Assembly: GCF_008806955.1 (NCBI RefSeq)
Contig: NZ_CP031727.1
Location: 1,054,001 to 1,118,000 of the forward strand
From: Cellvibrio sp. KY-YJ-3
Lineage (GTDB): Bacteria; Pseudomonadota; Gammaproteobacteria; Pseudomonadales; Cellvibrionaceae
Length of the DNA: 64,000 bases
Direction of reading: 5' to 3'
The notes under the pieces are model-generated. The model was given only the letters and a program-made list of their open reading frames with translations, ran no database searches and was not told the origin of the DNA. Below, piece by piece: positions 1-64,000 of the stretch (position 1 is the stretch's first letter; each line of letters begins with the position of its first letter). Position numbers and translations under genes: made by a program.

Positions 1-137
1 ATTCCCTGTTGCGGACTGATCATTAATCGCCCAGCATGATTATAAACAGCAACGAAAGCAGATCGCTAGATTTAGTTGGTCTGCCACAATGCTATTTTTA
101 GATCATTCTGGATTTAACCAGCTTGGCGTTTAATTCA
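1..137. other. Left edge, no gene seen
   Basis: This stretch lies downstream of the leftmost gene on the minus strand. I see no convincing coding frame, terminator hairpin or repeat in it. Confidence 0.5.
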
Positions 138-1022
138 TCAATTTTCCCACACTGGCGGTGTGTAGTCAAAAGGGTTGATAGGCATCCAGGTTTCCGGCCA
201 GAGGCTCATGGGCGGTGCGAGACAATAATTGCCCGCGCCTCCCTTTAATCCACCCGGGATGGTATCGGCCATTAATTGCGATGCCTTAACCAAGTGGACT
301 TGATAGCGCGCCAATAGTTCCGGTAGTTGTTCCAATACGCGCAGTGTCTCTGGATAAGGGTGGCCGATCGCGATGGCTGAGCCTTGTTGCTGTGCTTTTT
401 CCAGTGCTAACAACAACTGTTGGTAAATGACCTGCTGGTCTTTTTTATCATCCAAAAATACGTCGCGCCGACGGCTGGGCAAACCGATTTCCTGTGCCTG
501 AATCAGCGCCTGGGTCTGGGCGCTGGTGCGACTATCGACAAAATAGAGCTGTTGTTGTTTTAACTCCGCCATCAACCAGCCCATAGGTTCGGCCTCTTCT
601 GTGAGTTGGCTGCCCATATGGTTATTCACGCCTTTGACATGGGGTACATTGGCGAGATTCTGGCGCAATACGGCGATGAATTCGGTTTTTGCCATGCCGC
701 TGCGCAAGCCCCCGCGCCCTAGAGGATAATCATGATGATTGCTCATGGGCGCGTGCAGCATGACTTCTTTACCCTGTTGATGGGCATAGTGGGCCAGCTC
801 GCGTCCGTGGGGGGTAAAGGGTAAAACCGCAACGGTGATAGCGCCGGGCAGGTTCAAGGTGCGCTGACCGAGGCGCAGGTTGTAACCCAGGTCATCGATA
901 ATGATTGCCAGTTGGGCGTGTTGATTGGCAGCGGGGGCGCTGCTGGCGCTGTCAATCGACGCCAGGCAACTCAAGAGGATAAATAGCCAGCGGCAGTGGA
1001 ATCTTGCCTTCGGCGTGCACAT
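138..1022 (-). CDS. yibQ: Divergent polysaccharide deacetylase family protein (YibQ-like)
   Basis: The 294-residue protein has an N-terminal hydrophobic stretch (about residues 10-28) that looks like a Sec signal peptide, so it should be periplasmic. The mature part opens with LAIIIDDLGYN and carries the APMSNHHDYPLG and NNHMGSQ segments typical of the divergent polysaccharide deacetylase family (YibQ). Its position last in a gpmI-envC-ctpA-yibQ order matches E. coli, where yibQ follows envC. The start codon lies 5 bases after the ctpA stop, so translation is probably coupled. The family has the NodB-like fold, but its substrate is not settled; a role in the envelope or peptidoglycan is inferred from the neighbours. 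Confidence 0.85.
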   Translation of the reverse strand: MCTPKARFHCRWLFILLSCLASIDSASSAPAANQHAQLAIIIDDLGYNLRLGQRTLNLPGAITVAVLPFTPHGRELAHYAHQQGKEVMLHAPMSNHHDYPLGRGGLRSGMAKTEFIAVLRQNLANVPHVKGVNNHMGSQLTEEAEPMGWLMAELKQQQLYFVDSRTSAQTQALIQAQEIGLPSRRRDVFLDDKKDQQVIYQQLLLALEKAQQQGSAIAIGHPYPETLRVLEQLPELLARYQVHLVKASQLMADTIPGGLKGGAGNYCLAPPMSLWPETWMPINPFDYTPPVWEN

Positions 1023-1027
1023 GGGGG

Positions 1028-2440
1028 TTATTGGTCTTGAACGGGTTCGTCGAGACTGGGTTGCAGCACTATGTCCGGTGCAATTTCCGGTTGGGTTTCC
1101 GTGCTCTTGGCCAAGGGCGAACTTTGCAGAAAAATATTCAAGCCTTTGAGCAGATTCAACGCCTCATGCAGCTGGTTGTCTTCCTGTAGCAGCTCGGCAC
1201 TGGTGATGCGGCGGTTGGCTCGCTCTTTACTGGTACTCTCTTTGCCGCCTTTGCCGTTGCCCAAATGGCGCGCCAAATCCGCTTCGGTCACACCGCTGTT
1301 CTGGGCGATTGCGGCAACTTGCACGCGTTCTACTTCTACATCCGGTTCAATGCCTTGCGCCTGAATCGAGCGGCCATTGGGGGTGTAATAGAGTGCGGTT
1401 GTGAGTTTTACAGCGCGGTCATTGCTGATGGGGATGACCGATTGCACCGAGCCTTTGCCAAAGCTGCGGGTGCCCATAATGATGGCGCGTTTGTGATCCT
1501 GCAGGGCGCCGGCGACGATTTCCGAGGCGGAGGCGGAGCCGTCATTGATTAGCACTACCAAGGGTAGACCGCCGGTAATATCACCGGCTTCGGCGTTATA
1601 GCTGATATTGCTGTTATCGAGCCGACCCTGGGTGTAAACCACCTGGCCGCCATCAAGGAATGCATCCACCACTTCGACCGACGCCTGCAATACCCCACCG
1701 GGGTTGTTGCGTAAATCGAGGATAATTCCCTTGGTGTCCTGATTTTTCTTCAGCTGATCCTGAATTTTTTTGCCCATTTCTTTGCCGGTATCCAGCTGGA
1801 ATTGAGCGATGCGAATGTAGAAGTAATCCTGCTCCAACAAGCGGGTGCGCACGCTTTGCACTTTGATAATGTCGCGCAGCAAATCGAAATCGATAGGTTG
1901 ATCGACACCATCGCGCATCACGGTGATTTTAATCGGGCTGTTTTTAGGGCCGCGCATCAGGTTGACCGCTTTGTTTAAATCCATGCCCTTGACGGGTTTA
2001 TCGTCGATACGCACCACTATGTCACCCGCCAAAATACCGGCTTTGGCGGAGGGGCTATCGTCGATGGGGGTAACTACTTTGACATAGCCATCATCCAGGC
2101 TCACTTCCAGACCGACACCGCCGAACTCGCCAGAGGTGTTGGCTTGCAGATCGGCAAAGGCTTCTTTATCCAGATAAGCGGAATGCGGGTCTAACTCAGC
2201 AATCATGCCTTTGATGGCGTATTCCAGCAGCTGTGCATCGCTGATGTCATCGACATAACCACTGCGGACATGGTCATAGACACGGGTGAAAGTGCGCAGC
2301 TCTTCCAGCGGCAACAGCCCGGTGGTTGTATTAGCGGTGGATTTTTCATCCGCCAGCGCCAATGCCGGTAACAATGCCAGCAGGCTGATGAGGGTCGAGC
2401 GGAGGTTACCGTGGAACTGGGAAAAAGCCGCGCAAAACAT
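1028..2440 (-). CDS. ctpA: S41 family carboxy-terminal processing peptidase
   Basis: This 470-residue serine protease has a signal peptide (LLALLPALALA), a PDZ domain at about residues 85-165 and an S41 catalytic domain. The catalytic Ser sits in GSASASEIVAGALQ and the Lys in RSFGKGSVQS, so both members of the Ser-Lys dyad are present. The C-terminal roughly 90 residues are a low-complexity tail. I chose the ATG at 2440 because GGAG lies 5 bases upstream; a longer reading starts with TTG at 2467 and adds nine unlikely residues. It acts in the periplasm on protein C-termini. Placement between envC and yibQ is common in Pseudomonas-like bacteria and suggests a link to peptidoglycan remodelling. 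Confidence 0.92.
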   Translation of the reverse strand: MFCAAFSQFHGNLRSTLISLLALLPALALADEKSTANTTTGLLPLEELRTFTRVYDHVRSGYVDDISDAQLLEYAIKGMIAELDPHSAYLDKEAFADLQANTSGEFGGVGLEVSLDDGYVKVVTPIDDSPSAKAGILAGDIVVRIDDKPVKGMDLNKAVNLMRGPKNSPIKITVMRDGVDQPIDFDLLRDIIKVQSVRTRLLEQDYFYIRIAQFQLDTGKEMGKKIQDQLKKNQDTKGIILDLRNNPGGVLQASVEVVDAFLDGGQVVYTQGRLDNSNISYNAEAGDITGGLPLVVLINDGSASASEIVAGALQDHKRAIIMGTRSFGKGSVQSVIPISNDRAVKLTTALYYTPNGRSIQAQGIEPDVEVERVQVAAIAQNSGVTEADLARHLGNGKGGKESTSKERANRRITSAELLQEDNQLHEALNLLKGLNIFLQSSPLAKSTETQPEIAPDIVLQPSLDEPVQDQ

Positions 2441-2580
2441 GAGGTCTCCGATGGCTGGATAAGCCAAAATCTATCCTGAATCGGGGGCGCACACTAAGCC
2501 AAATCGGCTTGGAATGACAGCCACCCGCAAAAAAATAACCGCTGTACACAATAAGTCGCTGCACTGAATATAAAGTGCTG

Positions 2581-3771
2581 CTAGCCGCGTGCGAGCCAGC
2601 CGCCCGGGTCTATGGGGCGCCCCTGGTGGCGAATTTCAAAATACAAACCGGTGCTGGCTTGGCCACCCGAGTTGCCAACACTGGCAATAGCTTCACCGGC
2701 GCGCACCGGTTCGCCCGCCTTTTTGAGCAGGCTTTGATTGTGGGCATAAAGGCTCAGGTAGCCTTCGCCGTGATCCACAATCACCAGCAGCCCGTGCCCG
2801 CCAAAATAATCGGCAAAAACCACGCGCCCATGATGGACTGCAATTACCTGATTGCCCATAGGCGCGGCAATATAAGATCCGCTCCAGTTAATTTGCCCGG
2901 CAATGCGCGCGCTGCCAAAGCGATGGATCAACCTGCCCTGAGTTGGCCAGGGCAAGCGGCCTTTGCGCAGGGAAAACTTTTCACCACCCGCAGGCAACGG
3001 TACATAGGCTGGTGAATTGATGGCACCACTGCTGGCAACACGCTCGCTCACTCGCTCCAACAAGGCCTGCAGACGGCGGCGATCCTCACTTAGCTGTTTG
3101 AGCTGTTGGTTTTTGTCTTTGAATTGATGGTTAACTTTCGCCAGCGCTTTTTGGCGTTCACTCTGATGGCTTTTCAGCTGTTGGCGCTGTTCATCCAACT
3201 GTGCTTGCATCGCGCCCAGTTCAAGGGTTTTTTTTTCTATCTCCGGTGTTAGTGCATCGATGCGGGCGATAGTTTCCATAAAACCCTGCATTTTCTGGGT
3301 ATGCGCCTCCATAAAATAACTGTGGTATTTCATGATGCGCGACAGCTGATCGGGCGATTCCTGATTGAGCAGTACTTTCACCTCACTCTGTTCGCCCAGT
3401 TTATGCGCGGCGCGCATCTGCTCGGCAATTTCACCCTGCTGCTTTTTTTTGGCCTGCTCCAGCTGGCTGCGCTCATTTTTGAGCTGATTCAATTCGTTGT
3501 TTTGCTGTTTGAGTTCTTTGTTGATCTCATTGGCTTTTTGCTGGAGTTTGTTAATTTCCTGTTCCGATTTTTGCAGATCTTTTTGCAAGCTGGAGCGTGT
3601 GCCCTGCACCTGTTGCAGCTCTTTTTGCAGTGCTTCTATCTCTTTCTGCAGCTTGGCCATTTCGGCTTTTTCATCGGCATAACTGCTGGCGGAAAACACC
3701 AGCACAGCGCACCACAGGCTGTTGAGTGCGAGAGTTTTGGCGAATACAAAAAATCGACTCATGGTAGTCAT
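2581..3771 (-). CDS. envC: EnvC-like murein hydrolase activator (degenerate M23/LytM)
   Basis: The 396-residue protein has a signal peptide (residues 1-32), a long coiled coil of about 220 residues rich in Glu, Gln and Lys, and a C-terminal LytM/M23 domain (about residues 280-394). Active M23 enzymes end the site with an HxH motif. Here the matching place reads GLYFEIR, so a zinc ligand is lost, as in E. coli EnvC. It should therefore activate AmiA/AmiB-type amidases at the septum rather than cut murein itself. A second ATG three codons in (3762) is an equally good start; neither has a clear ribosome site. A terminator hairpin lies between gpmI and this gene, so it may also have its own promoter. 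Confidence 0.92.
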   Translation of the reverse strand: MTTMSRFFVFAKTLALNSLWCAVLVFSASSYADEKAEMAKLQKEIEALQKELQQVQGTRSSLQKDLQKSEQEINKLQQKANEINKELKQQNNELNQLKNERSQLEQAKKKQQGEIAEQMRAAHKLGEQSEVKVLLNQESPDQLSRIMKYHSYFMEAHTQKMQGFMETIARIDALTPEIEKKTLELGAMQAQLDEQRQQLKSHQSERQKALAKVNHQFKDKNQQLKQLSEDRRRLQALLERVSERVASSGAINSPAYVPLPAGGEKFSLRKGRLPWPTQGRLIHRFGSARIAGQINWSGSYIAAPMGNQVIAVHHGRVVFADYFGGHGLLVIVDHGEGYLSLYAHNQSLLKKAGEPVRAGEAIASVGNSGGQASTGLYFEIRHQGRPIDPGGWLARG

Positions 3772-3783
3772 ATCAATAGGGGT

Positions 3784-3821
3784 GAAAAATAAAGCGGCTG
3801 GTGCAGTACACCAGCCGCTTT
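3784..3821 (-). terminator. Intrinsic terminator after gpmI
   Basis: A perfect 13-bp stem (3791-3803 with 3809-3821) and a 5-base loop is followed, in the minus direction, by ATTTTTC. It lies in the 61-bp gap between gpmI and envC and would at least partly separate their transcription. Confidence 0.75.
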
Positions 3822-3832
3822 GTACTTGCTGG

Positions 3833-5377
3833 TTACGCCAGGGTAATCAGGTTGCGTCCGGTCATTTCTTTCGGTTGCGGCAGGCCCATCAAGTGCAGCA
3901 TGGTGGGTGCTACATCCGCCAGCGAACCGCCGGGGGCGATGGTGCCTTTGCGGTGGCTGTGGAAAATAAAGGGCACGGGCAAGGTAGAGTGTTGGGTGTG
4001 CGGTTGGCCGGTTTCTTCGTCGAACATCTCTTCCACATTGCCGTGGTCAGCGGTGATTAACGCCTCGCCGCCCACCTTGTCCACCGCTTCCAATACACGG
4101 CCAAGGCAGATATCAACCGCCTCTACCGCTTTGGTTGCCGCTTCCATAATGCCGGAGTGACCGACCATATCGCAGTTGGCGTAGTTGCAGATAATCGCGT
4201 CGTATTTGCCCGACTCAATGGCTTCGACCAATTTGTCGGTCACAATTGGTGCGTTCATTTCCGGTTGCAAGTCGTAGGTAGCCACTTGGGGCGATGGCAC
4301 CAGAATACGGTCTTCACCTTCGTAGACCACTTCATTGCCGCTGTTGAAGAAGAAAGTTACGTGGGCGTATTTTTCGGTTTCGGCGATGCGCAATTGGGTT
4401 TTGCCCAGCTGTGCAATGTAATCGCCAAATGAATTGGTCAGGTCTTCCGGCGGGAAGGCGATAGGTGCTTTGATGCTGGAGGCGTATTCCGTGGTTTGTA
4501 CAAAGTGCGCAATGTTTGGGTGCAGCTCGCGTTCAAAACCGGTGAAGTCTTCGCTGATCAGGGCGTTGGTGATTTCGCGTGCGCGATCGGGGCGGAAGTT
4601 CATAAAAATCACTGAGTCGCCATCGTTGATAGTGGCGACTTCTTCGTCCTCGCCGCAGACTACCGTGGCTTTTACAAACTCGTCGTTTTCGCCGCGCTCG
4701 TAAGCGGCTTTCAAGCCGTCCACGGCGGTGAGTGCATCAAATTCGGCATCGCCCGTTACCATTACATCGTAAGCGGCTTTAACGCGATCCCAGCGGTTGT
4801 CGCGGTCGAGCGCAAAATAACGGCCGACAATAGACGCTACACGTCCGGCGCCCAATTCCTTAAACAAATCCTGCGCGCGCTGCAGGGATTTTTCGGCGCT
4901 GCGCGGTGCAGTGTCGCGGCCATCCAAAAAGGCGTGCAAGTAGACTTCTTTTGCACCGCGACCGACGGCCATTTTCATCATGGCGTAGATGTGGTCTTCA
5001 TGGCTGTGTACACCCCCCTCAGAGAGCAGGCCGAGGATGTGCACGGCTTTGCCGGCGGCGATGGCGCTATCGATGGCGGTTACATAGACCGGATTAGTGA
5101 AGAAGTCGCCATCGCTGATGGCTTTATTGATACGGGTAAAGTTTTGGTAGACCACGCGGCCTGCGCCGAGGGTCATATGGCCCACTTCGCTATTGCCCAT
5201 TTGTCCTTCCGGCAGGCCCACGGCCATGCCCGAGGTTTCAATCAGACTTTTGGGATCATTGGCCCAGAGTTTGTCAAACACAGGTTTGTGCGCCGCCGCG
5301 ATGGCGTTGTACTTGGTTTTTTCGGAGTAGCCATAACCATCGAGAATCAACAACACTATAGGTTTTTTTGCGCTCAT
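3833..5377 (-). CDS. gpmI: 2,3-bisphosphoglycerate-independent phosphoglycerate mutase
   Basis: The 514-residue enzyme interconverts 3- and 2-phosphoglycerate in glycolysis. The alkaline phosphatase-like metal site is visible: LLILDGYGY at the start, GHSGIMEAA near residue 400 and [11 protein letters not shown] near residue 445. The phosphorylated Ser lies in the GNSEVGHM motif, and the phosphotransferase insertion carries [14 protein letters not shown]. The length is normal for the family. I start at the ATG at 5377 because GGAA lies about 8 bases upstream and family members begin close to the LILDG motif; the ATG at 5404 has no ribosome site. The order gpmI-envC-yibQ, divergent from yibN-grxC-secB, is as in E. 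coli. Confidence 0.96.
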
Positions 5378-5735
5378 AAATCGGTTCCAGGGTCGGATGA
5401 ACATGAATCGGGACAGCTCGATAGCGCCTCAGGTGCACTATCGTTGAATGGGGTTCGCAGGCCAGCGACTCGCTGCAGCGATAATGGTTCGTATTCTAGC
5501 GGGTTGGGCGCGCTAACTCTATGTAAAAACTCGCTATCTGCCGCTTACAATCCCGCTATGGCGCGCAGAACGCTTTGCGTTGAAGCCCGCACGCGCCGGT
5601 TAATCGCGGTGTTCAATCGTGTATACTTCCGCGCCTTGTTGACGCCCGCGCCAAAACGGTGTGCAAGGTGTATTGAAAACTCCTTGGTGTGTCCCCACTT
5701 AGCGGAACAGACCAACCAAAAGAAGGCAAAGTGCT
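5378..5735. promoter_or_regulatory. Divergent gpmI/yibN intergenic region with candidate promoter
   Basis: This 358-bp gap separates gpmI from the yibN operon and holds no convincing gene. A TATACT box at 5622-5627 is a plausible -10 element for the rightward operon, with only a weak -35 (GTTAAT near 5599). Nothing else stands out. Confidence 0.35.
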
Positions 5736-6149
5736 GTGGACTTTATTGTATTTGTTACCCAAGAATGGCTGTTGGTCACCACCCTGATTGTGCTGATTTA
5801 CATCTACGTATGGCGCGATCGCATTAAAAGCGGTCGCCCGGTATCACCCCACGAAGTGACGCGTTTGGTCAATGAGGGCAACGCCGTATTGGTAGACCTG
5901 CGCGACAGTGCTGAATTCAAGGCGGGCCATATAGTCGGGGCGATTAACGTGCCCTACGCCAAGCTCACCAAAGAATCGACTGAAGTGGCGAGCTACAAAG
6001 AAAAAACCATCATCCTGATCGACAAACTCGGCCAACACGCCGGTGCCGTCGGCCGCTTTCTCGGCAAAGAAGGGTTTGATGTGCGCCGTTTAGGCGGCGG
6101 TATTGCCGAATGGCAAGCGCAGAATTTACCGCTGGTAAAGGGCAAGTAA
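5736..6149 (+). CDS. yibN: Membrane-anchored rhodanese-like protein (YibN-like)
   Basis: The 137-residue protein has one N-terminal membrane segment (about residues 8-26) and a rhodanese domain (VLVDLRDSAEFKAGHIVGAINVPY). The place where active rhodaneses have their catalytic Cys reads LIDKLGQHAG, so there is no Cys and sulfurtransferase activity is doubtful. The start is a GTG with AAGG 9 bases upstream. It is first in a yibN-grxC-secB run as in E. coli, where YibN is also a membrane-anchored rhodanese-like protein. The function is not known; a role near the Sec system or the membrane is only suggested by context. Confidence 0.88.
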   Translation: MDFIVFVTQEWLLVTTLIVLIYIYVWRDRIKSGRPVSPHEVTRLVNEGNAVLVDLRDSAEFKAGHIVGAINVPYAKLTKESTEVASYKEKTIILIDKLGQHAGAVGRFLGKEGFDVRRLGGGIAEWQAQNLPLVKGK

Positions 6150-6198
6150 TAACCTGCCCAAGAGTGTTTTGACCCACCCCAAATTAGTTGGAGTTTTT

Positions 6199-6456
6199 AT
6201 GGTCCGCGTGACTATGTACACCACCGCTGTCTGCCCTTACTGCGTTAATGCCAAAAAATTATTGGCGCAAAAAGGTGTAGCGGTTGAGGAAATTCGCGTG
6301 GACACCCAACCGCATTTACGCCAGGAAATGATGGATAAAAGCGGTCAACGCACTGTGCCGCAAATCTGGATTGGCGAACATCATGTCGGCGGTTTTACCG
6401 ATCTGTGGGCGCTGGATAAAGCGGGCAAACTGGATGCATTGTTGGCGCAAGGCTGA
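6199..6456 (+). CDS. grxC: Glutaredoxin 3
   Basis: This 85-residue glutaredoxin has the CPYC active site (residues 11-14 in TTAVCPYCVNAKKLL), the TVPQ cis-Pro loop and the GGFTDL glutathione-binding segment. It reduces disulfides and glutathione mixed disulfides in the cytoplasm. The ATG at 6199 is preceded by TTGGAG. A longer reading from TTG at 6169 adds ten residues before the conserved beta strand and is less likely. It lies between yibN and secB, as in E. coli. Confidence 0.95.
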   Translation: MVRVTMYTTAVCPYCVNAKKLLAQKGVAVEEIRVDTQPHLRQEMMDKSGQRTVPQIWIGEHHVGGFTDLWALDKAGKLDALLAQG

Positions 6457-6513
6457 TTCGGCGCTGCATTGTTTATCATTAGGATTTTTTAATACCACCA
6501 AGTCGAGTTTATT

Positions 6514-7020
6514 ATGTCTGAAAATAATCAACAAACTGCAGCAGCAGAAGGCGCCAAAGGCCCGGTATTCGCGATTCAACGTATTTATTTGAAAGATATT
6601 TCGTTTGAAACGCCGATGGGCCCGGAGGCTTTTACCAAAGCCTACAAACCCAATATCCAACAGGATTTAAATATCCAGGCCAACCCGATTGAAGAGGGTT
6701 TGTTTGAAGTAGTGCTGTTGCTCACTATCACCGCCCGTCTCGAAGACCGCGCCGTGTTTTTGGTGGAAGTCAAACAAGCCGGTTTGTTTGCCATTTCCGG
6801 TATTGAAGGCCCTGCGGTAACGCAATTAATTAACACCGCCTGCCCACAAATTTTGTTCCCCTACGCGCGTGAAGCGGTAGACGGCATTCTCGGTCGTGGC
6901 AGTTTCCCACCCTTAATGTTGCCACCGATTAATTTTGATGCGGTGTTTGTGCAAGCGATTACGGCAGCGCAGCAACAAGCACAGCAAGCAAAACCGGAAG
7001 CGTCTGAAGCGCTGAACTAA
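6514..7020 (+). CDS. secB: Protein-export chaperone SecB
   Basis: The 168-residue cytosolic chaperone holds preproteins unfolded and hands them to SecA. The family pattern is clear: FAIQRIYLKDISFETP near the N-terminus, the VVLLLTITA beta strand, and the C-terminal ACPQILFPYAREAV and FPPLMLPPINFDAVF segments. The C-terminal tail is Gln- and Ala-rich. It is last in the yibN-grxC-secB run and is followed by a strong terminator. Confidence 0.97.
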   Translation: MSENNQQTAAAEGAKGPVFAIQRIYLKDISFETPMGPEAFTKAYKPNIQQDLNIQANPIEEGLFEVVLLLTITARLEDRAVFLVEVKQAGLFAISGIEGPAVTQLINTACPQILFPYAREAVDGILGRGSFPPLMLPPINFDAVFVQAITAAQQQAQQAKPEASEALN

Positions 7021-7041
7021 TTTGTTAGTGTGTTTTCAACA

Positions 7042-7071
7042 AAGGCAATCACTGTGGTGATTGCCTTTTTT
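7042..7071 (+). terminator. Intrinsic terminator after secB
   Basis: A perfect 11-bp stem (7042-7052 with 7057-7067) and a 4-base loop runs into a T tract, 21 bases after the secB stop. Confidence 0.9.
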
Positions 7072-7209
7072 ATTGCCTGAATAATTTGCCGTGTGTTGCG
7101 CAATCGCGCGCGGCGGCTGTGCATCGGCGCCAGATGATTGTAATCTGTCCGCCAATCGTCTCCCGCCTAGCCCATACTCAATCCAGTTGCTGATAAACGG
7201 AAATGCGCC

Positions 7210-8715
7210 ATGTTTAATTTATCTTCCCGCCCCGAGGCCGCTGCCAGTCATATCGCCGCGCTGGATTTAGGCTCCAACAGTTTTCATATGATTGTGGCGC
7301 GCTGGGACAATGGCCAGCTCACGCTGCTCGACCGTTTGCGCGAGCCGGTGCGTTTGGGTTTTGGTTTGCAGGCCGATGGCAGTTTGAGCAAAGACGCGCG
7401 CGAGCGTGCACTGGCGTGTTTGGAACGTTTTGGCGAATGCCTGCGCGCTTACCCTTCGCGCAGTGTGCGTATTGTGGGCACTAAAACCTTGCGCAGTGTT
7501 AATGACGGCGGTGAATTTCTGGCGGCCGCCGAAGCGCGGCTTGGCCATCCGGTGGAAATTATTTCGGGCGATGAAGAGGCGCGTTTAATTTATTTGGGGG
7601 TGGCGCATTGTATTGCACCGGATAAAGGCAATCGTATTGTGATGGATATTGGCGGCGGCAGTACGGAAGTTATTTTGGGCGAAGGTATGACTCCGTCGCT
7701 CAAAGAAAGTTTGAGCATGGGCTGTGTTGCCATCACCAAACAATTTTTTCACGATGGCAAGGTGAGTGAAAAATCCATCACCAAAGCGCTGATCGCCTGC
7801 TTGCAAGAATTACAGCCGGTAAAAGATGAATTTATCGAACGCGGTTGGCAACAGGTGCTGGGCGCTTCGGGCAGTATTAAAGCGGTTGCGAAAGTCTGTG
7901 AAGCCAATGGCTGGAGCGATGGCGCTATCACCGCTGTGTCGCTCGATAAAATTATTGCGCGCTATTTGGATGAGGGAAAATTGGATATTGATATGCCCGG
8001 TTTATCCGATGATCGCAAACCGGTTTTTTTAGGCGGTGCGATTGTATTGCGCGCATTGTTTGAAGCGCTGCAATTAAAAACCATGATCGCAGCTGATTGG
8101 GCGCTGCGCGAAGGTTTGTTGTTTGATCAAAAAGGCCGCTTGGAAAATCACGATATACGTCAGGCCAGTGTGGATGCACTGGCGCTGCGTTTTCACGTGA
8201 ATATGGAAAAAGCGACGGCGGTGGAAAACACCGCGCTGCAATTGTTGGCGCAGGTGGCGCAAACCTGGCAATTAACCGCGAATGATGCGAGCAAATTATT
8301 GGGTTGGGCCGCGCGTTTGTATCAAGTCGGTTTGGATATTGCGCACAACGATTATCACAAACACTCGGCTTATATTGTGCAACACGTCGACCTCGCCGGT
8401 TGTTCGCGCGCAGAGCAAGCCCAGCTTTCCGCGTTGGTACTGGCGCATCGCAAACGCTTTCCCGCCAAAAATTTCCCGCTCGATAATATCGATTTAGTGC
8501 GCCTGGCGATTTTGTTGCGCCTGGCGGCAATTTTTCATCGCGGCCGCATTAAAGACGGTTTACCTGTTATTGCACTGACAGCGGAAGGCAAAAAAATAAA
8601 ATTATCGCTGCCGCGTCAATGGCTGCAAAACCACCCGCTCACCCAGGCCGATCTGGAAACCGAACAGCGCCATTTAGGCGATATCGGTTACCAGTTGGAC
8701 GTTGTCAGCGGGTAA
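7210..8715 (+). CDS. ppx: Exopolyphosphatase / guanosine pentaphosphate phosphohydrolase
   Basis: This 501-residue protein belongs to the Ppx/GppA family of the ASKHA superfamily. The phosphate-1 motif AALDLGSNSFHM is at residues 18-29 and the phosphate-2 motif VMDIGGGSTEVILGE near residue 145. A C-terminal HD-like domain follows (about residues 315-480). It releases phosphate from the end of polyphosphate or converts pppGpp to ppGpp; sequence alone does not separate the two. The gene stands alone, in its own unit between the secB terminator and a convergent GH43 gene. Confidence 0.9.
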   Translation: MFNLSSRPEAAASHIAALDLGSNSFHMIVARWDNGQLTLLDRLREPVRLGFGLQADGSLSKDARERALACLERFGECLRAYPSRSVRIVGTKTLRSVNDGGEFLAAAEARLGHPVEIISGDEEARLIYLGVAHCIAPDKGNRIVMDIGGGSTEVILGEGMTPSLKESLSMGCVAITKQFFHDGKVSEKSITKALIACLQELQPVKDEFIERGWQQVLGASGSIKAVAKVCEANGWSDGAITAVSLDKIIARYLDEGKLDIDMPGLSDDRKPVFLGGAIVLRALFEALQLKTMIAADWALREGLLFDQKGRLENHDIRQASVDALALRFHVNMEKATAVENTALQLLAQVAQTWQLTANDASKLLGWAARLYQVGLDIAHNDYHKHSAYIVQHVDLAGCSRAEQAQLSALVLAHRKRFPAKNFPLDNIDLVRLAILLRLAAIFHRGRIKDGLPVIALTAEGKKIKLSLPRQWLQNHPLTQADLETEQRHLGDIGYQLDVVSG

Positions 8716-8743
8716 ACCCCTGCTAGGGCAACGCCCGGTAGAT

Positions 8744-10447
8744 CTAGGGCAAGGCCCGATAAACAAAATTGCGGAATTTCACTTTGCCAGTGCCCGCGGC
8801 GTAAAGCGCCGGGCGCAGGCTCATAAAGCCGTAAGCGACGTTATGGTGAAAGCCGGAGACCTCCATTTGTGTATCGTATTTGCGCCAGGTTTTGCCTTGG
8901 TCAGTACTGTAGTGGATGGTCAGTATGTGGCGATTATTGGTCACGCGCAGGCGGAATTTATTGCCGTCCGGGCGGGCGCTGTAACGCTGATCCATACCGT
9001 AGCGATGTAGCCAGAAACCCTTGGGCGCGATGCCGACACCGGCGTAGAGTTTGTCGTTGTAGAACACCATGGCACCCGCGACTGCACCTTCTTCCAACTC
9101 CAGATCCACCTCAAACTGATAGGCCTGATTGCCCTGTACAAAGGTCATGGGCGATGAGTTGCTGGGTGAAGTGCCTTTGGGGCTAAGTTCCAGATAGGGG
9201 CCCTGGGCATCGCGACCGTAGTGTAAGCGTTGGTTTTCGCTCTGGTCGCCGCGATAAAAACTCCACTGCAAGCCAAATTTGTTGCTGCTGAAATCGTCCG
9301 ACAGCGGGCTGCCGTGTTTGCTCGCCTTGCCGCCTTTGGGTTTGGGAATGGGTTCGCCCACATCAAAGCCTTTGGAGCGGAACCAGCCGTCATCCGTCCA
9401 CTCGATGGGTTCGAGCATGGTTTGGCGGCCAAGGGTGTGGAAGCCGTTTTCATAGCCGTGGTACATCATGTACCAATCGCCGGGGGTTGGGCCTTCCACC
9501 AGTGTGGCGTGGCCGCGCGACCACCATTTTTCCGCCGCGGATTCGGTGCGAATAATGGGGTTGTTGGGTGAGTTCTCCCAGGGGCCGTGTACCGATTTGG
9601 CGCGGGCCGCAATCACCATATGGCCGGTTGGTGGGCCAGCGGTGCCGCCCACGGCGGTGACCATGTAGAAGTAGTCACCGCGTTTCATCATTTTTGGCCC
9701 TTCCTGGGCGTAGCTTTCCACGTCCCACTCCTCGGGGTATTTCCAGCCGTCGTAGGTGTGTTTCATTTCTCCCACCAGGCTCAGGCCATCATCGGCCAAT
9801 TGCACATAATCGCCGTGGGAGAAAAACAAATAGCGCTTGCCGTCTTCACCCACCAAATGCCCGGGGTCGATACGGTCTGCATATTTTCGCTGCTGCTTGG
9901 CGTCGCGCGGATTCAGGTCGATAGGCGCAGACCAAGGGCCGCGAATATCATCCGCCCAGACCACATAGTTAGAGTTGTGGCCGGGCAATTTGGCGGGGAT
10001 GTACACGTAGTAGCGGCCGTTATGTTTAGTCAGCTCCGGCGCCCAAATACTGCCGATATATTGGGTCAATGCCGGGCCAATGGGCTGCCAGTTGACCAGA
10101 TCCTGGGAGTGCCAAATGGTCAGTGCGGGGTAACTTTCAAAGGTGGAGAAAACCATATAGTAGTCGTCGCCGTCTTTGAGAATACTGGGGTCGGGCCGGT
10201 CACCGGCAACAATCGGGTTGAGGTAAGTGCCATCGCCCAAGTCGCCCTGGCGCTGACCTTCGTAGGTGGTGGCCCAGGTTTGGCAGTGGCGTAAAAAGCT
10301 GTTGCCCAAGTAGTCGACGCAGTCGGCGCTCCCGGTATTCGCGTCCGCCTGGGGTTTGGTTTGTGGCGGCGTACAGCCAGCGGCGGCCAGCGCAAGTGCG
10401 CCCCAGGCCAGCAGCCGTGGTAGCTGGCGCAGTGATAGTGGTTGCAT
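8744..10447 (-). CDS. GH43 lipoprotein glycosidase (xylosidase/arabinofuranosidase-like)
   Basis: The 567-residue protein has a lipobox ending at Cys25 (ALAAAGC), so it is probably membrane-anchored. The five-bladed propeller of GH43 follows, with the likely catalytic base Asp86 in NPIVAGDRPDPS, the pKa modulator Asp194 in DRIDPGH and the acid Glu249 in YAQEGPKM. A C-terminal beta-sandwich (about residues 385-565) resembles the xylan-binding domain often found in GH43 beta-xylosidases. A beta-xylosidase or alpha-L-arabinofuranosidase is most likely; the exact linkage cannot be read from sequence. It lies downstream of a LacI-type regulator on the same strand, with AGAGGAAG before the start. 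The end of the gene is odd: the last codons are repeated in frame after the stop. Confidence 0.88.
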   Translation of the reverse strand: MQPLSLRQLPRLLAWGALALAAAGCTPPQTKPQADANTGSADCVDYLGNSFLRHCQTWATTYEGQRQGDLGDGTYLNPIVAGDRPDPSILKDGDDYYMVFSTFESYPALTIWHSQDLVNWQPIGPALTQYIGSIWAPELTKHNGRYYVYIPAKLPGHNSNYVVWADDIRGPWSAPIDLNPRDAKQQRKYADRIDPGHLVGEDGKRYLFFSHGDYVQLADDGLSLVGEMKHTYDGWKYPEEWDVESYAQEGPKMMKRGDYFYMVTAVGGTAGPPTGHMVIAARAKSVHGPWENSPNNPIIRTESAAEKWWSRGHATLVEGPTPGDWYMMYHGYENGFHTLGRQTMLEPIEWTDDGWFRSKGFDVGEPIPKPKGGKASKHGSPLSDDFSSNKFGLQWSFYRGDQSENQRLHYGRDAQGPYLELSPKGTSPSNSSPMTFVQGNQAYQFEVDLELEEGAVAGAMVFYNDKLYAGVGIAPKGFWLHRYGMDQRYSARPDGNKFRLRVTNNRHILTIHYSTDQGKTWRKYDTQMEVSGFHHNVAYGFMSLRPALYAAGTGKVKFRNFVYRALP

Positions 10448-10576
10448 GTTTCTTCCTCTGTTGAATCGTTTGGTTTTATTGATTCATTTTGTTGTTGTGG
10501 TTGATGTCATTGCCGAGAAAACTATTTGCACCAATTTGCACTACATAGCTGCGCCCGCCGCCTGCTACCGAGATGG

Positions 10577-11599
10577 TTAATCCATATTGCGCGGTACCAG
10601 CGTCATGCTGGCGATATGCCGTGCCGGTGGGCTATCACTGTTATTAATTAACTGTTCCATTTCGCTAAACGCCTGTTCGATCATAAAGGCATAGTCCTGA
10701 CGCACCGAGCACACCGGATTGCGTAAAAAGTCGAGCATGCTGTGATCGTCAAAGGTCGCCAGCACCATGTTTTCTGGCGCGCCGCCCAAGCGCTGTTTCA
10801 GGGCTTGCATCGCGCCTTCAAATAGCGGGATGGATGAACACACCAGTACCTTGGGCAGTGGTTGGCCACTGTCGATCAGCTCACCCATGGCCTGTTCGCC
10901 CTCGTGGAAATCATTGTGCGGGACCTGTACTTCACGGCGCTGGCTGGTGCTCAGGCCCAAGTCATCCAATGCCGCATTCAAACCGACCAGGCGCTGGCTA
11001 ATGGACGGCATACCGCTGTTGCCCGCAAACAATAAAAAGTCCGGCTGCAAATCGCCGCGCTGTACACAAAAAGCGTGCAGGCGCTGCGCCAGTTGGTAGC
11101 CGCTCTGCCGGTTGTCCGTCACCACCACCGCGTAATCGTTGCCGCCAAAGTCGCGGTCCAGCAATACCAGCCGCTGTTTTAATTGCGCTGCTGCCAGCGC
11201 TGGCATATTTGCATTGGCGGGTACCAGGAACAGGCCATCCACATTGCGCTCGCGGAATTGTTTGATCAGCTCCTGCTGGGTGTCCGGGTTGTCGTAACAG
11301 CAGGAAATCCATAGCTGTAAACCCGCTTTACGGCAGCGAATTTCCAGCAACTCCGCCAATTGGGCAAAAAAGTGGTTGGATAAACGCGGAATAATCAATG
11401 CCAGTGCATCGCTGCGTTGCAACCGCAAACTGCGTGCTACATGGTTGATTTCATAACCATGCAGCTCCGTATATTCGCGCACCCGCGCCTCGGTTTTGGC
11501 GCTGATACGATACTGTCGTGCCTTGCCCAGCAGCACCAAACGCACCGTGGTAATGGACAGCCCCAGCTCATCGGCGATTGCCTCAATTGTCTTGGCCAT
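10577..11599 (-). CDS. LacI family transcriptional regulator
   Basis: This 340-residue repressor has an N-terminal LacI-type helix-turn-helix (TIEAIADELGLSITTVRLVL) and a hinge, then a periplasmic-binding-protein-like sugar sensor domain. The sensor resembles the Cra/ScrR branch (LQLWISCCYDNPDTQQELI). GGGAAC lies upstream of the start. It sits between the GH43 gene, which it may share a transcript with, and a divergent carboxylesterase gene. Two near-palindromic sequences of the same type lie in the divergent promoter region and are candidate operators. The inducer is probably a sugar set free by the neighbouring enzymes. Confidence 0.9.
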   Translation of the reverse strand: MAKTIEAIADELGLSITTVRLVLLGKARQYRISAKTEARVREYTELHGYEINHVARSLRLQRSDALALIIPRLSNHFFAQLAELLEIRCRKAGLQLWISCCYDNPDTQQELIKQFRERNVDGLFLVPANANMPALAAAQLKQRLVLLDRDFGGNDYAVVVTDNRQSGYQLAQRLHAFCVQRGDLQPDFLLFAGNSGMPSISQRLVGLNAALDDLGLSTSQRREVQVPHNDFHEGEQAMGELIDSGQPLPKVLVCSSIPLFEGAMQALKQRLGGAPENMVLATFDDHSMLDFLRNPVCSVRQDYAFMIEQAFSEMEQLINNSDSPPARHIASMTLVPRNMD

Positions 11600-11637
11600 G
11601 CGTTCCCAAATCCTCAGTTATTATTAAATTAGCCTTT

Positions 11638-11653
11638 GCTAACTCGAATTTGC
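11638..11653. promoter_or_regulatory. Candidate LacI-type operator 1
   Basis: The sequence GCTAACTCGAATTTGC is palindromic at 12 of 16 positions and shares the GCTAAYTCGAAT core with a better copy 76 bp downstream. It lies 39 bp upstream of the lacI-type start codon, where it could mediate autoregulation. Confidence 0.45.
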
Positions 11654-11713
11654 AAGTAATAAATGACAAATATCGCAACTTGTATTCAAAACTACCCTAT
11701 GCTAGTTTTTTGC

Positions 11714-11729
11714 GCTAATTCGAATAAGC
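11714..11729. promoter_or_regulatory. Candidate LacI-type operator 2
   Basis: The sequence GCTAATTCGAATAAGC is a palindrome with one mismatched pair and a central CG, as usual for LacI-family operators. A possible -10 box (TATGCT, 11698-11703) lies just upstream, so a bound repressor would block the esterase promoter. Its place also supports starting the esterase at 11747 rather than 11663. Confidence 0.55.
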
Positions 11730-11746
11730 CACAGGCGATAACCCAG

Positions 11747-13411
11747 ATGAACAATAACAAGACCCCGCAGCCAACACACGTCAAGAATGCTCAAGAAAAC
11801 AGCTCTGTGATTGATCGCCGCCAATTGCTCAAAGCCGGGGCTTTAGGTTCGCTGCTACTGGCAGGCAGCGCCAGCCGCGTCTATGGCGCCAGCGATGAAT
11901 ACCCCATCGCCACTACTCGCAGCGGCAAAATTCGCGGCAACAGCCAGCAGGGCATTAAGGTGTTTCGTGGTATTCCCTACGGCGGTGATACCGCCAAAAC
12001 CCGGTTTGCCCCCGCGTCACCCGAGTTGCCCTGGGAGGGAGTGCGCGACGCGCTGGACTACGGCGCTGCAGCGCCCCAGCGCGGCAACGAGGAGGCGATG
12101 TCGGAAGATTGCCTGTTCCTGAATGTCTGGACTCCCGCCCTGCGCGATGGCAAGCCCCGGCCCATATTGTTTTACATCCACGGTGGCGGTTATGACACCG
12201 GTTCCGGCGCCAGTGGTTTGTACGATGGCACCAATCTCTGCCTGCGTGGTGACGTGGTGGTAATCACCGTCAACCATCGCCTCAACGCCTTTGGCTATTG
12301 GTATTTGGCGCAATTGGAGGAACGCGGGCTGGGCAGCCGTGAATTTGCCGCCTCGGGCAATGTCGGCCAGCTGGATTTGATTCAGGCGCTGCAGTGGGTC
12401 AAGCAACATGCAGCTGAGTTCGGGGGCGATGCCAACAACATCACCCTGTTTGGCCAATCGGGCGGCGGCGCTAAAATCGCCAGTTTGATGGCAACCCCCG
12501 CCGCCGCAGGCTTGTTTCACCGCGCCTTCACCATGAGTGGCCAGCAAGTGACGGCCGCTGGCCCGCGCGCTGCCACCCAGCGTGCACAGCTATTGTTGGA
12601 CACACTCAAGCTATCGCCCGGTCAATTGGCCCGACTGAAAACCTTGCCGATGGAGGACATAATCGCCGCAACGCAGCACACTAAAGACCCGTCGCGCATT
12701 GAAAATAATCGCCTCTACTTTGGCCCGGTGTTGGACAACCATGTACTGCACCAACACCCCTTTTACCCGCAAGCGCCCGCCCAATCGCGCCATATCCCCA
12801 TGGTGATTGGCAATACCAAAGACGAAACCCGCGCCTTTCTCGGCGGCGATCCCAAAAACCACAACCTGACCTGGCAGGAACTGCCCGTAAGGTTGGAAGT
12901 CAGCCAATATTCCGATGTAAACCCGCAGGTGGTAATCGACACCTATCGCCAGCTTTACCCGCAGTACACGCCCTCGCAGGTATTTTTTGCTGCCACTACC
13001 GCCGGCCGCTCCTGGCCCGGAGCGATCCAGGAAGCCGAAGCCCGCGCGCGTCAGGGCGCACCGGCCTATGTTTATCAATTCGATTGGGGTTCACCGCTCG
13101 ACGACGGCAAATGGGGTGCGTTTCACTCGATTGATATCGCCATGGTGTTCGACACCATCCATCACCCACAGGCGCGCACCGGTCACTCGCCTGCCGCGCA
13201 AAAGGTGGCCGATCAACTGAGCGAGGCGCTGATCGCCTTCGCCAACACCGGCAACCCCAGCCACAAAGGCATCCCGCGCTGGAAGCCTTACAGTTTGGAA
13301 AAGCGCGAAACCTTGGTGATCAACGAAACCTCGCAATTAGTTAACGACCCGCGCGGCGGCGAGCGAAAACTCTACGCGCAAGTACCTTTTGTACAGCGGG
13401 GGACTTTTTAA
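11747..13411 (+). CDS. Tat-exported type-B carboxylesterase
   Basis: The 554-residue alpha/beta hydrolase belongs to the carboxylesterase type-B family. The nucleophile is Ser238 in GQSGGGAKIA, the acid is the Glu in NTKDETRAFLG and the His lies in WGAFHSIDIAMVF. The oxyanion segment YIHGGGYDTGSG and the early EDCLFLNVWTP motif are also typical. The N-terminus DRRQLLKAGALGSLLLAG is a twin-arginine signal, so the enzyme is exported folded. I chose the ATG at 11747; the one at 11663 would place 28 extra residues before the signal and overlap a candidate operator. The neighbouring GH43 gene suggests an esterase acting on acylated hemicellulose, such as acetyl or feruloyl esters. That is inference. 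Confidence 0.87.
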   Translation: MNNNKTPQPTHVKNAQENSSVIDRRQLLKAGALGSLLLAGSASRVYGASDEYPIATTRSGKIRGNSQQGIKVFRGIPYGGDTAKTRFAPASPELPWEGVRDALDYGAAAPQRGNEEAMSEDCLFLNVWTPALRDGKPRPILFYIHGGGYDTGSGASGLYDGTNLCLRGDVVVITVNHRLNAFGYWYLAQLEERGLGSREFAASGNVGQLDLIQALQWVKQHAAEFGGDANNITLFGQSGGGAKIASLMATPAAAGLFHRAFTMSGQQVTAAGPRAATQRAQLLLDTLKLSPGQLARLKTLPMEDIIAATQHTKDPSRIENNRLYFGPVLDNHVLHQHPFYPQAPAQSRHIPMVIGNTKDETRAFLGGDPKNHNLTWQELPVRLEVSQYSDVNPQVVIDTYRQLYPQYTPSQVFFAATTAGRSWPGAIQEAEARARQGAPAYVYQFDWGSPLDDGKWGAFHSIDIAMVFDTIHHPQARTGHSPAAQKVADQLSEALIAFANTGNPSHKGIPRWKPYSLEKRETLVINETSQLVNDPRGGERKLYAQVPFVQRGTF

Positions 13412-13531
13412 GTGAGGGGTTTTCTTATAGTCAATTGACATATTTGCCGGTTGGATAAATATTATGCACAGCTGTTAAAGCTCCTTTAACAGCGGCTTGC
13501 CCATATAATAATTTCTAACGAGGTCTCAAAC

Positions 13532-14167
13532 ATGCAATACCCCACCATCCTGAAATCCTTGCTGGTCTTGTCCGGCATTGTTCTGCTGCCTTTAGCTTCT
13601 CAGGCACAAGAACTTAACCCCAACTATTTTTATCTCATCAAAGGTGAGCTGATTAGCCGTAGCATTTCACTCGGCGACCCCACCAATTGGAGCACCGGCA
13701 TAACAGGGCGTGAGGGCAAATCGGCAGGTGGCAAAGTCGAGGTGGCGCCCACCAGTTTTAAAGGTGAAGGTGATGCGATTCAAATCACCTGGGCACCGCG
13801 CAAAAAAATGCAGGGTAATTTTGCGCTCTACGGCAACCCGATTGATTTATCCAAATTCAAAGACTCCGCCTCACTCACCATCGATATGCGGGTGGACGTA
13901 AAACCCGATAAAAACGTCAACATCGGCCTGGACTGCGGTTACCCCTGCCGCGCCGACTTACCCATCAACAAACTCATTAAAAGCATGCCCAAAGGTGAAT
14001 GGTTCAGCCTGCCCCTACCGCTCAACTGCTTCAAAAGCGACAACTTCGACCTAAGCAAAATCAACGGCCCTTTCAGTATCGCCACCGACGGCAAATTCAC
14101 GGTGAGCATCACCAATATCCGCCTGGAAAAATTGCCCGAGGGTGAGAAGGGGTGTGTGGAGGAGTAA
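13532..14167 (+). CDS. Secreted stand-alone ExoP_C-like (galactose-binding-fold) protein
   Basis: This 211-residue protein has a Sec signal peptide (cleavage near SQAQ, residue 25). The rest resembles the C-terminal ExoP-type domain found at the end of GH3 glucan glucohydrolases: NWSTGITGREG, the SLTIDMRVD strand, GLDCGYPC, PLPLNCF and PFSIATDGKFTVSITNIRL. In those enzymes the domain has a galactose-binding-like fold. Here it stands alone, with no catalytic domain. Two Cys pairs could form disulfides. GAGG lies 9 bases before the start. It may be a carbohydrate-binding accessory protein. The similarity is from memory of the family pattern, not from a search. Confidence 0.65.
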   Translation: MQYPTILKSLLVLSGIVLLPLASQAQELNPNYFYLIKGELISRSISLGDPTNWSTGITGREGKSAGGKVEVAPTSFKGEGDAIQITWAPRKKMQGNFALYGNPIDLSKFKDSASLTIDMRVDVKPDKNVNIGLDCGYPCRADLPINKLIKSMPKGEWFSLPLPLNCFKSDNFDLSKINGPFSIATDGKFTVSITNIRLEKLPEGEKGCVEE

Positions 14168-14210
14168 ACACCTTCCAAAGTATTTCCACCAGCTAAAAGT
14201 TTTATCACTC

Positions 14211-14246
14211 GGGGGGAGCGGATTTGCCGCTCCCCCACGTCCTATT
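14211..14246 (+). promoter_or_regulatory. Candidate ECF sigma promoter 1 (upstream of the sigma gene)
   Basis: GCGGATTT (14218-14225) and CGTCCTATT (14238-14246) are 20 bases apart start to start. The same pair recurs before the first GH49 gene and before the second TonB receptor gene. The form resembles FecI-type promoters, with a GGA-rich -35 and a CGTCC -10. This copy also holds a perfect 10-bp inverted repeat (14212-14221 with 14227-14236) around ATTTG. It would allow the sigma factor to activate its own gene. Confidence 0.6.
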
Positions 14247-14397
14247 TGCAGACAGGTTGATATGTCTGCGTAAATCAACCGGTTCAGCCCTCTGCATTGC
14301 TAGCTACACTGGAGTGACGGGCTGCATAGAATAATCATGCGCAGCAGGTTCAAGGGGTGAGTTACTTTGTCCAGTTCTTATCGGGCGGGCATGGCAG

Positions 14398-14925
14398 TTG
14401 GGCAGCCATAACCACAGCCAGCAACGGCTGTTAGTGGATGTATACCGCCAGTATCGGCGGGAGCTGTGTGCTTACATAACCGGCAAGTTTGGCGTGGATG
14501 CCAGTGATGCCGAAGATATAGTGCAGTCTGCTTTTGCAAATTTTGCGGAGCTGGAGGGTGCGCCGCTGGTTGAAAATCCGCGTGCGTTTCTGTATCGCGC
14601 CTGCAGCAACATCGCCATAGATCAAAAACGCCACGGCAAGGTGCGGCAGGGTTATAGCGAGACGGTGTTGCATACCGAGGAAGAGGCGAGCGATGCCACA
14701 GGGCCGGAGCGCACAAATGAATCGCGTCAGCGATTGGGAATTCTGGCCCAGGTGATGTGGGCTATGCCCGGGCGGCGACGCCAGTTATTAATGATGAGCC
14801 GGTTTGATGGCTTGTCCTATGCGGAAATTGCCCGGCAGGTGGGCTTATCTGAAACCGTAGTCCGTAAACATATCGCCAAAGCGATAGATGATTGTCATAA
14901 AGCCCTCAAAGCATGTGGCGAATAG
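14398..14925 (+). CDS. FecI-type ECF RNA polymerase sigma factor
   Basis: The 175-residue protein has the two ECF sigma domains: region 2 (LCAYITGKFGVDASDAEDIVQ, about residues 22-42, plus RAFLYRACSNIAIDQKR) and region 4 (DGLSYAEIARQVGLSETVVRKHIAKAI, about residues 137-163). It is of the FecI group that works with FecR and a TonB transducer. The start is uncertain: TTG at 14398 gives the full domain but has a weak ribosome site, and GTG at 14434 is an alternative. fecR follows after 24 bases. A candidate promoter for the sigma factor itself lies 150 bases upstream. Confidence 0.92.
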   Translation: MGSHNHSQQRLLVDVYRQYRRELCAYITGKFGVDASDAEDIVQSAFANFAELEGAPLVENPRAFLYRACSNIAIDQKRHGKVRQGYSETVLHTEEEASDATGPERTNESRQRLGILAQVMWAMPGRRRQLLMMSRFDGLSYAEIARQVGLSETVVRKHIAKAIDDCHKALKACGE

Positions 14926-14949
14926 CATGGAACGACAAGAAGTGAACCT

Positions 14950-15972
14950 ATGAAGCCAAATAAATCACCGCAAATTGACAGCGCTATCCAGGCGCAGGCG
15001 CGCGACTGGTTGGTGTTGTTAAATTCTGGCGCCGTGAGCGAGCAGCAGCGCGAAGCGTTTGGGCGCTGGATGGCGGCATCGGAAGCTCACGAGCAGGCCT
15101 TTGCCGAATACGAACAAACCTGGCAGCAGCTGGGGCAATTGGCACCGGGTACCCGTGCAGAATTGCGCAATTCCGTAGCCGATTTACCCGCTGCAGGCTG
15201 GCGCGCGCAATGGAATCAGTGGTTGCAATGGAGTGGTCGCTCCTGGCAGGCCGCTGCGTTGGCCAGTGTATTACTGCTCGGGGTGTGGGTGGTGTTGGAT
15301 GGGCGCGAGGCAAATCCCGTTATCAGTCATTACCAAACTGCGGTGGCACAGCTGCAAACCATCACCTTGCCCGATGGCAGCCAGCTTACCTTGGCCGCCA
15401 AAACACGCATCAATGCTTGGCAAACGGAGGGTGAGCGCCATGTGGAATTGCTTGCCGGACAGGCGTTTTTTGATATCGCCAAAAATCCACAACAACCGTT
15501 TTACGTCAGTGTGGGCGGCACTCGCGTTCGGGTTGTGGGTACCCGCTTTGATGTAAATAAATTCAACGGACAAGTGCGCGTGAGTGTGGAAGAGGGCATT
15601 GTCAGTGTGAGCGCGCTGGCGCTGGATGCGGGCAGTACAGCACCGGCGGTGGTATTAACTGCGGGCAATACGGTGACCCAATTGGCAGACGGTGTTTTAT
15701 CGGCGGTTGGCACTATAGACCCTACCGCTGCCGCGCTCTGGCGCAGCGGGCGGCTGGTGTACAACAACGCCACCTTGGTCGAAGTCATTAGTGATGTGAA
15801 TCGTTATTACGATGGCGAAATTATTGTGCATGACGCGCTCAAAAACGAACGCATTACTATGGCACTGACAACGGCGGAGGTAAATCAATTGCCCGCTGTG
15901 CTCGCACAAATCCTGCCAATTCGCGTGCAGCAGGCCGCGGACAAACGTGTGTATTTATTTCCTGCACACTAA
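14950..15972 (+). CDS. FecR-type anti-sigma factor / signal transducer
   Basis: The 340-residue protein has an N-terminal cytoplasmic DUF4880 domain (ARDWLVLLNSGAVSEQQREAF), one membrane segment (about residues 97-115, AAALASVLLLGVWVVL), the periplasmic FecR domain (LPDGSQLTLAAKTRINAW through TRFDVNKFNGQVRVSVEEG) and a C-terminal STN-like segment. In the known scheme FecR holds the sigma factor until the N-terminal domain of a loaded TonB receptor touches its periplasmic part. The receptor at 24943-27990 has such a domain and is the obvious partner. The stop codon overlaps the end of the convergent gene by 4 bases. Confidence 0.93.
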   Translation: MKPNKSPQIDSAIQAQARDWLVLLNSGAVSEQQREAFGRWMAASEAHEQAFAEYEQTWQQLGQLAPGTRAELRNSVADLPAAGWRAQWNQWLQWSGRSWQAAALASVLLLGVWVVLDGREANPVISHYQTAVAQLQTITLPDGSQLTLAAKTRINAWQTEGERHVELLAGQAFFDIAKNPQQPFYVSVGGTRVRVVGTRFDVNKFNGQVRVSVEEGIVSVSALALDAGSTAPAVVLTAGNTVTQLADGVLSAVGTIDPTAAALWRSGRLVYNNATLVEVISDVNRYYDGEIIVHDALKNERITMALTTAEVNQLPAVLAQILPIRVQQAADKRVYLFPAH

Positions 15973-16904
15973 TTCGTCCTGTCATCCAGTTGTTTTTGTT
16001 TGTCGCTGTGGTCGGGATGGGGTGGGTTGCTGTCCTCACTGAAGGCTTGATACCAATCGGGATTGTTTTCTACCAATGCCCGTGCATTTACGCCATCAAT
16101 ATCCAGATAAAAAACACGCCTCGGTGCTGCCTCCAGTTGGCGCAGTGCTTCAACAATTCGTTGGTGGCTGTAAAAATAGCGATCAAATTCGCCTGTTTTC
16201 TGCAGTTGGCCTAAACCGCGCTCAATTCGTTCGGCGAGTGAGTGATTGCCGGCGCCCACATAAAAATACAAATCCGCGTGATAGACCAACAAAATATTTT
16301 TTTCTACGGCCAGTGTCGGGTCGTTAAGAATATTCAATTCGTGCCATGCCTCAACCACCCCGCGCGGGTAATAGTCAAAGCGTTCGGCTTTTAACATTTT
16401 TACCAATAGATTGGCATCCATGGCGGTGGCAACCTTCAGGCCATTGCTGCGCAAAATATGGGTGTCTGGCCAGTGCGCACCTTGTCCTGCAACCAGTTGT
16501 TGTAAATCCTCAAGGCTTTCAATTTGATCGAAATGCATTTGATCCTGTTTGCGGATAATAAAAACCCGCATGCCTAGCAGACCTTTAAACAGTGGAATGC
16601 TAATCGGCATGAGTGCTTGGTTGCGGTTTTTATCGGCCATTGACCACGCCACACTGTTGGGCAAGTTATTGAGATTGGCGAGCATGCGCGCTTGATACTG
16701 ATTGGATTCAACATGACGCAGATGAATAATTTCGTCCGCCCCTTGGCTGGCGGTTAAGGCTTTCTGCAATAGATCGGCACAGTAATTTCCCGAGAACTCG
16801 GAGCGAGTGGATAGCGCGGTAATAGTTATCACGGTCTCAGCCGATGCCAGTGGTAGCAGCAAGGCAAGACTCAAATGCAACAATAAGGCGGGTCGCGAGC
16901 GCAT
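15969..16904 (-). CDS. Periplasmic substrate-binding-like protein (type 2 PBP fold), orphan
   Basis: This 311-residue protein has a clear signal peptide (LLLPLASA, cleavage near residue 22) and resembles the family 3 solute-binding proteins. Visible segments are VFIIRKQDQMHFDQIESLEDL, the RSNGLKVATAMDANLLVKML lobe and GLGQLQKTGEFDRYF near the end. No ABC permease, ATPase, kinase or cyclase domain is attached or nearby, so transport is unlikely. Such free-standing proteins are frequent in Shewanella- and Cellvibrio-like genomes with unknown ligands. It is convergent with fecR and divergent from the GH49 operon. Its promoter would share the region that holds the candidate ECF site. Confidence 0.7.
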   Translation of the reverse strand: MRSRPALLLHLSLALLLPLASAETVITITALSTRSEFSGNYCADLLQKALTASQGADEIIHLRHVESNQYQARMLANLNNLPNSVAWSMADKNRNQALMPISIPLFKGLLGMRVFIIRKQDQMHFDQIESLEDLQQLVAGQGAHWPDTHILRSNGLKVATAMDANLLVKMLKAERFDYYPRGVVEAWHELNILNDPTLAVEKNILLVYHADLYFYVGAGNHSLAERIERGLGQLQKTGEFDRYFYSHQRIVEALRQLEAAPRRVFYLDIDGVNARALVENNPDWYQAFSEDSNPPHPDHSDKQKQLDDRTN

Positions 16905-17070
16905 AAATTATCCACAGCATAGAGGTGTTATTTTAAAAAAATCCTCTTTGGCAGAATTGAGACGAACCAAAACAAAAATCCGTTCCCACCTGTGAATTAT
17001 TTTTATCGCGATTTTTTATCGCTATGTGTTAACACTGCACCCAAGTTGATCGGATTATTTTATTGCTTAG

Positions 17071-17102
17071 GGGGGCGGATTTTATGCGTAACACGTCCTA
17101 TT
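17071..17102 (+). promoter_or_regulatory. Candidate ECF sigma promoter 2 (upstream of the first GH49 gene)
   Basis: GCGGATTT (17075-17082) and CGTCCTATT (17094-17102) are 19 bases apart start to start, matching the sequences before the sigma gene and the second receptor gene. The ATG of the GH49 gene lies 74 bases downstream. Confidence 0.6.
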
Positions 17103-17175
17103 GATGAACAACTGCATTGCTGGATTTGCAAAAAATGCAGCAGTCATTCATTTCACAATAACAATAGGTAGTGTT

Positions 17176-19728
17176 ATGAAATTTCTTGTCTCTAATAGAC
17201 AATCCAGTCTGTTTGTATTGTCCGTATCCCTTGTTGTCCTGTTTAATTTAACGGCGTGTGGCGGCGGTGGTAGCACCAACCCATCGTCAGTTGCTCCATC
17301 CAGCGTAGCTCTTAGCTCAGTTTCCAGTGTCACTAGCAGTGTTAGTTCATCGCTCGTTATTGCCTCCTCTTCTTCTGCGGCGCAAACATCCAGCGATGCC
17401 GATGTGATAGCTGCCGACCTGCATACCTGGTGGCACGACGAATATGAAATAAATGACAGCAGCGCGGTAGCGGATAACAAAGTTCGCCGCTCCGGCCTTT
17501 ACGATGTGCGTGTCGCCACTGTGGCGGCGCCCACCGCGCTAAAAAATGCCTTTGTGTATATGAGTATTCCGCGCAGTGGTCGCAGCAAGGCAGGTTACAC
17601 CCATGCCGATGGCGCTGAGTTTGCCGACATCGCTAATCTCTCCATGAGTTGGTCGTCGTTTTTATACACGGGTGATGTCTGGGTAGAGGTGGATTTAAAA
17701 GATGGCGCCAGCATTAATAATCTGGATGAAATTATTATTCGCCCCACTTCACTCAATTTTGAAAAACAATTGGTTGATAACAATACCCTGCGGATTAAAG
17801 TGCCTTACCGCGCTGAGGGTTATCGATTTTCGGTGGAATTTGAAAGCCAACAATTTACCAGTTACAACGATCGCTCTGGTGATACCGGCAACCTGAGTTT
17901 AAATGACAGCGGTTATGCCATTCATCGCGAACCCAAAAATGCGCTGCTGATTTTTGCCCAGCCCAACTACACTGCCGAGACTCGCGCGGAATTGGTACCG
18001 GAGAGCGGCAATATTCAATACCCGGCGCAGGGGCTAGTGGATGCGGCCAGTTTGAATGCCGATATAATTTATTTTAAGCCCGGTATTTATCACATGGGCG
18101 CCAACAAGCACGCATTCCTACCCAACAATACCCGCTGGATTTATCTGGCGCCGGGCGCTTACGTTAAGGGTTCATTTCAATTTCGCAATGCCCAGGAAAA
18201 TTACAAAGTCACCGGTTACGGTGTGCTATCGGGCGAGCAATATGTTTACGAAGCCGACATCAATAATAATTACCAGCACCGTTTGGACAGCAGCAATAAC
18301 TGCCATGAAACCTGCGTAAAAATGTTGCGCTTTGAATCGGCCAGTCGCCAACAGCAGTTGCGCGTGCAGGGCATTACCATTAATGAACCGCCCTACCATT
18401 CATTTGTGGTTTACGGCAATGAAGACACGTTTGCCATGAATGTCAGTGAATACCAGCAGGTGGGCAGTTGGTTCTGGCAGACCGATGGTTTGGAATTTTA
18501 TACCGGTAGCGAATTTAACAACGGATTTTTCCATGCGAATGACGACGTTTTAAAGTTTTATCATTCCAATGTAGAGGTTGATAATGTGGTGGTATGGAAA
18601 AACGAAAACGGCCCCGTTATTCAATTCGGTTGGTGGCCGCGCCACATGAGTAATATCACGGCAAAAAATATCGATGTGATTCACAACCGCATGTATTGGA
18701 AAGATCAAAAACACAATACTTGCGTGATTAACTCCGCGAACAATTGGATCGCCAGTGGCGATACCTGGGATAAAACGGCGGACCTGAGCAAATACGTGCG
18801 CAATCTGATGTTTGAAAATATTCGGGTTGAAGGCATGGTGAATTGTGCGATGCGTTTTTATCCGCTATCCAATTTTGAAGGCATTAATATTCATAACCTG
18901 GACATTGAGCGCTGGAATGAATTGCCCAATTATTCTCAGTACAGTTTGCTGCAAGCCATGGGTAATAGTGCAGGCACAAAAGTGAATATTACTCCGGGCA
19001 ACGGTATTAATATTGTGAATTACACCGTGGCCGGCCAGCCGATAATTAAAACCGCCAACAGTAGTGACAATTGGAGTAAAGATAATATTGGCCGTATCGA
19101 TTTTGATGCGACGCTGAATACTAGTTGGAGCGCGGTTGCCACGATTGATGCGGCCTGTACTGGCCAAACCATTACCACCAGCGAGTTTACCGATTTAACT
19201 ATTAATCAAACTCTGGATATTACTGCCACAAGCAGCGCGGCGCTGCCGTTGGAGTATGCGATTAGCGGCGCAGCGTCTATAGCGCCCACTGCAACCGGCG
19301 CGACCATTACCGCTGCTGCGACGGGGGGTGAAGCTATAGTGCGTATTACCCAGGCGGGCGATAGCGAATTTTGTCCCAGTAGTTTTAGCGCCGTGATTAA
19401 TGTGGTTGATCCAGCCATGGGGCCGGGCAATCGCTGGATTGGTGCCAGTTGGAAAGCCTGGAGCCCCAGCCAATTGCCGATGAGTTGGAATGCGCAAGAC
19501 AGTGTCTACGAATTGACAACCGACATTCCCGCTGGCGAACAACAATTAAAATTCACCAACACCGATAACTGGAGTGGTGACGATTGGGGTAATGCCACGG
19601 GTTTAACTGGCACTGCAAGCCTGACCACGGGTGGTGGTGACAATGTGAGTTTTACCATTACCACCGCGGGCAACTATTTAATCCGCTTTGATCCCTACAA
19701 TTTTACTTACTCCATTACGCCCCTGTGA
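17176..19728 (+). CDS. GH49 family (dextranase-like) lipoprotein with C-terminal binding module
   Basis: The 850-residue protein has a lipobox ending in LTACGGGG and a Ser/Val-rich linker. The GH49 N-terminal beta-sandwich follows (WWHDEYEIND, VYMSIPRSGRSK) and then the right-handed beta-helix. The three GH49 aspartates are present as Asp437 in FWQTDGLEFY and Asp456-Asp457 in HANDDVLKFYH, with the family's 19-residue spacing. After the helix come an Ig-like stretch (about residues 655-730) and a module of about 100 residues (QQLKFTNTDNWSGDDWGNATG) shared with the next gene. GH49 includes dextranases and isopullulanases, so an endo-acting alpha-glucanase is likely. I chose the ATG at 17176 (AGGT upstream), which puts the lipobox in place. 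The anchor suggests a cell-surface enzyme. Downstream is a terminator. Confidence 0.9.
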   Translation: MKFLVSNRQSSLFVLSVSLVVLFNLTACGGGGSTNPSSVAPSSVALSSVSSVTSSVSSSLVIASSSSAAQTSSDADVIAADLHTWWHDEYEINDSSAVADNKVRRSGLYDVRVATVAAPTALKNAFVYMSIPRSGRSKAGYTHADGAEFADIANLSMSWSSFLYTGDVWVEVDLKDGASINNLDEIIIRPTSLNFEKQLVDNNTLRIKVPYRAEGYRFSVEFESQQFTSYNDRSGDTGNLSLNDSGYAIHREPKNALLIFAQPNYTAETRAELVPESGNIQYPAQGLVDAASLNADIIYFKPGIYHMGANKHAFLPNNTRWIYLAPGAYVKGSFQFRNAQENYKVTGYGVLSGEQYVYEADINNNYQHRLDSSNNCHETCVKMLRFESASRQQQLRVQGITINEPPYHSFVVYGNEDTFAMNVSEYQQVGSWFWQTDGLEFYTGSEFNNGFFHANDDVLKFYHSNVEVDNVVVWKNENGPVIQFGWWPRHMSNITAKNIDVIHNRMYWKDQKHNTCVINSANNWIASGDTWDKTADLSKYVRNLMFENIRVEGMVNCAMRFYPLSNFEGINIHNLDIERWNELPNYSQYSLLQAMGNSAGTKVNITPGNGINIVNYTVAGQPIIKTANSSDNWSKDNIGRIDFDATLNTSWSAVATIDAACTGQTITTSEFTDLTINQTLDITATSSAALPLEYAISGAASIAPTATGATITAAATGGEAIVRITQAGDSEFCPSSFSAVINVVDPAMGPGNRWIGASWKAWSPSQLPMSWNAQDSVYELTTDIPAGEQQLKFTNTDNWSGDDWGNATGLTGTASLTTGGGDNVSFTITTAGNYLIRFDPYNFTYSITPL

Positions 19729-19737
19729 TCCGCTTTG

Positions 19738-19770
19738 CAGGCAGGTGTTTCGGCACCTGTCTGTTTTTTA
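19738..19770 (+). terminator. Intrinsic terminator after the first GH49 gene
   Basis: A 10-bp stem with one wobble pair (19738-19747 with 19754-19763) runs into seven T. It separates the two GH49 genes, so the second probably has its own promoter or depends on read-through. Confidence 0.85.
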
Positions 19771-19936
19771 TTGTGGTAAATGTTGATGTTGTTGTGTTGA
19801 TTTTCCTGATGATTTTTTCTTGTTTTTTGCTGTTAAAAAACGGGCGGGCGACTTGTTATAAGTGCAGCTTGTTAGTGTGATCAATTTATCTGTCGGCTGC
19901 CTCCTACTGAATAATATTAATAATGTGGAGTTTTCT

Positions 19937-22168
19937 ATGTGTCCAGCAAGCGCGAGTAATAAAAACAAGTTATTCAAAAAAACCATAAAAATGTTAATGG
20001 CATTTTCCGCTAGCCTGCTATTTGCATTACCCTCGTCTGCCGGTCTTACGGCAGATACTGCCGGGCTTAAAACCTGGGTGCACGGCAATAATTACGAAAT
20101 CAATGCCACCGGTCCGGTTGCCGATAACAAGGTACGCGCCTCCAGCTTTTATGAGGTGCGGGTGAGCCGTGTAGCCGACCCGGAAAATTATTTTGACTCC
20201 TTTACCTATATGTCAATCCCGCGCAGCGGCCGCGACAAATGGCTCTACAGCGATGCGGATGGTGACTACGGAGTTGACGGTGCCGAGTTTGCCGATCAAG
20301 CTGATCTCAGCATGAGTTGGTCAAGTTTTTTATTTGGCGAGGATGTATGGGTTGAAGTATCTCTGCGCAATGGTGAGACATTTTCATCGGTGAGTGATGT
20401 CACTATTCGTCCAACAATTTTAAATTTTGTCAAAGAAAAAGTGGATGCTGACACCATTCGTATCAAAGTGCCATACAGCAGTAATGGGCGACGTTTTTCG
20501 GTGGAGTTTAATCACCAACTGTATACCGCTTATAACGATAAAACCCAAGGTGACAGCGGGAAATTGACCACAGTGGCGGCGGGCAATTATGAAGTACATA
20601 CCGAGCCTAAAAATGCGTTATTGATTTTTGCCGAGCCCATTGCCCTGCCGGATTATCTACTGCCCGACCTGAGCGCGGCGCAAACTGATGGCGTGGTCTA
20701 TGAACACCCGCCGGGTGAAATTGTGAATTTAAATGAGGTGGCGGCCGATATCATTTATTTCCCACCCGGCATCTATTACATGCGCTGGGACTACCATGCA
20801 AAACTACCAGCACGGGTGAAGTGGTTACATCTGGCTCCCGGTGCTTACATAAAAGGGGCCTTTCAATTTACCGACAGTGTGCAAGAGGAATATAAAGTTA
20901 CCGGCTATGGGGTTATCTCCGGTGAAAAATATGTATATGAGGCGGATGCTGATACTGAAGTTGGTTATGTGCGTCGCCCACAACATAAGTCGAATTGCCA
21001 TGGCAGCTGCGTCAAACTGTTGCAGTTTGAAGCATCGGGTGAGCAGCAATATTTGTATATGCGTGGCGTTACCTTAAACGAGCCACCCTATCATTCGTTT
21101 GTGGTTTACCCCAAACCTGGCAATAGCGAAGAGACAGATCTTGAAGCCTTTTCCATGCGCGTCAAAAATTATAAACAAGTGGGCAGCTGGTATTGGCAAA
21201 CTGACGGTATGGAGTTGTATAGCAACAGTTATATGAAAAACAGTTTCTTTCACGCCAATGACGATGTGATCAAACTCTATCACTCCAATTTGGATATAGA
21301 TAACACAGTGATTTGGAAAGGTGAAAATGGCCCGGTTATTCAGTGGGGTTGGAAGCCGCGCAGTTTTGAAAATGTGTCGGTCACCGATACCTATGTGATT
21401 CACAACCGCATGGGCTGGAATGACAAAAAATACAATACCTGTGTATTTAATGCCTCGCGCCATTGGGCAAGTGATTCCATGGAGTTGGGTGACACTACTA
21501 AAACCATTAAAAATATCAGCTTCAATAATTTTATCGTGGAGGGTAAAACGAATTGTGGTATTCGTATTTACGCTATGGCCAATACCGAAAATATTCATTT
21601 TAACAATGTGAGTATTGATGGCTGGAATGAGCTGGATGCCACTGGCACAGTCAGTGAATTTTTTCCGATGACCAATAGCGCCAACACTCCAGTGTCGATT
21701 GGCAATGAGTTAATTGATAGCCGCGGGATAAAATTGGAGAATTTTAAAGTGGCGGGTGAATATATTTCCCGTGCCGCCAATAACTGGGAATCGCACCAGC
21801 TGGGTAAGCTTAATGTTGACCCCGTCCTGTGGAATCACTGGAACGCCTGGGTAAGTGCGGATATGTCCAGCAGTTACAGCAATATCTGGTTGGCCGGTGA
21901 TTTTACCAATTGGTCGCTAGTGCCCATGAATTTTCAACAGGGTAATTTTAATATCACTCTGCCCTTATCTGCCGGCAGCCATCAATTAAAATTTGCCAAT
22001 AGCAATAATTGGTCGGCGATTGATTGGGGTAATACGAGCGGGTTGCAAGGCCAGGCGACACAGAGCACCGGCGGTTTAGCCAATCTGAGTTTTACGATTA
22101 ACCATGCGGGTGACTATACCATTCGTTTTAATCCCGACACTGGCAATTATTATATTTATAAACTCTAG
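19937..22168 (+). CDS. GH49 family (dextranase-like) secreted enzyme
   Basis: The 743-residue paralogue of the preceding protein has a Sec signal peptide (LLFALPSSA) instead of a lipobox, so it should be periplasmic or secreted. The GH49 beta-sandwich (FTYMSIPRSGRDKW) and beta-helix are complete. The catalytic set is Asp423 in YWQTDGMELY and Asp442-Asp443 in HANDDVIKLYH, again 19 residues apart. The C-terminal module (residues about 645-743, HQLKFANSNNWSAIDWGNTSG) matches the one in the upstream paralogue, but the Ig-like stretch is missing. The ATG at 19937 has TGTGGAG upstream. Dextranase or a related activity is likely. The two copies probably differ in place of action: surface against periplasm. 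Confidence 0.9.
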   Translation: MCPASASNKNKLFKKTIKMLMAFSASLLFALPSSAGLTADTAGLKTWVHGNNYEINATGPVADNKVRASSFYEVRVSRVADPENYFDSFTYMSIPRSGRDKWLYSDADGDYGVDGAEFADQADLSMSWSSFLFGEDVWVEVSLRNGETFSSVSDVTIRPTILNFVKEKVDADTIRIKVPYSSNGRRFSVEFNHQLYTAYNDKTQGDSGKLTTVAAGNYEVHTEPKNALLIFAEPIALPDYLLPDLSAAQTDGVVYEHPPGEIVNLNEVAADIIYFPPGIYYMRWDYHAKLPARVKWLHLAPGAYIKGAFQFTDSVQEEYKVTGYGVISGEKYVYEADADTEVGYVRRPQHKSNCHGSCVKLLQFEASGEQQYLYMRGVTLNEPPYHSFVVYPKPGNSEETDLEAFSMRVKNYKQVGSWYWQTDGMELYSNSYMKNSFFHANDDVIKLYHSNLDIDNTVIWKGENGPVIQWGWKPRSFENVSVTDTYVIHNRMGWNDKKYNTCVFNASRHWASDSMELGDTTKTIKNISFNNFIVEGKTNCGIRIYAMANTENIHFNNVSIDGWNELDATGTVSEFFPMTNSANTPVSIGNELIDSRGIKLENFKVAGEYISRAANNWESHQLGKLNVDPVLWNHWNAWVSADMSSSYSNIWLAGDFTNWSLVPMNFQQGNFNITLPLSAGSHQLKFANSNNWSAIDWGNTSGLQGQATQSTGGLANLSFTINHAGDYTIRFNPDTGNYYIYKL

Positions 22169-22180
22169 CCGGAAATAATT

Positions 22181-22206
22181 ACCAGTGTCCGCGCGCGGGC
22201 ACTGGT
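22181..22206. other. 26-bp near-perfect palindrome between glycosidase genes
   Basis: Arms of 13 bases around a CGCG centre pair with one G-U wobble. There is no T run after it, so it is not a usual terminator. It may be an RNA-stabilising hairpin that sets different levels for the flanking genes, or a protein site. Confidence 0.5.
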
Positions 22207-22249
22207 ACAAGGCAATGGTAAATTAAAATACAAAAACAAAGAGGTTGTT

Positions 22250-24829
22250 ATGAAAAAAACAAAATCCCTGGCGCTGCTTGGCTGTGCAGTGGGGCTGGGT
22301 AGTTTACTGGCTGGCTGTAATAATGAATCTGCACCGCGCTCGCTGGCAATTGCGCAGGTGCAAAGCCAGCAAGTCACTTACCCCGCTTATACGCTGGAAG
22401 CGGGTGCTCAGGCGCATAGGCTAAAAGTGTCGGCGACTACGGCGGCGCAGCGGGAATTTACCCTCTTTAGTTCCCAGCCCCAGCGCGATGATAAACCACA
22501 AAAACGCGTGGTAACGGAGCAAGCGAATAAACCCCGTGTGGTATCCGGCAGTGTGGTATTTGATAGTCTATTTGCATTGTCGATGGATGATTTACAGCAG
22601 GCGAGTGTCAGCGCTATTAAAGACGGTAGCTACAACGATGGTAAGGCCATTCCCTGCGAGTGTTTTGAAACGGGTGAAAAATGGAATTATGTGTGGACGC
22701 GGGATTTAGCTTACGCCGCCGATTTATCGCTCGCGTATTTTGATCCGCATCGGGTAAAAAATTCTATGGAATTTAAAACCAGTGCATTTCGTGCGGGTGC
22801 AACCATGCCCGGTTCACTGCCAAACAATTCGCTGCAAATAATTCAGGACACAGGTTCGGGCGGCAGTTGGCCAGTGAGCACTGATCGTGTGACCTGGGCG
22901 ATTGCAGCAGAAACTTTATTGAACAGTTTGCACGGCACGGCGCGCAATGAATTTGAAACGCTGGCCTATCGCGCTTTAATTGGCACAGTGGAGGCAGACC
23001 GCCTCGCTAGTTTTGATTTGCAGCAGGGGCTTTACGGTGGCGAGCAATCCTATTTGGATTGGCGCACCCAAACCTACGCGCCCTGGATTGTCGATAACCT
23101 CGCACAAATGTCAGCCACCAAAGCGCTGTCTACCAATGTTGCACACTATCAAGCACTCCGCTTGGCGGCGCGGTTGGCGCAGGCCAAGGGCGATGCCGTC
23201 AACGCACAAAAATACACCGAGTGGGCAGCGGCGCTACAACAGCAGATCAACAAAAAATTCTGGGTTGCAGAAAAAGGTTTATTTGCCAGTGTGACCGCTG
23301 CGGCGGAAGCACAGGTGCCCGCGCATAAATTTGATATGTTGGGCAATGCCCTGGCTATTTTGCACGGTGTTGCGAGTGCAGAGCAGGCGCAGCAGGTGAT
23401 GGCAAATTACCCCCATGCACCCTTTGGTGTGCCGGTTTATTACCCACATCAACCCGAGGTTTATGTTTACCACAATCGCGCGCTCTGGCCATTTGTCACA
23501 GCCTACTCACTGCGCGCGGCGGCAGCGGTTAATAATTATCGCGCGGCCGACAATGCCATTCATTCGCTGGTGCGTGGCACCGCATTGAATTTATCCAACA
23601 TGGAAAATTTGGAATGGCTCACCGCCAAGCCCTGGTTTGACGATGGCCCGGCAATTAATTCGCGCCGCCAGCTCTGGTCGATTGGCGCCTACTTAAATAT
23701 GGTGAGTGAAACCTTTTTTGGTTTTCATGGGCGCGAAAATGGTTTTGTGATTGAACCCTTCCTCACCGCCAGTGCGCGGCAACTTTTGGGTGATGGCAAC
23801 CGCGCGCGGTTGGAGAATTTTATTTATCAAGGTAAATCACTCGCCATCGAATTACATTTGCCAGAGGCGACCAATGGTGAAGGTTATTACCCGGTGGCCA
23901 GCGTCACGCTCAATGGCAAACCGGTCAGCGGTGAAATTGCAGCGCAGCAGTTAAACTATGACAGCAACCTGATTGAAGTGAGTTTTGCGCCGCTAACGAC
24001 TAATGACCAGGGCATCACCATGGCGCCGGTGGTTGATCCACTCAGCCATAATTCGCCGTTGGTATTTTCACCCCAGGCGCCGGAGCAGGTGCTGGTGGAT
24101 GTGGTGCAGGGAAAATTTTCGCTGCGTTTTAATCACCACAGCGCGGACCTGCCAGCGGTGTACAACATTTATCGCAATGGCGAATTGGTCGGCAACCATA
24201 TTGCCGCCCATAGCTGGAACGACAACAGCCCTGCAGACCTCAGCGTGCGTCAGTGTTTTACCGTGGAAGCTGTGTTTGTGGATTCCAGCCATCGCTCACA
24301 CCACTCCGCACCGGTGTGTTATGAGCAGCAGGCGAGCCAGTTAATTGCAGTGACGGATAAACGTGTGCAGGCCAATATGGCGGTTACTGCGGCCGATGCT
24401 TACTATGCCGAACCCACCCTGCGCGATTGGGGCAAACCGCAAGACACCTTGCGTGTCAATAATATTGTGGTGGAAAAACCCGGTATCTATGCGCTGCAGA
24501 TTATTTATAACAATCGCCAGCACACGATTGATTCGGGTGTGACTAATGCCGTGAAACAGCTAGTAGTTGTTAATGCTCGCGGTGACGCCGTGGTGAGTGG
24601 TGTGATTCAAATGCCCAACGTGGAGGATCGCGCCGGGCAATACCCTCTGCGCAGTTCAACGGCGCTGCAATTGCGTTTGGATGCGGGAGAATATGCATTC
24701 AGCGTACATGACTTTTTTAACATGAGTTACCTCGCCTCTAATCAAACCTATGTGGGCAGCGGTGGTTTGGCGGGGCCGGTAAATCGCGCCACTATTGCTG
24801 CGTTTAAATTGACGCGCATTGGCGATTAA
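22250..24829 (+). CDS. Six-hairpin glycosidase-like lipoprotein (possible alpha-glucan exo-hydrolase)
   Basis: The 859-residue protein has a lipobox (GSLLAGC, Cys23). The region at about residues 105-530 reads like an (alpha/alpha)6 barrel: EKWNYVWTRDLAYAADLSLAY, SWPVSTDRVTWAIAAETLL, LYGGEQSYLDWR, YVYHNRALWPFVTAYSLRAA and RRQLWSIGAYLNMVSETFFG. The W-x-R-D-L motif recalls GH15 glucoamylases and glucodextranases, but I cannot place it in a family with certainty. The C-terminal 300 residues are beta-rich and may bind carbohydrate. It follows two GH49 genes, so an exo-enzyme that trims the isomalto-oligosaccharides they make would fit. That role is inference. GAGG lies before the ATG, and the spacing after the GH49 gene (about 80 bases) allows co-transcription. 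Confidence 0.72.
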   Translation: MKKTKSLALLGCAVGLGSLLAGCNNESAPRSLAIAQVQSQQVTYPAYTLEAGAQAHRLKVSATTAAQREFTLFSSQPQRDDKPQKRVVTEQANKPRVVSGSVVFDSLFALSMDDLQQASVSAIKDGSYNDGKAIPCECFETGEKWNYVWTRDLAYAADLSLAYFDPHRVKNSMEFKTSAFRAGATMPGSLPNNSLQIIQDTGSGGSWPVSTDRVTWAIAAETLLNSLHGTARNEFETLAYRALIGTVEADRLASFDLQQGLYGGEQSYLDWRTQTYAPWIVDNLAQMSATKALSTNVAHYQALRLAARLAQAKGDAVNAQKYTEWAAALQQQINKKFWVAEKGLFASVTAAAEAQVPAHKFDMLGNALAILHGVASAEQAQQVMANYPHAPFGVPVYYPHQPEVYVYHNRALWPFVTAYSLRAAAAVNNYRAADNAIHSLVRGTALNLSNMENLEWLTAKPWFDDGPAINSRRQLWSIGAYLNMVSETFFGFHGRENGFVIEPFLTASARQLLGDGNRARLENFIYQGKSLAIELHLPEATNGEGYYPVASVTLNGKPVSGEIAAQQLNYDSNLIEVSFAPLTTNDQGITMAPVVDPLSHNSPLVFSPQAPEQVLVDVVQGKFSLRFNHHSADLPAVYNIYRNGELVGNHIAAHSWNDNSPADLSVRQCFTVEAVFVDSSHRSHHSAPVCYEQQASQLIAVTDKRVQANMAVTAADAYYAEPTLRDWGKPQDTLRVNNIVVEKPGIYALQIIYNNRQHTIDSGVTNAVKQLVVVNARGDAVVSGVIQMPNVEDRAGQYPLRSSTALQLRLDAGEYAFSVHDFFNMSYLASNQTYVGSGGLAGPVNRATIAAFKLTRIGD

Positions 24830-24879
24830 TCATCAGCTCGGGGAATGTCAATTTCTCTGGCTATACTCTGTAAATCAGG

Positions 24880-24906
24880 CACCGCCCTTTCCCCGGGCGG
24901 TGTTTG
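24880..24906 (+). terminator. Weak terminator-like hairpin before the STN receptor gene
   Basis: A perfect 8-bp GC stem (24880-24887 with 24895-24902) is followed by only TTTGTG. It may attenuate transcription between the glycosidase and receptor genes. Confidence 0.45.
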
Positions 24907-24942
24907 TGCTGATGTGATTGAACAAGAGCCGAGGCATGCATA

Positions 24943-27900
24943 ATGGTTTGTTGGCGCGATAAAAACCGGGCGCGGCGGTTATTAACGGCAATTTTTTGCA
25001 GTGCATTAGGCTGCAGCGCGTCGCCATTTTTAGTTGCACAAATTGCACAAACCACTCATGCGGTTGATGATAATGCTACGGCTAATTCGCTAGCGACAAC
25101 CATTCATTTTTTATTGCCAGCGCAATCACTGGGTGATGCGCTGTTGCAATTTTCCCAACAATCCGGCATTGCAATTTACAGCTCCGCGCCTTTATTGCGC
25201 GATTTACACGCGCCTGCTATTGCCGGGCAATTGACTGTGTCACAGGCATTAAGCCAACTCCTGCGCGACAGCGGTTTGGATTTTGTATTGCTAGGCAATA
25301 ATGCGGTGATGATTGTGACAAAATCCGCTGTCCCTGCCCGACCCGACAACCCGCCACTGGGCAGTGCTCCCGTCATTGAAGAAGTGCGGGTGTCCGGCAT
25401 GCGCTGGAGTTTGCAACATGCATTACAAAAAAAACGCCACAGCAACTTTGTTAACGATGTTATCGCTTCCGAAAGCCTGGGAAAATTTCCAGACAATAAT
25501 GTGGTGGAATCGCTCCAGCGGATGACCGGTGTTGCCATTACCCGCGCCCGCGCCGGTGACGGGCAATTTATTACCGTGCGTGGCATGGGCCAACAATTTA
25601 ATCGCGTTACTTTAAATGGTATAGAACTGGCTACCGATAATATTGGCCGCGAATTCAGTTTTGATGTTTTCCCCGCGGAATTAATTGCTGAAGCCCAGGT
25701 TATTAAATCGCCCATGGCCAGCCAGCATGAAGGTGCAATAGGGGCAACGATTGATATGCGCACCCCGCGCCCGCTGGATGGCAGTGACACACTGGCCACC
25801 TTGGCATTGGGCAGCGGCTATGACGAATTATCCAGAGACTGGGGCGAAAAAATATCCGCTGCTTATAGCAATAGTTTTATGGAGGAGCGCCTGGGCCTAA
25901 TGCTGGGCTTCTCCCATTCCCGACGCAACTGGCGTTCCGATATGGCGCAATCCCTGGGATTTGGTTTTGATGAATTTGATATAAATCAGGATGGCTCTAT
26001 CAATGAACGTACGGAAACTGGATTCCAGCGTCCGGGATTCCTCGCCTATCCGGTCAAATGGGGCGAGCGTCGCCGCACAGGTATTATTGGCACAATTGAG
26101 TATCGGCCAGCGGAGAATTTTTCATCCAGTTTCGATTTTTTTGTGGGAGACTTTAAAACACCGGAGCAGGCCAGTTACCAAACCAATAATTTTTATTATC
26201 CGTTCCGCCCCGGCTCGGTCACGGTTGATCACAATAAAACTGTTACCCACTTTGTCATTGATGATTATTTTGTAGAGGTTGCCGCTGACCCAAAAAATCG
26301 TCGTGTACAAACTGAATTGTTTCGCTGGCAAGGCGAGTGGCGCACGCGCGACGATTTAACACTCAGCACCACACTTGGTTACTCATCGGCCAACCGGCCA
26401 GAAGGTGGAGATACCCAATTTTGGGTGGCAGGTGTTCCCGGTGCCCGGATTGAATACTGGGCGCGCACGCCGGTACCCGAAGTCAAAATTACACTCAGCG
26501 ATGGGCGCGATATTTCACAATTACGTGGCGATGAATTACAAGTCGGTTTTATGGAGACTAAGGGTGATGACATTACCGACGATTCATATTCACTGGAGCT
26601 GGATGCAAATTATTTAATTCAGGGTGAGCTGTTAACCTCAATCGATACGGGCATCGATTTACAACAGCGAATTAAAGATCGCCGCTCCTACAGCACCAAA
26701 AATCGATGTGCTTATTGCGAACACCCATTTAGTTTTGGCGATCTGGGTCTTAACCCGACCGATAACTTTATTATTCCTGATTTTCTAGCAACACAATCGG
26801 GCAGTATTCCGCGACACTGGCCAATATTAAATGTGGATAAAGTATTCAGTGCGTTGCAAGCCGCAGAGGGCCGCCTGATCAACCCAGGTGAAGGGCAAAT
26901 ATACGAACAAGGCTATAGCGATAATGTGCGGGCTTTTTTCAATCCAACAGGATCGAGTTTGATAGAAGAAAATGTTCGAGCATTATTTGTCCAATTTAAT
27001 TTCAATCAAGAACCTTCTGATGCTCACTTGGGCTGGCGCGCTAATCTGGGGATGCGTTTGATAAATACAGATACCATCGCCAGCGGTGCTGTGAATGAGG
27101 TGATTCAAAAACAGTTAATTGAGAATAGTAATAACTATGAATTGATCCGCAGCGACATCATTTTACCCCTAGAGGTAAGAACATCGAGCCAGGCGCTATT
27201 ACCCTCCGCCAATTTAGCCATTGAACTGACAGCTGATTCGGTTCTTCGTTTTGCCTTGGCGCGCACCTTGGCGCGCCCCTCGTTGGCACAGCTGGGCATG
27301 GAAACCACTTATGAAGTCAACGATGGCGAGCAGCGTCTGAGTCGCTTGGGCAACCCCTATTTAAAGCCGGTTATGGCTACCCAGTTTGATATCTCCAGCG
27401 AATGGTATATATCGCCACAAAGTGCAGTGACCTTTTCAATATTTGCCAAAGACATTGAGGGGTTTGTTGCTAATCGGGTTACCACAGAAAAAATTTTAGG
27501 CGAAGATTTTCAGGTAACCCAACCCATTAATAATGACCGGGCAATTGTTGTGGGCAGTGAATTTTCACTGCAAAAGCACTGGCAAAACGGTATGGGAATC
27601 CAACTCAATCAAACCTTTACCCATAGTGATGTCGCACAAGGGAACAGCTCATTGGTCGCGGATTATGGTTTGGAGAATCTATCCAAGTATTCCTACAACC
27701 TGGTTGCGCTCTATGAAAAATACGGTCTATCACTACGCCTTGCATTAAATCATCGCGCTGATTATTTACAGGCGACTACAGGCCAGGCGAGTCGCCCGGA
27801 AATAGTGGATGATTACCGGCAAGTGGACTTCAGTGCGAGTTATCAGCTCACGGATACTATGGCCATTTATTGTGAGGGCATTAACCTGCTGGCGGAGCCG

Positions 27901-27990
27901 CGGTTTGTCTATTCCGAATTTACTAATCGTCTGATCGAATACGAGGAGACCGGGCGTCGTTATTATTTGGGTGTACGTTTTTCGATTTAA
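24943..27990 (+). CDS. TonB-dependent transducer receptor with STN domain
   Basis: The 1015-residue outer-membrane protein has an N-terminal export signal and then an STN domain at about residues 52-122 (FLLPAQSLGDALLQFSQQSGIAIYSS to AVMIVTK). A TonB box-like segment (IEEVRVSG), the plug (SLGKFPDNNVVESLQRMTGVAITR) and a large beta-barrel ending in Phe-Ser-Ile follow. The STN domain is the part that signals to FecR in transducers such as FecA. With the FecI/FecR pair 9 kb upstream, it makes this the likely sensor of the locus. The sequence around the plug is of the type found in carbohydrate receptors. The ATG has GAGG 8 bases upstream. I see no copy of the candidate ECF promoter directly before it, so it may be read from the GH49 or glycosidase promoter. 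Confidence 0.93.
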   Translation: MVCWRDKNRARRLLTAIFCSALGCSASPFLVAQIAQTTHAVDDNATANSLATTIHFLLPAQSLGDALLQFSQQSGIAIYSSAPLLRDLHAPAIAGQLTVSQALSQLLRDSGLDFVLLGNNAVMIVTKSAVPARPDNPPLGSAPVIEEVRVSGMRWSLQHALQKKRHSNFVNDVIASESLGKFPDNNVVESLQRMTGVAITRARAGDGQFITVRGMGQQFNRVTLNGIELATDNIGREFSFDVFPAELIAEAQVIKSPMASQHEGAIGATIDMRTPRPLDGSDTLATLALGSGYDELSRDWGEKISAAYSNSFMEERLGLMLGFSHSRRNWRSDMAQSLGFGFDEFDINQDGSINERTETGFQRPGFLAYPVKWGERRRTGIIGTIEYRPAENFSSSFDFFVGDFKTPEQASYQTNNFYYPFRPGSVTVDHNKTVTHFVIDDYFVEVAADPKNRRVQTELFRWQGEWRTRDDLTLSTTLGYSSANRPEGGDTQFWVAGVPGARIEYWARTPVPEVKITLSDGRDISQLRGDELQVGFMETKGDDITDDSYSLELDANYLIQGELLTSIDTGIDLQQRIKDRRSYSTKNRCAYCEHPFSFGDLGLNPTDNFIIPDFLATQSGSIPRHWPILNVDKVFSALQAAEGRLINPGEGQIYEQGYSDNVRAFFNPTGSSLIEENVRALFVQFNFNQEPSDAHLGWRANLGMRLINTDTIASGAVNEVIQKQLIENSNNYELIRSDIILPLEVRTSSQALLPSANLAIELTADSVLRFALARTLARPSLAQLGMETTYEVNDGEQRLSRLGNPYLKPVMATQFDISSEWYISPQSAVTFSIFAKDIEGFVANRVTTEKILGEDFQVTQPINNDRAIVVGSEFSLQKHWQNGMGIQLNQTFTHSDVAQGNSSLVADYGLENLSKYSYNLVALYEKYGLSLRLALNHRADYLQATTGQASRPEIVDDYRQVDFSASYQLTDTMAIYCEGINLLAEPRFVYSEFTNRLIEYEETGRRYYLGVRFSI

Positions 27991-28110
27991 TGTTGTTACT
28001 TCCTGATTTTTCTTTTCTGCTAATTAACCTCTCCATTATTACCCTTGCCTGCACGTGCGGATAAAAAAATAAATAGCGCAGCGCTTTCCTAAATTTCAAT
28101 AATTTTTTCC

Positions 28111-28149
28111 GCGAGAGGGAGCGGATTTCCGGGTGTTTGCCGTCCTATT
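28111..28149 (+). promoter_or_regulatory. Candidate ECF sigma promoter 3 (upstream of the second receptor gene)
   Basis: GCGGATTT (28121-28128) and CGTCCTATT (28141-28149) are 20 bases apart start to start, as before the sigma gene. The start codon of the receptor gene is 100 bases downstream. Confidence 0.6.
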
Positions 28150-28248
28150 GGTACAGCCAGTCTGCCGGGAGCAGGTGTGGCTTTTGTGCGGCGCTTGCTG
28201 CTGTCCATAAAACAAAATGCATAACAAATAACGAGGTTAGATAAGCCA

Positions 28249-31071
28249 ATGGCCCATAACAAGGTATTACCCCCACGCCCCTATTTTTCAATGACACTGC
28301 TCAGTGCCGCGATTGTCGCTGCGATGAGTTCATCTGTTTATGCACAGAGCAACAATAATCCAATAAGCAACAGTCAAGTAAACAACAGCCAAGTAAACAA
28401 CAGCCAGATAGATGAACTGGAAGATGTGGTGGTTTACGGCATCCGCAATAGTTTAAAAACCTCGGCCGATTTTAAAAAGAATTCTGCGGTAGTGGTGGAT
28501 TCAATTACCGCTGAAGATATAGGTAAATTTCCCGATGCGAATGTCGCTGACTCATTGCAGCGTGTTACCGGTATTCAAATTTCGCGGGATCGCGGTGGTG
28601 AGGGACGTTTTGTATCGGTGCGCGGTTTGGGCAGCCAATTTAATATGACCTTGTTAAACGGCAGAACCTTGGCAACGGATAACTCCGGGCGCGATTTTAG
28701 TTTTGACGTAATGCCCTCGGAGGCAATTTCCGGTGCAGATATTTATAAAGCCTCCATGGCATCGCTACAGGAAGGCAGTATCGGCGGTTTGATCAGTTTA
28801 AAAACGCTTAAACCGCTGGATAATCCAGGCTTGCACATCAAAGCATCCGCGGGCCAACTTTATGATGATGGTACGGAAAAATTCAGCGGCCAATATTCCG
28901 GCATTGTGTCCAACAGTTTTATGGACGATACACTCGGCGCCAGTTTTGGTTTGACCTATTCCAAGCGCCACTGGAAAGCCGATACCTATGAGTCCTTTAC
29001 CGAGCGTGCGATTAGTACGGCGGATGTAGATGTTGACGGCGATGGCAACAATGACGCGGTTAATGCTTGGGCGCCGGACATTATCACCATGCAACATAAA
29101 TTTGGTGAGCGCGAACGTATTGGTGCAGTGGGTGCACTGCAATTTAAACCCGATGAGCGCATCGATACCACGCTCGATTTTTTCTATTCCAATTACAAAA
29201 CTCCCGAGCGCTCTTATTCCTACAACATCAACTTTGGCACCGCGAGTGATTTCAGCTACAGCGCTTTACAACCCTGGAGCACCCCGGCGGAAGATGATGG
29301 TGTGCCGATTGATTATATCGCCACCGGTTTTAGTGCAGGCAAAGCCAACCTTGAAATTGGCAATGATACCCAGGAGCGCGAAACCGATACCTACATGATC
29401 GGTTGGAACACAATTTTCCAGGCGACCGATGCGCTGGAATTAACCATGGACCTGGCTTACTCCAAAGCTGAGCGTCCGAACAAAGGCGACAATATGTATA
29501 CCGTCGCGGGCATAAATGAAGTTGCCTACGAGTGGCAAACCACCGCCAAAGGTGTGCCTATGCTCGATTGTATGACTCCCGATGGCCGCGCCTGTTGGGA
29601 TATTAACAACGAGGATATTGCTGTTCACTTTATGGAATTAAAAGGTGAGCAGGTAATTGATGAAGCAGTGTCGTTTCGTTTTGACGGCGATTACGATTTT
29701 AATTTTATGGCGTTGGATTCCAAACTCGAATTTGGTGTGACCTATTCCACGCGCGAAAAAGATAAAGCCATTTATAAAACCGCCAATGGCTGCTCCTATT
29801 GCAGCAGTTTTGATCGCCGTGTGAGCCAGGTGGGCATAACGGCCGTGTTGCCTGACGCAGTGAATTACGATGCCGGTTTTGATACGGGTATCAGTTACTG
29901 GCCCGCATTAGACCCCTACGCATTATTTGCGGCGTTGCGTTCATTTGATCGCATTGAAGGTCAAGAGGGGCGTTTTGAAACACAAATTGCACCGCAGTTG
30001 CGCGAGCGTGAATCCACTGTTATTGAAGAGCAGGTTGCGGGTGGTTATTTGCAGGCGAATGTGAGTGGTGACCAGTGGAATGCCATTGCCGGTGTGCGCT
30101 GGGTACAAACTGATACTACGTCCAATGGACATATCCAGGATTTAAAAGAGCTGCAAAAAATTCCTGGCAGCTCCAACTATCAAGGTGTGTATGGCGATTC
30201 GATTGCGGTCAGTGAAGAAAATACTTACGACAACTTTTTGCCATCAATCAATATTAATTACGATCTGCAAGATAATTTAAAACTGCGCGCCTCTGCTTCG
30301 CAAACCATTACCCGCCCTACTATTTCGCAGCTCGGCCCGGATTTAAATTGGGAAATTAACAGCGGCACACCGCGTGTCAGTTTTGGCGGTAACCCCGCGT
30401 TGGAGCCCATCAAGTCAAATAATTATGACCTCTCACTGGAGTGGTACGGTGAAAACGGCAGCTCGGCTTCGGTCGCCGGTTATTACAAAGATATCAGCAA
30501 TTTTATTTTCTGGGCGGGTGAAACCCTGGTGTACAACATTACCGTAACCGAAGAAGGTGCGCCGCCAATTACGGAGGACGTCGAGTTTGGTTCAGGCCGC
30601 CCATACAACGGCGACACCGCCACGCTCACGGGTGTGGAACTCGCCCTGCAACAATTATTTGATAACGGTTTTGGTGTGCAATTTAACTATACCTGGGCGG
30701 ATTCAACCTCTAATACCACGGTCGGCGATGTGACCATTAAAGGCGAGTTGGACGGTGTATCTACCAATACCTACAACCTGATGGGTTTTTATGAAACGGA
30801 TTCCTACAGCGCACGCCTGAGTTATTCCTATCGCGATGCTTATGTTGCCGGTGCACGCAGTGGCAAGTGGGGCAATCCATTGTTGAACAATGATTATGCA
30901 TCGCTGGATTTAAGTCTGTCCTATGACATTAACGACAATGTTGAAATTTATCTGGAAGCGCAAAACTTGCTGGAGGAATACAACCATCGTTATTACGGCG
31001 ACTTTGCCGCAACTAAATACTACGAGCAGTACTCGCGCCGTTTTGAATTGGGTGCGCGTTTTAGTTTTTAA
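28249..31071 (+). CDS. TonB-dependent receptor (carbohydrate type)
   Basis: The 940-residue protein has a signal peptide (cleavage near VYAQS), a Asn/Ser-rich stretch with repeated NNSQVNNSQ units, a TonB box-like ELEDVVVYGI, the plug (EDIGKFPDANVADSLQRVTGIQISRDRGGEGRF is the family hallmark, given here only to locate it at about residues 88-120) and a barrel ending in GARFSF. It lacks an STN domain and so is a pure importer. It shares the plug pattern with the STN receptor upstream. The SusE-like lipoprotein gene follows after 28 bases, which recalls the SusC-SusD/E order of Bacteroidetes. Its promoter region holds the candidate ECF site. The likely cargo is an alpha-glucan fragment, inferred from the neighbours. 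Confidence 0.93.
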   Translation: MAHNKVLPPRPYFSMTLLSAAIVAAMSSSVYAQSNNNPISNSQVNNSQVNNSQIDELEDVVVYGIRNSLKTSADFKKNSAVVVDSITAEDIGKFPDANVADSLQRVTGIQISRDRGGEGRFVSVRGLGSQFNMTLLNGRTLATDNSGRDFSFDVMPSEAISGADIYKASMASLQEGSIGGLISLKTLKPLDNPGLHIKASAGQLYDDGTEKFSGQYSGIVSNSFMDDTLGASFGLTYSKRHWKADTYESFTERAISTADVDVDGDGNNDAVNAWAPDIITMQHKFGERERIGAVGALQFKPDERIDTTLDFFYSNYKTPERSYSYNINFGTASDFSYSALQPWSTPAEDDGVPIDYIATGFSAGKANLEIGNDTQERETDTYMIGWNTIFQATDALELTMDLAYSKAERPNKGDNMYTVAGINEVAYEWQTTAKGVPMLDCMTPDGRACWDINNEDIAVHFMELKGEQVIDEAVSFRFDGDYDFNFMALDSKLEFGVTYSTREKDKAIYKTANGCSYCSSFDRRVSQVGITAVLPDAVNYDAGFDTGISYWPALDPYALFAALRSFDRIEGQEGRFETQIAPQLRERESTVIEEQVAGGYLQANVSGDQWNAIAGVRWVQTDTTSNGHIQDLKELQKIPGSSNYQGVYGDSIAVSEENTYDNFLPSININYDLQDNLKLRASASQTITRPTISQLGPDLNWEINSGTPRVSFGGNPALEPIKSNNYDLSLEWYGENGSSASVAGYYKDISNFIFWAGETLVYNITVTEEGAPPITEDVEFGSGRPYNGDTATLTGVELALQQLFDNGFGVQFNYTWADSTSNTTVGDVTIKGELDGVSTNTYNLMGFYETDSYSARLSYSYRDAYVAGARSGKWGNPLLNNDYASLDLSLSYDINDNVEIYLEAQNLLEEYNHRYYGDFAATKYYEQYSRRFELGARFSF

Positions 31072-31099
31072 ACGCGACGTCTACACCCGAGGCTTAACA

Positions 31100-32245
31100 A
31101 TGAATACTACTAATAATTGGAACCCTATAGTCATGAAAAAAATGATGCGCAAAAACTTGAGTGCAAAAAAATCCTGGTGGCTGGCGCTGCTTGCAGCCAG
31201 CAGTCTGATGTCGCTGGTTAGCTGTGGTGGCGACTCGGGGCTTGGTTATAAAGAAACTGACCCGGTGGATCGCGCCCCGTATTTTTCGGTTGCGGGCAGT
31301 GCAGTAGAAAATGGCTCCAGTCTGGATGCGTCAAAATTAAAACCGATGAATATTGAGTTTTTTGACGATAAATCCTTGAAGTCCTATTACGTGAGTGTGG
31401 ATAACGCGGTAGTGGCAGAAGGTGAGTTGAGTGGCGATCATGCCGTGGTAGAAGTGCCACTGGATGATTTTGCCGGCGGCCAAACCTATTCAGCCAAAGT
31501 GGTTGCTACCGATAGCGCAGGCGGTTCCACTATTGCGCATTTTACCTTGAACGTAAAAGCCTATTATGAACAGCTCTCTCTGGTTGGCAGTGCAACCCCC
31601 GGTGGTTGGGATACCAGCATGGCCAGCGCTATGACAGTAGATGAAAACAATCCGGCGGTTTTTAGCTGGTCAGGCCCATTAACCGCGGGTGAATTTAAAA
31701 TTTCTACCCAGCAAATGGTCACCTGGGATGCCGGTTACGATTGGCTTCATCCACTGAGTCAGGGACAATCATTAACCAGTATGGATTACGAAATTGTTGT
31801 TTCCGGCGGCATGGATAACAAGTGGGTGATTCCCGAAGGGGAAGCGGGCGACTATCGCATCACTATCAACCAAAAAGATAAAACCATTTTTATCGGCAAA
31901 CCGCTGGCCGCTATTTATATTGTTGGCAGCGCCACACCGATTGGTTGGAATTTGGGTAATGCCATCGCCTTTGAGCGCGATGCCAGCGATCCGGCAGTAT
32001 TTAGCCTGACAGTGGTTTTGGCGGCGGGTGAGTTTAAATTTGCCTCGCAAACTGCATCCTGGGAAATGGGCGATTGGTTGTATGCACCAGGGGCAAATGC
32101 ATCGCTGCCAACCGCAAGTGGCACCTTTGATTTGCGTGTTGCCGGAGCACCAGATAATAAATGGATGGTATCGGCGGCAGAGGCTGGCACGTATCAGTTT
32201 ACTATTGACCTGGATGCAGGTTCGATTGTTGCGGTTAAACAATAA
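31100..32245 (+). CDS. SusE/SusF-like outer-membrane glycan-binding lipoprotein
   Basis: The 381-residue protein has a lipobox (SLMSLVSCGG), an N-terminal Ig-like domain (about residues 45-150) and two tandem modules of about 115 residues. Each begins LVGSATPGGW or IVGSATPIGW and contains AGEFKIS or AGEFKFAS and DNKW; they resemble the starch-binding domains of SusE and SusF. The protein should sit on the cell surface and hold glycan for the adjacent receptor. I chose the ATG at 31100 because GAGG lies 7 bases upstream; a longer reading overlaps the receptor gene in another frame. It is the last gene of the unit and is followed by a strong terminator. Finding such a protein outside Bacteroidetes is notable. 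Confidence 0.82.
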   Translation: MNTTNNWNPIVMKKMMRKNLSAKKSWWLALLAASSLMSLVSCGGDSGLGYKETDPVDRAPYFSVAGSAVENGSSLDASKLKPMNIEFFDDKSLKSYYVSVDNAVVAEGELSGDHAVVEVPLDDFAGGQTYSAKVVATDSAGGSTIAHFTLNVKAYYEQLSLVGSATPGGWDTSMASAMTVDENNPAVFSWSGPLTAGEFKISTQQMVTWDAGYDWLHPLSQGQSLTSMDYEIVVSGGMDNKWVIPEGEAGDYRITINQKDKTIFIGKPLAAIYIVGSATPIGWNLGNAIAFERDASDPAVFSLTVVLAAGEFKFASQTASWEMGDWLYAPGANASLPTASGTFDLRVAGAPDNKWMVSAAEAGTYQFTIDLDAGSIVAVKQ

Positions 32246-32278
32246 ACTGCACGTCTTCTGAAAAAAACACATCAATAA

Positions 32279-32306
32279 AAAAAGAGGCCGCAGTGGCCTC
32301 TTTTTT
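32279..32306. terminator. Bidirectional terminator
   Basis: A perfect GAGGCC stem with an A tract on the left and a T tract on the right serves both the SusE-like gene (+) and yceI (-). Confidence 0.9.
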
Positions 32307-32348
32307 ATTGCGCGTTTAAGCGCACAAGGAAGAATAATTCGCGCCGAA

Positions 32349-32933
32349 TTATTTTTTAATACCTTCCACATGCAATTCCAATTTCACAGTTTGTGATGCT
32401 GGGCCTAAATCCATTTTGATATTGAAATCTTTCATGTTGATTTCGGTTTCGCCTTCAAAACCGGCGCGGTAGCCGCCCCATGGGTCTTTACCTTCGCCGA
32501 CTTTATCCACTTCGATGGTGATGCTTTTGGTCACACCATTCAGGGTCAGGTCGCCGATGATGTCGAATTCGTCTTTGTCATCGCCATCCACTTTGATTTG
32601 TTTGCTGACAAAAGTGGCTTTGGGGAATTTTTCCACGTTGAGGAAATCCGGGCTGCGCAGGTGTTTGTCACGCTCGGCGTGGTTGGAGTTAACACTGGTG
32701 GTGTCGATAGTGACATTGATAGTGCTGGCTTCGGGTTTGGCTGGGTCGTAGGTGAACTCGCCGGAGAAAGTGTCGAAGCGGCCAGTCAACCAGCTGTAGC
32801 CTAAATGCTTAACAGCAAAGTTGATGGAGGCGTGGGCGCCTTTGGCGTCAATTTCATAGGTGTCTGCCAAAGCGGGCAGGCTCATAACGCCAATGCTGGA
32901 TACGGCTAGGGCAAGCAGGGATTTTTTTAACAT
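32349..32933 (-). CDS. yceI: YceI family periplasmic protein
   Basis: The 194-residue protein has a signal peptide (SLPALA, cleavage near residue 23) and the lipocalin-like YceI fold: [49 protein letters not shown] and the ending [14 protein letters not shown]. Members bind polyprenyl-type lipids; the role is often tied to isoprenoid quinones or stress. AGGAG precedes the start. A cytochrome b561 gene lies 74 bases upstream on the same strand. This pairing is common in Proteobacteria. Confidence 0.93.
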
Positions 32934-33007
32934 AGTAAAACTCCTTTAGGGTTAAACGGTTGTCGAGCAATAGTTAATTAATGATCTAGTCACACAGTGT
33001 TGCAAAA

Positions 33008-33556
33008 TTATTTTTTCACCGGCTTGAGCATGCGCACCAATGTGCGGTCGCGTACTACAAAGTGATGTACCAGCGCGCCGGCGACGTGTAATACCACCAG
33101 TGCGATTATTCCCCAGGCCAGGTATTCATGCAGTTCACCGGCAAGGTCGACCTGGTCGGCGCTGAGTTCGGCAAGCGCAGGAAAGTAAATCCAATCAAAT
33201 AAACTGGCGGGTTTGCCTTCCGCCGTGGTGATGAGGTAGCCGCTAATCAACACCACAAAAATCGCCAGATACAGGCCCCATTTGACCAGCCTGGCGGCCA
33301 TGAGTTGCGCCGGTTTATCGCCCAATGCGACGGGGGTGTGGCTGAGCAGGCGCCAGGTGACGCGCGCCAGCATGAGCAGCAGCACAATCAAGCCGAGGCT
33401 GATGTGCAGTGCCGGGCCTTTGTGGTACCAGTCGTCGTAATAACCCAGCCCGGTCATGTAGATACCCAGGCCAAATAAAAACAAAATCAGCAGTGCGCTG
33501 AGCCAGTGGATAACAATTGAAATCAGGCCGTATCCGGCGGAAGAATCCTTGAGCAT
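33008..33556 (-). CDS. Cytochrome b561-family membrane protein
   Basis: The 182-residue protein has four membrane helices and the His residues expected to bind two b hemes: GLISIVIHWLSA in helix 1, KGPALHISLGL in helix 2, and HEYLAWGIIALVVLHVAGALVHH in helix 4. It should move electrons between quinol and a periplasmic acceptor. It is upstream of yceI on the same strand, which suggests a joint unit. The length is normal for the family. Confidence 0.92.
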   Translation of the reverse strand: MLKDSSAGYGLISIVIHWLSALLILFLFGLGIYMTGLGYYDDWYHKGPALHISLGLIVLLLMLARVTWRLLSHTPVALGDKPAQLMAARLVKWGLYLAIFVVLISGYLITTAEGKPASLFDWIYFPALAELSADQVDLAGELHEYLAWGIIALVVLHVAGALVHHFVVRDRTLVRMLKPVKK

Positions 33557-33817
33557 AGGTGCCTCTGGCGGTGCTTTTATTAGACGGTGCTTTTATTCAA
33601 GATAACAGCAAGCCTTGCGAATTACAGCAGCACCTAGTCTAGCCCCGAAGTGCGACACTATGGCAATGGTGCTGTGTAAATCCCGCTTTACACTTAAAAG
33701 TGTTTTTATATCAAAGTGTTAGGGAAAATTTAGGCAATTGTGCAAAGACTGTAAAAGATCATTTGATCAGTTTTTTCGTTCTTTATGATTCAAATTTCGG
33801 GGGATTCAATCGGATTT

Positions 33818-34207
33818 TTACGTGCTTTTGAGTACTGGTCGCTTTTGCCCCTGCTCGTCAATGGCGACATAAACATACTCGCCCTGGGTGACCTGCAGTA
33901 TGTTGTGGGTGAGGAAATCCTTGATCCAGACTTCCACTTTGACGCGGATGGAGGTGTTGCCGATGCGCAGGGTGCTGGTGTAACAACTGATGATGGCGCC
34001 CACTGGCACCGGGCGCATAAATACCATGCTGCCCACTGCCACTGTGGCCACCCGCCCATGGGAGATTTCATTAGCGTGGATGGCGCCGGCGATATCCATC
34101 TGCGCCATCACCCAGCCGCCAAAAATATCGCCAAACGGGTTGGTATCGGCGGGCATGGTGATGGTTTGCAGGGTGAGTGTGCCGGTAGGGTTGGTGGCGG
34201 GTTGCAT
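33818..34207 (-). CDS. yciA: YciA-type acyl-CoA thioesterase
   Basis: The 129-residue hotdog-fold enzyme shows the YciA pattern: TITMPADTNPFGDIFGGWVMAQMDIAGAIHANE with the catalytic Asp in the DIFGGW segment, then GSMVFMRPVPVG. It hydrolyses acyl-CoA thioesters in the cytoplasm. The ATG at 34207 has GAGGATACAGG upstream; a longer reading adds 55 residues that do not look like the family and overlap the terminator of the next gene. Confidence 0.93.
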   Translation of the reverse strand: MQPATNPTGTLTLQTITMPADTNPFGDIFGGWVMAQMDIAGAIHANEISHGRVATVAVGSMVFMRPVPVGAIISCYTSTLRIGNTSIRVKVEVWIKDFLTHNILQVTQGEYVYVAIDEQGQKRPVLKST

Positions 34208-34255
34208 CCTGTATCCTCGGATATTGATAAACAGATGGGGTGAGTATAGCGGTTG

Positions 34256-34289
34256 AATAAAAAACGGCCCCGGTGTGTGCCGGAGCCGT
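34256..34289 (-). terminator. Intrinsic terminator after the serine-linker lipoprotein gene
   Basis: A 10-bp stem with one mismatch (34264-34273 with 34280-34289) and a 6-base loop is followed, in the minus direction, by TTTTTTATT. Confidence 0.85.
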
Positions 34290-34316
34290 GCAGGTTGAAC
34301 CCAAAGCCGGTTGGTG

Positions 34317-36476
34317 TTACGGCGTGATGGCGATAACACCGGGCACTGCCGTCCAGGTGTTGCCAAAGGCATCGGTCAGGGTGAGTTCCAACAAGTAGCC
34401 GCTGTCGCTGGTGGCTGGCAAGCTCAGCGTGCGGTTCAACTCGCCCACAAAGAAGAACTGCATTTCCTCATCGTCACTGCTGCTATCGGCAGTGAAGGTG
34501 CCATTAAAGGTTTGATGGGTGATGGTGCCATCAATACTTTTTACGCTGACTTGTCCGGTCATGGGGAATGCATCAAATCCGCCGTAGGCCATGAGTGCCA
34601 ATTCATCGGTGGCGGGGTTATAAGTGCCGGTGACGATTGGTTGGTGGAATTCCACTTCCAGCGTTTTCATCACCACTTGCTGGCCGTTGTCACTCTGCTC
34701 GTCGGCATCGAGGTTGCCGTCAATGCGCGTGAGTTGCATACCGTTATCCGGTTCACCGGATTGCGCCAGCAATGAGGCGAAATTAAATATTTCAAATTCG
34801 CCGCCGCAGGGTAAATTCAGGCGATAGGCACCTTGCGCGTCGCTGTAGGCAAAATCAAAACCCCAAATAATTTCTTCATTGGGTGTCCCTGATGGCGTAG
34901 AACCGTATACCAGATTCCGTGTTACCGGTGCTCCGTTTTCATAGAACACGCTGCCGCTCACCTCACACAATTGTGGGCGAACCAATTCCAGTATTTGCAC
35001 CGCGGTGTCATCGCAATTGCTGGAAAGGGTAATGGTTTTACTGACGTAACTGAATTCATCCTGATTGAAAAAAATCACCTCAGCTTGCAGGTCGGGGTTG
35101 ATACTGGATTGCGAAATACGCACGTGCGCTTTGCCATCGCTATCGGTGGTGAAGAATGTCGAGGCGAAATTAAAGTCGCTGTCATTGTCCATCACCAAAC
35201 CGTTAATGCCCGCGAGTGATTGCCCTTCGGGATTTTTTATTTGGATCTGCGCGCAGTAATCAATGGGTTGGCTAAAGGCGAGAGGGTAATCCAGGTTCCA
35301 CCACTCCCGTTGGAAGATGGAATTATCAACGAGGGCAATCAAATAAAAACTTGTGGTATCGCATTCAAACACACTTTGTGTTGCTGCAACTTGTTGGCCG
35401 CTGCTGGTAAATACCGTGCCGTGGCCGATGGAGTCCCACAAACCCGAGCTGGAATTGTATGTATAAAGCGGCACCTGAAAACCATCGCGTGCGCTGTCGG
35501 CATCACCCAGGCTTTCGAGTAATTTGCAGCTCTGTGCGGGAATTTGGTATTCAATCATCACCGGCTCTTGGGCCAAGGTTTTTTGCGCACCGCCCAACTT
35601 GGCTAATTTTTGTTGCCGGGCTTTGTGCATTGCTACCGCCAGCGTTTCATTGCTGTTGGTTTTGATATCGGCAAAATTAAAACCGACAGAGGCCAATTCA
35701 TTGCCATCGGAATCAGCGTAGGCGCCGGGGAAAAATTCCGCATCGTCCGGATCATTGGGGTCAAAGGTGCGCACCGCAACTTCCAGTGAGCTGGTGTCAT
35801 CGGGCAATAAGGACTGCGGAATATTAATCAGCAAACTGTTGCTCTGCTGCGCATCGTCGCCGCTGACTTGTACATTAAAACCAGCCAGTTCAATGCCGGT
35901 AACGGTGGTTGCATTGCCGGGCACAATGGTTTGCACTGGCACCGCTTGCAATTTGGCATCGAGGTTAATGACTTCAGTTGCATCCAACCGGCGCGCGTAA
36001 CTGGTGTAACCGGGATAATTAATAGTGACAGCTAAACGGGTGGCATCTGCTGCGCTAAGGTCGGCATTAAAACGCAATTGTTCACTCAAGTTATAACTGC
36101 TGGCGATGGGGGTCGCCTGCGTCAGTGAATTGTCTTCGGCATCCAATAAATGCATTTCAATGCTGACCAGATCTGCATCCAACTCAATGCTATTGCCATT
36201 GGTGTCAAAACCGCTAATCGCCCCGTTTACTTTCACGCTCAGGGCGACGGCAGACGAGGAACTGGTTGAGCTTGAACTCAAGAGTGAACTGGATACGGAT
36301 ACGGCACTGCTGGATGAAACAGCGAGAGACGTTGTTGATGAATTAGCGACCGAACTCGCGGGTGTACTGCTCAGTGAGCTGGAACTGCGATTGGGTTTGT
36401 CGTCGCTGCCACCGCCACCGCAGGCGGCTAAACTGAGTGCGACAAGTGCTGCGCTAAAACGCATGAGCGTTAACAT
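34317..36476 (-). CDS. Large lipoprotein with serine-rich linker, unknown function
   Basis: The 719-residue protein has a lipobox (LSLAACGGGG) followed by about 55 residues of mostly Ser, Thr, Ala and Val, then a long beta-rich part. A carboxypeptidase-regulatory-like segment (VSGSVFYENGAPVTRNLVYG, with AYSDAQGAYRLNLP) occurs near residue 540, and a calcium-binding-like Asp-rich stretch (FDPNDPDDAEF) near residue 260. I recognise no enzyme motif. The serine linker right after the lipobox is a style seen in surface lipoproteins of Cellvibrio. It is probably surface-exposed and may bind a polymer or build an outer-membrane structure. AGGAG precedes the start. It forms its own transcription unit. 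Confidence 0.75.
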   Translation of the reverse strand: MLTLMRFSAALVALSLAACGGGGSDDKPNRSSSSLSSTPASSVANSSTTSLAVSSSSAVSVSSSLLSSSSTSSSSAVALSVKVNGAISGFDTNGNSIELDADLVSIEMHLLDAEDNSLTQATPIASSYNLSEQLRFNADLSAADATRLAVTINYPGYTSYARRLDATEVINLDAKLQAVPVQTIVPGNATTVTGIELAGFNVQVSGDDAQQSNSLLINIPQSLLPDDTSSLEVAVRTFDPNDPDDAEFFPGAYADSDGNELASVGFNFADIKTNSNETLAVAMHKARQQKLAKLGGAQKTLAQEPVMIEYQIPAQSCKLLESLGDADSARDGFQVPLYTYNSSSGLWDSIGHGTVFTSSGQQVAATQSVFECDTTSFYLIALVDNSIFQREWWNLDYPLAFSQPIDYCAQIQIKNPEGQSLAGINGLVMDNDSDFNFASTFFTTDSDGKAHVRISQSSINPDLQAEVIFFNQDEFSYVSKTITLSSNCDDTAVQILELVRPQLCEVSGSVFYENGAPVTRNLVYGSTPSGTPNEEIIWGFDFAYSDAQGAYRLNLPCGGEFEIFNFASLLAQSGEPDNGMQLTRIDGNLDADEQSDNGQQVVMKTLEVEFHQPIVTGTYNPATDELALMAYGGFDAFPMTGQVSVKSIDGTITHQTFNGTFTADSSSDDEEMQFFFVGELNRTLSLPATSDSGYLLELTLTDAFGNTWTAVPGVIAITP

Positions 36477-36605
36477 GGTAGTTCTCCTTGTAATGAAAAA
36501 AATCCTTGTTTAGCCACATTTGCGACTAAACCAGAAAGAATGCCAGTGCAAAATAAAGTGGCAAATGGTCGCACAGCGCGCGGGTGGGAGTTGTTAAAAA
36601 ATGTG

Positions 36606-37979
36606 TTACAACTGCGCCGGTAACCAGGTCACTAACCCCGGCCAGAGTGCCATCACACACAGCAGCAACAATTGCAGGGCGATAAAGGGAATTACCCCGC
36701 GATAAATTTGGCTGGTGGGAATGGCTGCCGGTGCCACGCCGCGCAAATAAAAGAGTGCAAAACCAAACGGAGGTGTGAGAAAGGAGGTTTGCAAATTCAC
36801 GGCGATCATAATGCCGAGCCAGATAGGATCCACCCCCATGGCAAGGAGTACCGGTGCGACAATTGGCACCACCACAAAAATAATCTCAATAAAATCGAGA
36901 ATAAAACCGAGCACAAACATCACCAACATTACCAGCAGCACGGCGGTAAAAACGCCACCGGGCAATTGGCTGAAAAAGCCGTGCACTAATTCTTCGCCGC
37001 CAAAACCGCGAAACACCAATGAAAATAATGACGCGCCAATGAGAATCATAAAAATCATTGCGCTGATTTTGATGGTGGATTGCGATACCTCGCGCAGGCG
37101 CTGGAAGCTCAATTGTTTTTTCGCCAGTGCCAGTAAACAGGCACCCAGTGCGCCCACACCGGCCGCTTCAGTGGGGGTGGCGGCGCCGATTAAAATCGAA
37201 CCCAATACCAAACCGATTAATAACAATACCGGCAGCAAACTCAGTAACACCCGCAACAGGGAAACTTTCTCTTCCTGCGCATCAATGACCACGCGCGGAA
37301 TAATCGTGGGGCGTAACCACGCAGTGAAAAAAACATAAAGAATGTACAGCCCCACCAGCACCATGCCCGGCACTATGGCGGCGACAAATAAATCCCCTAC
37401 CGAAATAGTTTTGGGGTTGAACACGCCCAGTTTTAGTTGTGCTTGTTGATAGGCACTGGAGAGCACATCGCCGAGTAATACCAATGCGATGGAGGGCGGG
37501 ATAATTTGCCCGAGGGTGCCGGTGGCGCAAATGGTGCCGCAGGCAAAACTCGGTGCGTAACCGCGTTTGAGCATGAGCGGCAGCGACATCAAACCCATAG
37601 TCACCACCGTCGCGCCGACTATGCCGGTGCTGGCGGCAAGCATCGCGCCCACCACAACGACTGAAATGCCCAAACCACCGGGCAAGCGGCCACAGGCTTT
37701 GGCCATATTTTCCAGCAGGTCTTCGGCGAGGCGGGATTTTTCCAACACCGTGCCCATAAATACAAACAGCGGCACGGCTACCAAGGTGTAGTTATTCATA
37801 ATGCCGTAAAGGCGTGCGGGAAAACTTTTTAATAAATTCGGATCAAATATGCCGCCCACAATACCCAGCCCGGCAAATAGCAGCGCAACGCCGGCAAGGG
37901 TAAAAGCAACCGGGTAGCCAAACATTAAAAACACACAAATAGCTGCAAACATCAGCAGCGGAATTAATTCAATCAGCAT
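36606..37979 (-). CDS. dctM: TRAP transporter large permease (DctM-like)
   Basis: The 457-residue protein has about 12 membrane helices and the DctM pattern: GYPVAFTLAGVALL, GVPLFVFMGTVLEKS (here AVPLFVFMGTVLEKS), GATVVTMGLMSLPLMLKRGY, GAATPTEAAGVGALGA and LQTSFLTPPFGFALFYLRGVAP. It is the channel part of a sodium-driven tripartite carrier for acids or related solutes. The start overlaps the end of the small permease gene by 7 bases. No binding protein gene is next to it. Confidence 0.94.
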   Translation of the reverse strand: MLIELIPLLMFAAICVFLMFGYPVAFTLAGVALLFAGLGIVGGIFDPNLLKSFPARLYGIMNNYTLVAVPLFVFMGTVLEKSRLAEDLLENMAKACGRLPGGLGISVVVVGAMLAASTGIVGATVVTMGLMSLPLMLKRGYAPSFACGTICATGTLGQIIPPSIALVLLGDVLSSAYQQAQLKLGVFNPKTISVGDLFVAAIVPGMVLVGLYILYVFFTAWLRPTIIPRVVIDAQEEKVSLLRVLLSLLPVLLLIGLVLGSILIGAATPTEAAGVGALGACLLALAKKQLSFQRLREVSQSTIKISAMIFMILIGASLFSLVFRGFGGEELVHGFFSQLPGGVFTAVLLVMLVMFVLGFILDFIEIIFVVVPIVAPVLLAMGVDPIWLGIMIAVNLQTSFLTPPFGFALFYLRGVAPAAIPTSQIYRGVIPFIALQLLLLCVMALWPGLVTWLPAQL

Positions 37980-38542
37980 GCTGGTTGCTCCCCGATCTTG
38001 TCCACATTGGTTGGAGCCATATTCATCAATACCAACAAACTGCGCAGCAATTCAGCGATGGCTTGTAAGCCCACACTCACAGCCATGACTGGCAATAGGG
38101 TTTTTAATAAATACACGCCGCCGATACCGCCTGAGTCGGTGGAGCCTTCGTTAATTCGCCAACTTTCCTGCACAAATTCCAAACTGCCCCAGCCGATAAA
38201 TATCATCACCGGCAAGGTGAACAATAAACTGCCCAAGACTTCCACCCAGGCGCGGGCGCGCGGCGACATTTTTTTATGCAGTATGTCCACGCGCACATGG
38301 CCATCGTTTTTTAAGGTGTAGGCCGCGCCCAGCATAAATACCGCCGCGTGCATATAAGTCACCGACTCCTGCAGGCCGATGGAGCCAATATCAAAGCCGT
38401 GGCGCAAGCCCACTACAATCGCGGTGACAATAACCATAATGCCGGTCAGCCATGCGGTAGTGGTGCCGGTAAATTCAGCGATGGAATCGAGCAGGCGGAT
38501 AAACCAGGGGGATGTTGGCAGTGCGGGAGAGGAGATGGTCAT
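37973..38542 (-). CDS. dctQ: TRAP transporter small permease (DctQ-like)
   Basis: The 189-residue protein has four membrane helices and the DctQ segment VTYMHAAVFMLGAAYTLKNDGHVRVDIL. It pairs with the large permease, whose start codon overlaps its end. A DctP-type binding protein gene would be expected just before or after the pair and is missing in the window, so the solute cannot be guessed. Confidence 0.92.
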   Translation of the reverse strand: MTISSPALPTSPWFIRLLDSIAEFTGTTTAWLTGIMVIVTAIVVGLRHGFDIGSIGLQESVTYMHAAVFMLGAAYTLKNDGHVRVDILHKKMSPRARAWVEVLGSLLFTLPVMIFIGWGSLEFVQESWRINEGSTDSGGIGGVYLLKTLLPVMAVSVGLQAIAELLRSLLVLMNMAPTNVDKIGEQPAC

Positions 38543-38664
38543 GATGAAATTTGTTATCAGAATTGTGTGGCGGCGATTATACGCATTGCGCTTATAGTCG
38601 CCGCCATTTTTTATGGCCTAGCCTCCCTGCTATGGCCATGTTTTAGCGGTTGTTGCCGGTTGCA

Positions 38665-39936
38665 TTACTGCAATTTGCCCAGTTGTCCCTTCGCTGCTTC
38701 GCCAATTTCCCCGCCGCCTTGCGCCGCTTGTTGGAAATATTGGGCAGCTTGGCTGCGGTTGCCTTTGGCGAGTGCAACTTCACCTAAATAATAGGTGGCA
38801 ATTTGGGTGGGCAAATAGCGCTGGCTGGTGGTCAGATCTTTTTCCGCCATATCGTTTTTACCCAATTGTTTGTAGGCGATGCCACGGAACACATAGGGTT
38901 TGAAATATTGCGGGTTGGCTTGAATCGCGCGATCCAGAGCCACTACGGCTTCATTGTCTTTTTTCTGCTGCATTAACAGCTGGCCTTTCATCTCCCAAAA
39001 TAAATTTTCTCTGGGTTGTTGGGCGATGGCTTGTTCAACGTAGTTTTGCGCATCGATGTATTTTTTCTCGCCCGCGAGTTTTTGTGCTTTTTGATAATTT
39101 TCGTAGGCTTTTTTGTCTTTGTTTACCTGCGCCATGGCGCGTTGGAATTGCGCCTTGTTGCGCACCCCGCCAGGGTATTGCGCGGCGTGTTTACGGTTGG
39201 CATCAACACGCGATTGTGACGGTGGGTGGCTGGCAAACAGGCCTTCGATAAAGCCGCTGTTGCGCCCTTCCGACAGCTTCACAAAAATCTCCTGCAGCTC
39301 TACCGCCGCTTGCGCGTCGTAACCGGCTTTGGCCATGTACTTCATGCCCACTTCATCTGACTCAAGCTCATGGCTGCGGCCGTATTTGGCTTGCCATGCC
39401 TGGGCACCTACGGCCATGGCGCCCATGCCGAGCACACCGTATTCCGGTTTTTTCTCGGCGATGGCAACACCGGCAATCAACACGCCTGCACCCATCAACA
39501 CATTTTGGGTTTGCTGTTGCGCGCTGTGACGGGCGGCGGCATGCACAATTTCATGGCCCAGTACGGCGGCGAGTTGGGCTTCATCTTCCAGATAAACCAA
39601 CAGCCCGCGGTTGATCGCCAATTTGCCACCGGGCATCGCCCAGGCATTGGGTACATCGTTATTGAGCACCACAAATTCATAGGGCAGGTTGGGGCGGTCG
39701 CTCACCGCGGCCAATTTTTTGCCCACCTGTTGCACATAGGTCGTCAGCCCCGGGTCCACCACATATTGACCGCCTTGCGCCTGTTGGCCCGGCCCATAGT
39801 TTTGGGTGCCAGTGGCGATTTCCTGTTCGGGGGACATGATCGACAACTGGCTTTTACCAGTAACCGGATTAACCACACAGCCAGTCATCAGCAGGCTGAG
39901 GCTGGCGAGTACAAGTAATTGCGAGAACAGTTTCAT
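38665..39936 (-). CDS. M48 family metalloprotease lipoprotein with TPR repeats
   Basis: The 423-residue protein has a lipobox (LLMTGC, Cys20), the zinc motif HEIVH (residues 128-132), a downstream Glu ligand in ELESDEVGMKYM and a C-terminal tetratricopeptide region (about residues 285-420). The layout resembles BepA (YfgC), which controls the quality of LPS-assembly and barrel proteins, although BepA is usually larger and not lipidated; LoiP is the lipidated relative. It should work at the periplasmic side of the outer membrane. AGGAG precedes the start. Confidence 0.9.
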   Translation of the reverse strand: MKLFSQLLVLASLSLLMTGCVVNPVTGKSQLSIMSPEQEIATGTQNYGPGQQAQGGQYVVDPGLTTYVQQVGKKLAAVSDRPNLPYEFVVLNNDVPNAWAMPGGKLAINRGLLVYLEDEAQLAAVLGHEIVHAAARHSAQQQTQNVLMGAGVLIAGVAIAEKKPEYGVLGMGAMAVGAQAWQAKYGRSHELESDEVGMKYMAKAGYDAQAAVELQEIFVKLSEGRNSGFIEGLFASHPPSQSRVDANRKHAAQYPGGVRNKAQFQRAMAQVNKDKKAYENYQKAQKLAGEKKYIDAQNYVEQAIAQQPRENLFWEMKGQLLMQQKKDNEAVVALDRAIQANPQYFKPYVFRGIAYKQLGKNDMAEKDLTTSQRYLPTQIATYYLGEVALAKGNRSQAAQYFQQAAQGGGEIGEAAKGQLGKLQ

Positions 39937-40013
39937 AGTGGAACTCCTTGTGACAGAGGTGGGTATAATGCCACAACTAGTTTGACGGCAAGATTTTAAT
40001 ACAAGGTGAATAC

Positions 40014-40502
40014 GTGTCGAAAAAATCCCTACAAGTGATAGAACTTTTTGCCGGCCTGGGTGCAGACGGCAAACCGATTGTCGAGCAGCTGCATGTGCGT
40101 GAATTGGAGGATGGCAATTTCCAGTTGGTGCAATCGCCCGCGTTTGCCAAGGGCCTGGCCAGTGGTGATGTAGTCAAAATGCTCAGCGACACCCGTGAAT
40201 TTGACCTGGTACAGCGCAGCGGCAATCTGAGTATTCGTGTATTTAGCCGCAGCGATATTCAATCCATCGCCGATCAGCTCACCCCCGAGTTGGAAAAATT
40301 GGGCGGTGAACTGGATCGCGAAACACCGCGTATGCTGGTGTATTCCATCCACGTGAGCTGCGGCTTTAGCGCCATTGAAAATATTCTTAACGAATTTGTG
40401 GGGCGCGACGGCCAAAGCGCGTGGATGTACGGCAATGTTTACGACCCCACCGACGGCCAAACACCGCTCAATTGGTGGCTGGATCTGCTTAAACCCGAAT
40501 AA
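40014..40502 (+). CDS. DUF4265 domain-containing protein
   Basis: The 162-residue cytoplasmic protein starts with GTG, with AAGGTG upstream. The segment FQLVQSPAFAKGLASGDVVKM is typical of DUF4265, a family of unknown role. Its second half (LVYSIHVSCGFSAIENILNEFVG) resembles no enzyme I know. yaaA follows after 26 bases, so the two may be co-transcribed. Confidence 0.78.
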   Translation: MSKKSLQVIELFAGLGADGKPIVEQLHVRELEDGNFQLVQSPAFAKGLASGDVVKMLSDTREFDLVQRSGNLSIRVFSRSDIQSIADQLTPELEKLGGELDRETPRMLVYSIHVSCGFSAIENILNEFVGRDGQSAWMYGNVYDPTDGQTPLNWWLDLLKPE

Positions 40503-40528
40503 TCCTTTTGTGGTGACGTCCCCTATTT

Positions 40529-41305
40529 ATGTTGCATGTAATTTCTCCCGCTAAAACCCTGGATTTTGACAGCCCATCGCCCACCGCTATTTATAGCCAA
40601 CCGCAATTTCTGGAGCACTCGCAGCTGCTGATTAACGACCTGCGCGAGTTGCCGCCTGCGCAGGTGTCCAAGCTGATGTCCATCAGTGAAAAACTCGGGC
40701 AGCTCAACGCCCAGCGTTTTTTGGAGTGGCAGGCGCCCTTTACCCCGGCCAATGCCAAACAGGCGGTGCTGGCGTTTAAAGGGGATGTTTATACCGGCAT
40801 GGCGGCCGAAAATTACGGCGCCAGCGACTTCGAATTCGCCCAGCAGCATTTGCGTATCCTCAGCGGCCTTTACGGTTTGCTGCGCCCGCTGGATTTAATC
40901 CAGCCCTACCGGCTGGAAATGGGTACCGGTTTTGCCAACCCGCGCGGCAAAAATCTCTATCACTTTTGGGGCGATATCATCACCAACCAGCTCAATGCCG
41001 AGTTGGAGCAACAGCGTGAGCGGGTGCTGGTGAACCTCGCCTCCACCGAATACTGGGGGGCGGTGAACCCTAAAAAGCTGCAGGCCGAGGTGATTACCCC
41101 GGTGTTTAAGGATCAAAAAAACGGCCAGTACAAAATCATCAGCTTCTTTGCCAAAAAAGCGCGCGGCATGATGAGTGCCTACATAGTGCAAAACCAGCTC
41201 ACGGCGGCCGAGCAGCTGAAGGGGTTTGATAGCGCGGGATACCGCTACAACAAGGCCATGTCATCGCCCACCGAATGGGTGTTTACCCGTGCCGAGCTGG
41301 TTTAA
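40529..41305 (+). CDS. yaaA: Peroxide stress protein YaaA
   Basis: The 258-residue protein matches YaaA throughout: [13 protein letters not shown] at the start, [32 protein letters not shown] and [20 protein letters not shown]. In E. coli the protein lowers free iron during hydrogen peroxide stress and binds DNA. The length is as expected. Confidence 0.95.
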
Positions 41306-41457
41306 GCCCGCCGCTGGTCGATTTGTAAGATTTTGTGTTGAGGCATTTTCTGACGTCAAAAATTGATCTATCCTCTGCCCATGCCAAAACTTGGATCTTG
41401 GCACCATCAAATCAATAACCCAATGCGCGCCCGCCGCGACAGGATAGGAAGTCACCC

Positions 41458-41835
41458 ATGAGTCTGAGCAACCGCTATCTGGACCATGTTATTGCCCGCT
41501 TGTCGCGCGTGGCAGAGGTGGCTTATCGCCGTATTTTTAATGGTGCGGCGATCTATCACCACGGGGTTCAATTTGCGCTGATCGTGAATGATCGCCTCTA
41601 TTTCCGCGCCGATGACTGCTCTCGCCCGCTTTACCAGCAACAGGCTATGCAGACCTTGCAGCCGCGTGGTGTAGCGCTGCAATCCGATTTTTACCACCTG
41701 CCCGACCACCTGCTCGACGAGCCAAATGAACTGCGCCATTGGGTGCGCATTGCCGTTGACGCTTCAATCGCCACCTACTCCGCTGACGAAGATAGCAACA
41801 TAGTTTCCCTGCTGCCGCGCCGCGTTCGCGCCTGA
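41458..41835 (+). CDS. TfoX N-terminal domain-like protein
   Basis: The 125-residue protein resembles the N-terminal domain of TfoX/Sxy: RRIFNGAAIYHHGVQFALIVNDRLYFRADD and YHLPDHLLDEPNELRHWVRIAVDAS. TfoX promotes competence genes together with CRP in Haemophilus and Vibrio, but single-domain relatives are widespread and mostly unstudied. AGGAAG lies before the start. It stands alone. Confidence 0.75.
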   Translation: MSLSNRYLDHVIARLSRVAEVAYRRIFNGAAIYHHGVQFALIVNDRLYFRADDCSRPLYQQQAMQTLQPRGVALQSDFYHLPDHLLDEPNELRHWVRIAVDASIATYSADEDSNIVSLLPRRVRA

Positions 41836-41937
41836 TCGCGGGTCTACCCTAACTCCTTGCCGGCAAAGCGTTATTAAGCCTGCACAGGCGCCAAACTTGG
41901 GCTAGGCTCTAGGGATATACAGCCTGGGAGCCGTGCA

Positions 41938-42828
41938 ATGGCAATACGTATTCTGGTGGTGGACGATGCCACTTTCATCCGCGACATGATCAAAAAACAG
42001 TTGCGGGACAAGATTCCCGGTGTGGAAGTTCTGGATGCACCCGACGGCAATCGCGCTCTGGCGCAGATGAAAAATCAAAGTGTGGATTTGATTCTCTCGG
42101 ACTGGGAAATGCCCAATATGACGGGCGCTGAACTGCTTACGGCGGTGCGCGCTATGCCCAATGCCGGCACAGTGCCGTTTATCATGATTTCCAGTCGCGG
42201 TGATCGCAATCACATAGTCAAAGCCATTGAATTGGGCGTCTCCGATTACCTCTCCAAACCCTTTTCGGCCGATGAGTTGCTGAAAAAAGTCTTCAAACAG
42301 CTCAAATTGGCGGGTAAAACGCCCGTCGCCAGCGCGCGCAGTGCCACCACCCAGGGCATAGCCTTTGCTTCGGTGGATGTGCTGACCGGTGGCGCCAAAC
42401 CCGCTCCCAAGCCCGCGGCGCCAGTAGTTAACCCCTTCGCCAGCCCTTTTACAAATAACAGTGCAGGCGCACTGGGCGCCAAACCGGCGGTGCAGGCGGT
42501 TGCGGCGCCGGCCAAAACCGTTAAAGGCAAGGCGCAGCTACGCTTTGCCAATAATCGCACCTTTGGCGTCGTGATCCGTGAAATGTCGCTGCAATTGATG
42601 AGTGGTTTAATGCAGCGCAGCGATGACCTGCCCGGCCTGTTTGAACAGGCGGTAGTGGACATAGAAACCGGCGATGGCAGCAGCCTGGCGCGGGTGAACG
42701 GTTATGTCCACAGTATTCAGGCCGGTGAAGGCCGGCCGGATACCAATGTGGTGAAAATCGTGGTGCGTTTTGTCGATAACGATGCGGAAAAATTTGAGAC
42801 CCTGTCCAAATATATCGCCCAGATGTAG
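41938..42828 (+). CDS. Response regulator: CheY-like receiver with PilZ-like C-terminal domain
   Basis: The 296-residue protein has an N-terminal receiver with the acidic pocket at Asp9-Asp10 and the phosphorylation site Asp55 in LILSDWEMPN, then Thr/Ser and Lys in ISSRGD and SKPFS. A Pro/Ala/Lys-rich linker (about residues 125-195) leads to a C-terminal domain of about 100 residues that resembles the PilZ beta-barrel, but the RxxxR motif needed for cyclic di-GMP is not visible. It has no DNA-binding domain. A strong GGGAG lies before the start. A beta-barrel/GGDEF operon follows on the same strand, so a link to cyclic di-GMP or motility is possible but unproven. Confidence 0.8.
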   Translation: MAIRILVVDDATFIRDMIKKQLRDKIPGVEVLDAPDGNRALAQMKNQSVDLILSDWEMPNMTGAELLTAVRAMPNAGTVPFIMISSRGDRNHIVKAIELGVSDYLSKPFSADELLKKVFKQLKLAGKTPVASARSATTQGIAFASVDVLTGGAKPAPKPAAPVVNPFASPFTNNSAGALGAKPAVQAVAAPAKTVKGKAQLRFANNRTFGVVIREMSLQLMSGLMQRSDDLPGLFEQAVVDIETGDGSSLARVNGYVHSIQAGEGRPDTNVVKIVVRFVDNDAEKFETLSKYIAQM

Positions 42829-42928
42829 CCTGATTATCACCCCGGTCTGCGGCAAATGCGGCCTGGGTGACTATACTCAGACCATTCTTTTGTGCACACG
42901 CCAGGCATGGCTTAACAGGTTGTTGTTC

Positions 42929-44203
42929 ATGTTTTGCTTCGTTATTTCTCCTCGTGTTGTTGCGTCCACCCTGCTTTGTACCGCTGCTTTGCTGGTATCC
43001 CCCCTGTCACAAGCGATTAACGAGCACCGCTTTTCCGGCTTTGCCACCCTGGGGCTCGTTACCAGTAGCAACGATCAACTGGTGTTCCGTCGCGATGTCT
43101 CCCAGGATGACGGTTCCTACGACGGTTCATTGGAATGGCAAACTGATAGCCTTGTCGGTGCCCAATGGCATGGGCGCTGGAGTCATCAGCTAGACGCAAC
43201 CGTGCAGCTGGTCGCCAAGGAGCGTTTTAACAGTGGCCTGGAGGAGGCGGTGGAGTGGGCTTTTATCGGCTATCGCCCGGTGGATGGCGTCGATCTGCGC
43301 GTTGGGCGCATGGGTGCGGATATTTTTACCCTGTCCGATTATCGCCAGGTGGGTTACGCCTACCCCTGGGCCCGCCCGCCCCATGACTTTTATGGCTTGC
43401 TATCGATTTTCCACCTCGACGGTATCGACCTTGCCAAGCAGTTTGAATTCAACGGCAACACCCTCCGCCTCAAAGCCTTTTACGGCAACCATGACCAGAA
43501 GTTTCCCGTTGGTCTGCGCTCCGAGGGGCACAGCCGTTTGGATTTTGATGCGGGCGGCTTCAGCCTGGCTGCCGAGCGCGCTCACTGGAAGCTGCGTTAT
43601 ACCTACGCCGATATCAAAATCAACAACAACGCCACCCGCTCGCTGGTAAATGCACTCAATAGTGTCAGCCCCTACTGGCCGCAAGCGACCGAGCTGGCAG
43701 ACATGACGGCTACCTATGAACGCCGTTTTAGCTATCACGCCCTGGGGTTGAACTACGACAACAATGACTGGTTGTTGCAGGGCGAATTCAGCCGTCTGCA
43801 AAGCCAGGTGGGGGTGGTGCCCCAGAGTGATCGCGCCTACCTGAGCCTCGGTCGCCGCCTGAACCAGTTTACGGTTTATGCGCTCACTGGACGCTCCAAA
43901 CCGCGCCGTGAGTTGATTCATGTAAGCGCCCCGGCCGGTCTGCCCAGCCCGTTGGCGGAACAGGTGGCGCAATTGGCCCAGATTACCCGGGTAAGCCTAA
44001 ACGGCGTGCGAATTAATCAGTCCAGCGCGGGGGCGGGAGTGCGCTGGGATTTTGCCGCCAAAATGGCACTTAAACTGCAGGTGGAGGAGTTCCGTATCGA
44101 TGCCGATGGCACCAATCTGTGGCTGCGTACCGACTCGAGCCAAGCCATTCAAACCGACCAGCGCAGTACGGTCACCAGCCTTACTTTGGATATGTTGTTT
44201 TGA
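42929..44203 (+). CDS. Outer-membrane beta-barrel (porin-like) protein
   Basis: The 424-residue protein has a signal peptide (LLVSPLSQA, cleavage near residue 30) and a run of amphipathic strands ending in LTLDMLF with a C-terminal Phe, as usual for outer-membrane barrels. Segments such as GFATLGLVTSSN, EWAFIGYRPVDGVDLRVGRMGADIF and SLGRRLNQFTVYALTGRSK are typical of porin-like proteins in sensory clusters. The ATG at 42929 has AGG 9 bases upstream and gives the signal peptide. The stop overlaps the next start (TGATG). Confidence 0.8.
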   Translation: MFCFVISPRVVASTLLCTAALLVSPLSQAINEHRFSGFATLGLVTSSNDQLVFRRDVSQDDGSYDGSLEWQTDSLVGAQWHGRWSHQLDATVQLVAKERFNSGLEEAVEWAFIGYRPVDGVDLRVGRMGADIFTLSDYRQVGYAYPWARPPHDFYGLLSIFHLDGIDLAKQFEFNGNTLRLKAFYGNHDQKFPVGLRSEGHSRLDFDAGGFSLAAERAHWKLRYTYADIKINNNATRSLVNALNSVSPYWPQATELADMTATYERRFSYHALGLNYDNNDWLLQGEFSRLQSQVGVVPQSDRAYLSLGRRLNQFTVYALTGRSKPRRELIHVSAPAGLPSPLAEQVAQLAQITRVSLNGVRINQSSAGAGVRWDFAAKMALKLQVEEFRIDADGTNLWLRTDSSQAIQTDQRSTVTSLTLDMLF

Positions 44204-44628
44204 TGAGCAGACTATTGCTGATACTGCTGTTGTGGCTACCCGCCAGTGCCTTCGGTACTGACATTGTGGTGGTGGTCCATGCCAGCAATCCGCTCACCCA
44301 GCTGCAGCAAAAGCAGGTGGTAGATCTGTTTATGGGGCGCGCATCATCCTTTCCCAATGGCGCCCCTGCGCGCACTTTTGACTGGAATGCCGGGCTGCCG
44401 CTGCGCGAGCTTTTTTATAAATCCCTGACTGGCAAAAGTGAGGCGCAGGTGGATGCCTACTGGGCCACCCTGGTATTTGCCGGACGTATGTCGCCCCCCC
44501 AGCAATTTCCCAGTGACCAGGCGATTATCGATGCGGTCGCCAAAGACCCCAGCGCCATAGCCTACGTGCCTGCGCAACCGCTACCCAAGGGGGTTAAAGT
44601 GGTGATGGAGCTGTCCCCCACACCATGA
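44203..44628 (+). CDS. Small phosphate-binding-like periplasmic protein
   Basis: The 141-residue protein has a signal peptide (LLLWLPASAFG) and one half of a PstS-like periplasmic binding fold: VVVHASNPLTQLQQKQVVDLFMGRASSFPNG, then RELFYKSLTGKSEAQVDAYWATLVFAGR and AIAYVP. Such short proteins are usually found with a porin-like gene before and a sensor gene after. Here it overlaps the upstream stop by one base and the downstream start by four, so the three are translated together. It probably presents an oxyanion or similar ligand to the sensor. Confidence 0.8.
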   Translation: MSRLLLILLLWLPASAFGTDIVVVVHASNPLTQLQQKQVVDLFMGRASSFPNGAPARTFDWNAGLPLRELFYKSLTGKSEAQVDAYWATLVFAGRMSPPQQFPSDQAIIDAVAKDPSAIAYVPAQPLPKGVKVVMELSPTP

Positions 44629-46235
44629 ATATCAGAAGCCTGCACATCAAAGTTTCCCTGAGTGTCGCTACCGCTGCGCTGTTGGTGGTGGCGCTGTCGT
44701 CGCAATATTTCTATCAGCACAGTTACCAGCAATCCTTCGCCGACAGCGAGCGCTCGGTGCAGCAATTATTGGAGACGGTGCGCGCTACTGCCGCCATCGC
44801 CGCTTATGTAGGCAATCGCGAGCTGGCGCAGCAAGTGGTGGATGGCCTCGCCCAGAATGACATAGTTACTGGTGCGCGCATTACGGTAGGCAATGAGGTG
44901 ATTGGCCAGCAGGGTAAGGCGCCGCCAAACCCGCGTCGTGCGCCGGTCACCCTGGCGCTTTACGGCCCCTTTGATGAAGAAGAAATTGTGGGCGAGCTGG
45001 CGGTGATGCCCAATAGTTCGCTGATTGAATTGCGTGCGCGCGACTCGGCCATGGCCACCGCCATCGGGCTTGCTGCCCAAGCGGCGGTGGTGGCGCTGCT
45101 GGTATTGATTCTGGTGTATTGGATGATGACCCGCCCGCTGGTAAACCTGTCCGGGCGACTGCACCGGATTACTCCCGGCGATGGCGGGCGAATCCCGGTT
45201 ACCGGCTTGCATCGCGGGGATGAAATCGGCCAGCTCAGTGGCGATATCAACGCGCTGCTGCACACGGTGGAGGCAATGCTGGAGGAGGAACGCCAGCTGC
45301 GCCATCGCGTCGAACTGTTGGAAACGCGGTTTCGCGGTATTTTTGAGGACAGCAGCGCCGGCATTTTCCTCGTGCGCGACGGTGGTTTGCTGATCACCGC
45401 CAACCCCGCTTTTTTCCGCCTCACCGGCCTGAGTGAACAACAACCCGCTGGCAGCGGCCATGAAAACCTCGCTAACAGCGTATTTCTGGATAGCCTCGAA
45501 GCGGGTTCGCTGATTCAATTGGCCGCCGTCACCGGGCGCCCCCATTCGGCCGATTTACGCCTGCGCCAGAGCATGGCCGACGGCCGCGAACGCTGGGTGC
45601 ACTGTATTTTTTCACCGGCAGGTAGCAGGCAACAGACCGCTACTATTGAAGGTGTGATGTACGACGTGACCGAGCGCAAACACGCCGAGCGACGCTCCCG
45701 CGAGCTGGCGGAGACCGATACCCTGACCGGGTTGAGCAACCGCCAATTGGTGGAGGACGCCCTGCACAGCCTGATTAACCAGCGTGGCCCTGGCGATAAT
45801 CGTTTTGCGGTGCTGCTGATTGACCTGGATCGCTTCAAGTTTATTAATGACTCCTACGGGCACGACGCTGGCGACCGGGTGCTGGTCGCCATCGCCCAGC
45901 GGCTGCGCAAGCTGGTGCGCGACTCCGATGTGGTGGCACGTATCGGTGGCGATGAATTTCTGCTGCTGCTCAATCACGCCGGCAACCTGCAAATGGTGCA
46001 GCGTATCGCACAGAAAATTCTCGATGCCCAACAAGTGCCCATCGCGGTGCAGCCGGGCGTTCTTGAGGTGGTTGGAATGAGTATCGGCATCGCCCTCTAC
46101 CCCGAGCATGGCGACAATCCGCTCAGCTTGCGCAAACATGCGGATCAGGCCATGTATCAGGTCAAACGTAGCGGTAAAAACCGCTTTGCGATTTACGATC
46201 CCAGCCATGATCACAGCATTAGTCAGGGCGAATAA
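44625..46235 (+). CDS. Membrane sensor diguanylate cyclase (HAMP-PAS-GGDEF)
   Basis: The 536-residue protein has two membrane helices (about residues 8-28 and 145-167) flanking a periplasmic sensor of about 115 residues (TVRATAAIAAYVGNRELAQQVV), a HAMP domain, a PAS domain (about residues 235-350) and a C-terminal GGDEF domain. The active site GGDEF is intact at residues 441-445, and the inhibitory RxxD site (RDSD, 432-435) is at the usual distance. It should make cyclic di-GMP and be inhibited by its product. There is no EAL domain. It overlaps the binding-protein gene by ATGA, which points to a porin, binding protein and cyclase signalling unit. Confidence 0.93.
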   Translation: MNIRSLHIKVSLSVATAALLVVALSSQYFYQHSYQQSFADSERSVQQLLETVRATAAIAAYVGNRELAQQVVDGLAQNDIVTGARITVGNEVIGQQGKAPPNPRRAPVTLALYGPFDEEEIVGELAVMPNSSLIELRARDSAMATAIGLAAQAAVVALLVLILVYWMMTRPLVNLSGRLHRITPGDGGRIPVTGLHRGDEIGQLSGDINALLHTVEAMLEEERQLRHRVELLETRFRGIFEDSSAGIFLVRDGGLLITANPAFFRLTGLSEQQPAGSGHENLANSVFLDSLEAGSLIQLAAVTGRPHSADLRLRQSMADGRERWVHCIFSPAGSRQQTATIEGVMYDVTERKHAERRSRELAETDTLTGLSNRQLVEDALHSLINQRGPGDNRFAVLLIDLDRFKFINDSYGHDAGDRVLVAIAQRLRKLVRDSDVVARIGGDEFLLLLNHAGNLQMVQRIAQKILDAQQVPIAVQPGVLEVVGMSIGIALYPEHGDNPLSLRKHADQAMYQVKRSGKNRFAIYDPSHDHSISQGE

Positions 46236-46246
46236 ATACGACAAAA

Positions 46247-46292
46247 TGTAAACGATTACATTTTTAATTGCCCTCTATTTGAAACGTTTACA
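46247..46292. promoter_or_regulatory. Pair of LacI-like operators before tpiA
   Basis: TGTAAACGATTACA (46247-46260) and TGAAACGTTTACA (46280-46292) are both near-palindromes with a central CG, and their centres are 32 bases apart, about three helical turns. This matches the LacI/Cra type of operator. The first also fits the arms of the HexR consensus. They lie about 185-230 bases upstream of tpiA. Confidence 0.5.
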
Positions 46293-46474
46293 CACAAAAA
46301 ATGCAATTAATTAGGATTAAAAAACCAAATAAATGCATTTTTGAACAAAATATCTCCTTTTGTTACTTGCTCGATTTCACGCGCCTGTGTAGCATTTTCC
46401 CTATCAACTGCGCCCACCCAAACAGGGTGACCGGCTATAGCCCGGACGCTCCTGGTCTTTTTTGAGTCATAACC

Positions 46475-47245
46475 ATGAAACAGCGTAAACCCATAGTGAT
46501 TGCCAACTGGAAGCTCAACGGCGGCCTTGACCTGATCTGCACTTCCGTGGCCTCGTTTATTGGCAAGCACTTTGCTGCGCAAATTGCTATCTGCCCACCC
46601 TATTTGTACATGCGCGATATGCTCACCTTTTTGCAGTACTCGGAATTGCAAATTGGTAGCCAGAATGTGAGCCGTTACGAATCGGGTGCTTATACCGGTG
46701 AGACCTCGGCACAAATGCTCAAGCAGGCTGGCTGCTCGCTCTGCCTGATCGGCCACTCGGAGCGCCGCGCCATGTTTGCCGAGAACAACGAAGGCTGCAA
46801 AATCAAAGTGAATACCGCGCTCAATCACGGTCTGTTGCCGGTGTTGTGTGTGGGTGAAAACCGCGAAGAGCGCGAAGCCAATATCACTGAGCAGGTGTTG
46901 TTTAAACAGTTGAGCGAAGGTCTGGGCGGGTTGGATCTGGCCGGTAAAGATCTGTGCATCGCCTATGAACCCGTATGGGCGATTGGTACTGGCCTCGCCG
47001 CGACCCCGGCCATTGCCCAGCATGTGCACCAATACATTCGCGCGGAAGTTGTTCGCCTGTTTGACGAAGACACCGCCAATCGCGTGCGCATTTTGTACGG
47101 CGGCAGTGTGACCAAAGCCAACGCCAGTGAACTGCTGCGCCAGCCGGATATCGACGGTTTATTAGTTGGCGGCGCGAGCCTGGACCCAGGTCACTTTGTG
47201 GCGATTTGTGAGCAGGCTTCGGAACTGGCGGAAATTAATGACTAA
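46475..47245 (+). CDS. tpiA: Triosephosphate isomerase
   Basis: The 256-residue TIM-barrel enzyme interconverts dihydroxyacetone phosphate and glyceraldehyde 3-phosphate. The catalytic residues are visible: Lys in IANWKLNG, His in IGHSERR and Glu in AYEPVWAIGTG. The phosphate loop ILYGGSV and LLVGGASL complete the site. The next genes on the strand are fba and fbp, so the three form a glycolysis and gluconeogenesis group. Confidence 0.97.
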   Translation: MKQRKPIVIANWKLNGGLDLICTSVASFIGKHFAAQIAICPPYLYMRDMLTFLQYSELQIGSQNVSRYESGAYTGETSAQMLKQAGCSLCLIGHSERRAMFAENNEGCKIKVNTALNHGLLPVLCVGENREEREANITEQVLFKQLSEGLGGLDLAGKDLCIAYEPVWAIGTGLAATPAIAQHVHQYIRAEVVRLFDEDTANRVRILYGGSVTKANASELLRQPDIDGLLVGGASLDPGHFVAICEQASELAEIND

Positions 47246-47282
47246 ATTTTTTACCGTCATCGCGGTGTGATAAAGACGACAA

Positions 47283-47302
47283 GGGCGCGGCAAGCAGCGC
47301 CC
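47283..47302 (+). other. GC hairpin between tpiA and fba
   Basis: GGGCGC pairs with GCGCCC across an 8-base loop. No T run follows, so it is a weak terminator at best and may only protect the tpiA transcript. Confidence 0.3.
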
Positions 47303-47413
47303 CTATCGTAAAAAGTGTGCACATAAATTTATATTCGACATAAAAAAGAAAAACTAAAAAATCCAATCGGCGAACAACTCGGTCATCACAAAAAATCAAC
47401 CACAGCTCAGGAT

Positions 47414-48499
47414 TTGATGATGAACAGTCTCGCGAACCTCGTTGCCCCCGGTGTTGCTACCGGCGATGCCCTTAATCAATTATTCGCTGCCGCCAAAGCG
47501 GGCGGTTTCGCTTACCCGGCCGTCAATATCTGCAATACCAATACGATTAACGCCACCCTGGAAGCGGCGCGCCGGGTAAATTCCCCGGTCATTGTGCAGC
47601 TGTCGCAGGGCGGTTCGGCATTTTTCCTGGGCAAAAGTATCAAACTTGAAGGTCAGGGCAGTTCGATTTTAGGTTCTATCGCCGCCGCCAAATATGTACA
47701 CGCGGTCGCGGAAGCTTATGGCGTTCCGGTGATTTTGCACACTGATCACGCCGCCAAAAAATTATTGCCTTGGATCGATGGTTTATTAGCGGCGAGCGAA
47801 ACCCATTTTGCGCAGACCGGTAAACCCTTGTTCAGTTCGCACATGATCGATTTGTCAGAAGAATCGCTGCAAGAAAATATCGAAATTTCAGCCGAGTATT
47901 TGGCGCGCATGAAAAAAATCGATGTTACCCTGGAAATTGAATTGGGCTGCACCGGTGGCGAAGAGGATGGCGTAGACAATACCAATCTGGATAATTCCGC
48001 GCTTTACACCCAGCCGGAAGATGTCGCCTACGCCTATGAAAAACTCAGCGCGATTAGCGAAAAATTTACCATCGCCGCGTCTTTTGGCAATGTGCATGGG
48101 GTGTATAAACCCGGCAACGTGCAACTCACACCGTCTATTTTGAAAAATTCACAAACCTATGTGAGTGAAAAATTTGGTTTGCCCGCCAACAGTTTGAATT
48201 TTGTATTCCACGGCGGTTCGGGTTCGGCCGCAGAAGAAATTGCGGAAGCCATCCGCTACGGTGTGATTAAAATGAATATCGATACCGATACCCAATGGGC
48301 TTTCTGGCAGGGCACTATGGATTATTACAAAACCAATGAAGCCTATTTGCAGGGGCAAATTGGCAACCCCGAGGGCGATGACAAACCCAACAAAAAATTC
48401 TACGACCCACGGGTATGGTTGCGTCAAAGTGAAGAAGTGATGGTAAAGCGTTTGGAACAATCCTTTGCCGATTTAAATTGCATTAATCGCTACATTTAA
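47414..48499 (+). CDS. fba: Class II fructose-bisphosphate aldolase
   Basis: The 361-residue zinc enzyme splits fructose 1,6-bisphosphate. It is of the E. coli/yeast type: AVNICNTNTINATLEAA, the zinc ligand region HTDHAAKKLLPW, EIELGCTGGEEDG with the metal-binding Glu, and FHGGSGSAAEEI with a His ligand. The first codons are ATG ATG ATG-like (two adjacent ATGs), so the exact start may shift by one residue. It lies between tpiA and fbp. Confidence 0.96.
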   Translation: MMMNSLANLVAPGVATGDALNQLFAAAKAGGFAYPAVNICNTNTINATLEAARRVNSPVIVQLSQGGSAFFLGKSIKLEGQGSSILGSIAAAKYVHAVAEAYGVPVILHTDHAAKKLLPWIDGLLAASETHFAQTGKPLFSSHMIDLSEESLQENIEISAEYLARMKKIDVTLEIELGCTGGEEDGVDNTNLDNSALYTQPEDVAYAYEKLSAISEKFTIAASFGNVHGVYKPGNVQLTPSILKNSQTYVSEKFGLPANSLNFVFHGGSGSAAEEIAEAIRYGVIKMNIDTDTQWAFWQGTMDYYKTNEAYLQGQIGNPEGDDKPNKKFYDPRVWLRQSEEVMVKRLEQSFADLNCINRYI

Positions 48500-48568
48500 T
48501 TTATTCGTCGCGCCTAAAAATTTATTTTTCGTTCTTGAAAAGTTATTTGTCACCCCTGCAGATTCGTT

Positions 48569-48631
48569 CGTGACTCCTGCGAACGCAGGAGTCCAGTAGT
48601 TGTTATGAATACCCGCGTGCGCGGGTATGAC
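48569..48631. repeat. Double-palindrome REP/BIME-like element
   Basis: A perfect 10-bp stem (48572-48593, loop AA) and a perfect 9-bp stem (48609-48628, loop TG) lie 15 bases apart in the fba-fbp gap. The outer ends GTGACTCC and GGTATGAC are roughly inverted. This is the form of the intergenic palindromic repeats found in many Proteobacteria. It may also weaken transcription from fba into fbp. Confidence 0.65.
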
Positions 48632-48678
48632 AAAAAACGCAGATTGTTTTGGATTTAAACGTTACTACAGGTAAGTGC

Positions 48679-49650
48679 ATGAAAAATTTATTCAGTGTAT
48701 TGCGCAGTGACGATGTCAGCGACGACCTGATTCAGGTTATCGAAACCATCATCGATGCGAGTAAAGAAATTGCCTTTCGCGTGCGCCAAGGCGCACTGGC
48801 GGGCGTGTTGGGTTCAACGCAGGATGAAAATATCCAGGGCGAAACCCAAAAGCATTTGGATATTATTTCCAATCAATTGCTGAAGGATTTATTACTCGCC
48901 TGCCCCTTGGTTGCGGCCATCGCTTCGGAAGAGGAAGACACCGCAGTCGCAGGTAATGATGCCGGTAAATACCTGGTGGCCTTTGATCCGCTCGACGGTT
49001 CATCGAACATCGATATTAACGGGCAGATAGGTACTATTTTCAGTATCTATCGCGCGCTGGATTTAATTCCACACAGCAGTGAATTGCAATTCCACCAGCA
49101 GGGCACGCAACAGGTTTGCGCAGGTTACGTGCTCTATGGCCCGTCCACCTTATTGGCAATTACCACTGGCAAAGGTACACGCTGTTTTACTTTGGATTCA
49201 ACCCAAGGCAATTTTTTGCTCACCGCCGACCCGATCCAACTCGCACCGCAGACGCAAGAATTTGCCATCAACATGAGCAACGCGCGTTTCTGGAACGAGG
49301 ACATGCGCGCCTACATCGATGATTTGGTGCTGGGGGAAATAGGTCCGCGTGGAAAACGCTTTAACATGCGTTGGAATGCAGCGATGGTAGGTGATGTGCA
49401 TCGCGTACTCACGCGCAGTGGGATTTTTCTCTACCCTTCAGATTCGCGCAATGCCAAACAACCGGCCAAATTACGCTTGTTGTATGAAGCCAATCCCATG
49501 GCCATGTTAATTGAAAATGCGGGCGGTAAAGCCTTTAGTGAAAGCCAGCGGATTTTAGACATTCAACCGCAACAATTGCATGAGCGCGTGGCAGTGATTC
49601 TCGGCTCCGCCGACGAAGTGGATGAATGTTTGAGTTATCTGCGTCGCTAA
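48679..49650 (+). CDS. fbp: Class I fructose-1,6-bisphosphatase
   Basis: The 323-residue enzyme removes the 1-phosphate of fructose 1,6-bisphosphate in gluconeogenesis. The class I metal site is visible in EEEDT and in [15 protein letters not shown], and the sugar site in [14 protein letters not shown] and [20 protein letters not shown] start at the ATG at 48679, which has AGGTAAG upstream; a longer reading begins with TTG at 48649. Its stop codon directly abuts the stop of the convergent chemoreceptor gene. Confidence 0.96.
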
Positions 49651-49660
49651 TCAGCGACGC
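49641..49660. terminator. Palindrome across the fbp and chemoreceptor stop codons
   Basis: GCGTCGCT and AGCGACGC are perfect 8-bp arms around AATC, spanning both stop codons of the convergent genes. The hairpin may help end transcription in both directions, but there is no T run. Confidence 0.4.
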
Positions 49661-52002
49661 TGTTCAAACCGTAATACTTTAGCGGCGCTCATTACGCGAT
49701 TCGCCAGCGCATTTTGCTGCTCGGCGCTTTCGGCAAGGCGGGTGATGGCGATATCTGTTTCGTTAATGCCGGTGATCAACTGGATCAAGCGGCCGCGCAT
49801 GGATTGCGCACGCTGACTTTCATCTTGTGCGCTGTTATTAACGCTATGGGTAATTGCGCTTGCTTCGGCAACGGCGGCCTCAATATTTTTGAGCGAGTCC
49901 TGGGTCGCGCGGGTTTCTAGTAAACAATTCTGTGCACTTTCCTGTTCGGCATTTAGGCCCGTCGAAATTTGCGTGACGGAATTACGCAGTTGATCAATCA
50001 TTTTTTTAATTTCACCCGTCGCGCTTTGGGTATCAAATGACAGGCGGCGCACCTCTTCAGCGACCACCGCAAAGCCGCGCCCATGCTCACCGGCGCGCGC
50101 TGCTTCAATCGCCGCATTTAAGGCCAATAAATTGGTTTGCTCCGCCACGCTTTGAATCGTATCCAAGACCGAGCCTATATTGTCCGTTGCGCTGCGCAGC
50201 TCAGCCAAGGTTGAGCAGGAGTGAGTAACTTGCTGCGCAAGAATTTGCATTTGTTGGTCAACACTCTGCACTCGCAGGCGCCCTTCACCCGCCACCTGGG
50301 CGGCGTGATTCACTTTCTGCGTGACGAGATTTAAACGCTCGGTCATCTGCGCAAGGGATTTCACGACTGCTTCAGTTTCGGCGCCTACGTGATTCATTTC
50401 ATGGCGTTGGCGTGCAGTTTCATCGCGACACTGGCGGGTGGTAGTGACATTATCCAGCGCGCCCTGCAAACTTTGTTCACTGGAACTGTTCACCTGCATC
50501 ATCACCGAATTTAATTCGCTGAATAAATAATTGAGCGATCGTCCGATATCGCCCAGTTCATCCTTGCGCTGTGCAGGAAAGCTACTGAGCAGATTTTTAT
50601 CCTGCGCCGATTTTTTAATCGCCGCGGCTAATTGTTTGAGCGGTTCGCCAATGTGTTGCGCAAATAAAAAGGCGACTAACGCGGCAAGCCCGGTCAATAC
50701 CACAATGGCAATCGCGACACTGCGCCACAAGGTGCTGCGCAGGCTTGCCAGCGGTGCAAATATTTCGTCAGGGTCTTGTTGCGCCACCAGCGCAAATTGT
50801 TGGCCGCCAAAACCAAGGGGTTGCCAGCTGCTCAATACGCGCTGTGCTAAATAATCCTCAGTCATACCGCTGCCGGTTTCACCCGCGAGGGCATTTTTTA
50901 CCGCCTGCGTATTTGGTGAAAAATAACCACTGATTTGCTGCAGGCGATTCATTTTCTCAAATTGCTCACCGCTGGTAACGGCTTGTAGCTGCGATAGAAA
51001 ATGTTCCGGTGCTTCCAGCATGGGCCGCAGTTCCGTCAGCAATTGCCCATCCTGATCGGTGATATACACATCGCCACTGCTGCCCAAACCCAATGCCTGC
51101 CAGCTGCGTGTTGCATTAATAATATGTGTCAGTTGTGTTGCAGGAATTTCGACGACTAAAAAGCCAACGGCTTTATCGGGGCTTTGCACATCATGAAACA
51201 CCGGCAAACCCATATAAGCCACCTGCTGATTAAACCGTGCAGGGTTCAGATAAAACCGCGAGAGCAAAACCTGATCGGCGCGTGCACTCTGTAACTGTGC
51301 ACTCAATTGGGCAAGCGGTGACTGACTAAATGGTCCGTCTTTGAGCGAGGTGCCTAACAGTGGGCTTTTGGCGACGGAATAAATAACGGTTTGACTTTGG
51401 GCATCAATCAACAGCAAATCGCTAAAACCAAAACGTTGGCTTAAATCGCGAAAGCTGCTGTGGTAACGCCGATGTTGTTGGCCATAAATGGTCGCGTCAC
51501 TGGCATCGTCCATCAGCGCTAATTGAGTAATTTCCTGCGGATTCTGTTGCAGATAATAATGCTGAATCAGTAACGCCTCTTGCGAGAATTTATCCAGCCA
51601 CCTACGGCTATCCAGTGGGTCACCTTGCGTTTGTTGGCGATGATATGGTTGATAGCTATTGTTGTACCACTGCATTAATTCGCTGCGTAATTCCTCCGTC
51701 GCCCGGCTGGGAACCTCATAGCGATAGGATGCAAAGGGGCGTACAAAACCGTACACCGCTTCTTGAGTCATGCGCCCATGGGAGAGCGATAAAAGTAATT
51801 CCTGATAATTGGAAAACTGCGCAGTAACGGCATGTGCGCGCCCGGCGGCGAGTGCTTGAAATTGTTGTTCAAGATTGTGCGATAAAGCGCGGTTGGATTC
51901 CTTTAACGCCAGCCAACCGGTAGTACCAGCGGCCAGTAATACCGCAACACCGGTGAGTAACATGGCGCCGAGCATCAAACGGGAGGAGATTTTCATAAGC
52001 AT
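49651..52002 (-). CDS. Methyl-accepting chemotaxis protein
   Basis: The chemoreceptor has about 783 residues. A first membrane helix ([25 protein letters not shown]) is followed by a large periplasmic Cache-type sensor (about residues 40-420), a second helix ([20 protein letters not shown]), a HAMP domain and the signalling coiled coil. The hairpin tip is intact: [33 protein letters not shown], with Glu-Gln adaptation sites around it. There is no C-terminal CheR-binding pentapeptide. The start is uncertain: the ATG at 52002 or 51996 is likely, while a TTG at 52029 gives nine more residues. No che gene is nearby, so it must use a chemotaxis system elsewhere. Confidence 0.93.
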
Positions 52003-52156
52003 ACGCAGATTGGTTAATACCCGACGCAATCTAGGCAGTGTTTATGACAATTTGATTACAGACTGAAGGCAGTGGTCAAGGCGCTTGATTTTTACACCAT
52101 CGCTATTATTTTTGATTATAAAAAATCCAAAAAAATAATTTTTTAGGTTAAGTAAG

Positions 52157-53530
52157 TCAAAACATCAAGCGCAAAACACTTCCGCCATTCTCACCCTGCA
52201 AAGCACAAACTGATCCGCGATGTGCTTGCATAATTTGCTTCACCAAAAATAAACCTACGCCAGTACCTTCGCGTTTTGATGTGTAAAAGGGCACAAAAAT
52301 TTGCTCCAATTTGTCCGCCGGGATTCCTGCTCCATTATCAATCACATCAATTAATATATTGCCACCATGACCAATATAAGCCTTTAAGACAATGTGACCA
52401 TGGGGTTTTTCTGCGAGGGCATCAACCGCATTTTTTACCAGATTAATTAATGCCTGCTCCACATGCGCGGGATCAGCATGTAGCCTGAGATGTTCAGGAA
52501 TGGTTGTGCATTCTAATGTGATCGCCCGTTCGCCTGCCTGTACCTGAAACAAGCGGCACACATCCATTAGTAAATCCTGCACCACTATATCTACGCACTT
52601 TAGTTGCGGTGGATTGGCAATACGTCGATAAGCCTGCACAAATTGCATTAAATGTTCAGCGCGGCGCGCCACCGTATGGATCGCCTGTTGTGCATCCTGC
52701 AAAGCCTCATCGGCACTCCCATGGTTATCTAATTGCGTCAACAATAATTCATTTGCCGTTTTGCTCAGTGACGCAACGGGCGTCATTGAATTCATAATTT
52801 CGTGGGTAAACACCTGCACCAAATTTTGCCAGGCGAGAATTTCCTGTTTATCCAGTTCCCGCTGGATAGGCTGAATACTAATTACCTTTTTGGTTCCGCC
52901 AGGTAATTGAATCTCTGCCGCCGACAATGCCACTGCTATAGACACCTGATCACTCAACAAATGGGAGCTGCGCTGTTCGCCTGCCGTTATTTGCTGTATG
53001 TCCAACGCCAGTTGCGCGCCGTAATCCTGTAAATGATCCACTGCTGATAAATAGCTGCGTTTAAACAATTGCTGTGCCGCCGAATTAACCAGTTCAATTT
53101 TTCCGTCTTCACCGTCAACCACCACCAACGCAACTGGTACCTTTTCCAGCAGCAAACTGTAATAGCGCACCAGCTCTTCATTTTTTTGCCGCAGCTGTTG
53201 CAACTGCGTTTGCAGTTCTTCCCAGAGTACTTTCAGGTGTTGGCTCTGCTTAAAGCGGGTATTGATTCGACGTGCACCATCTTCATAACGCACAGCATCA
53301 AAAAAACTTTCCATTTCGCGCTGGGTGGATTGCATATAGTTAAAAAGTAAATAAATCTGTATCGACAACAAGATAGCTATACCTATCATACTGAATAGCA
53401 AAAATGGTTCAGCGTGATAAACACCAGCCAATAACAACATGGTGCAGAGAATCAACACTAACCGCAGCAGAATATTGGTGCGAAAATCCGTTAATCCTGA
53501 CTTGATTGACAATACAGCGTTAGAGATCAT
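52157..53530 (-). CDS. Sensor histidine kinase (NtrY/PAS type)
   Basis: The 457-residue kinase has two membrane helices (about residues 18-36 and 43-63) with almost no periplasmic loop, a linker helix, a PAS domain (about residues 125-225), a dimerisation domain with the phosphoacceptor His243 in VFTHEIMNSMTPV, and an ATPase domain with the N box NLVKNAVDAL, DNGAGIP and GTGVGLFLVKQIM. The short loop suggests it senses a signal in the membrane, such as envelope stress or a drug. It overlaps the end of the response regulator gene by 11 bases, so the two are a pair. The divergent efflux operon is the likely target. Confidence 0.94.
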   Translation of the reverse strand: MISNAVLSIKSGLTDFRTNILLRLVLILCTMLLLAGVYHAEPFLLFSMIGIAILLSIQIYLLFNYMQSTQREMESFFDAVRYEDGARRINTRFKQSQHLKVLWEELQTQLQQLRQKNEELVRYYSLLLEKVPVALVVVDGEDGKIELVNSAAQQLFKRSYLSAVDHLQDYGAQLALDIQQITAGEQRSSHLLSDQVSIAVALSAAEIQLPGGTKKVISIQPIQRELDKQEILAWQNLVQVFTHEIMNSMTPVASLSKTANELLLTQLDNHGSADEALQDAQQAIHTVARRAEHLMQFVQAYRRIANPPQLKCVDIVVQDLLMDVCRLFQVQAGERAITLECTTIPEHLRLHADPAHVEQALINLVKNAVDALAEKPHGHIVLKAYIGHGGNILIDVIDNGAGIPADKLEQIFVPFYTSKREGTGVGLFLVKQIMQAHRGSVCALQGENGGSVLRLMF

Positions 53531-54917
53531 GTTTTTCCATCCTGCGATAGAGCGCCATACGCGTTAAGCCCAATTCCCGCGCCGCTTGTGAAATATTCCC
53601 GGCATGTTTTTTTAGTGCCTGCTCAACTGCATTGCGCTCCAATATTTCCAAGTTCAAACTGTTAGTTTGTGTTGAATCAGTTGAAGGATTTTCAGCCGTA
53701 GGTGCGAGCGCAAAATCTTCTGCTTGCAAGATATCTTTATCACTCAATACCAACGCCCGCTCAATGGCATGGTTCAGCGCACGCACATTGCCTGGCCAGG
53801 AATATTCCTGCAGTGCGGCCAGCGCGTTGTGGCTCAGCAGCGGTTTTTTGCGCTGGTATTTTTGTGCGTAAACACTGAGGAAATGATCGGCCAACAACGG
53901 AATATCGTCTTTGCGTTCGCGCAGTGGCGGCAGGGTAAGTTCTACGGTATTCAGGCGATACAATAAATCCTGGCGAAATTGCCGCTCATCCGTTAGGTGC
54001 GCATAGCTAGCATTAGTCGCGGCAATAACACGCACATTGAGGGCAACCGGCTTTTCATCACCTACCGGCGTTACCTGACGCTGCTCCAGCACACGCAATA
54101 ATTTTACTTGCAGATGCAGTGCAAGGTTGGCGATTTCATCGAGGAATAAAGTTCCGCCATTGGCGGCGACCAATTTACCCATGCGATTTTCATTGGCACC
54201 GGTAAACGCCCCTTTTTTATAGCCAAACAATTCCGCTTCAAACAAATTTTCGGGAATAGCGCCCATATCAATGGCCATAAAAATATTGCCGGCGCGTTTG
54301 GAGCGCGCATGAATCTCACGCGCGAGCAACTCTTTCCCGGAACCATTTTCACCCAAAATTAATACATTGGCTTCGGTTGGTGCACAGAGGTTAAGTTTGC
54401 GCAGTAGTTCACGCATGCTGGCTGTCTCGCCGATAAAACACGCCGGCTTTTGTTGCTGTGATAAATGCTCTAACGAGCTGCGCAACGCAACATTTTCACT
54501 CTGCAATAGGTGATTGTTAGTGCGCGCCTGCGCCAAGGCTAAAGCGCTGTGAAGGGTGGCGATTAATTTTTCATTGCTCCAGGGTTTGATCACAAAATCC
54601 GTGGCGCCCGCCTTAATTGCATTGACCGCCAATTCAACACCGGCATAAGCCGTCATCACTACCACTACAATCTGCGGGTAGTGGGTTTGCAAATACGCAA
54701 GCCATTCAAAACCGTCGCGGCCAGAATTATCGCCGAGGGTAAAATTCATATCCAGCAACACCACATCTACGGAGTGATGCGCTAAAAACTCCGGCAGCTC
54801 GGCCACATTATTTAAGCAGCTCAAGGTTTTTATCTGGCGTTTGAGTAACAGTCGCGCCGACAACAAAATATCCTCGTCGTCATCAAGCACTAATAGGTGT
54901 CCAGCAGTTGCAGTCAT
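53520..54917 (-). CDS. NtrC-family sigma-54-dependent response regulator
   Basis: The 465-residue activator has a receiver (phosphorylated Asp56 in VVLLDMNF), an AAA+ domain with Walker A GENGSGKE (189-196) and the sigma-54 contact GAFTGA (236-241), and a C-terminal Fis-type helix-turn-helix ([19 protein letters not shown]). I chose the ATG at 54917 because AGGGA lies about 8 bases upstream; the ATG at 54935 has none. The histidine kinase gene follows with an 11-base overlap. The divergent promoter region contains a sigma-54 promoter and a perfect inverted repeat that would suit this protein. Confidence 0.95.
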
Positions 54918-54974
54918 GAAAAATGTCCCTGGCATTATTGTTTTCTAGTGAGCGTAACCGCAGTTTATGTCGTC

Positions 54975-55003
54975 CGATTACGAACAACAAGCGTTCGTAA
55001 TCG
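54975..55003. promoter_or_regulatory. Candidate upstream activator site for the NtrC-type regulator
   Basis: CGATTACGAAC and GTTCGTAATCG form a perfect 11-bp inverted repeat with a 7-base spacer. It lies 58 bases into the region between the regulator gene and the efflux operon, about 70 bases upstream of the sigma-54 promoter, where an enhancer is expected. Confidence 0.7.
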
Positions 55004-55071
55004 AACACATCAAGTCTCACTCACGTTAATAAAATGCGCCTAACTTATTGAAATATATAAATTTTATGAAG

Positions 55072-55087
55072 TGGCGCGGCTGTTGCT
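55072..55087 (+). promoter_or_regulatory. Sigma-54 promoter of the efflux operon
   Basis: TGGCGCGGCTGTTGCT matches the TGGC-N8-TTGCW form with GG and GC separated by exactly 10 bases. It lies 112 bases before the first start codon of the HlyD-ABC operon. Confidence 0.75.
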
Positions 55088-55198
55088 AAATAAGTATCTG
55101 AGCAGGCGTATAAATACCGCCGAAAGCGGGCGATAAGCCTTTGATAGTCCAATATTTTTTATTCAAGCAGCGATAACCGAGCGGACAGAAAACTCCTA

Positions 55199-56455
55199 AT
55201 GACAATGGATATACCCAGACAACTAAATTTTTGGCAAAAATGGCGTAGAACAATCAGCGCGGTAATATTATTTGTAACGCTTGCCGCGCTCTGGGTGATG
55301 GCAGCGCCAAGCAGTGAGCGCACACTGCGCGTGAATAAAAATGATTTGGTTATTGCGTCGGTGCAGCAGGGAATTTTTGAAGATGTCATTCCGCTGCGCG
55401 GTGAGGTGATGCCCTTGCGCACACTTTATCTGGATGCGATTGAAGGCGGACGGGTAGAAAAAATTCATGTGGAAGATGGAGCAACGATTGCAGCGGGAGC
55501 GGCGATTGTGGATATCTCCAATACCCGTTTGCAATTGGAGTCCATCACCCGCGAGGCTCAGGTGAGCGAACAGATTAATCTATTGCAAACCCAGGAATTA
55601 AATCTGGCGCGCAACGACCTTGAACATAAACGCAACTTGAATGAATTGGATCATCAAATAACAACCGAGAGCCAACGCTTGGAGCGCATGCGCCCGCTCA
55701 TCAAGCACCAATTAATTTCCGCAGCAGAATTGAAAGAAGCAGAAGATAATCTGGTCTATTTAAAAAAGCGCCAGCAATTGATTCGCGAGGCACGCGAAGT
55801 TGATCTGGCATTACAAGCGGCGCAAATGAAACAGCTGCGCGATTCAGTCACGTCGCTCAATAACAACTTAACCTTTGCGCGCACCAATTTAGCGAGCCTG
55901 AATGTGACGGCACCGATTGCGGGCCGACTGACGGCATTTAATCTGGAACCGGGGCAATCGTTGATGCCCGGCGAACGTTTTGGCCAAATTGATGACCCGG
56001 ACTATTTTAAGTTAATGGCACAGGTGGATGAGTTTTATATGAATCGCACGCGGGTTGATCAAACCGCACTGGCAAAAATAAATCAGCAAGAATTTCCACT
56101 GCGCATTAAAAAAATTTATCCGCAGGTTATTGACGGCCAGTTTCGTGTGGATTTGGTATTTACCGGCGAGCAGCCCGCGAATATCAGCCGAGGCCAGACT
56201 TTGCAGTTGCGCTTGCAGATGGGAGCCAATGAACCGGCGCAATTAATTCCCAACAATTCGTTTTTTCAAGACACGGGTGGTCATTGGATTTTTGTTGTAT
56301 CGGCCGATGGCAAGCGCGCGTATCGGCGCGATATAAAACTGGGGCGGCGCAATAGCCAGTTTATCGAAGTACTGGCCGGCTTGGATCCAAACGAGCAAGT
56401 CATTGTTAGCCCCTATACCACCTATAACGATATTGATTCCCTGAAGATTCAGTAA
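55199..56455 (+). CDS. HlyD/MacA-family periplasmic adaptor
   Basis: The 418-residue adaptor has one N-terminal membrane helix (about residues 18-36), a biotinyl-lipoyl half (GGRVEKIHVEDGATIAAGAAIVDISN), a long coiled-coil hairpin (about residues 115-230), the returning half (VTAPIAGRLTAFNLEPGQSLMPGE) and a membrane-proximal domain near the end. It joins an inner-membrane ABC transporter to an outer-membrane channel. The ATPase and permease genes follow directly. No TolC-type gene is present in the window. Confidence 0.93.
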   Translation: MTMDIPRQLNFWQKWRRTISAVILFVTLAALWVMAAPSSERTLRVNKNDLVIASVQQGIFEDVIPLRGEVMPLRTLYLDAIEGGRVEKIHVEDGATIAAGAAIVDISNTRLQLESITREAQVSEQINLLQTQELNLARNDLEHKRNLNELDHQITTESQRLERMRPLIKHQLISAAELKEAEDNLVYLKKRQQLIREAREVDLALQAAQMKQLRDSVTSLNNNLTFARTNLASLNVTAPIAGRLTAFNLEPGQSLMPGERFGQIDDPDYFKLMAQVDEFYMNRTRVDQTALAKINQQEFPLRIKKIYPQVIDGQFRVDLVFTGEQPANISRGQTLQLRLQMGANEPAQLIPNNSFFQDTGGHWIFVVSADGKRAYRRDIKLGRRNSQFIEVLAGLDPNEQVIVSPYTTYNDIDSLKIQ

Positions 56456-56499
56456 TCAACAGACATAAAACCCGACATATAAATAGCAAGGAGAAGGAT

Positions 56500-57183
56500 A
56501 TGATACGCCTTAATAATATCGACAAAATATTTCGCACCGAAGCCATAGAAACCAAGGCGCTGAGTAATATTAGCCTGGAGATTAAACAAGGCGAATTTGT
56601 TGCCATTATGGGGCCATCGGGCTGTGGAAAATCGACCCTGCTTAATATTCTGGGCATGTTGGACAACCCGGATCAGGGCGATTATTTTTTTAATGGCGAC
56701 AATATCGCCCGTCATTCCGAGTCGAAATTAAGTGAATTGCGTAAACGCAATATAGGTTTTATTTTCCAGAGTTTTAATTTGATCGATGAACTCAGTGTGT
56801 TTGAGAATATCGAGTTGGCGCTGCTCTATCACAAAATCCCCGCTGCCGAGCGCCGCGCACGTGTGCAAGCGGTTATCGAAAAAATGGAAATTGCCCACCG
56901 CGCGCAACACATGCCCAGCCAACTCTCCGGTGGCCAGCAGCAGCGTGTTGCTGTCGCCCGCGCATTGGTTGCAAACCCCAACCTCATTCTTGCCGATGAA
57001 CCCACGGGAAATCTGGATTCGGTACACGGCCAGGAAGTGATGCGCTTGCTCAAGACCTTAAATCAGGAAGGCGCGACCGTGGTGATAGTCACCCACTCCA
57101 ACGAACACGCCAGTTACGCCCAGCGCCGTATTAATTTATTTGACGGAAAAATTGTTGCGCAAACCCAATTGGCTGCTGCTTGA
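56500..57183 (+). CDS. MacB/LolD-type ABC transporter ATPase
   Basis: The 227-residue ATPase has Walker [10 protein letters not shown], the Q-loop [14 protein letters not shown], the signature LSGGQQQR, Walker [14 protein letters not shown] and the H-loop VIVTHS. It is of the LolD/MacB group that powers FtsX-type permeases. AAGGAGAAGG precedes the start. It sits between the adaptor gene and the permease gene. Confidence 0.96.
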
Positions 57184-57207
57184 TAACCTTAATAATAGGG
57201 GCGCGTT

Positions 57208-59706
57208 ATGTTTAAACATTATTTGATTATTGCACTGCGTAATTTGGTGAATAACAAAATAAACAGTGCGATAAAAATTATTGGGCTGGGTTTGGGGTTG
57301 GCAGCAGTGCTGACGGTGATTATTGTCAACTACAGTGAACTCACCTGGGATTCATTTTGGCAGGATGCCGATCAGATTTATTTAGTGCGCAGTGAATCCC
57401 GAATTGGCAATCGGAAAGAAGTATGGGATTCAATTAGCGAAATTCATTATCCACAATTGCGCGCCAGCCTGAATGACCAGCTTTGGATGACAAAAATAGA
57501 AAGCAGCGGCACTGAAGTTAGTTTGGTTAATGCCAATGAACCCTTATCGCTCCCAAAACCAATGCCCATCACGCAAGTTGATCCTGACTTTCTCGCTATT
57601 TTTCAACCAGAGATATTGGCCGGAGACCTGAGTACTTTTGCTGAGCGTCCTGACGTTGCGTTTATTAGCCAAACTCTTGCCAAGCAGATCTTTGGTAAAG
57701 AAAGCCCAATAGGACAAATCCTGGAATTTCGGTTGCCGCCAACAATAGCGCAACAACAATCAGGCGAACAACCTGCGCTGCAACAGGTGCGCATTATTGC
57801 GGTGGTAGATATAAATAATTCCCGCAGCCATATTAAGCCATCCATCTTTTTTCCCCGCTTGCAAAATCCGCCAATTCCGTCTGAGCAGGGAGCTTTTATG
57901 CGGGAGACCTATGTAAAGGCGAAAAAAAGCCTCGAAGCGAGCCATATAGAAACCCTGCTGAATAAGGCCGGTGAAGCCAGTTTATCCATCGATAAACAAG
58001 AAAATAAATATAGCCGCGTTGACTATTCCCTTATGCCAATTACCGAGCGTCATATGAACGACAGCGCGAGTGAGGGAAATCGCACGCGGGTAGTTATTCT
58101 ATCGCTGTTGGGGTTAGTCATTTTAATTGTTGCTATAGGAAATTTTATTAGCCTTGGGTTAGCGGGGTATGTGGCGCGGCAAAAAGAAGTTGCCCTGAGG
58201 CGTATGCAGGGCGCCGGTATTGTGCAATTAGTAGCGCAGTACTGGCTGGAAAATTTAGTGTATGTCACTGCCGCTTTTTTGTTGGCACTCATTTTATGCG
58301 AATTGTTTTTACCTCACTTAGCGGGATTGCTGCAGTTCCCCTTGGTGGATGGCATTTTTGTAAGCCCTGTATTAGCGCTCATCTGTGCCGCCATAGTACT
58401 ACTGGTATCGTTTTTAATTGCCTGTTATCCCGCCATTTATTTTTCCCGAATGAATCCAGCCATTATTCTGCGCGCGAATCGTTCAACCGAAACCCCGGTA
58501 TCCATTATTACGCGCAAAGTGTTGTTACTGGTTCAATTTATAGCGCTAGTGTCATTGGTAATTGTGCTTGCTGCTATTCACCGTCAACTCACGCTAATCA
58601 ATGAATACCAGCCGGGCTACAAAACACAGGGAATTGTGATGTTTATTGCCCAGAGCAACAGCGGTCTCGGCAAAATTCAGCGCGAAACGTTGAAACAAGA
58701 ATTAACTAAAATGCCCGGTTTTATTGCGGCAGCATCACCTATGGGAGATATTCCTGGTCGCAGTGAACACACCATGGATATCAGTTCCATGGTGAACGAC
58801 GAGCCGCATGAGCATAGGGCTATTTATGATTGGGTAGCTGACGCCGATTATTTTGATGCTTATGGCATTGCGTTAATCGCGGGAACCAAAGAAAGCATTG
58901 CTACAAGTTTGAATAAACCATTTTCAAGGGATCAGAGTGGCCCTTCATTCGACACCATCTTATGCCGCTCGACAGTGACTGCACTGGGGTTTGCATCGCC
59001 ACAAGAGGCTCTGGGCCAAACCATTCAAGTGTTTAAACAACCGGGAATGCCCCATGCACCTTCGTCAAAAATAATTGGTGTGGTTGAGAATCTTCATATA
59101 GGAGATCACAGAAAATCGCCCATGGATTGTATATATATGACACTGAATACTATCGGTTTGGGTGGTATGGCATTTGCTGTGAGTTTTGACCATGAGCCGA
59201 GCGTGCAGGAAATCGAAAATATTAAAACCCTTTGGAGTAATGCCGCTGGCACACCACCGCATCACTGGTTGTTTTCCAACTCCCTTGCTGACCGCTATCG
59301 CAATGAACAGCGGCTGCAATTATTTATGTCGGGTTTTGCGCTGGTTGCTTTAATTATCGGGCTGTTGGGCATTTATGGCATCACCGCACTCAATACGCAA
59401 AAACGAGCGCGCGAAATTGCGCTGCGTAAATTACACGGAGCCAAACAGTGGCAAATTATTCGTTTGTTAAACCGCGATTTTTCCCTGATTGCCATACTTG
59501 CTAATGTTATTGCCTGGCCGATGGCAATTTATGCGGTAAGCACCTGGTTGGAGAGTTTCTATCAACATTTTTCATTGCTGTTGTGGCTGCCAATATTCTG
59601 CGCTAGCGCACTGGTCATTTCATTACTAGTGGTGTGGTTTACTGTCACACTTCACTCGCTGAGCATTGGCCATTTGCGTCCTGCTGAGGTGCTACGCGAT
59701 GAATAA
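57208..59706 (+). CDS. MacB/FtsX-family ABC transporter permease
   Basis: The 832-residue permease is a double-unit FtsX-type protein. A first membrane helix (residues 20-42), a periplasmic domain (about residues 50-280), a three-helix FtsX block (about 290-425), then a second helix, a second periplasmic domain (about 460-700) and a final three-helix FtsX block (about 705-825) are visible. The segments REVALRRMQGAG-like (QKEVALRRMQGAGIVQLV) and AREIALRKLHGAKQWQII mark the FtsX cores. Duplicated permeases of this type, separate from the ATPase, work in stress- or peptide-related export. It is the last gene of the sigma-54 operon. Confidence 0.93.
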   Translation: MFKHYLIIALRNLVNNKINSAIKIIGLGLGLAAVLTVIIVNYSELTWDSFWQDADQIYLVRSESRIGNRKEVWDSISEIHYPQLRASLNDQLWMTKIESSGTEVSLVNANEPLSLPKPMPITQVDPDFLAIFQPEILAGDLSTFAERPDVAFISQTLAKQIFGKESPIGQILEFRLPPTIAQQQSGEQPALQQVRIIAVVDINNSRSHIKPSIFFPRLQNPPIPSEQGAFMRETYVKAKKSLEASHIETLLNKAGEASLSIDKQENKYSRVDYSLMPITERHMNDSASEGNRTRVVILSLLGLVILIVAIGNFISLGLAGYVARQKEVALRRMQGAGIVQLVAQYWLENLVYVTAAFLLALILCELFLPHLAGLLQFPLVDGIFVSPVLALICAAIVLLVSFLIACYPAIYFSRMNPAIILRANRSTETPVSIITRKVLLLVQFIALVSLVIVLAAIHRQLTLINEYQPGYKTQGIVMFIAQSNSGLGKIQRETLKQELTKMPGFIAAASPMGDIPGRSEHTMDISSMVNDEPHEHRAIYDWVADADYFDAYGIALIAGTKESIATSLNKPFSRDQSGPSFDTILCRSTVTALGFASPQEALGQTIQVFKQPGMPHAPSSKIIGVVENLHIGDHRKSPMDCIYMTLNTIGLGGMAFAVSFDHEPSVQEIENIKTLWSNAAGTPPHHWLFSNSLADRYRNEQRLQLFMSGFALVALIIGLLGIYGITALNTQKRAREIALRKLHGAKQWQIIRLLNRDFSLIAILANVIAWPMAIYAVSTWLESFYQHFSLLLWLPIFCASALVISLLVVWFTVTLHSLSIGHLRPAEVLRDE

Positions 59707-59714
59707 AATAGTCG

Positions 59715-60830
59715 TTAGGGTTGCCAATCCCCCAGTATTTTTTCGAGCGTATATTCTTTGGCTTCTGCATTACTGAGTTGACGGCGTTTGCTATTAATTA
59801 CTGCACCGGGGCCGCTGCTATTAAATTCAAAAAAGCGGGAGCCCTCGGGTAGAAAATGTATTTTGCTGCCGTCTTTGGCGGTGCCACTCATTGAATACCA
59901 GCCATCAGTGGTGATGTGCGCATCCATCCAGCTATTAATAAATACGGCTTTTCCAATCGCGTTGGGATCGGCGTAGCGGCCGTCGGCAAACTGGGTGGTG
60001 GGGTGCCAGGGGCGCCCCAGGGGCACTGAATTATCCGCGACTGAATCAGCGCGAGTGAGTTTGCAGTTGATAAATGTCAGCCCGTAAAAATTATTAATAC
60101 TGGTAGATGGCGCGGTGACATAACCGTGCGGGGTGCTGGCGCTAGCACGGGGCAGGGTTTTAATTTCAGAGTCGGTAAACACTGCGTTGCCCCTGCCAAA
60201 AATGTAATCCACATTGCCGGCAATCAGGCTTTTATCAAACCAGCTGCGGCCACTGTTGACATACAGGGTGTCCTGGTAGCCAAGTAGATTTACCTCGCGT
60301 GCAATAAATTGGTCACTACCTATATCCAGGAATAAGGCAACTGCCTGCGTATTACCCACACGTTCGGTCGCGCCAGGCTCCAGTGCATCGTTGCGCAAAA
60401 AATCGAACGAATTTTCCACCGTTAGTTGCTGCAGTAATACTCCGGTGGTGCGCACAGTGAGTGTCGCTGAGCCGGAGGTGCCCCAGATTTGACCCTTGGT
60501 GGCACCCGCAAAGGTGGCTTGTTGGCCAGCGTAGGCATCGTAATACAAGCGGGTGTTATTTTTGCTGGCGCCAATTAAGTGGATATTGGGCTTGGCGATA
60601 ATAATTTTTTCGTAATACTCACCGGCGTGAATAAAAATACGATAAGGCTTGGTTGCATTATTAGGTGCGGCTTCAAGGGCGGCGGCGATGCTAGTGAAAT
60701 GGTTTTCTGTCGTAGAATTGATACGGCTGACAACAGCATCGTACGGCGATAAGGGCTGATTGGCGCAGCCGGCAATCAGCAGCACTAAAAAAATAAGTGC
60801 AGGAATAATAGCGGGGCGATAAAAAATCAT
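59715..60830 (-). CDS. Pectinesterase (CE8) lipoprotein
   Basis: The 371-residue enzyme has a lipobox ending in LIAGC (Cys22) and the beta-helix of CE8 pectin methylesterases. The active-site residues are visible: Gln162 in NTQAVAL, Gln186-Asp187 in GYQDTLY, Asp208 in GNVDYIFG and Arg273 in LGRPW. It removes methyl esters from pectin so that lyases can act. The lipid anchor would keep it at the outer membrane. It lies downstream of the fructuronate reductase gene on the same strand, with a 71-bp repeat in between. Confidence 0.94.
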   Translation of the reverse strand: MIFYRPAIIPALIFLVLLIAGCANQPLSPYDAVVSRINSTTENHFTSIAAALEAAPNNATKPYRIFIHAGEYYEKIIIAKPNIHLIGASKNNTRLYYDAYAGQQATFAGATKGQIWGTSGSATLTVRTTGVLLQQLTVENSFDFLRNDALEPGATERVGNTQAVALFLDIGSDQFIAREVNLLGYQDTLYVNSGRSWFDKSLIAGNVDYIFGRGNAVFTDSEIKTLPRASASTPHGYVTAPSTSINNFYGLTFINCKLTRADSVADNSVPLGRPWHPTTQFADGRYADPNAIGKAVFINSWMDAHITTDGWYSMSGTAKDGSKIHFLPEGSRFFEFNSSGPGAVINSKRRQLSNAEAKEYTLEKILGDWQP

Positions 60831-60844
60831 AGCGCGATACCACG

Positions 60845-60915
60845 GTAGGGGCGCAATTTATTGCGCCCTGTTTAATTTGGATCGGTTTATTGGGCGCAAT
60901 AAATTGCGCCCCTAC
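60845..60915. repeat. 71-bp MITE-like element with 24-bp perfect terminal inverted repeats
   Basis: The ends (60845-60868 and 60892-60915) are perfect 24-bp inverted repeats of the GTAGGGGCGCAATTTATT type. Each end is also largely self-complementary (GGGCGCAAT with ATTGCGCCC). The centre is 23 bases and AT-rich. Such elements are usually scattered in many intergenic places. It is also a possible transcription hairpin between uxuB and the pectinesterase gene. Confidence 0.75.
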
Positions 60916-60917
60916 AA

Positions 60918-62393
60918 TCAGGCAAAGGTTTCTTGAATGGAGGCCAACACACCTTTGGCGTAAAAACGTTCCAGCCATTGCGTAGTAGTCGTTACAAAAC
61001 GTGCTTCGTTAATTAAATCGCGACCAAATACTTTTTCGATACTGACAACGGCGTGCACCATGCCGGCAGGATTGCCTTGGTTGGCATCGCAAGCAGCGCG
61101 CAATTCTTTGGCCAGTGGGTCAGACACTTCAATCGCGTTGCCTTTTTCATCCACACCCGATACATAGCGAATCCAGGCGGCGACACCCAAACACAAAATA
61201 TCGATGTGCCCATTGCCCTGCAATTGTTCGCGCAGGGTTTCCAATAAACGCTGCGGCAATTTTTGTGAGCCATCCATCGCAATTTGCCAGGTGCGATGTT
61301 TAAGCGCTTTGTTAGAGAAGCGCTCGCGCAGTTGTTGTTTGTAAGCTTCAATGTCAAAACCCGCCGGAGCAGTGACGGTTTCCCCCGCTTCGCGCGCCAT
61401 GTAAGTTTTTACCAAATTGACAAGCGCCGGTTGTTCGATTACTTCGCTGATGTAATCAAAGCCGGAGAGATAACCGGTGTAGGCCATGGTGGAGTGAGCG
61501 CCGTTTAATAAACGCAGTTTGATTTTTTCAAACACGCGCACATCTTCCACCAGCAATACGCCTACTTTCTCCCACTCAGGGCGGCCATCGGCAAATTTAT
61601 CTTCCACTACCCATTGTGAAAAGGGTTCGCACACCACCATACCTTCGTCGCGCAGGCCGAGGCGCGCTTCTATCTCGCGGCGATCTTCATCGGTAGTAGC
61701 GGGGACAATGCGGTCAATCATAGTGCAGGGGAAGGTGGCGTTGGTTTTTATCCACTGGGCAAATTCGGGAGCAATTTTTTCTGCGAACTGGCACACCACC
61801 TTTTCCAATACTTCGCCGTTGTTTGGCAGGTTGTCGCAGCTTAATAACGTGAATGCTTTTTGGTTGTTGTCAAAACGCTGTTTGAGTGCGGAGACTAAAA
61901 AGCCGATCGCGGAGACGGGTTTATCCAGGTGCGCCAAATCGTGAATAATATCCGGGTGATTCAGGTTTAAATTGCCGGTGGCTGGGTCGTGGCAGTAACC
62001 TTTTTCAGTAATGGTGAGCGATACAATTTTAATATTGTCCGCGGCCATTTGCGCCACTAGTGCGGCGGGGTTTTCCGGGCCCACCAAGGTGTCCAGCACT
62101 GCGCCAATCAATTGTAATTTTTCACCTTCGCCGGAACGTTCTACCAGCGTATACAAACAATCCTGCGGCACCAGTTGATCGCGCACACTGGCGGAACGCA
62201 AGCTGCTGCCAATGATCCCCCAATCACCACCAAACTTATTTAACACCGCTTCAGTATAAAATGCCTGATGGGCGCGATGAAAAGCACCTATTCCCAAATG
62301 CACTATGCCGGCGTTGAGTTGGGTGCGGTCGTAGCTTGGTAGCACAACATCTTTAGGGAGTTCAGCGATTGCATGTTTGTTTAAACGATTCAT
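60918..62393 (-). CDS. uxuB: Fructuronate reductase / mannitol dehydrogenase family (UxuB-like)
   Basis: The 491-residue NAD-dependent dehydrogenase has the family N-terminus GIVHLGIGAFHRAHQAFYT, the segment SLTITEKGYCHD, and KIKLRLLNGAHSTMAYTGYL with the catalytic Lys and His (KLRLLNGAHS). In the uronate pathway UxuB reduces fructuronate to mannonate; a mannitol or tagaturonate-related activity cannot be excluded by sequence alone. The flanking pectinesterase and KDG kinase genes favour uronate catabolism. Confidence 0.88.
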   Translation of the reverse strand: MNRLNKHAIAELPKDVVLPSYDRTQLNAGIVHLGIGAFHRAHQAFYTEAVLNKFGGDWGIIGSSLRSASVRDQLVPQDCLYTLVERSGEGEKLQLIGAVLDTLVGPENPAALVAQMAADNIKIVSLTITEKGYCHDPATGNLNLNHPDIIHDLAHLDKPVSAIGFLVSALKQRFDNNQKAFTLLSCDNLPNNGEVLEKVVCQFAEKIAPEFAQWIKTNATFPCTMIDRIVPATTDEDRREIEARLGLRDEGMVVCEPFSQWVVEDKFADGRPEWEKVGVLLVEDVRVFEKIKLRLLNGAHSTMAYTGYLSGFDYISEVIEQPALVNLVKTYMAREAGETVTAPAGFDIEAYKQQLRERFSNKALKHRTWQIAMDGSQKLPQRLLETLREQLQGNGHIDILCLGVAAWIRYVSGVDEKGNAIEVSDPLAKELRAACDANQGNPAGMVHAVVSIEKVFGRDLINEARFVTTTTQWLERFYAKGVLASIQETFA

Positions 62394-62718
62394 TATAAAA
62401 ATCCAAAGGAGTTAAATACCAAAAATACATTCAAATAAATGACTAACAAGAATAAAAATAGGAATAATATTCGTTGTGGCTGCGTGTTATTTTTTACACG
62501 CAAGCGAAAAATTTAAATCAATTAACCATAGCCCTTACACCACTTCAGTTGGTTAAAGTATATCGGCTCACGCGCGACAAAATTCTATTTTTAGCAAGCC
62601 AAGAGTGTTATATTTTGTTTTTATTTTGCGCCCACAAAAAAACTCTGTTTGCAGCAAAATACAATTCGTTTTTAAGCCTTACCTATTTAGTCATCTACTA
62701 TCAACTGGAACTATTCAA
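62394..62718. promoter_or_regulatory. Divergent uxuB/kdgK promoter region
   Basis: This 325-bp AT-rich gap separates the divergent uronate genes and has no convincing gene. I looked for KdgR- or LacI-type palindromes and found none that I would defend. Promoters for both genes must lie here. Confidence 0.35.
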
Positions 62719-63660
62719 ATGGCACACATAGCAGCGATTGGCGAAGTCATGGTGGAGCTGGCTCCATTTCCGACAGCTGACAGCAACGGCCGCGAAATCA
62801 TGGCCTTATCGTTTGCGGGCGATACCTATAACACCTCGGTGTACATGGCGCGCCTGGGGTTAAAAACTGATTACGTCACGCAGTTAGGTGAAGACCCCTA
62901 CAGCACACAAATTATGCAGCGCATGGCCAACGAAAATATTGGCACCGGCATGATTAAACAACTGCCCGGTCGTTCACCTGGTTTGTACATTATTCGCAAT
63001 ACCCCCGATGGCGAGCGCGAATTCTTTTACTGGCGCAAAGAGGCTCCGGCACGTGAATTATTTGCTTCGCAAGAAGCGGCAGATCAACTCTGCCAAAAAC
63101 TGGTGCACTGCAACTGTGTTTACCTGAGTGGTATTACACTGGCGATTATCGGCGAAAAATCCCGTGAATTTTTGTACAACAGTCTGCATAAGCTGCGTCA
63201 GCAGGATGTGATTGTTGCGTTCGACAGTAACTATCGCCCGCGTTTGTGGCGCGATAAAAGCGAAGCACAGCAAGCCATGTTAGCGATCATGGAATACACC
63301 GATATCGCACTGTTGACGCTGGATGACGAACAACTGCTGTGGGGGGATGATTCGGTTGAAGGCTGCAAACAGCGCTACGCTGCTTACGCACTCAGCGAGT
63401 TGGTATTAAAGCGCGGCGCCGATGATGCAATTATCATTACGCCAAATGAAGAGCTGCGTGTTCCTGTTCCACCGGTGCAGGGCGTGATTGATACCACGGG
63501 TGCAGGGGATACCTTTAATGCCGGTTATTTAGCGGGCCGGTTGATGGGCAAATCACTGACTGATTCCGCCAAGCAGGGTATTCGCTGCGCGGGCATTATT
63601 ATTCGCCATCGCGGTGCAATTATTGATAAGGCTATTTTTGATAAAGAACTTGGCGCATAG
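62719..63660 (+). CDS. kdgK: 2-keto-3-deoxygluconate kinase (PfkB family)
   Basis: The 313-residue sugar kinase is of the PfkB family. The N-terminal part reads AAIGEVMVELAP and FAGDTYNTSVYMARLG, as in KDG kinases, and the anion hole and catalytic base lie in DTTGAGDTFNAGYLAGRL. It phosphorylates 2-keto-3-deoxygluconate, the step after mannonate dehydration. The ATG at 62719 has GGAA 8 bases upstream; a longer reading has 38 extra residues that do not fit the family. The gene is divergent from uxuB and ends in a strong hairpin. Confidence 0.93.
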   Translation: MAHIAAIGEVMVELAPFPTADSNGREIMALSFAGDTYNTSVYMARLGLKTDYVTQLGEDPYSTQIMQRMANENIGTGMIKQLPGRSPGLYIIRNTPDGEREFFYWRKEAPARELFASQEAADQLCQKLVHCNCVYLSGITLAIIGEKSREFLYNSLHKLRQQDVIVAFDSNYRPRLWRDKSEAQQAMLAIMEYTDIALLTLDDEQLLWGDDSVEGCKQRYAAYALSELVLKRGADDAIIITPNEELRVPVPPVQGVIDTTGAGDTFNAGYLAGRLMGKSLTDSAKQGIRCAGIIIRHRGAIIDKAIFDKELGA

Positions 63661-63669
63661 GCCTTGTTA

Positions 63670-63719
63670 GTATTGCGCGGGATTCTCCCGCGCAATACAC
63701 ATAAAAATTTTAGTTTTTT
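63670..63719. terminator. Terminator between kdgK and the VOC gene
   Basis: A perfect 12-bp stem (63670-63681 with 63687-63698) and a 5-base loop is followed by an AT-rich stretch and eight T just before 63720. It serves kdgK. Confidence 0.8.
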
Positions 63720-64000
63720 TTACTGCTGGCAGCGCAACATTTTATTGCCGCGCTTGCACAATTGAATTGCCAAGCCCCAGGGGTCGCGCATCATCACCAA
63801 ATGCGAGCCATCTTTAATGTGGACTTCTTCCGCAAAACTCGCGCCTACCGCTTCCAATGCCGCACGTTTTTCTACCGGGTTTTCGCACACAAATGCCAAA
63901 TGTATTAGTAGTGGATTCATATTGGCGTAGTCGGGTACTTGATCGGGCGGGTTGTTGTAAATCTCCAACATGACATCGCCGCTTTCATCGCCTAAAAAAT
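63720..64000 (-). CDS. VOC (glyoxalase/bleomycin resistance) family protein, partial
   Basis: Only the C-terminal part is in the window; the reading frame is open to the right edge (it reads FLGDESGDVMLEIYNN at the edge). The segments MLEIYNN, LIHLAFVCENPVEKRAALEAVGA and VMMRDPWGLAIQLCKRG are typical of the vicinal oxygen chelate fold, with a Glu and a His at likely metal positions. The substrate cannot be guessed. An internal ATG at 63971 is not the true start. Confidence 0.75.
   Translation of the reverse strand, partial: FLGDESGDVMLEIYNNPPDQVPDYANMNPLLIHLAFVCENPVEKRAALEAVGASFAEEVHIKDGSHLVMMRDPWGLAIQLCKRGNKMLRCQQ

Follow-up and report, generated by a model that had tools for sequence, protein, structure and literature searches.

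This work describes a gene cluster of Cellvibrio sp. KY-YJ-3 that is likely a utilization locus for a dextran-type alpha-glucan under its own FecI/FecR/STN cell-surface signaling, with positive feedback. The cluster lies in the 64,000-nucleotide stretch of DNA analyzed here (the window; contig NZ_CP031727.1, positions 1,054,001 to 1,118,000), and coordinates are positions in that window. All named genes are open frames within 14398 to 32245, with curated family matches by profile search. These bear out the inventory of a preliminary description of this DNA: fecI, fecR, two GH49 genes, a six-hairpin lipoprotein, an STN-bearing TonB receptor, a second receptor, and a SusE-like protein. A divergent minus-strand gene of 311 amino acids (15969 to 16904) was missing from that list.

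The features by which Fec-type signaling is recognized are present in the locus. The ECF sigma factor gene fecI (14398 to 14925, plus strand; Sigma70_r4_2, E value of 5.9e-13) adjoins fecR (14950 to 15972, plus strand), whose product contains DUF4880, FecR (E value of 4.5e-21), and FecR_C domains, all above cutoff. The linked TonB-dependent receptor at 24943 to 27990 (plus strand), the predicted transducer, combines Plug and barrel domains with an STN signaling domain (E value of 4e-8; 33.4 bits against a cutoff of 28.4). Judged from sequence only, ECF-type promoters precede the target genes, GH49b being without one. The second TonB-dependent receptor, TBDT2 (28249 to 31071, plus strand), is the putative transporter, and an STN match is absent from it. 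TIGR01782, which we take to be a mainly carbohydrate-linked receptor family, is the best match of each of the two receptors (570 and 647 bits; cutoff, 310). For FecI, the best NCBIfam matches are PRK12527 (104 versus 162 bits) and TIGR02985 (96 versus 126 bits).

Control of the locus by FecI/FecR, as claimed in the preliminary description, is supported by a locus-specific promoter. A sequence of fixed layout, GGGRGYGGAWT-N12/13-CGTCYTAWT, precedes fecI (GGGAGCGGATT-N13-CGTCCTATT; 14214 to 14246), GH49a (17071 to 17102), and TBDT2 (28117 to 28149), all on the plus strand, with position weight matrix (PWM) scores of 30.7, 30.0, and 30.7; all three sites were used in building the matrix. This strict pattern, which was fitted to those same three sites, has 3 matches in the 4.49-Mb genome, all in the locus, and its reverse has 0. 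A weaker FecI-type promoter, GGGAACGGATT-N12-CGTCTCAAT (16956 to 16987, minus strand; PWM score of 20.8), was not used in matrix building and precedes the divergent gene, referred to here as PBP-like (binding-protein-like). The PWM background was 0 sites scoring at least 16 in 1.40 Mb, and none of the 4 other FecI loci of the source genome has a PWM site before fecI. Because the fecI promoter is of the same kind as the target promoters, autoactivation is likely. Regulon membership is the weakest link for GH49b, the six-hairpin gene, and the STN receptor gene, since these lie 3' of a strong intrinsic terminator-like hairpin between GH49a and GH49b (19737 to 19770, plus strand; fold z score of -5.1) and have no FecI site of their own scoring at least 14 by PWM. 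Only this single strong hairpin was used, on the basis of its fold z score, because the scans were at chance level (25 versus 26.3 for sigma70-type promoters and 27 versus 24.1 for terminators). Another terminator-like hairpin, at the locus end (32281 to 32306, plus strand), was read by eye and is absent from the terminator scan listing.

The likeness of the PBP-like protein to binding proteins was likewise read by eye; it has no Pfam or NCBIfam match at an E value of 0.001. The gene is not locus specific: at least 15 copies occur in the source genome (15 listed, with 15 of 21 candidates scored), and relatives occur in 77 of 144 genomes of the bacterial family. Since it is multicopy and widespread, only its promoter and its closest relative found (58%), in the GH49 locus of genome G014, tie it to the locus. 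No comparable promoter site lies in the 400 bases upstream of three further copies (L110 to L112).

GH49a (17176 to 19728, plus strand) and GH49b (19937 to 22168, plus strand) both carry GH49N and GH49 catalytic domains above curated cutoffs (E values of 1.7e-72 and 2.9e-26 for GH49a and of 2.6e-71 and 2.6e-32 for GH49b), and PF03718 has exactly two matches genome-wide, both inside the locus. The starts given for these genes and for the SusE-like gene (31100) were placed by eye downstream of the longest-frame starts; the longest open frames begin at 17101 for GH49a and 19862 for GH49b. By eye, GH49a has a lipobox (LTAC) and GH49b a secretion signal. The WQTDG and HANDD motifs, which presumably hold the three catalytic aspartates of GH49, are kept in 5 of 5 aligned GH49 proteins. 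In a PDB sequence search, GH49b matched dextranase 6nzs (E value of 3.6e-212; 709 bits), which we take to be the Arthrobacter oxydans KQ11 enzyme, and the next matches were far behind (dextranase 1ogm, 271 bits; isopullulanase, 267 bits). The locus enzymes share with 6nzs the GH49 core and the motif region of the catalytic aspartates; unlike 6nzs, they have C-terminal starch-binding-like domains (SusE/CBM-like in GH49a and AMPK1_CBM-like in GH49b), and GH49a reads as a lipoprotein. GH49 homology supports the dextran-type target proposed earlier, as an alpha-1,6-glucan, and GH49b, closest to a solved dextranase, is predicted to be active on dextran.

The exact substrate is less certain than the alpha-glucan class, since GH49 also includes isopullulanases and exo-enzymes (available text of PMC10316084; PDB entry names likewise). 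The 709 bits of GH49b to the dextranase against 267 to isopullulanase make it unlikely that the enzymes are isopullulanase-like and the substrate pullulan, starch, or a mixed alpha-glucan, even though an isopullulanase repeat stands beside the dextranase repeat among the Pfam matches to the GH49 solenoid. The SusE/F, CBM20-, and AMPK1_CBM-like domains are also of starch or glycogen type, a GH97 gene occurs in the Alteromonadaceae relative described below, and one homologue of the six-hairpin protein comes from a GH49-free genome, where its locus also contains GH13 and GH31-like genes. Pointing back to dextran, the GH13 enzymes encoded in the G014 locus and its Alteromonadaceae counterpart belong to the TreC-like group, which also contains oligo-1,6-glucosidases.

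The six-hairpin (alpha/alpha)6 glycosidase-like lipoprotein (22250 to 24829, plus strand) has several weak matches to (alpha/alpha)6 families (best E value of 5.3e-8). Only MGH1-like (33.3 against a cutoff of 27), Bac_rhamnosid6H (31 against 24.5), and GDE_C (23.8 against 21) are above cutoff, all weakly; the GH94 model is under it (23.9 against 27), and Pfam gave no GH15 match. A fold search returned GH94 1v7v (TMq of 0.37), rhamnosidase 8iwf (0.36), and glucodextranase 1ug9 (0.30), at approximately 9 to 16% identity. Assignment as a GH15 glucodextranase, GH94, or GH78 enzyme was not supported, as neither an above-cutoff match to such a family nor a high fold score was obtained, and Pfam, PDB sequence, and fold searches all failed to place the protein in a GH family. 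It may be distantly related to GH78, since Bac_rhamnosid6H is a rhamnosidase-type domain. The protein is encoded near GH49 in Cellvibrio, an Alteromonadaceae MAG, Massilia, and the actinobacterium Rarobacter.

The last gene of the locus (31100 to 32245, plus strand) encodes a putative surface glycan-binding lipoprotein of SusE/F type (lipobox LVSC; SusF_SusE, E value of 1.4e-20), and the top PDB match of its model is SusF 4fe9 (E value of 3.8e-9; TMq of 0.41). Of the components that define a Sus-type PUL, the locus has this lipoprotein but not a SusC/SusD pair: no SusD match was found among the 10 locus and 10 flanking proteins. Profile searches of the same proteins likewise found no inner-membrane sugar transporter in the locus, the linked component expected of a CUT locus, and no small-sugar glucosidase of known family is encoded in the locus. 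The proposal of a "complete" sense-cut-import system was therefore not sustained. The source genome's closest relative of the G014 GH13 enzyme is unlinked to the locus. The nearest transporter gene seen, DctM (TRAP type; 36606 to 37979), lies approximately 4.4 kb downstream and was not counted as a locus member.

We propose the following mechanism. GH49a, as a surface lipoprotein, and GH49b, as a secreted enzyme, would cut alpha-1,6-glucan extracellularly while the SusE/F-like lipoprotein holds the glucan. The resulting oligosaccharides would be imported through TBDT2, and perhaps also through the STN receptor, and the six-hairpin lipoprotein would trim them. Binding of a glucan fragment by the STN receptor would be signaled through FecR to FecI, which would transcribe fecI-fecR, GH49a and the genes downstream, TBDT2 with the SusE-like gene, and probably the PBP-like gene.

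Comparison with related loci was based on the 144 family genomes. GH49 occurs in 5 of these and lies beside FecI/FecR in 3 of the 5, the source genome included (3 of 144 overall); among 64 named GH49 loci, the combination was found once, in one of the same 3 genomes. The preliminary description recognized no GH49-based locus of this layout outside Bacteroidetes; GH49 with FecI/FecR is rare. G014 and G061 also combine GH49, the six-hairpin gene, an STN receptor, fecI, and fecR, and since much of the gene set recurs there in similar order, the arrangement is more than chance. The STN matches of the G014 and G061 receptors are under the Pfam cutoff (21.0 and 27.3 versus 28.4 bits), and the G061 FecI is not firmly grouped with the locus FecI in the FecI tree. 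The Alteromonadaceae MAG (G144:C7; L057/L187) resembles the locus in having a TBDT2 homologue (48%), a SusE/F-like protein, two GH49 enzymes, and the six-hairpin enzyme. Unlike the locus, it has a LacI-type gene beside its receptor, no FecR match on its 211-kb contig, and additional GH13 and GH97 genes.

Within the family, FecI/FecR control of this kind extends beyond GH49 loci, as 36 of the 144 genomes have a FecI of at least 43% identity, a cutoff picked after viewing the list. A looser promoter pattern gave 14 matches in 8 genomes, all 8 among these 36 (chance of 5.5e-4 for that overlap in the 5 genomes left out of the fit). Eleven of the 14 matches lie within 14 kb of a clade fecI, and three (one in G100 and two in G113) are off the clade-fecI contig. 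Clade loci were obtained for 30 of 37 clade fecI places. A PWM site (P ≤ 0.005) precedes fecI in 22 of the 28 clade loci not used for the matrix, many of them close kin and hence not independent, and a clear site is missing in 6 (L139, L141, L142, L145, L153, and L156). In 8 of 12 sister loci, the gene that follows fecR has a site scoring at least 16 in front of it; L166 and L167 have no such site anywhere in the locus. Sites of 16 to 18 also occur within genes (sister loci L161 and L168 and a G014 receptor gene). Of 8 sister receptors tested, 7 matched STN, 3 of them above cutoff. Sister locus L157 adjoins NagK-, NagP-, and NagX-type genes (GlcNAc), and the neighbors of L166 resemble gal genes by eye. 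Given the promoter conservation in the clade and the GlcNAc gene neighborhood, the locus belongs to a clade of FecI/FecR/STN systems that are probably sugar responsive and autoactivating.

Conservation of the promoter-like sites could also reflect, wholly or partly, binding by another regulator. The fecI site of the locus is a perfect inverted repeat as well (GGGGGAGCGG...CCGCTCCCCC), and at least 4 left-block bases recur inverted in the spacer in 12 of 28 sites, above the shuffled mean of 6.0 (12 was reached in 4 of 2,000 shuffles), so some sites, chiefly those of sister loci, may carry an overlapping dyad. At least 5 inverted bases occur in 3 sites, against 1.6 when shuffled (402 of 2,000). 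We consider this explanation improbable, because 16 of the 28 sites are without the dyad, including the GH49a, TBDT2, and PBP-like sites, and because the feature common to all sites is a pair of blocks separated by 12 or 13 bases, of which the second is CGTC rich, as ECF -10 boxes are. The sites also track the FecI clade across the family.

That FecI/FecR/STN responds to iron or a siderophore, like its E. coli counterpart, with the glucan genes merely adjacent, is the least probable alternative: ferric citrate models do match FecR (its best NCBIfam match, 93 versus 385 bits) and FecI (67 versus 185 and 66 versus 260 bits), all below cutoff, and STN transducers with FecI/FecR mostly serve iron signaling (available portions of PMC1790865, PMC9249621, and PMC11658791), but the three strict promoter matches of the genome all precede genes of this locus (fecI, GH49a, and TBDT2), TIGR01782 is the best fit for both receptors, and sister loci L157 and L166 lie beside the Nag-type and gal-like genes, respectively.

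With E. coli fecIR-fecABCDE, the glucan locus shares a FecI sigma factor, FecR with DUF4880/FecR/FecR_C, an STN outer-membrane receptor, and a nearby target operon; it has glucan enzymes where fec has iron transport, and it pairs an STN receptor with a non-STN receptor. E. coli fecIR is Fur controlled and stated not to be autoregulated in the available text of PMC9249621. Ralstonia PrhA-PrhR-PrhI similarly joins FecI/FecR homologues to a transducer-type TonB receptor in a proteobacterium and responds to a non-iron signal, plant cell contact; it differs in controlling hrp genes, apparently with no need for transport, and glycan-cutting or import genes are not described with it in the accessible part of PMC1790865. 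From the same portion, Xanthomonas campestris CUT loci also combine a proteobacterial TonB receptor, a degrading enzyme, and a regulator, whereas the characterized Xanthomonas sux locus encodes both an inner-membrane transporter and a dedicated regulator, SuxR, and the Xanthomonas FecI/FecR pair lies with a Fur-regulated receptor (PMC1790865). FjDexUL of Flavobacterium johnsoniae is alike in TonB-linked import, a SusE/F homologue, a dextranase, and an alpha-glucan target; it has SusR, SusC/SusD, GH66, GH31, GH97, and GH65, where the locus has FecI/FecR, two GH49 enzymes, and no SusD (PMC10316084, in part). ECF sigma/anti-sigma pairs are one of three PUL regulator types and are described there as Bacteroidota specific (PMC10316084). 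Among search listings of open-license PMC papers, we found no FecI/FecR sugar locus in Gammaproteobacteria and no GH49 locus in Cellvibrio, which is weak evidence of absence.

A broader reading, offered tentatively and at somewhat less than even confidence, is that a FecI/FecR/STN clade of this family has moved from iron sensing to the role of a portable switch for sugars, under a fixed promoter code of its own and with positive feedback. Exchange of transducer and target genes would have adapted the switch to dextran, GlcNAc, and other sugars, with the STN sensor separate from the transporter. On the dextran module it would have replaced a LacI-type regulator, and the six-hairpin protein would represent a novel family of glycoside hydrolases that completes the breakdown of isomaltooligosaccharides. 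If the locus works as proposed, it would be a gammaproteobacterial case of FecI/FecR surface signaling that reports a sugar rather than iron, with a promoter code from which regulon members can be predicted by sequence. A 2024 review regards TonB receptors in transcription regulation and nonsiderophore transport as promising for further insight (PMC11658791, in part). Dextranase was discovered in Cellvibrio fulva (PMC9458216, in part), and the locus is a candidate genetic basis of dextran use in Cellvibrio. It also points to an enzyme, linked to GH49, that has no GH family placement.

The FecI/FecR-linked GH49 locus proposed in the preliminary description is real and coherent, and its support is now stronger than it was from sequence alone. 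Nine genes lie in an 18-kb block (14398-32245): fecI, fecR, a divergently oriented binding-protein-like (PBP-like) gene, GH49a, GH49b, and genes for a six-hairpin glycosidase-like lipoprotein, an STN-bearing TonB receptor, another TonB receptor (TBDT2) and a SusE/F-like lipoprotein. GH49 (PF03718) is confined to the locus, with no other match in the whole genome. Flanking genes were not counted as members; these comprise GH43, a LacI-like binding-domain gene, a carboxylesterase and an Exop_C protein upstream, and yceI, cytochrome b561, a 719-aa frame with no match in the profile search and a TRAP transporter gene downstream. The Exop_C protein (13532-14167, upstream of fecI; 211 aa) is a stand-alone version of a domain normally found at the C-terminus of GH3 enzymes. 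The PBP-like protein (15969-16904) gave no Pfam match; read by eye as PBP-like and exported, it belongs to a large protein family with at least 15 copies in this genome among the matches listed and relatives in 77 of the 144 genomes of the same bacterial family.

The locus is a variation on known kinds of system, standing out for its regulatory code and for the six-hairpin enzyme linked to GH49. According to PMC1790865, carbohydrate uptake via TonB receptors is established in Proteobacteria (CUT loci), and the Fec-type PrhA/PrhR/PrhI system of Ralstonia reports plant-cell contact instead of iron, so a non-iron role of Fec machinery has precedent. Flavobacterium has a known dextran PUL (PMC10316084). 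Searches of an open-licence literature library listed no paper describing a Gammaproteobacterial sugar locus under FecI/FecR control, which does not prove that none exists.

Among solved structures, GH49b scores highest against dextranase 6nzs (709 bits), followed by dextranase 1ogm (271) and isopullulanase (267). The motifs WQTDG and HANDD, which we take to carry the GH49 catalytic aspartates, are kept in all five aligned GH49s from the window and two related genomes, G014 and G061. Read by eye, GH49a appears to be a lipoprotein and GH49b appears to be secreted. Profile searches placed a starch-binding-like domain at the C-terminus of both, the SusF_SusE match of the GH49a domain being below cut-off. 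For the SusE/F-like protein, a model built with two sequences (pLDDT 71.6, pTM 0.53) had SusF 4fe9 as its top structural match (E 3.8e-9, TMq 0.41), with SusE 4fch in 12th place (E 1.6e-4). The six-hairpin protein has weak profile matches only, to several (alpha/alpha)6 families, and its model (six sequences; pLDDT 75.9, pTM 0.83) retrieved GH94 1v7v first (E 4.6e-15, TMq 0.37), glucodextranase 1ug9 coming 29th (E 2.6e-8, TMq 0.30). Because of these profile and fold matches, it is a predicted (alpha/alpha)6 enzyme; the same searches reached no GH family assignment.

GH49 is present in 5 of the 144 family genomes and adjoins FecI and FecR in three: the window, G014 (same genus) and G061 (another genus). 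The G014 locus has an extra GH13 gene between the GH49 and six-hairpin genes, with one receptor seen; that of G061 combines a single GH49 with two receptors, one of them STN-bearing, and a SusE/F-like gene. Their STN matches (21.0 bits in G014, 27.3 in G061) fall under the Pfam cut-off of 28.4. Within the stretches read, the GH49 genes of G022 and G030 lack the remaining locus genes. That of G022 (L013/L014) is split over two overlapping frames, with no FecI/FecR nearby, and is possibly broken. Adjoining the G014 GH49 locus, a frame spanning 2600 aa or more (L008 1-7802, minus strand) runs to the stretch edge and is preceded by a FecI-type site (score 21.8).

A further 64 named GH49 loci were found solely via the peptides W[YF]WQTDG and FFHANDD, a search that therefore misses divergent members and may not include the genome of the window. 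With flanks of up to 10 kb, FecR occurs in one of them, L031, taken to be the G014 locus and not an extra case; six others have distant sigma-like matches only. Six-hairpin homologues occur in six family genomes, three times within GH49 loci, and in five named loci (E 1e-6): L031, L033 (Massilia), L057 (Alteromonadaceae), and L058 and L072 (both Rarobacter faecitabidus). The Alteromonadaceae locus carries a TBDT2 homologue, SusE/F-like, GH97, GH49, GH13, GH49 and six-hairpin genes; next to the receptor lies a LacI-type gene. A FecR match is absent from the locus's 211-kb contig, with eight FecR elsewhere in that genome. A similar cutting and import gene set therefore occurs next to different regulators.

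In the gene starts read, one common signal of the layout GGGRGYGGAWT-N12/13-CGTCYTAWT lies ahead of fecI, GH49a and TBDT2. A strict pattern, fitted to the locus's own sites, gave three matches in 4,489,528 bases, all within the locus, and none when reversed. Over the 144 genomes, a looser pattern gave 14 matches in eight genomes and its reversal one match overall. All eight are among the 36 genomes having a FecI of at least 43% identity, a cut-off picked after the list was known; the chance for the five genomes outside the pattern fit all having a FecI of this clade is 5.5e-4. Eleven of the 14 matches lie within 14 kb of a clade fecI, while that of G100 and two identical ones of G113 are off its contig.

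A weight matrix was then built from eight sites (window, three; G061, four; G014, one). Of the 37 clade fecI places, 30 yielded loci, many of them from one genus and not independent. Among 28 loci outside matrix building, 22 carry a site upstream of fecI (p ≤0.005; 200 mononucleotide shuffles); L141, L142 and L145 have weaker ones (p 0.015 to 0.035), and L139, L153 and L156 have none by matrix (p 0.055 to 0.805). The remaining four FecI loci in this genome likewise lack a matrix site (p 0.09, 0.335, 0.14 and 0.865). At a score of at least 16, the background was zero sites both in 1,174,261 bases of other, mostly actinobacterial, GH49 loci and in 226,810 bases from 13 family loci without the clade. 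At score 14, the window holds a single additional site, upstream of the PBP-like gene on the minus strand (20.8).

In the Fec paradigm, a loaded STN receptor signals through FecR to FecI (PMC9249621 and PMC11658791). By analogy, a sugar-loaded receptor would signal via FecR to FecI, which would raise expression of fecI itself, of GH49a and the genes that follow it, and of TBDT2-SusE, and perhaps of the PBP-like gene. PMC9249621 states that E. coli fecIR is not autoregulated, so such feedback would be a difference. A hairpin at 19737 (fold z -5.1) suggests that GH49b through the STN receptor may be transcribed at a lower level or from a separate promoter.

Scanned at score 12, both G014 and G061 have matrix sites before fecI and two each before GH49. 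G014 has an additional site after fecR; G061 has one near a receptor start (20.5) and another before the SusE/F-like gene. Sites at 664 (13.7), 28918 (18.9) and 12567, inside a receptor gene (16.3), in G014, and at 9716 (14.9) and 22291 (13.0) in G061, are unexplained. A terminator-like hairpin separates the tandem sites before GH49 in both (G014, L009, joined coordinates -24753 to -24491; G061, L010 11374 to 11519), with a CTCTCC..TTGG-like stretch ahead of it; transcription from the first site could thus yield a short RNA, roughly 100 to 200 bases long. This arrangement was not seen in the window. Of 28 FecI-type sites, 12 (6.0 expected) are overlapped by a partial inverted repeat (GGGAGC...GCTCCC type), in the window the fecI site only, which with L158 is the clearest case; an operator overlapping some sites is possible.

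Twelve further clade loci were examined, their fecI sites overlapping with the 28-locus test. A site scoring at least 16 precedes the gene after fecR in eight (L157 to L164; in L158 it falls inside that gene's longest frame) and fecI in eight (L157 to L162, L165 and L168), both positions being occupied in six. L166 and L167 have no site at this score, and L161 and L168 each have one more within an unrelated gene; outside these twelve, L109 has one before the receptor that follows fecR. STN is matched at E 0.01 in seven of eight receptors tested from clade loci, above cut-off in three; the L166 receptor has no match. In L157, L158 and L160, fecI is divergent from a separate STN receptor gene, and the promoter is placed at another receptor; the window, too, has one STN and one non-STN receptor. 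L159, L161 and L162 share this layout, STN status having been established for the divergent receptors of the former three only. L157 adjoins a NagK match over cut-off and NagP and NagX matches below it, a gene order also found in L158 and L159. L157 to L162 and L168 combine the same promoter with a receptor and, read by eye, tryptophan-halogenase-like and SapC-like genes.
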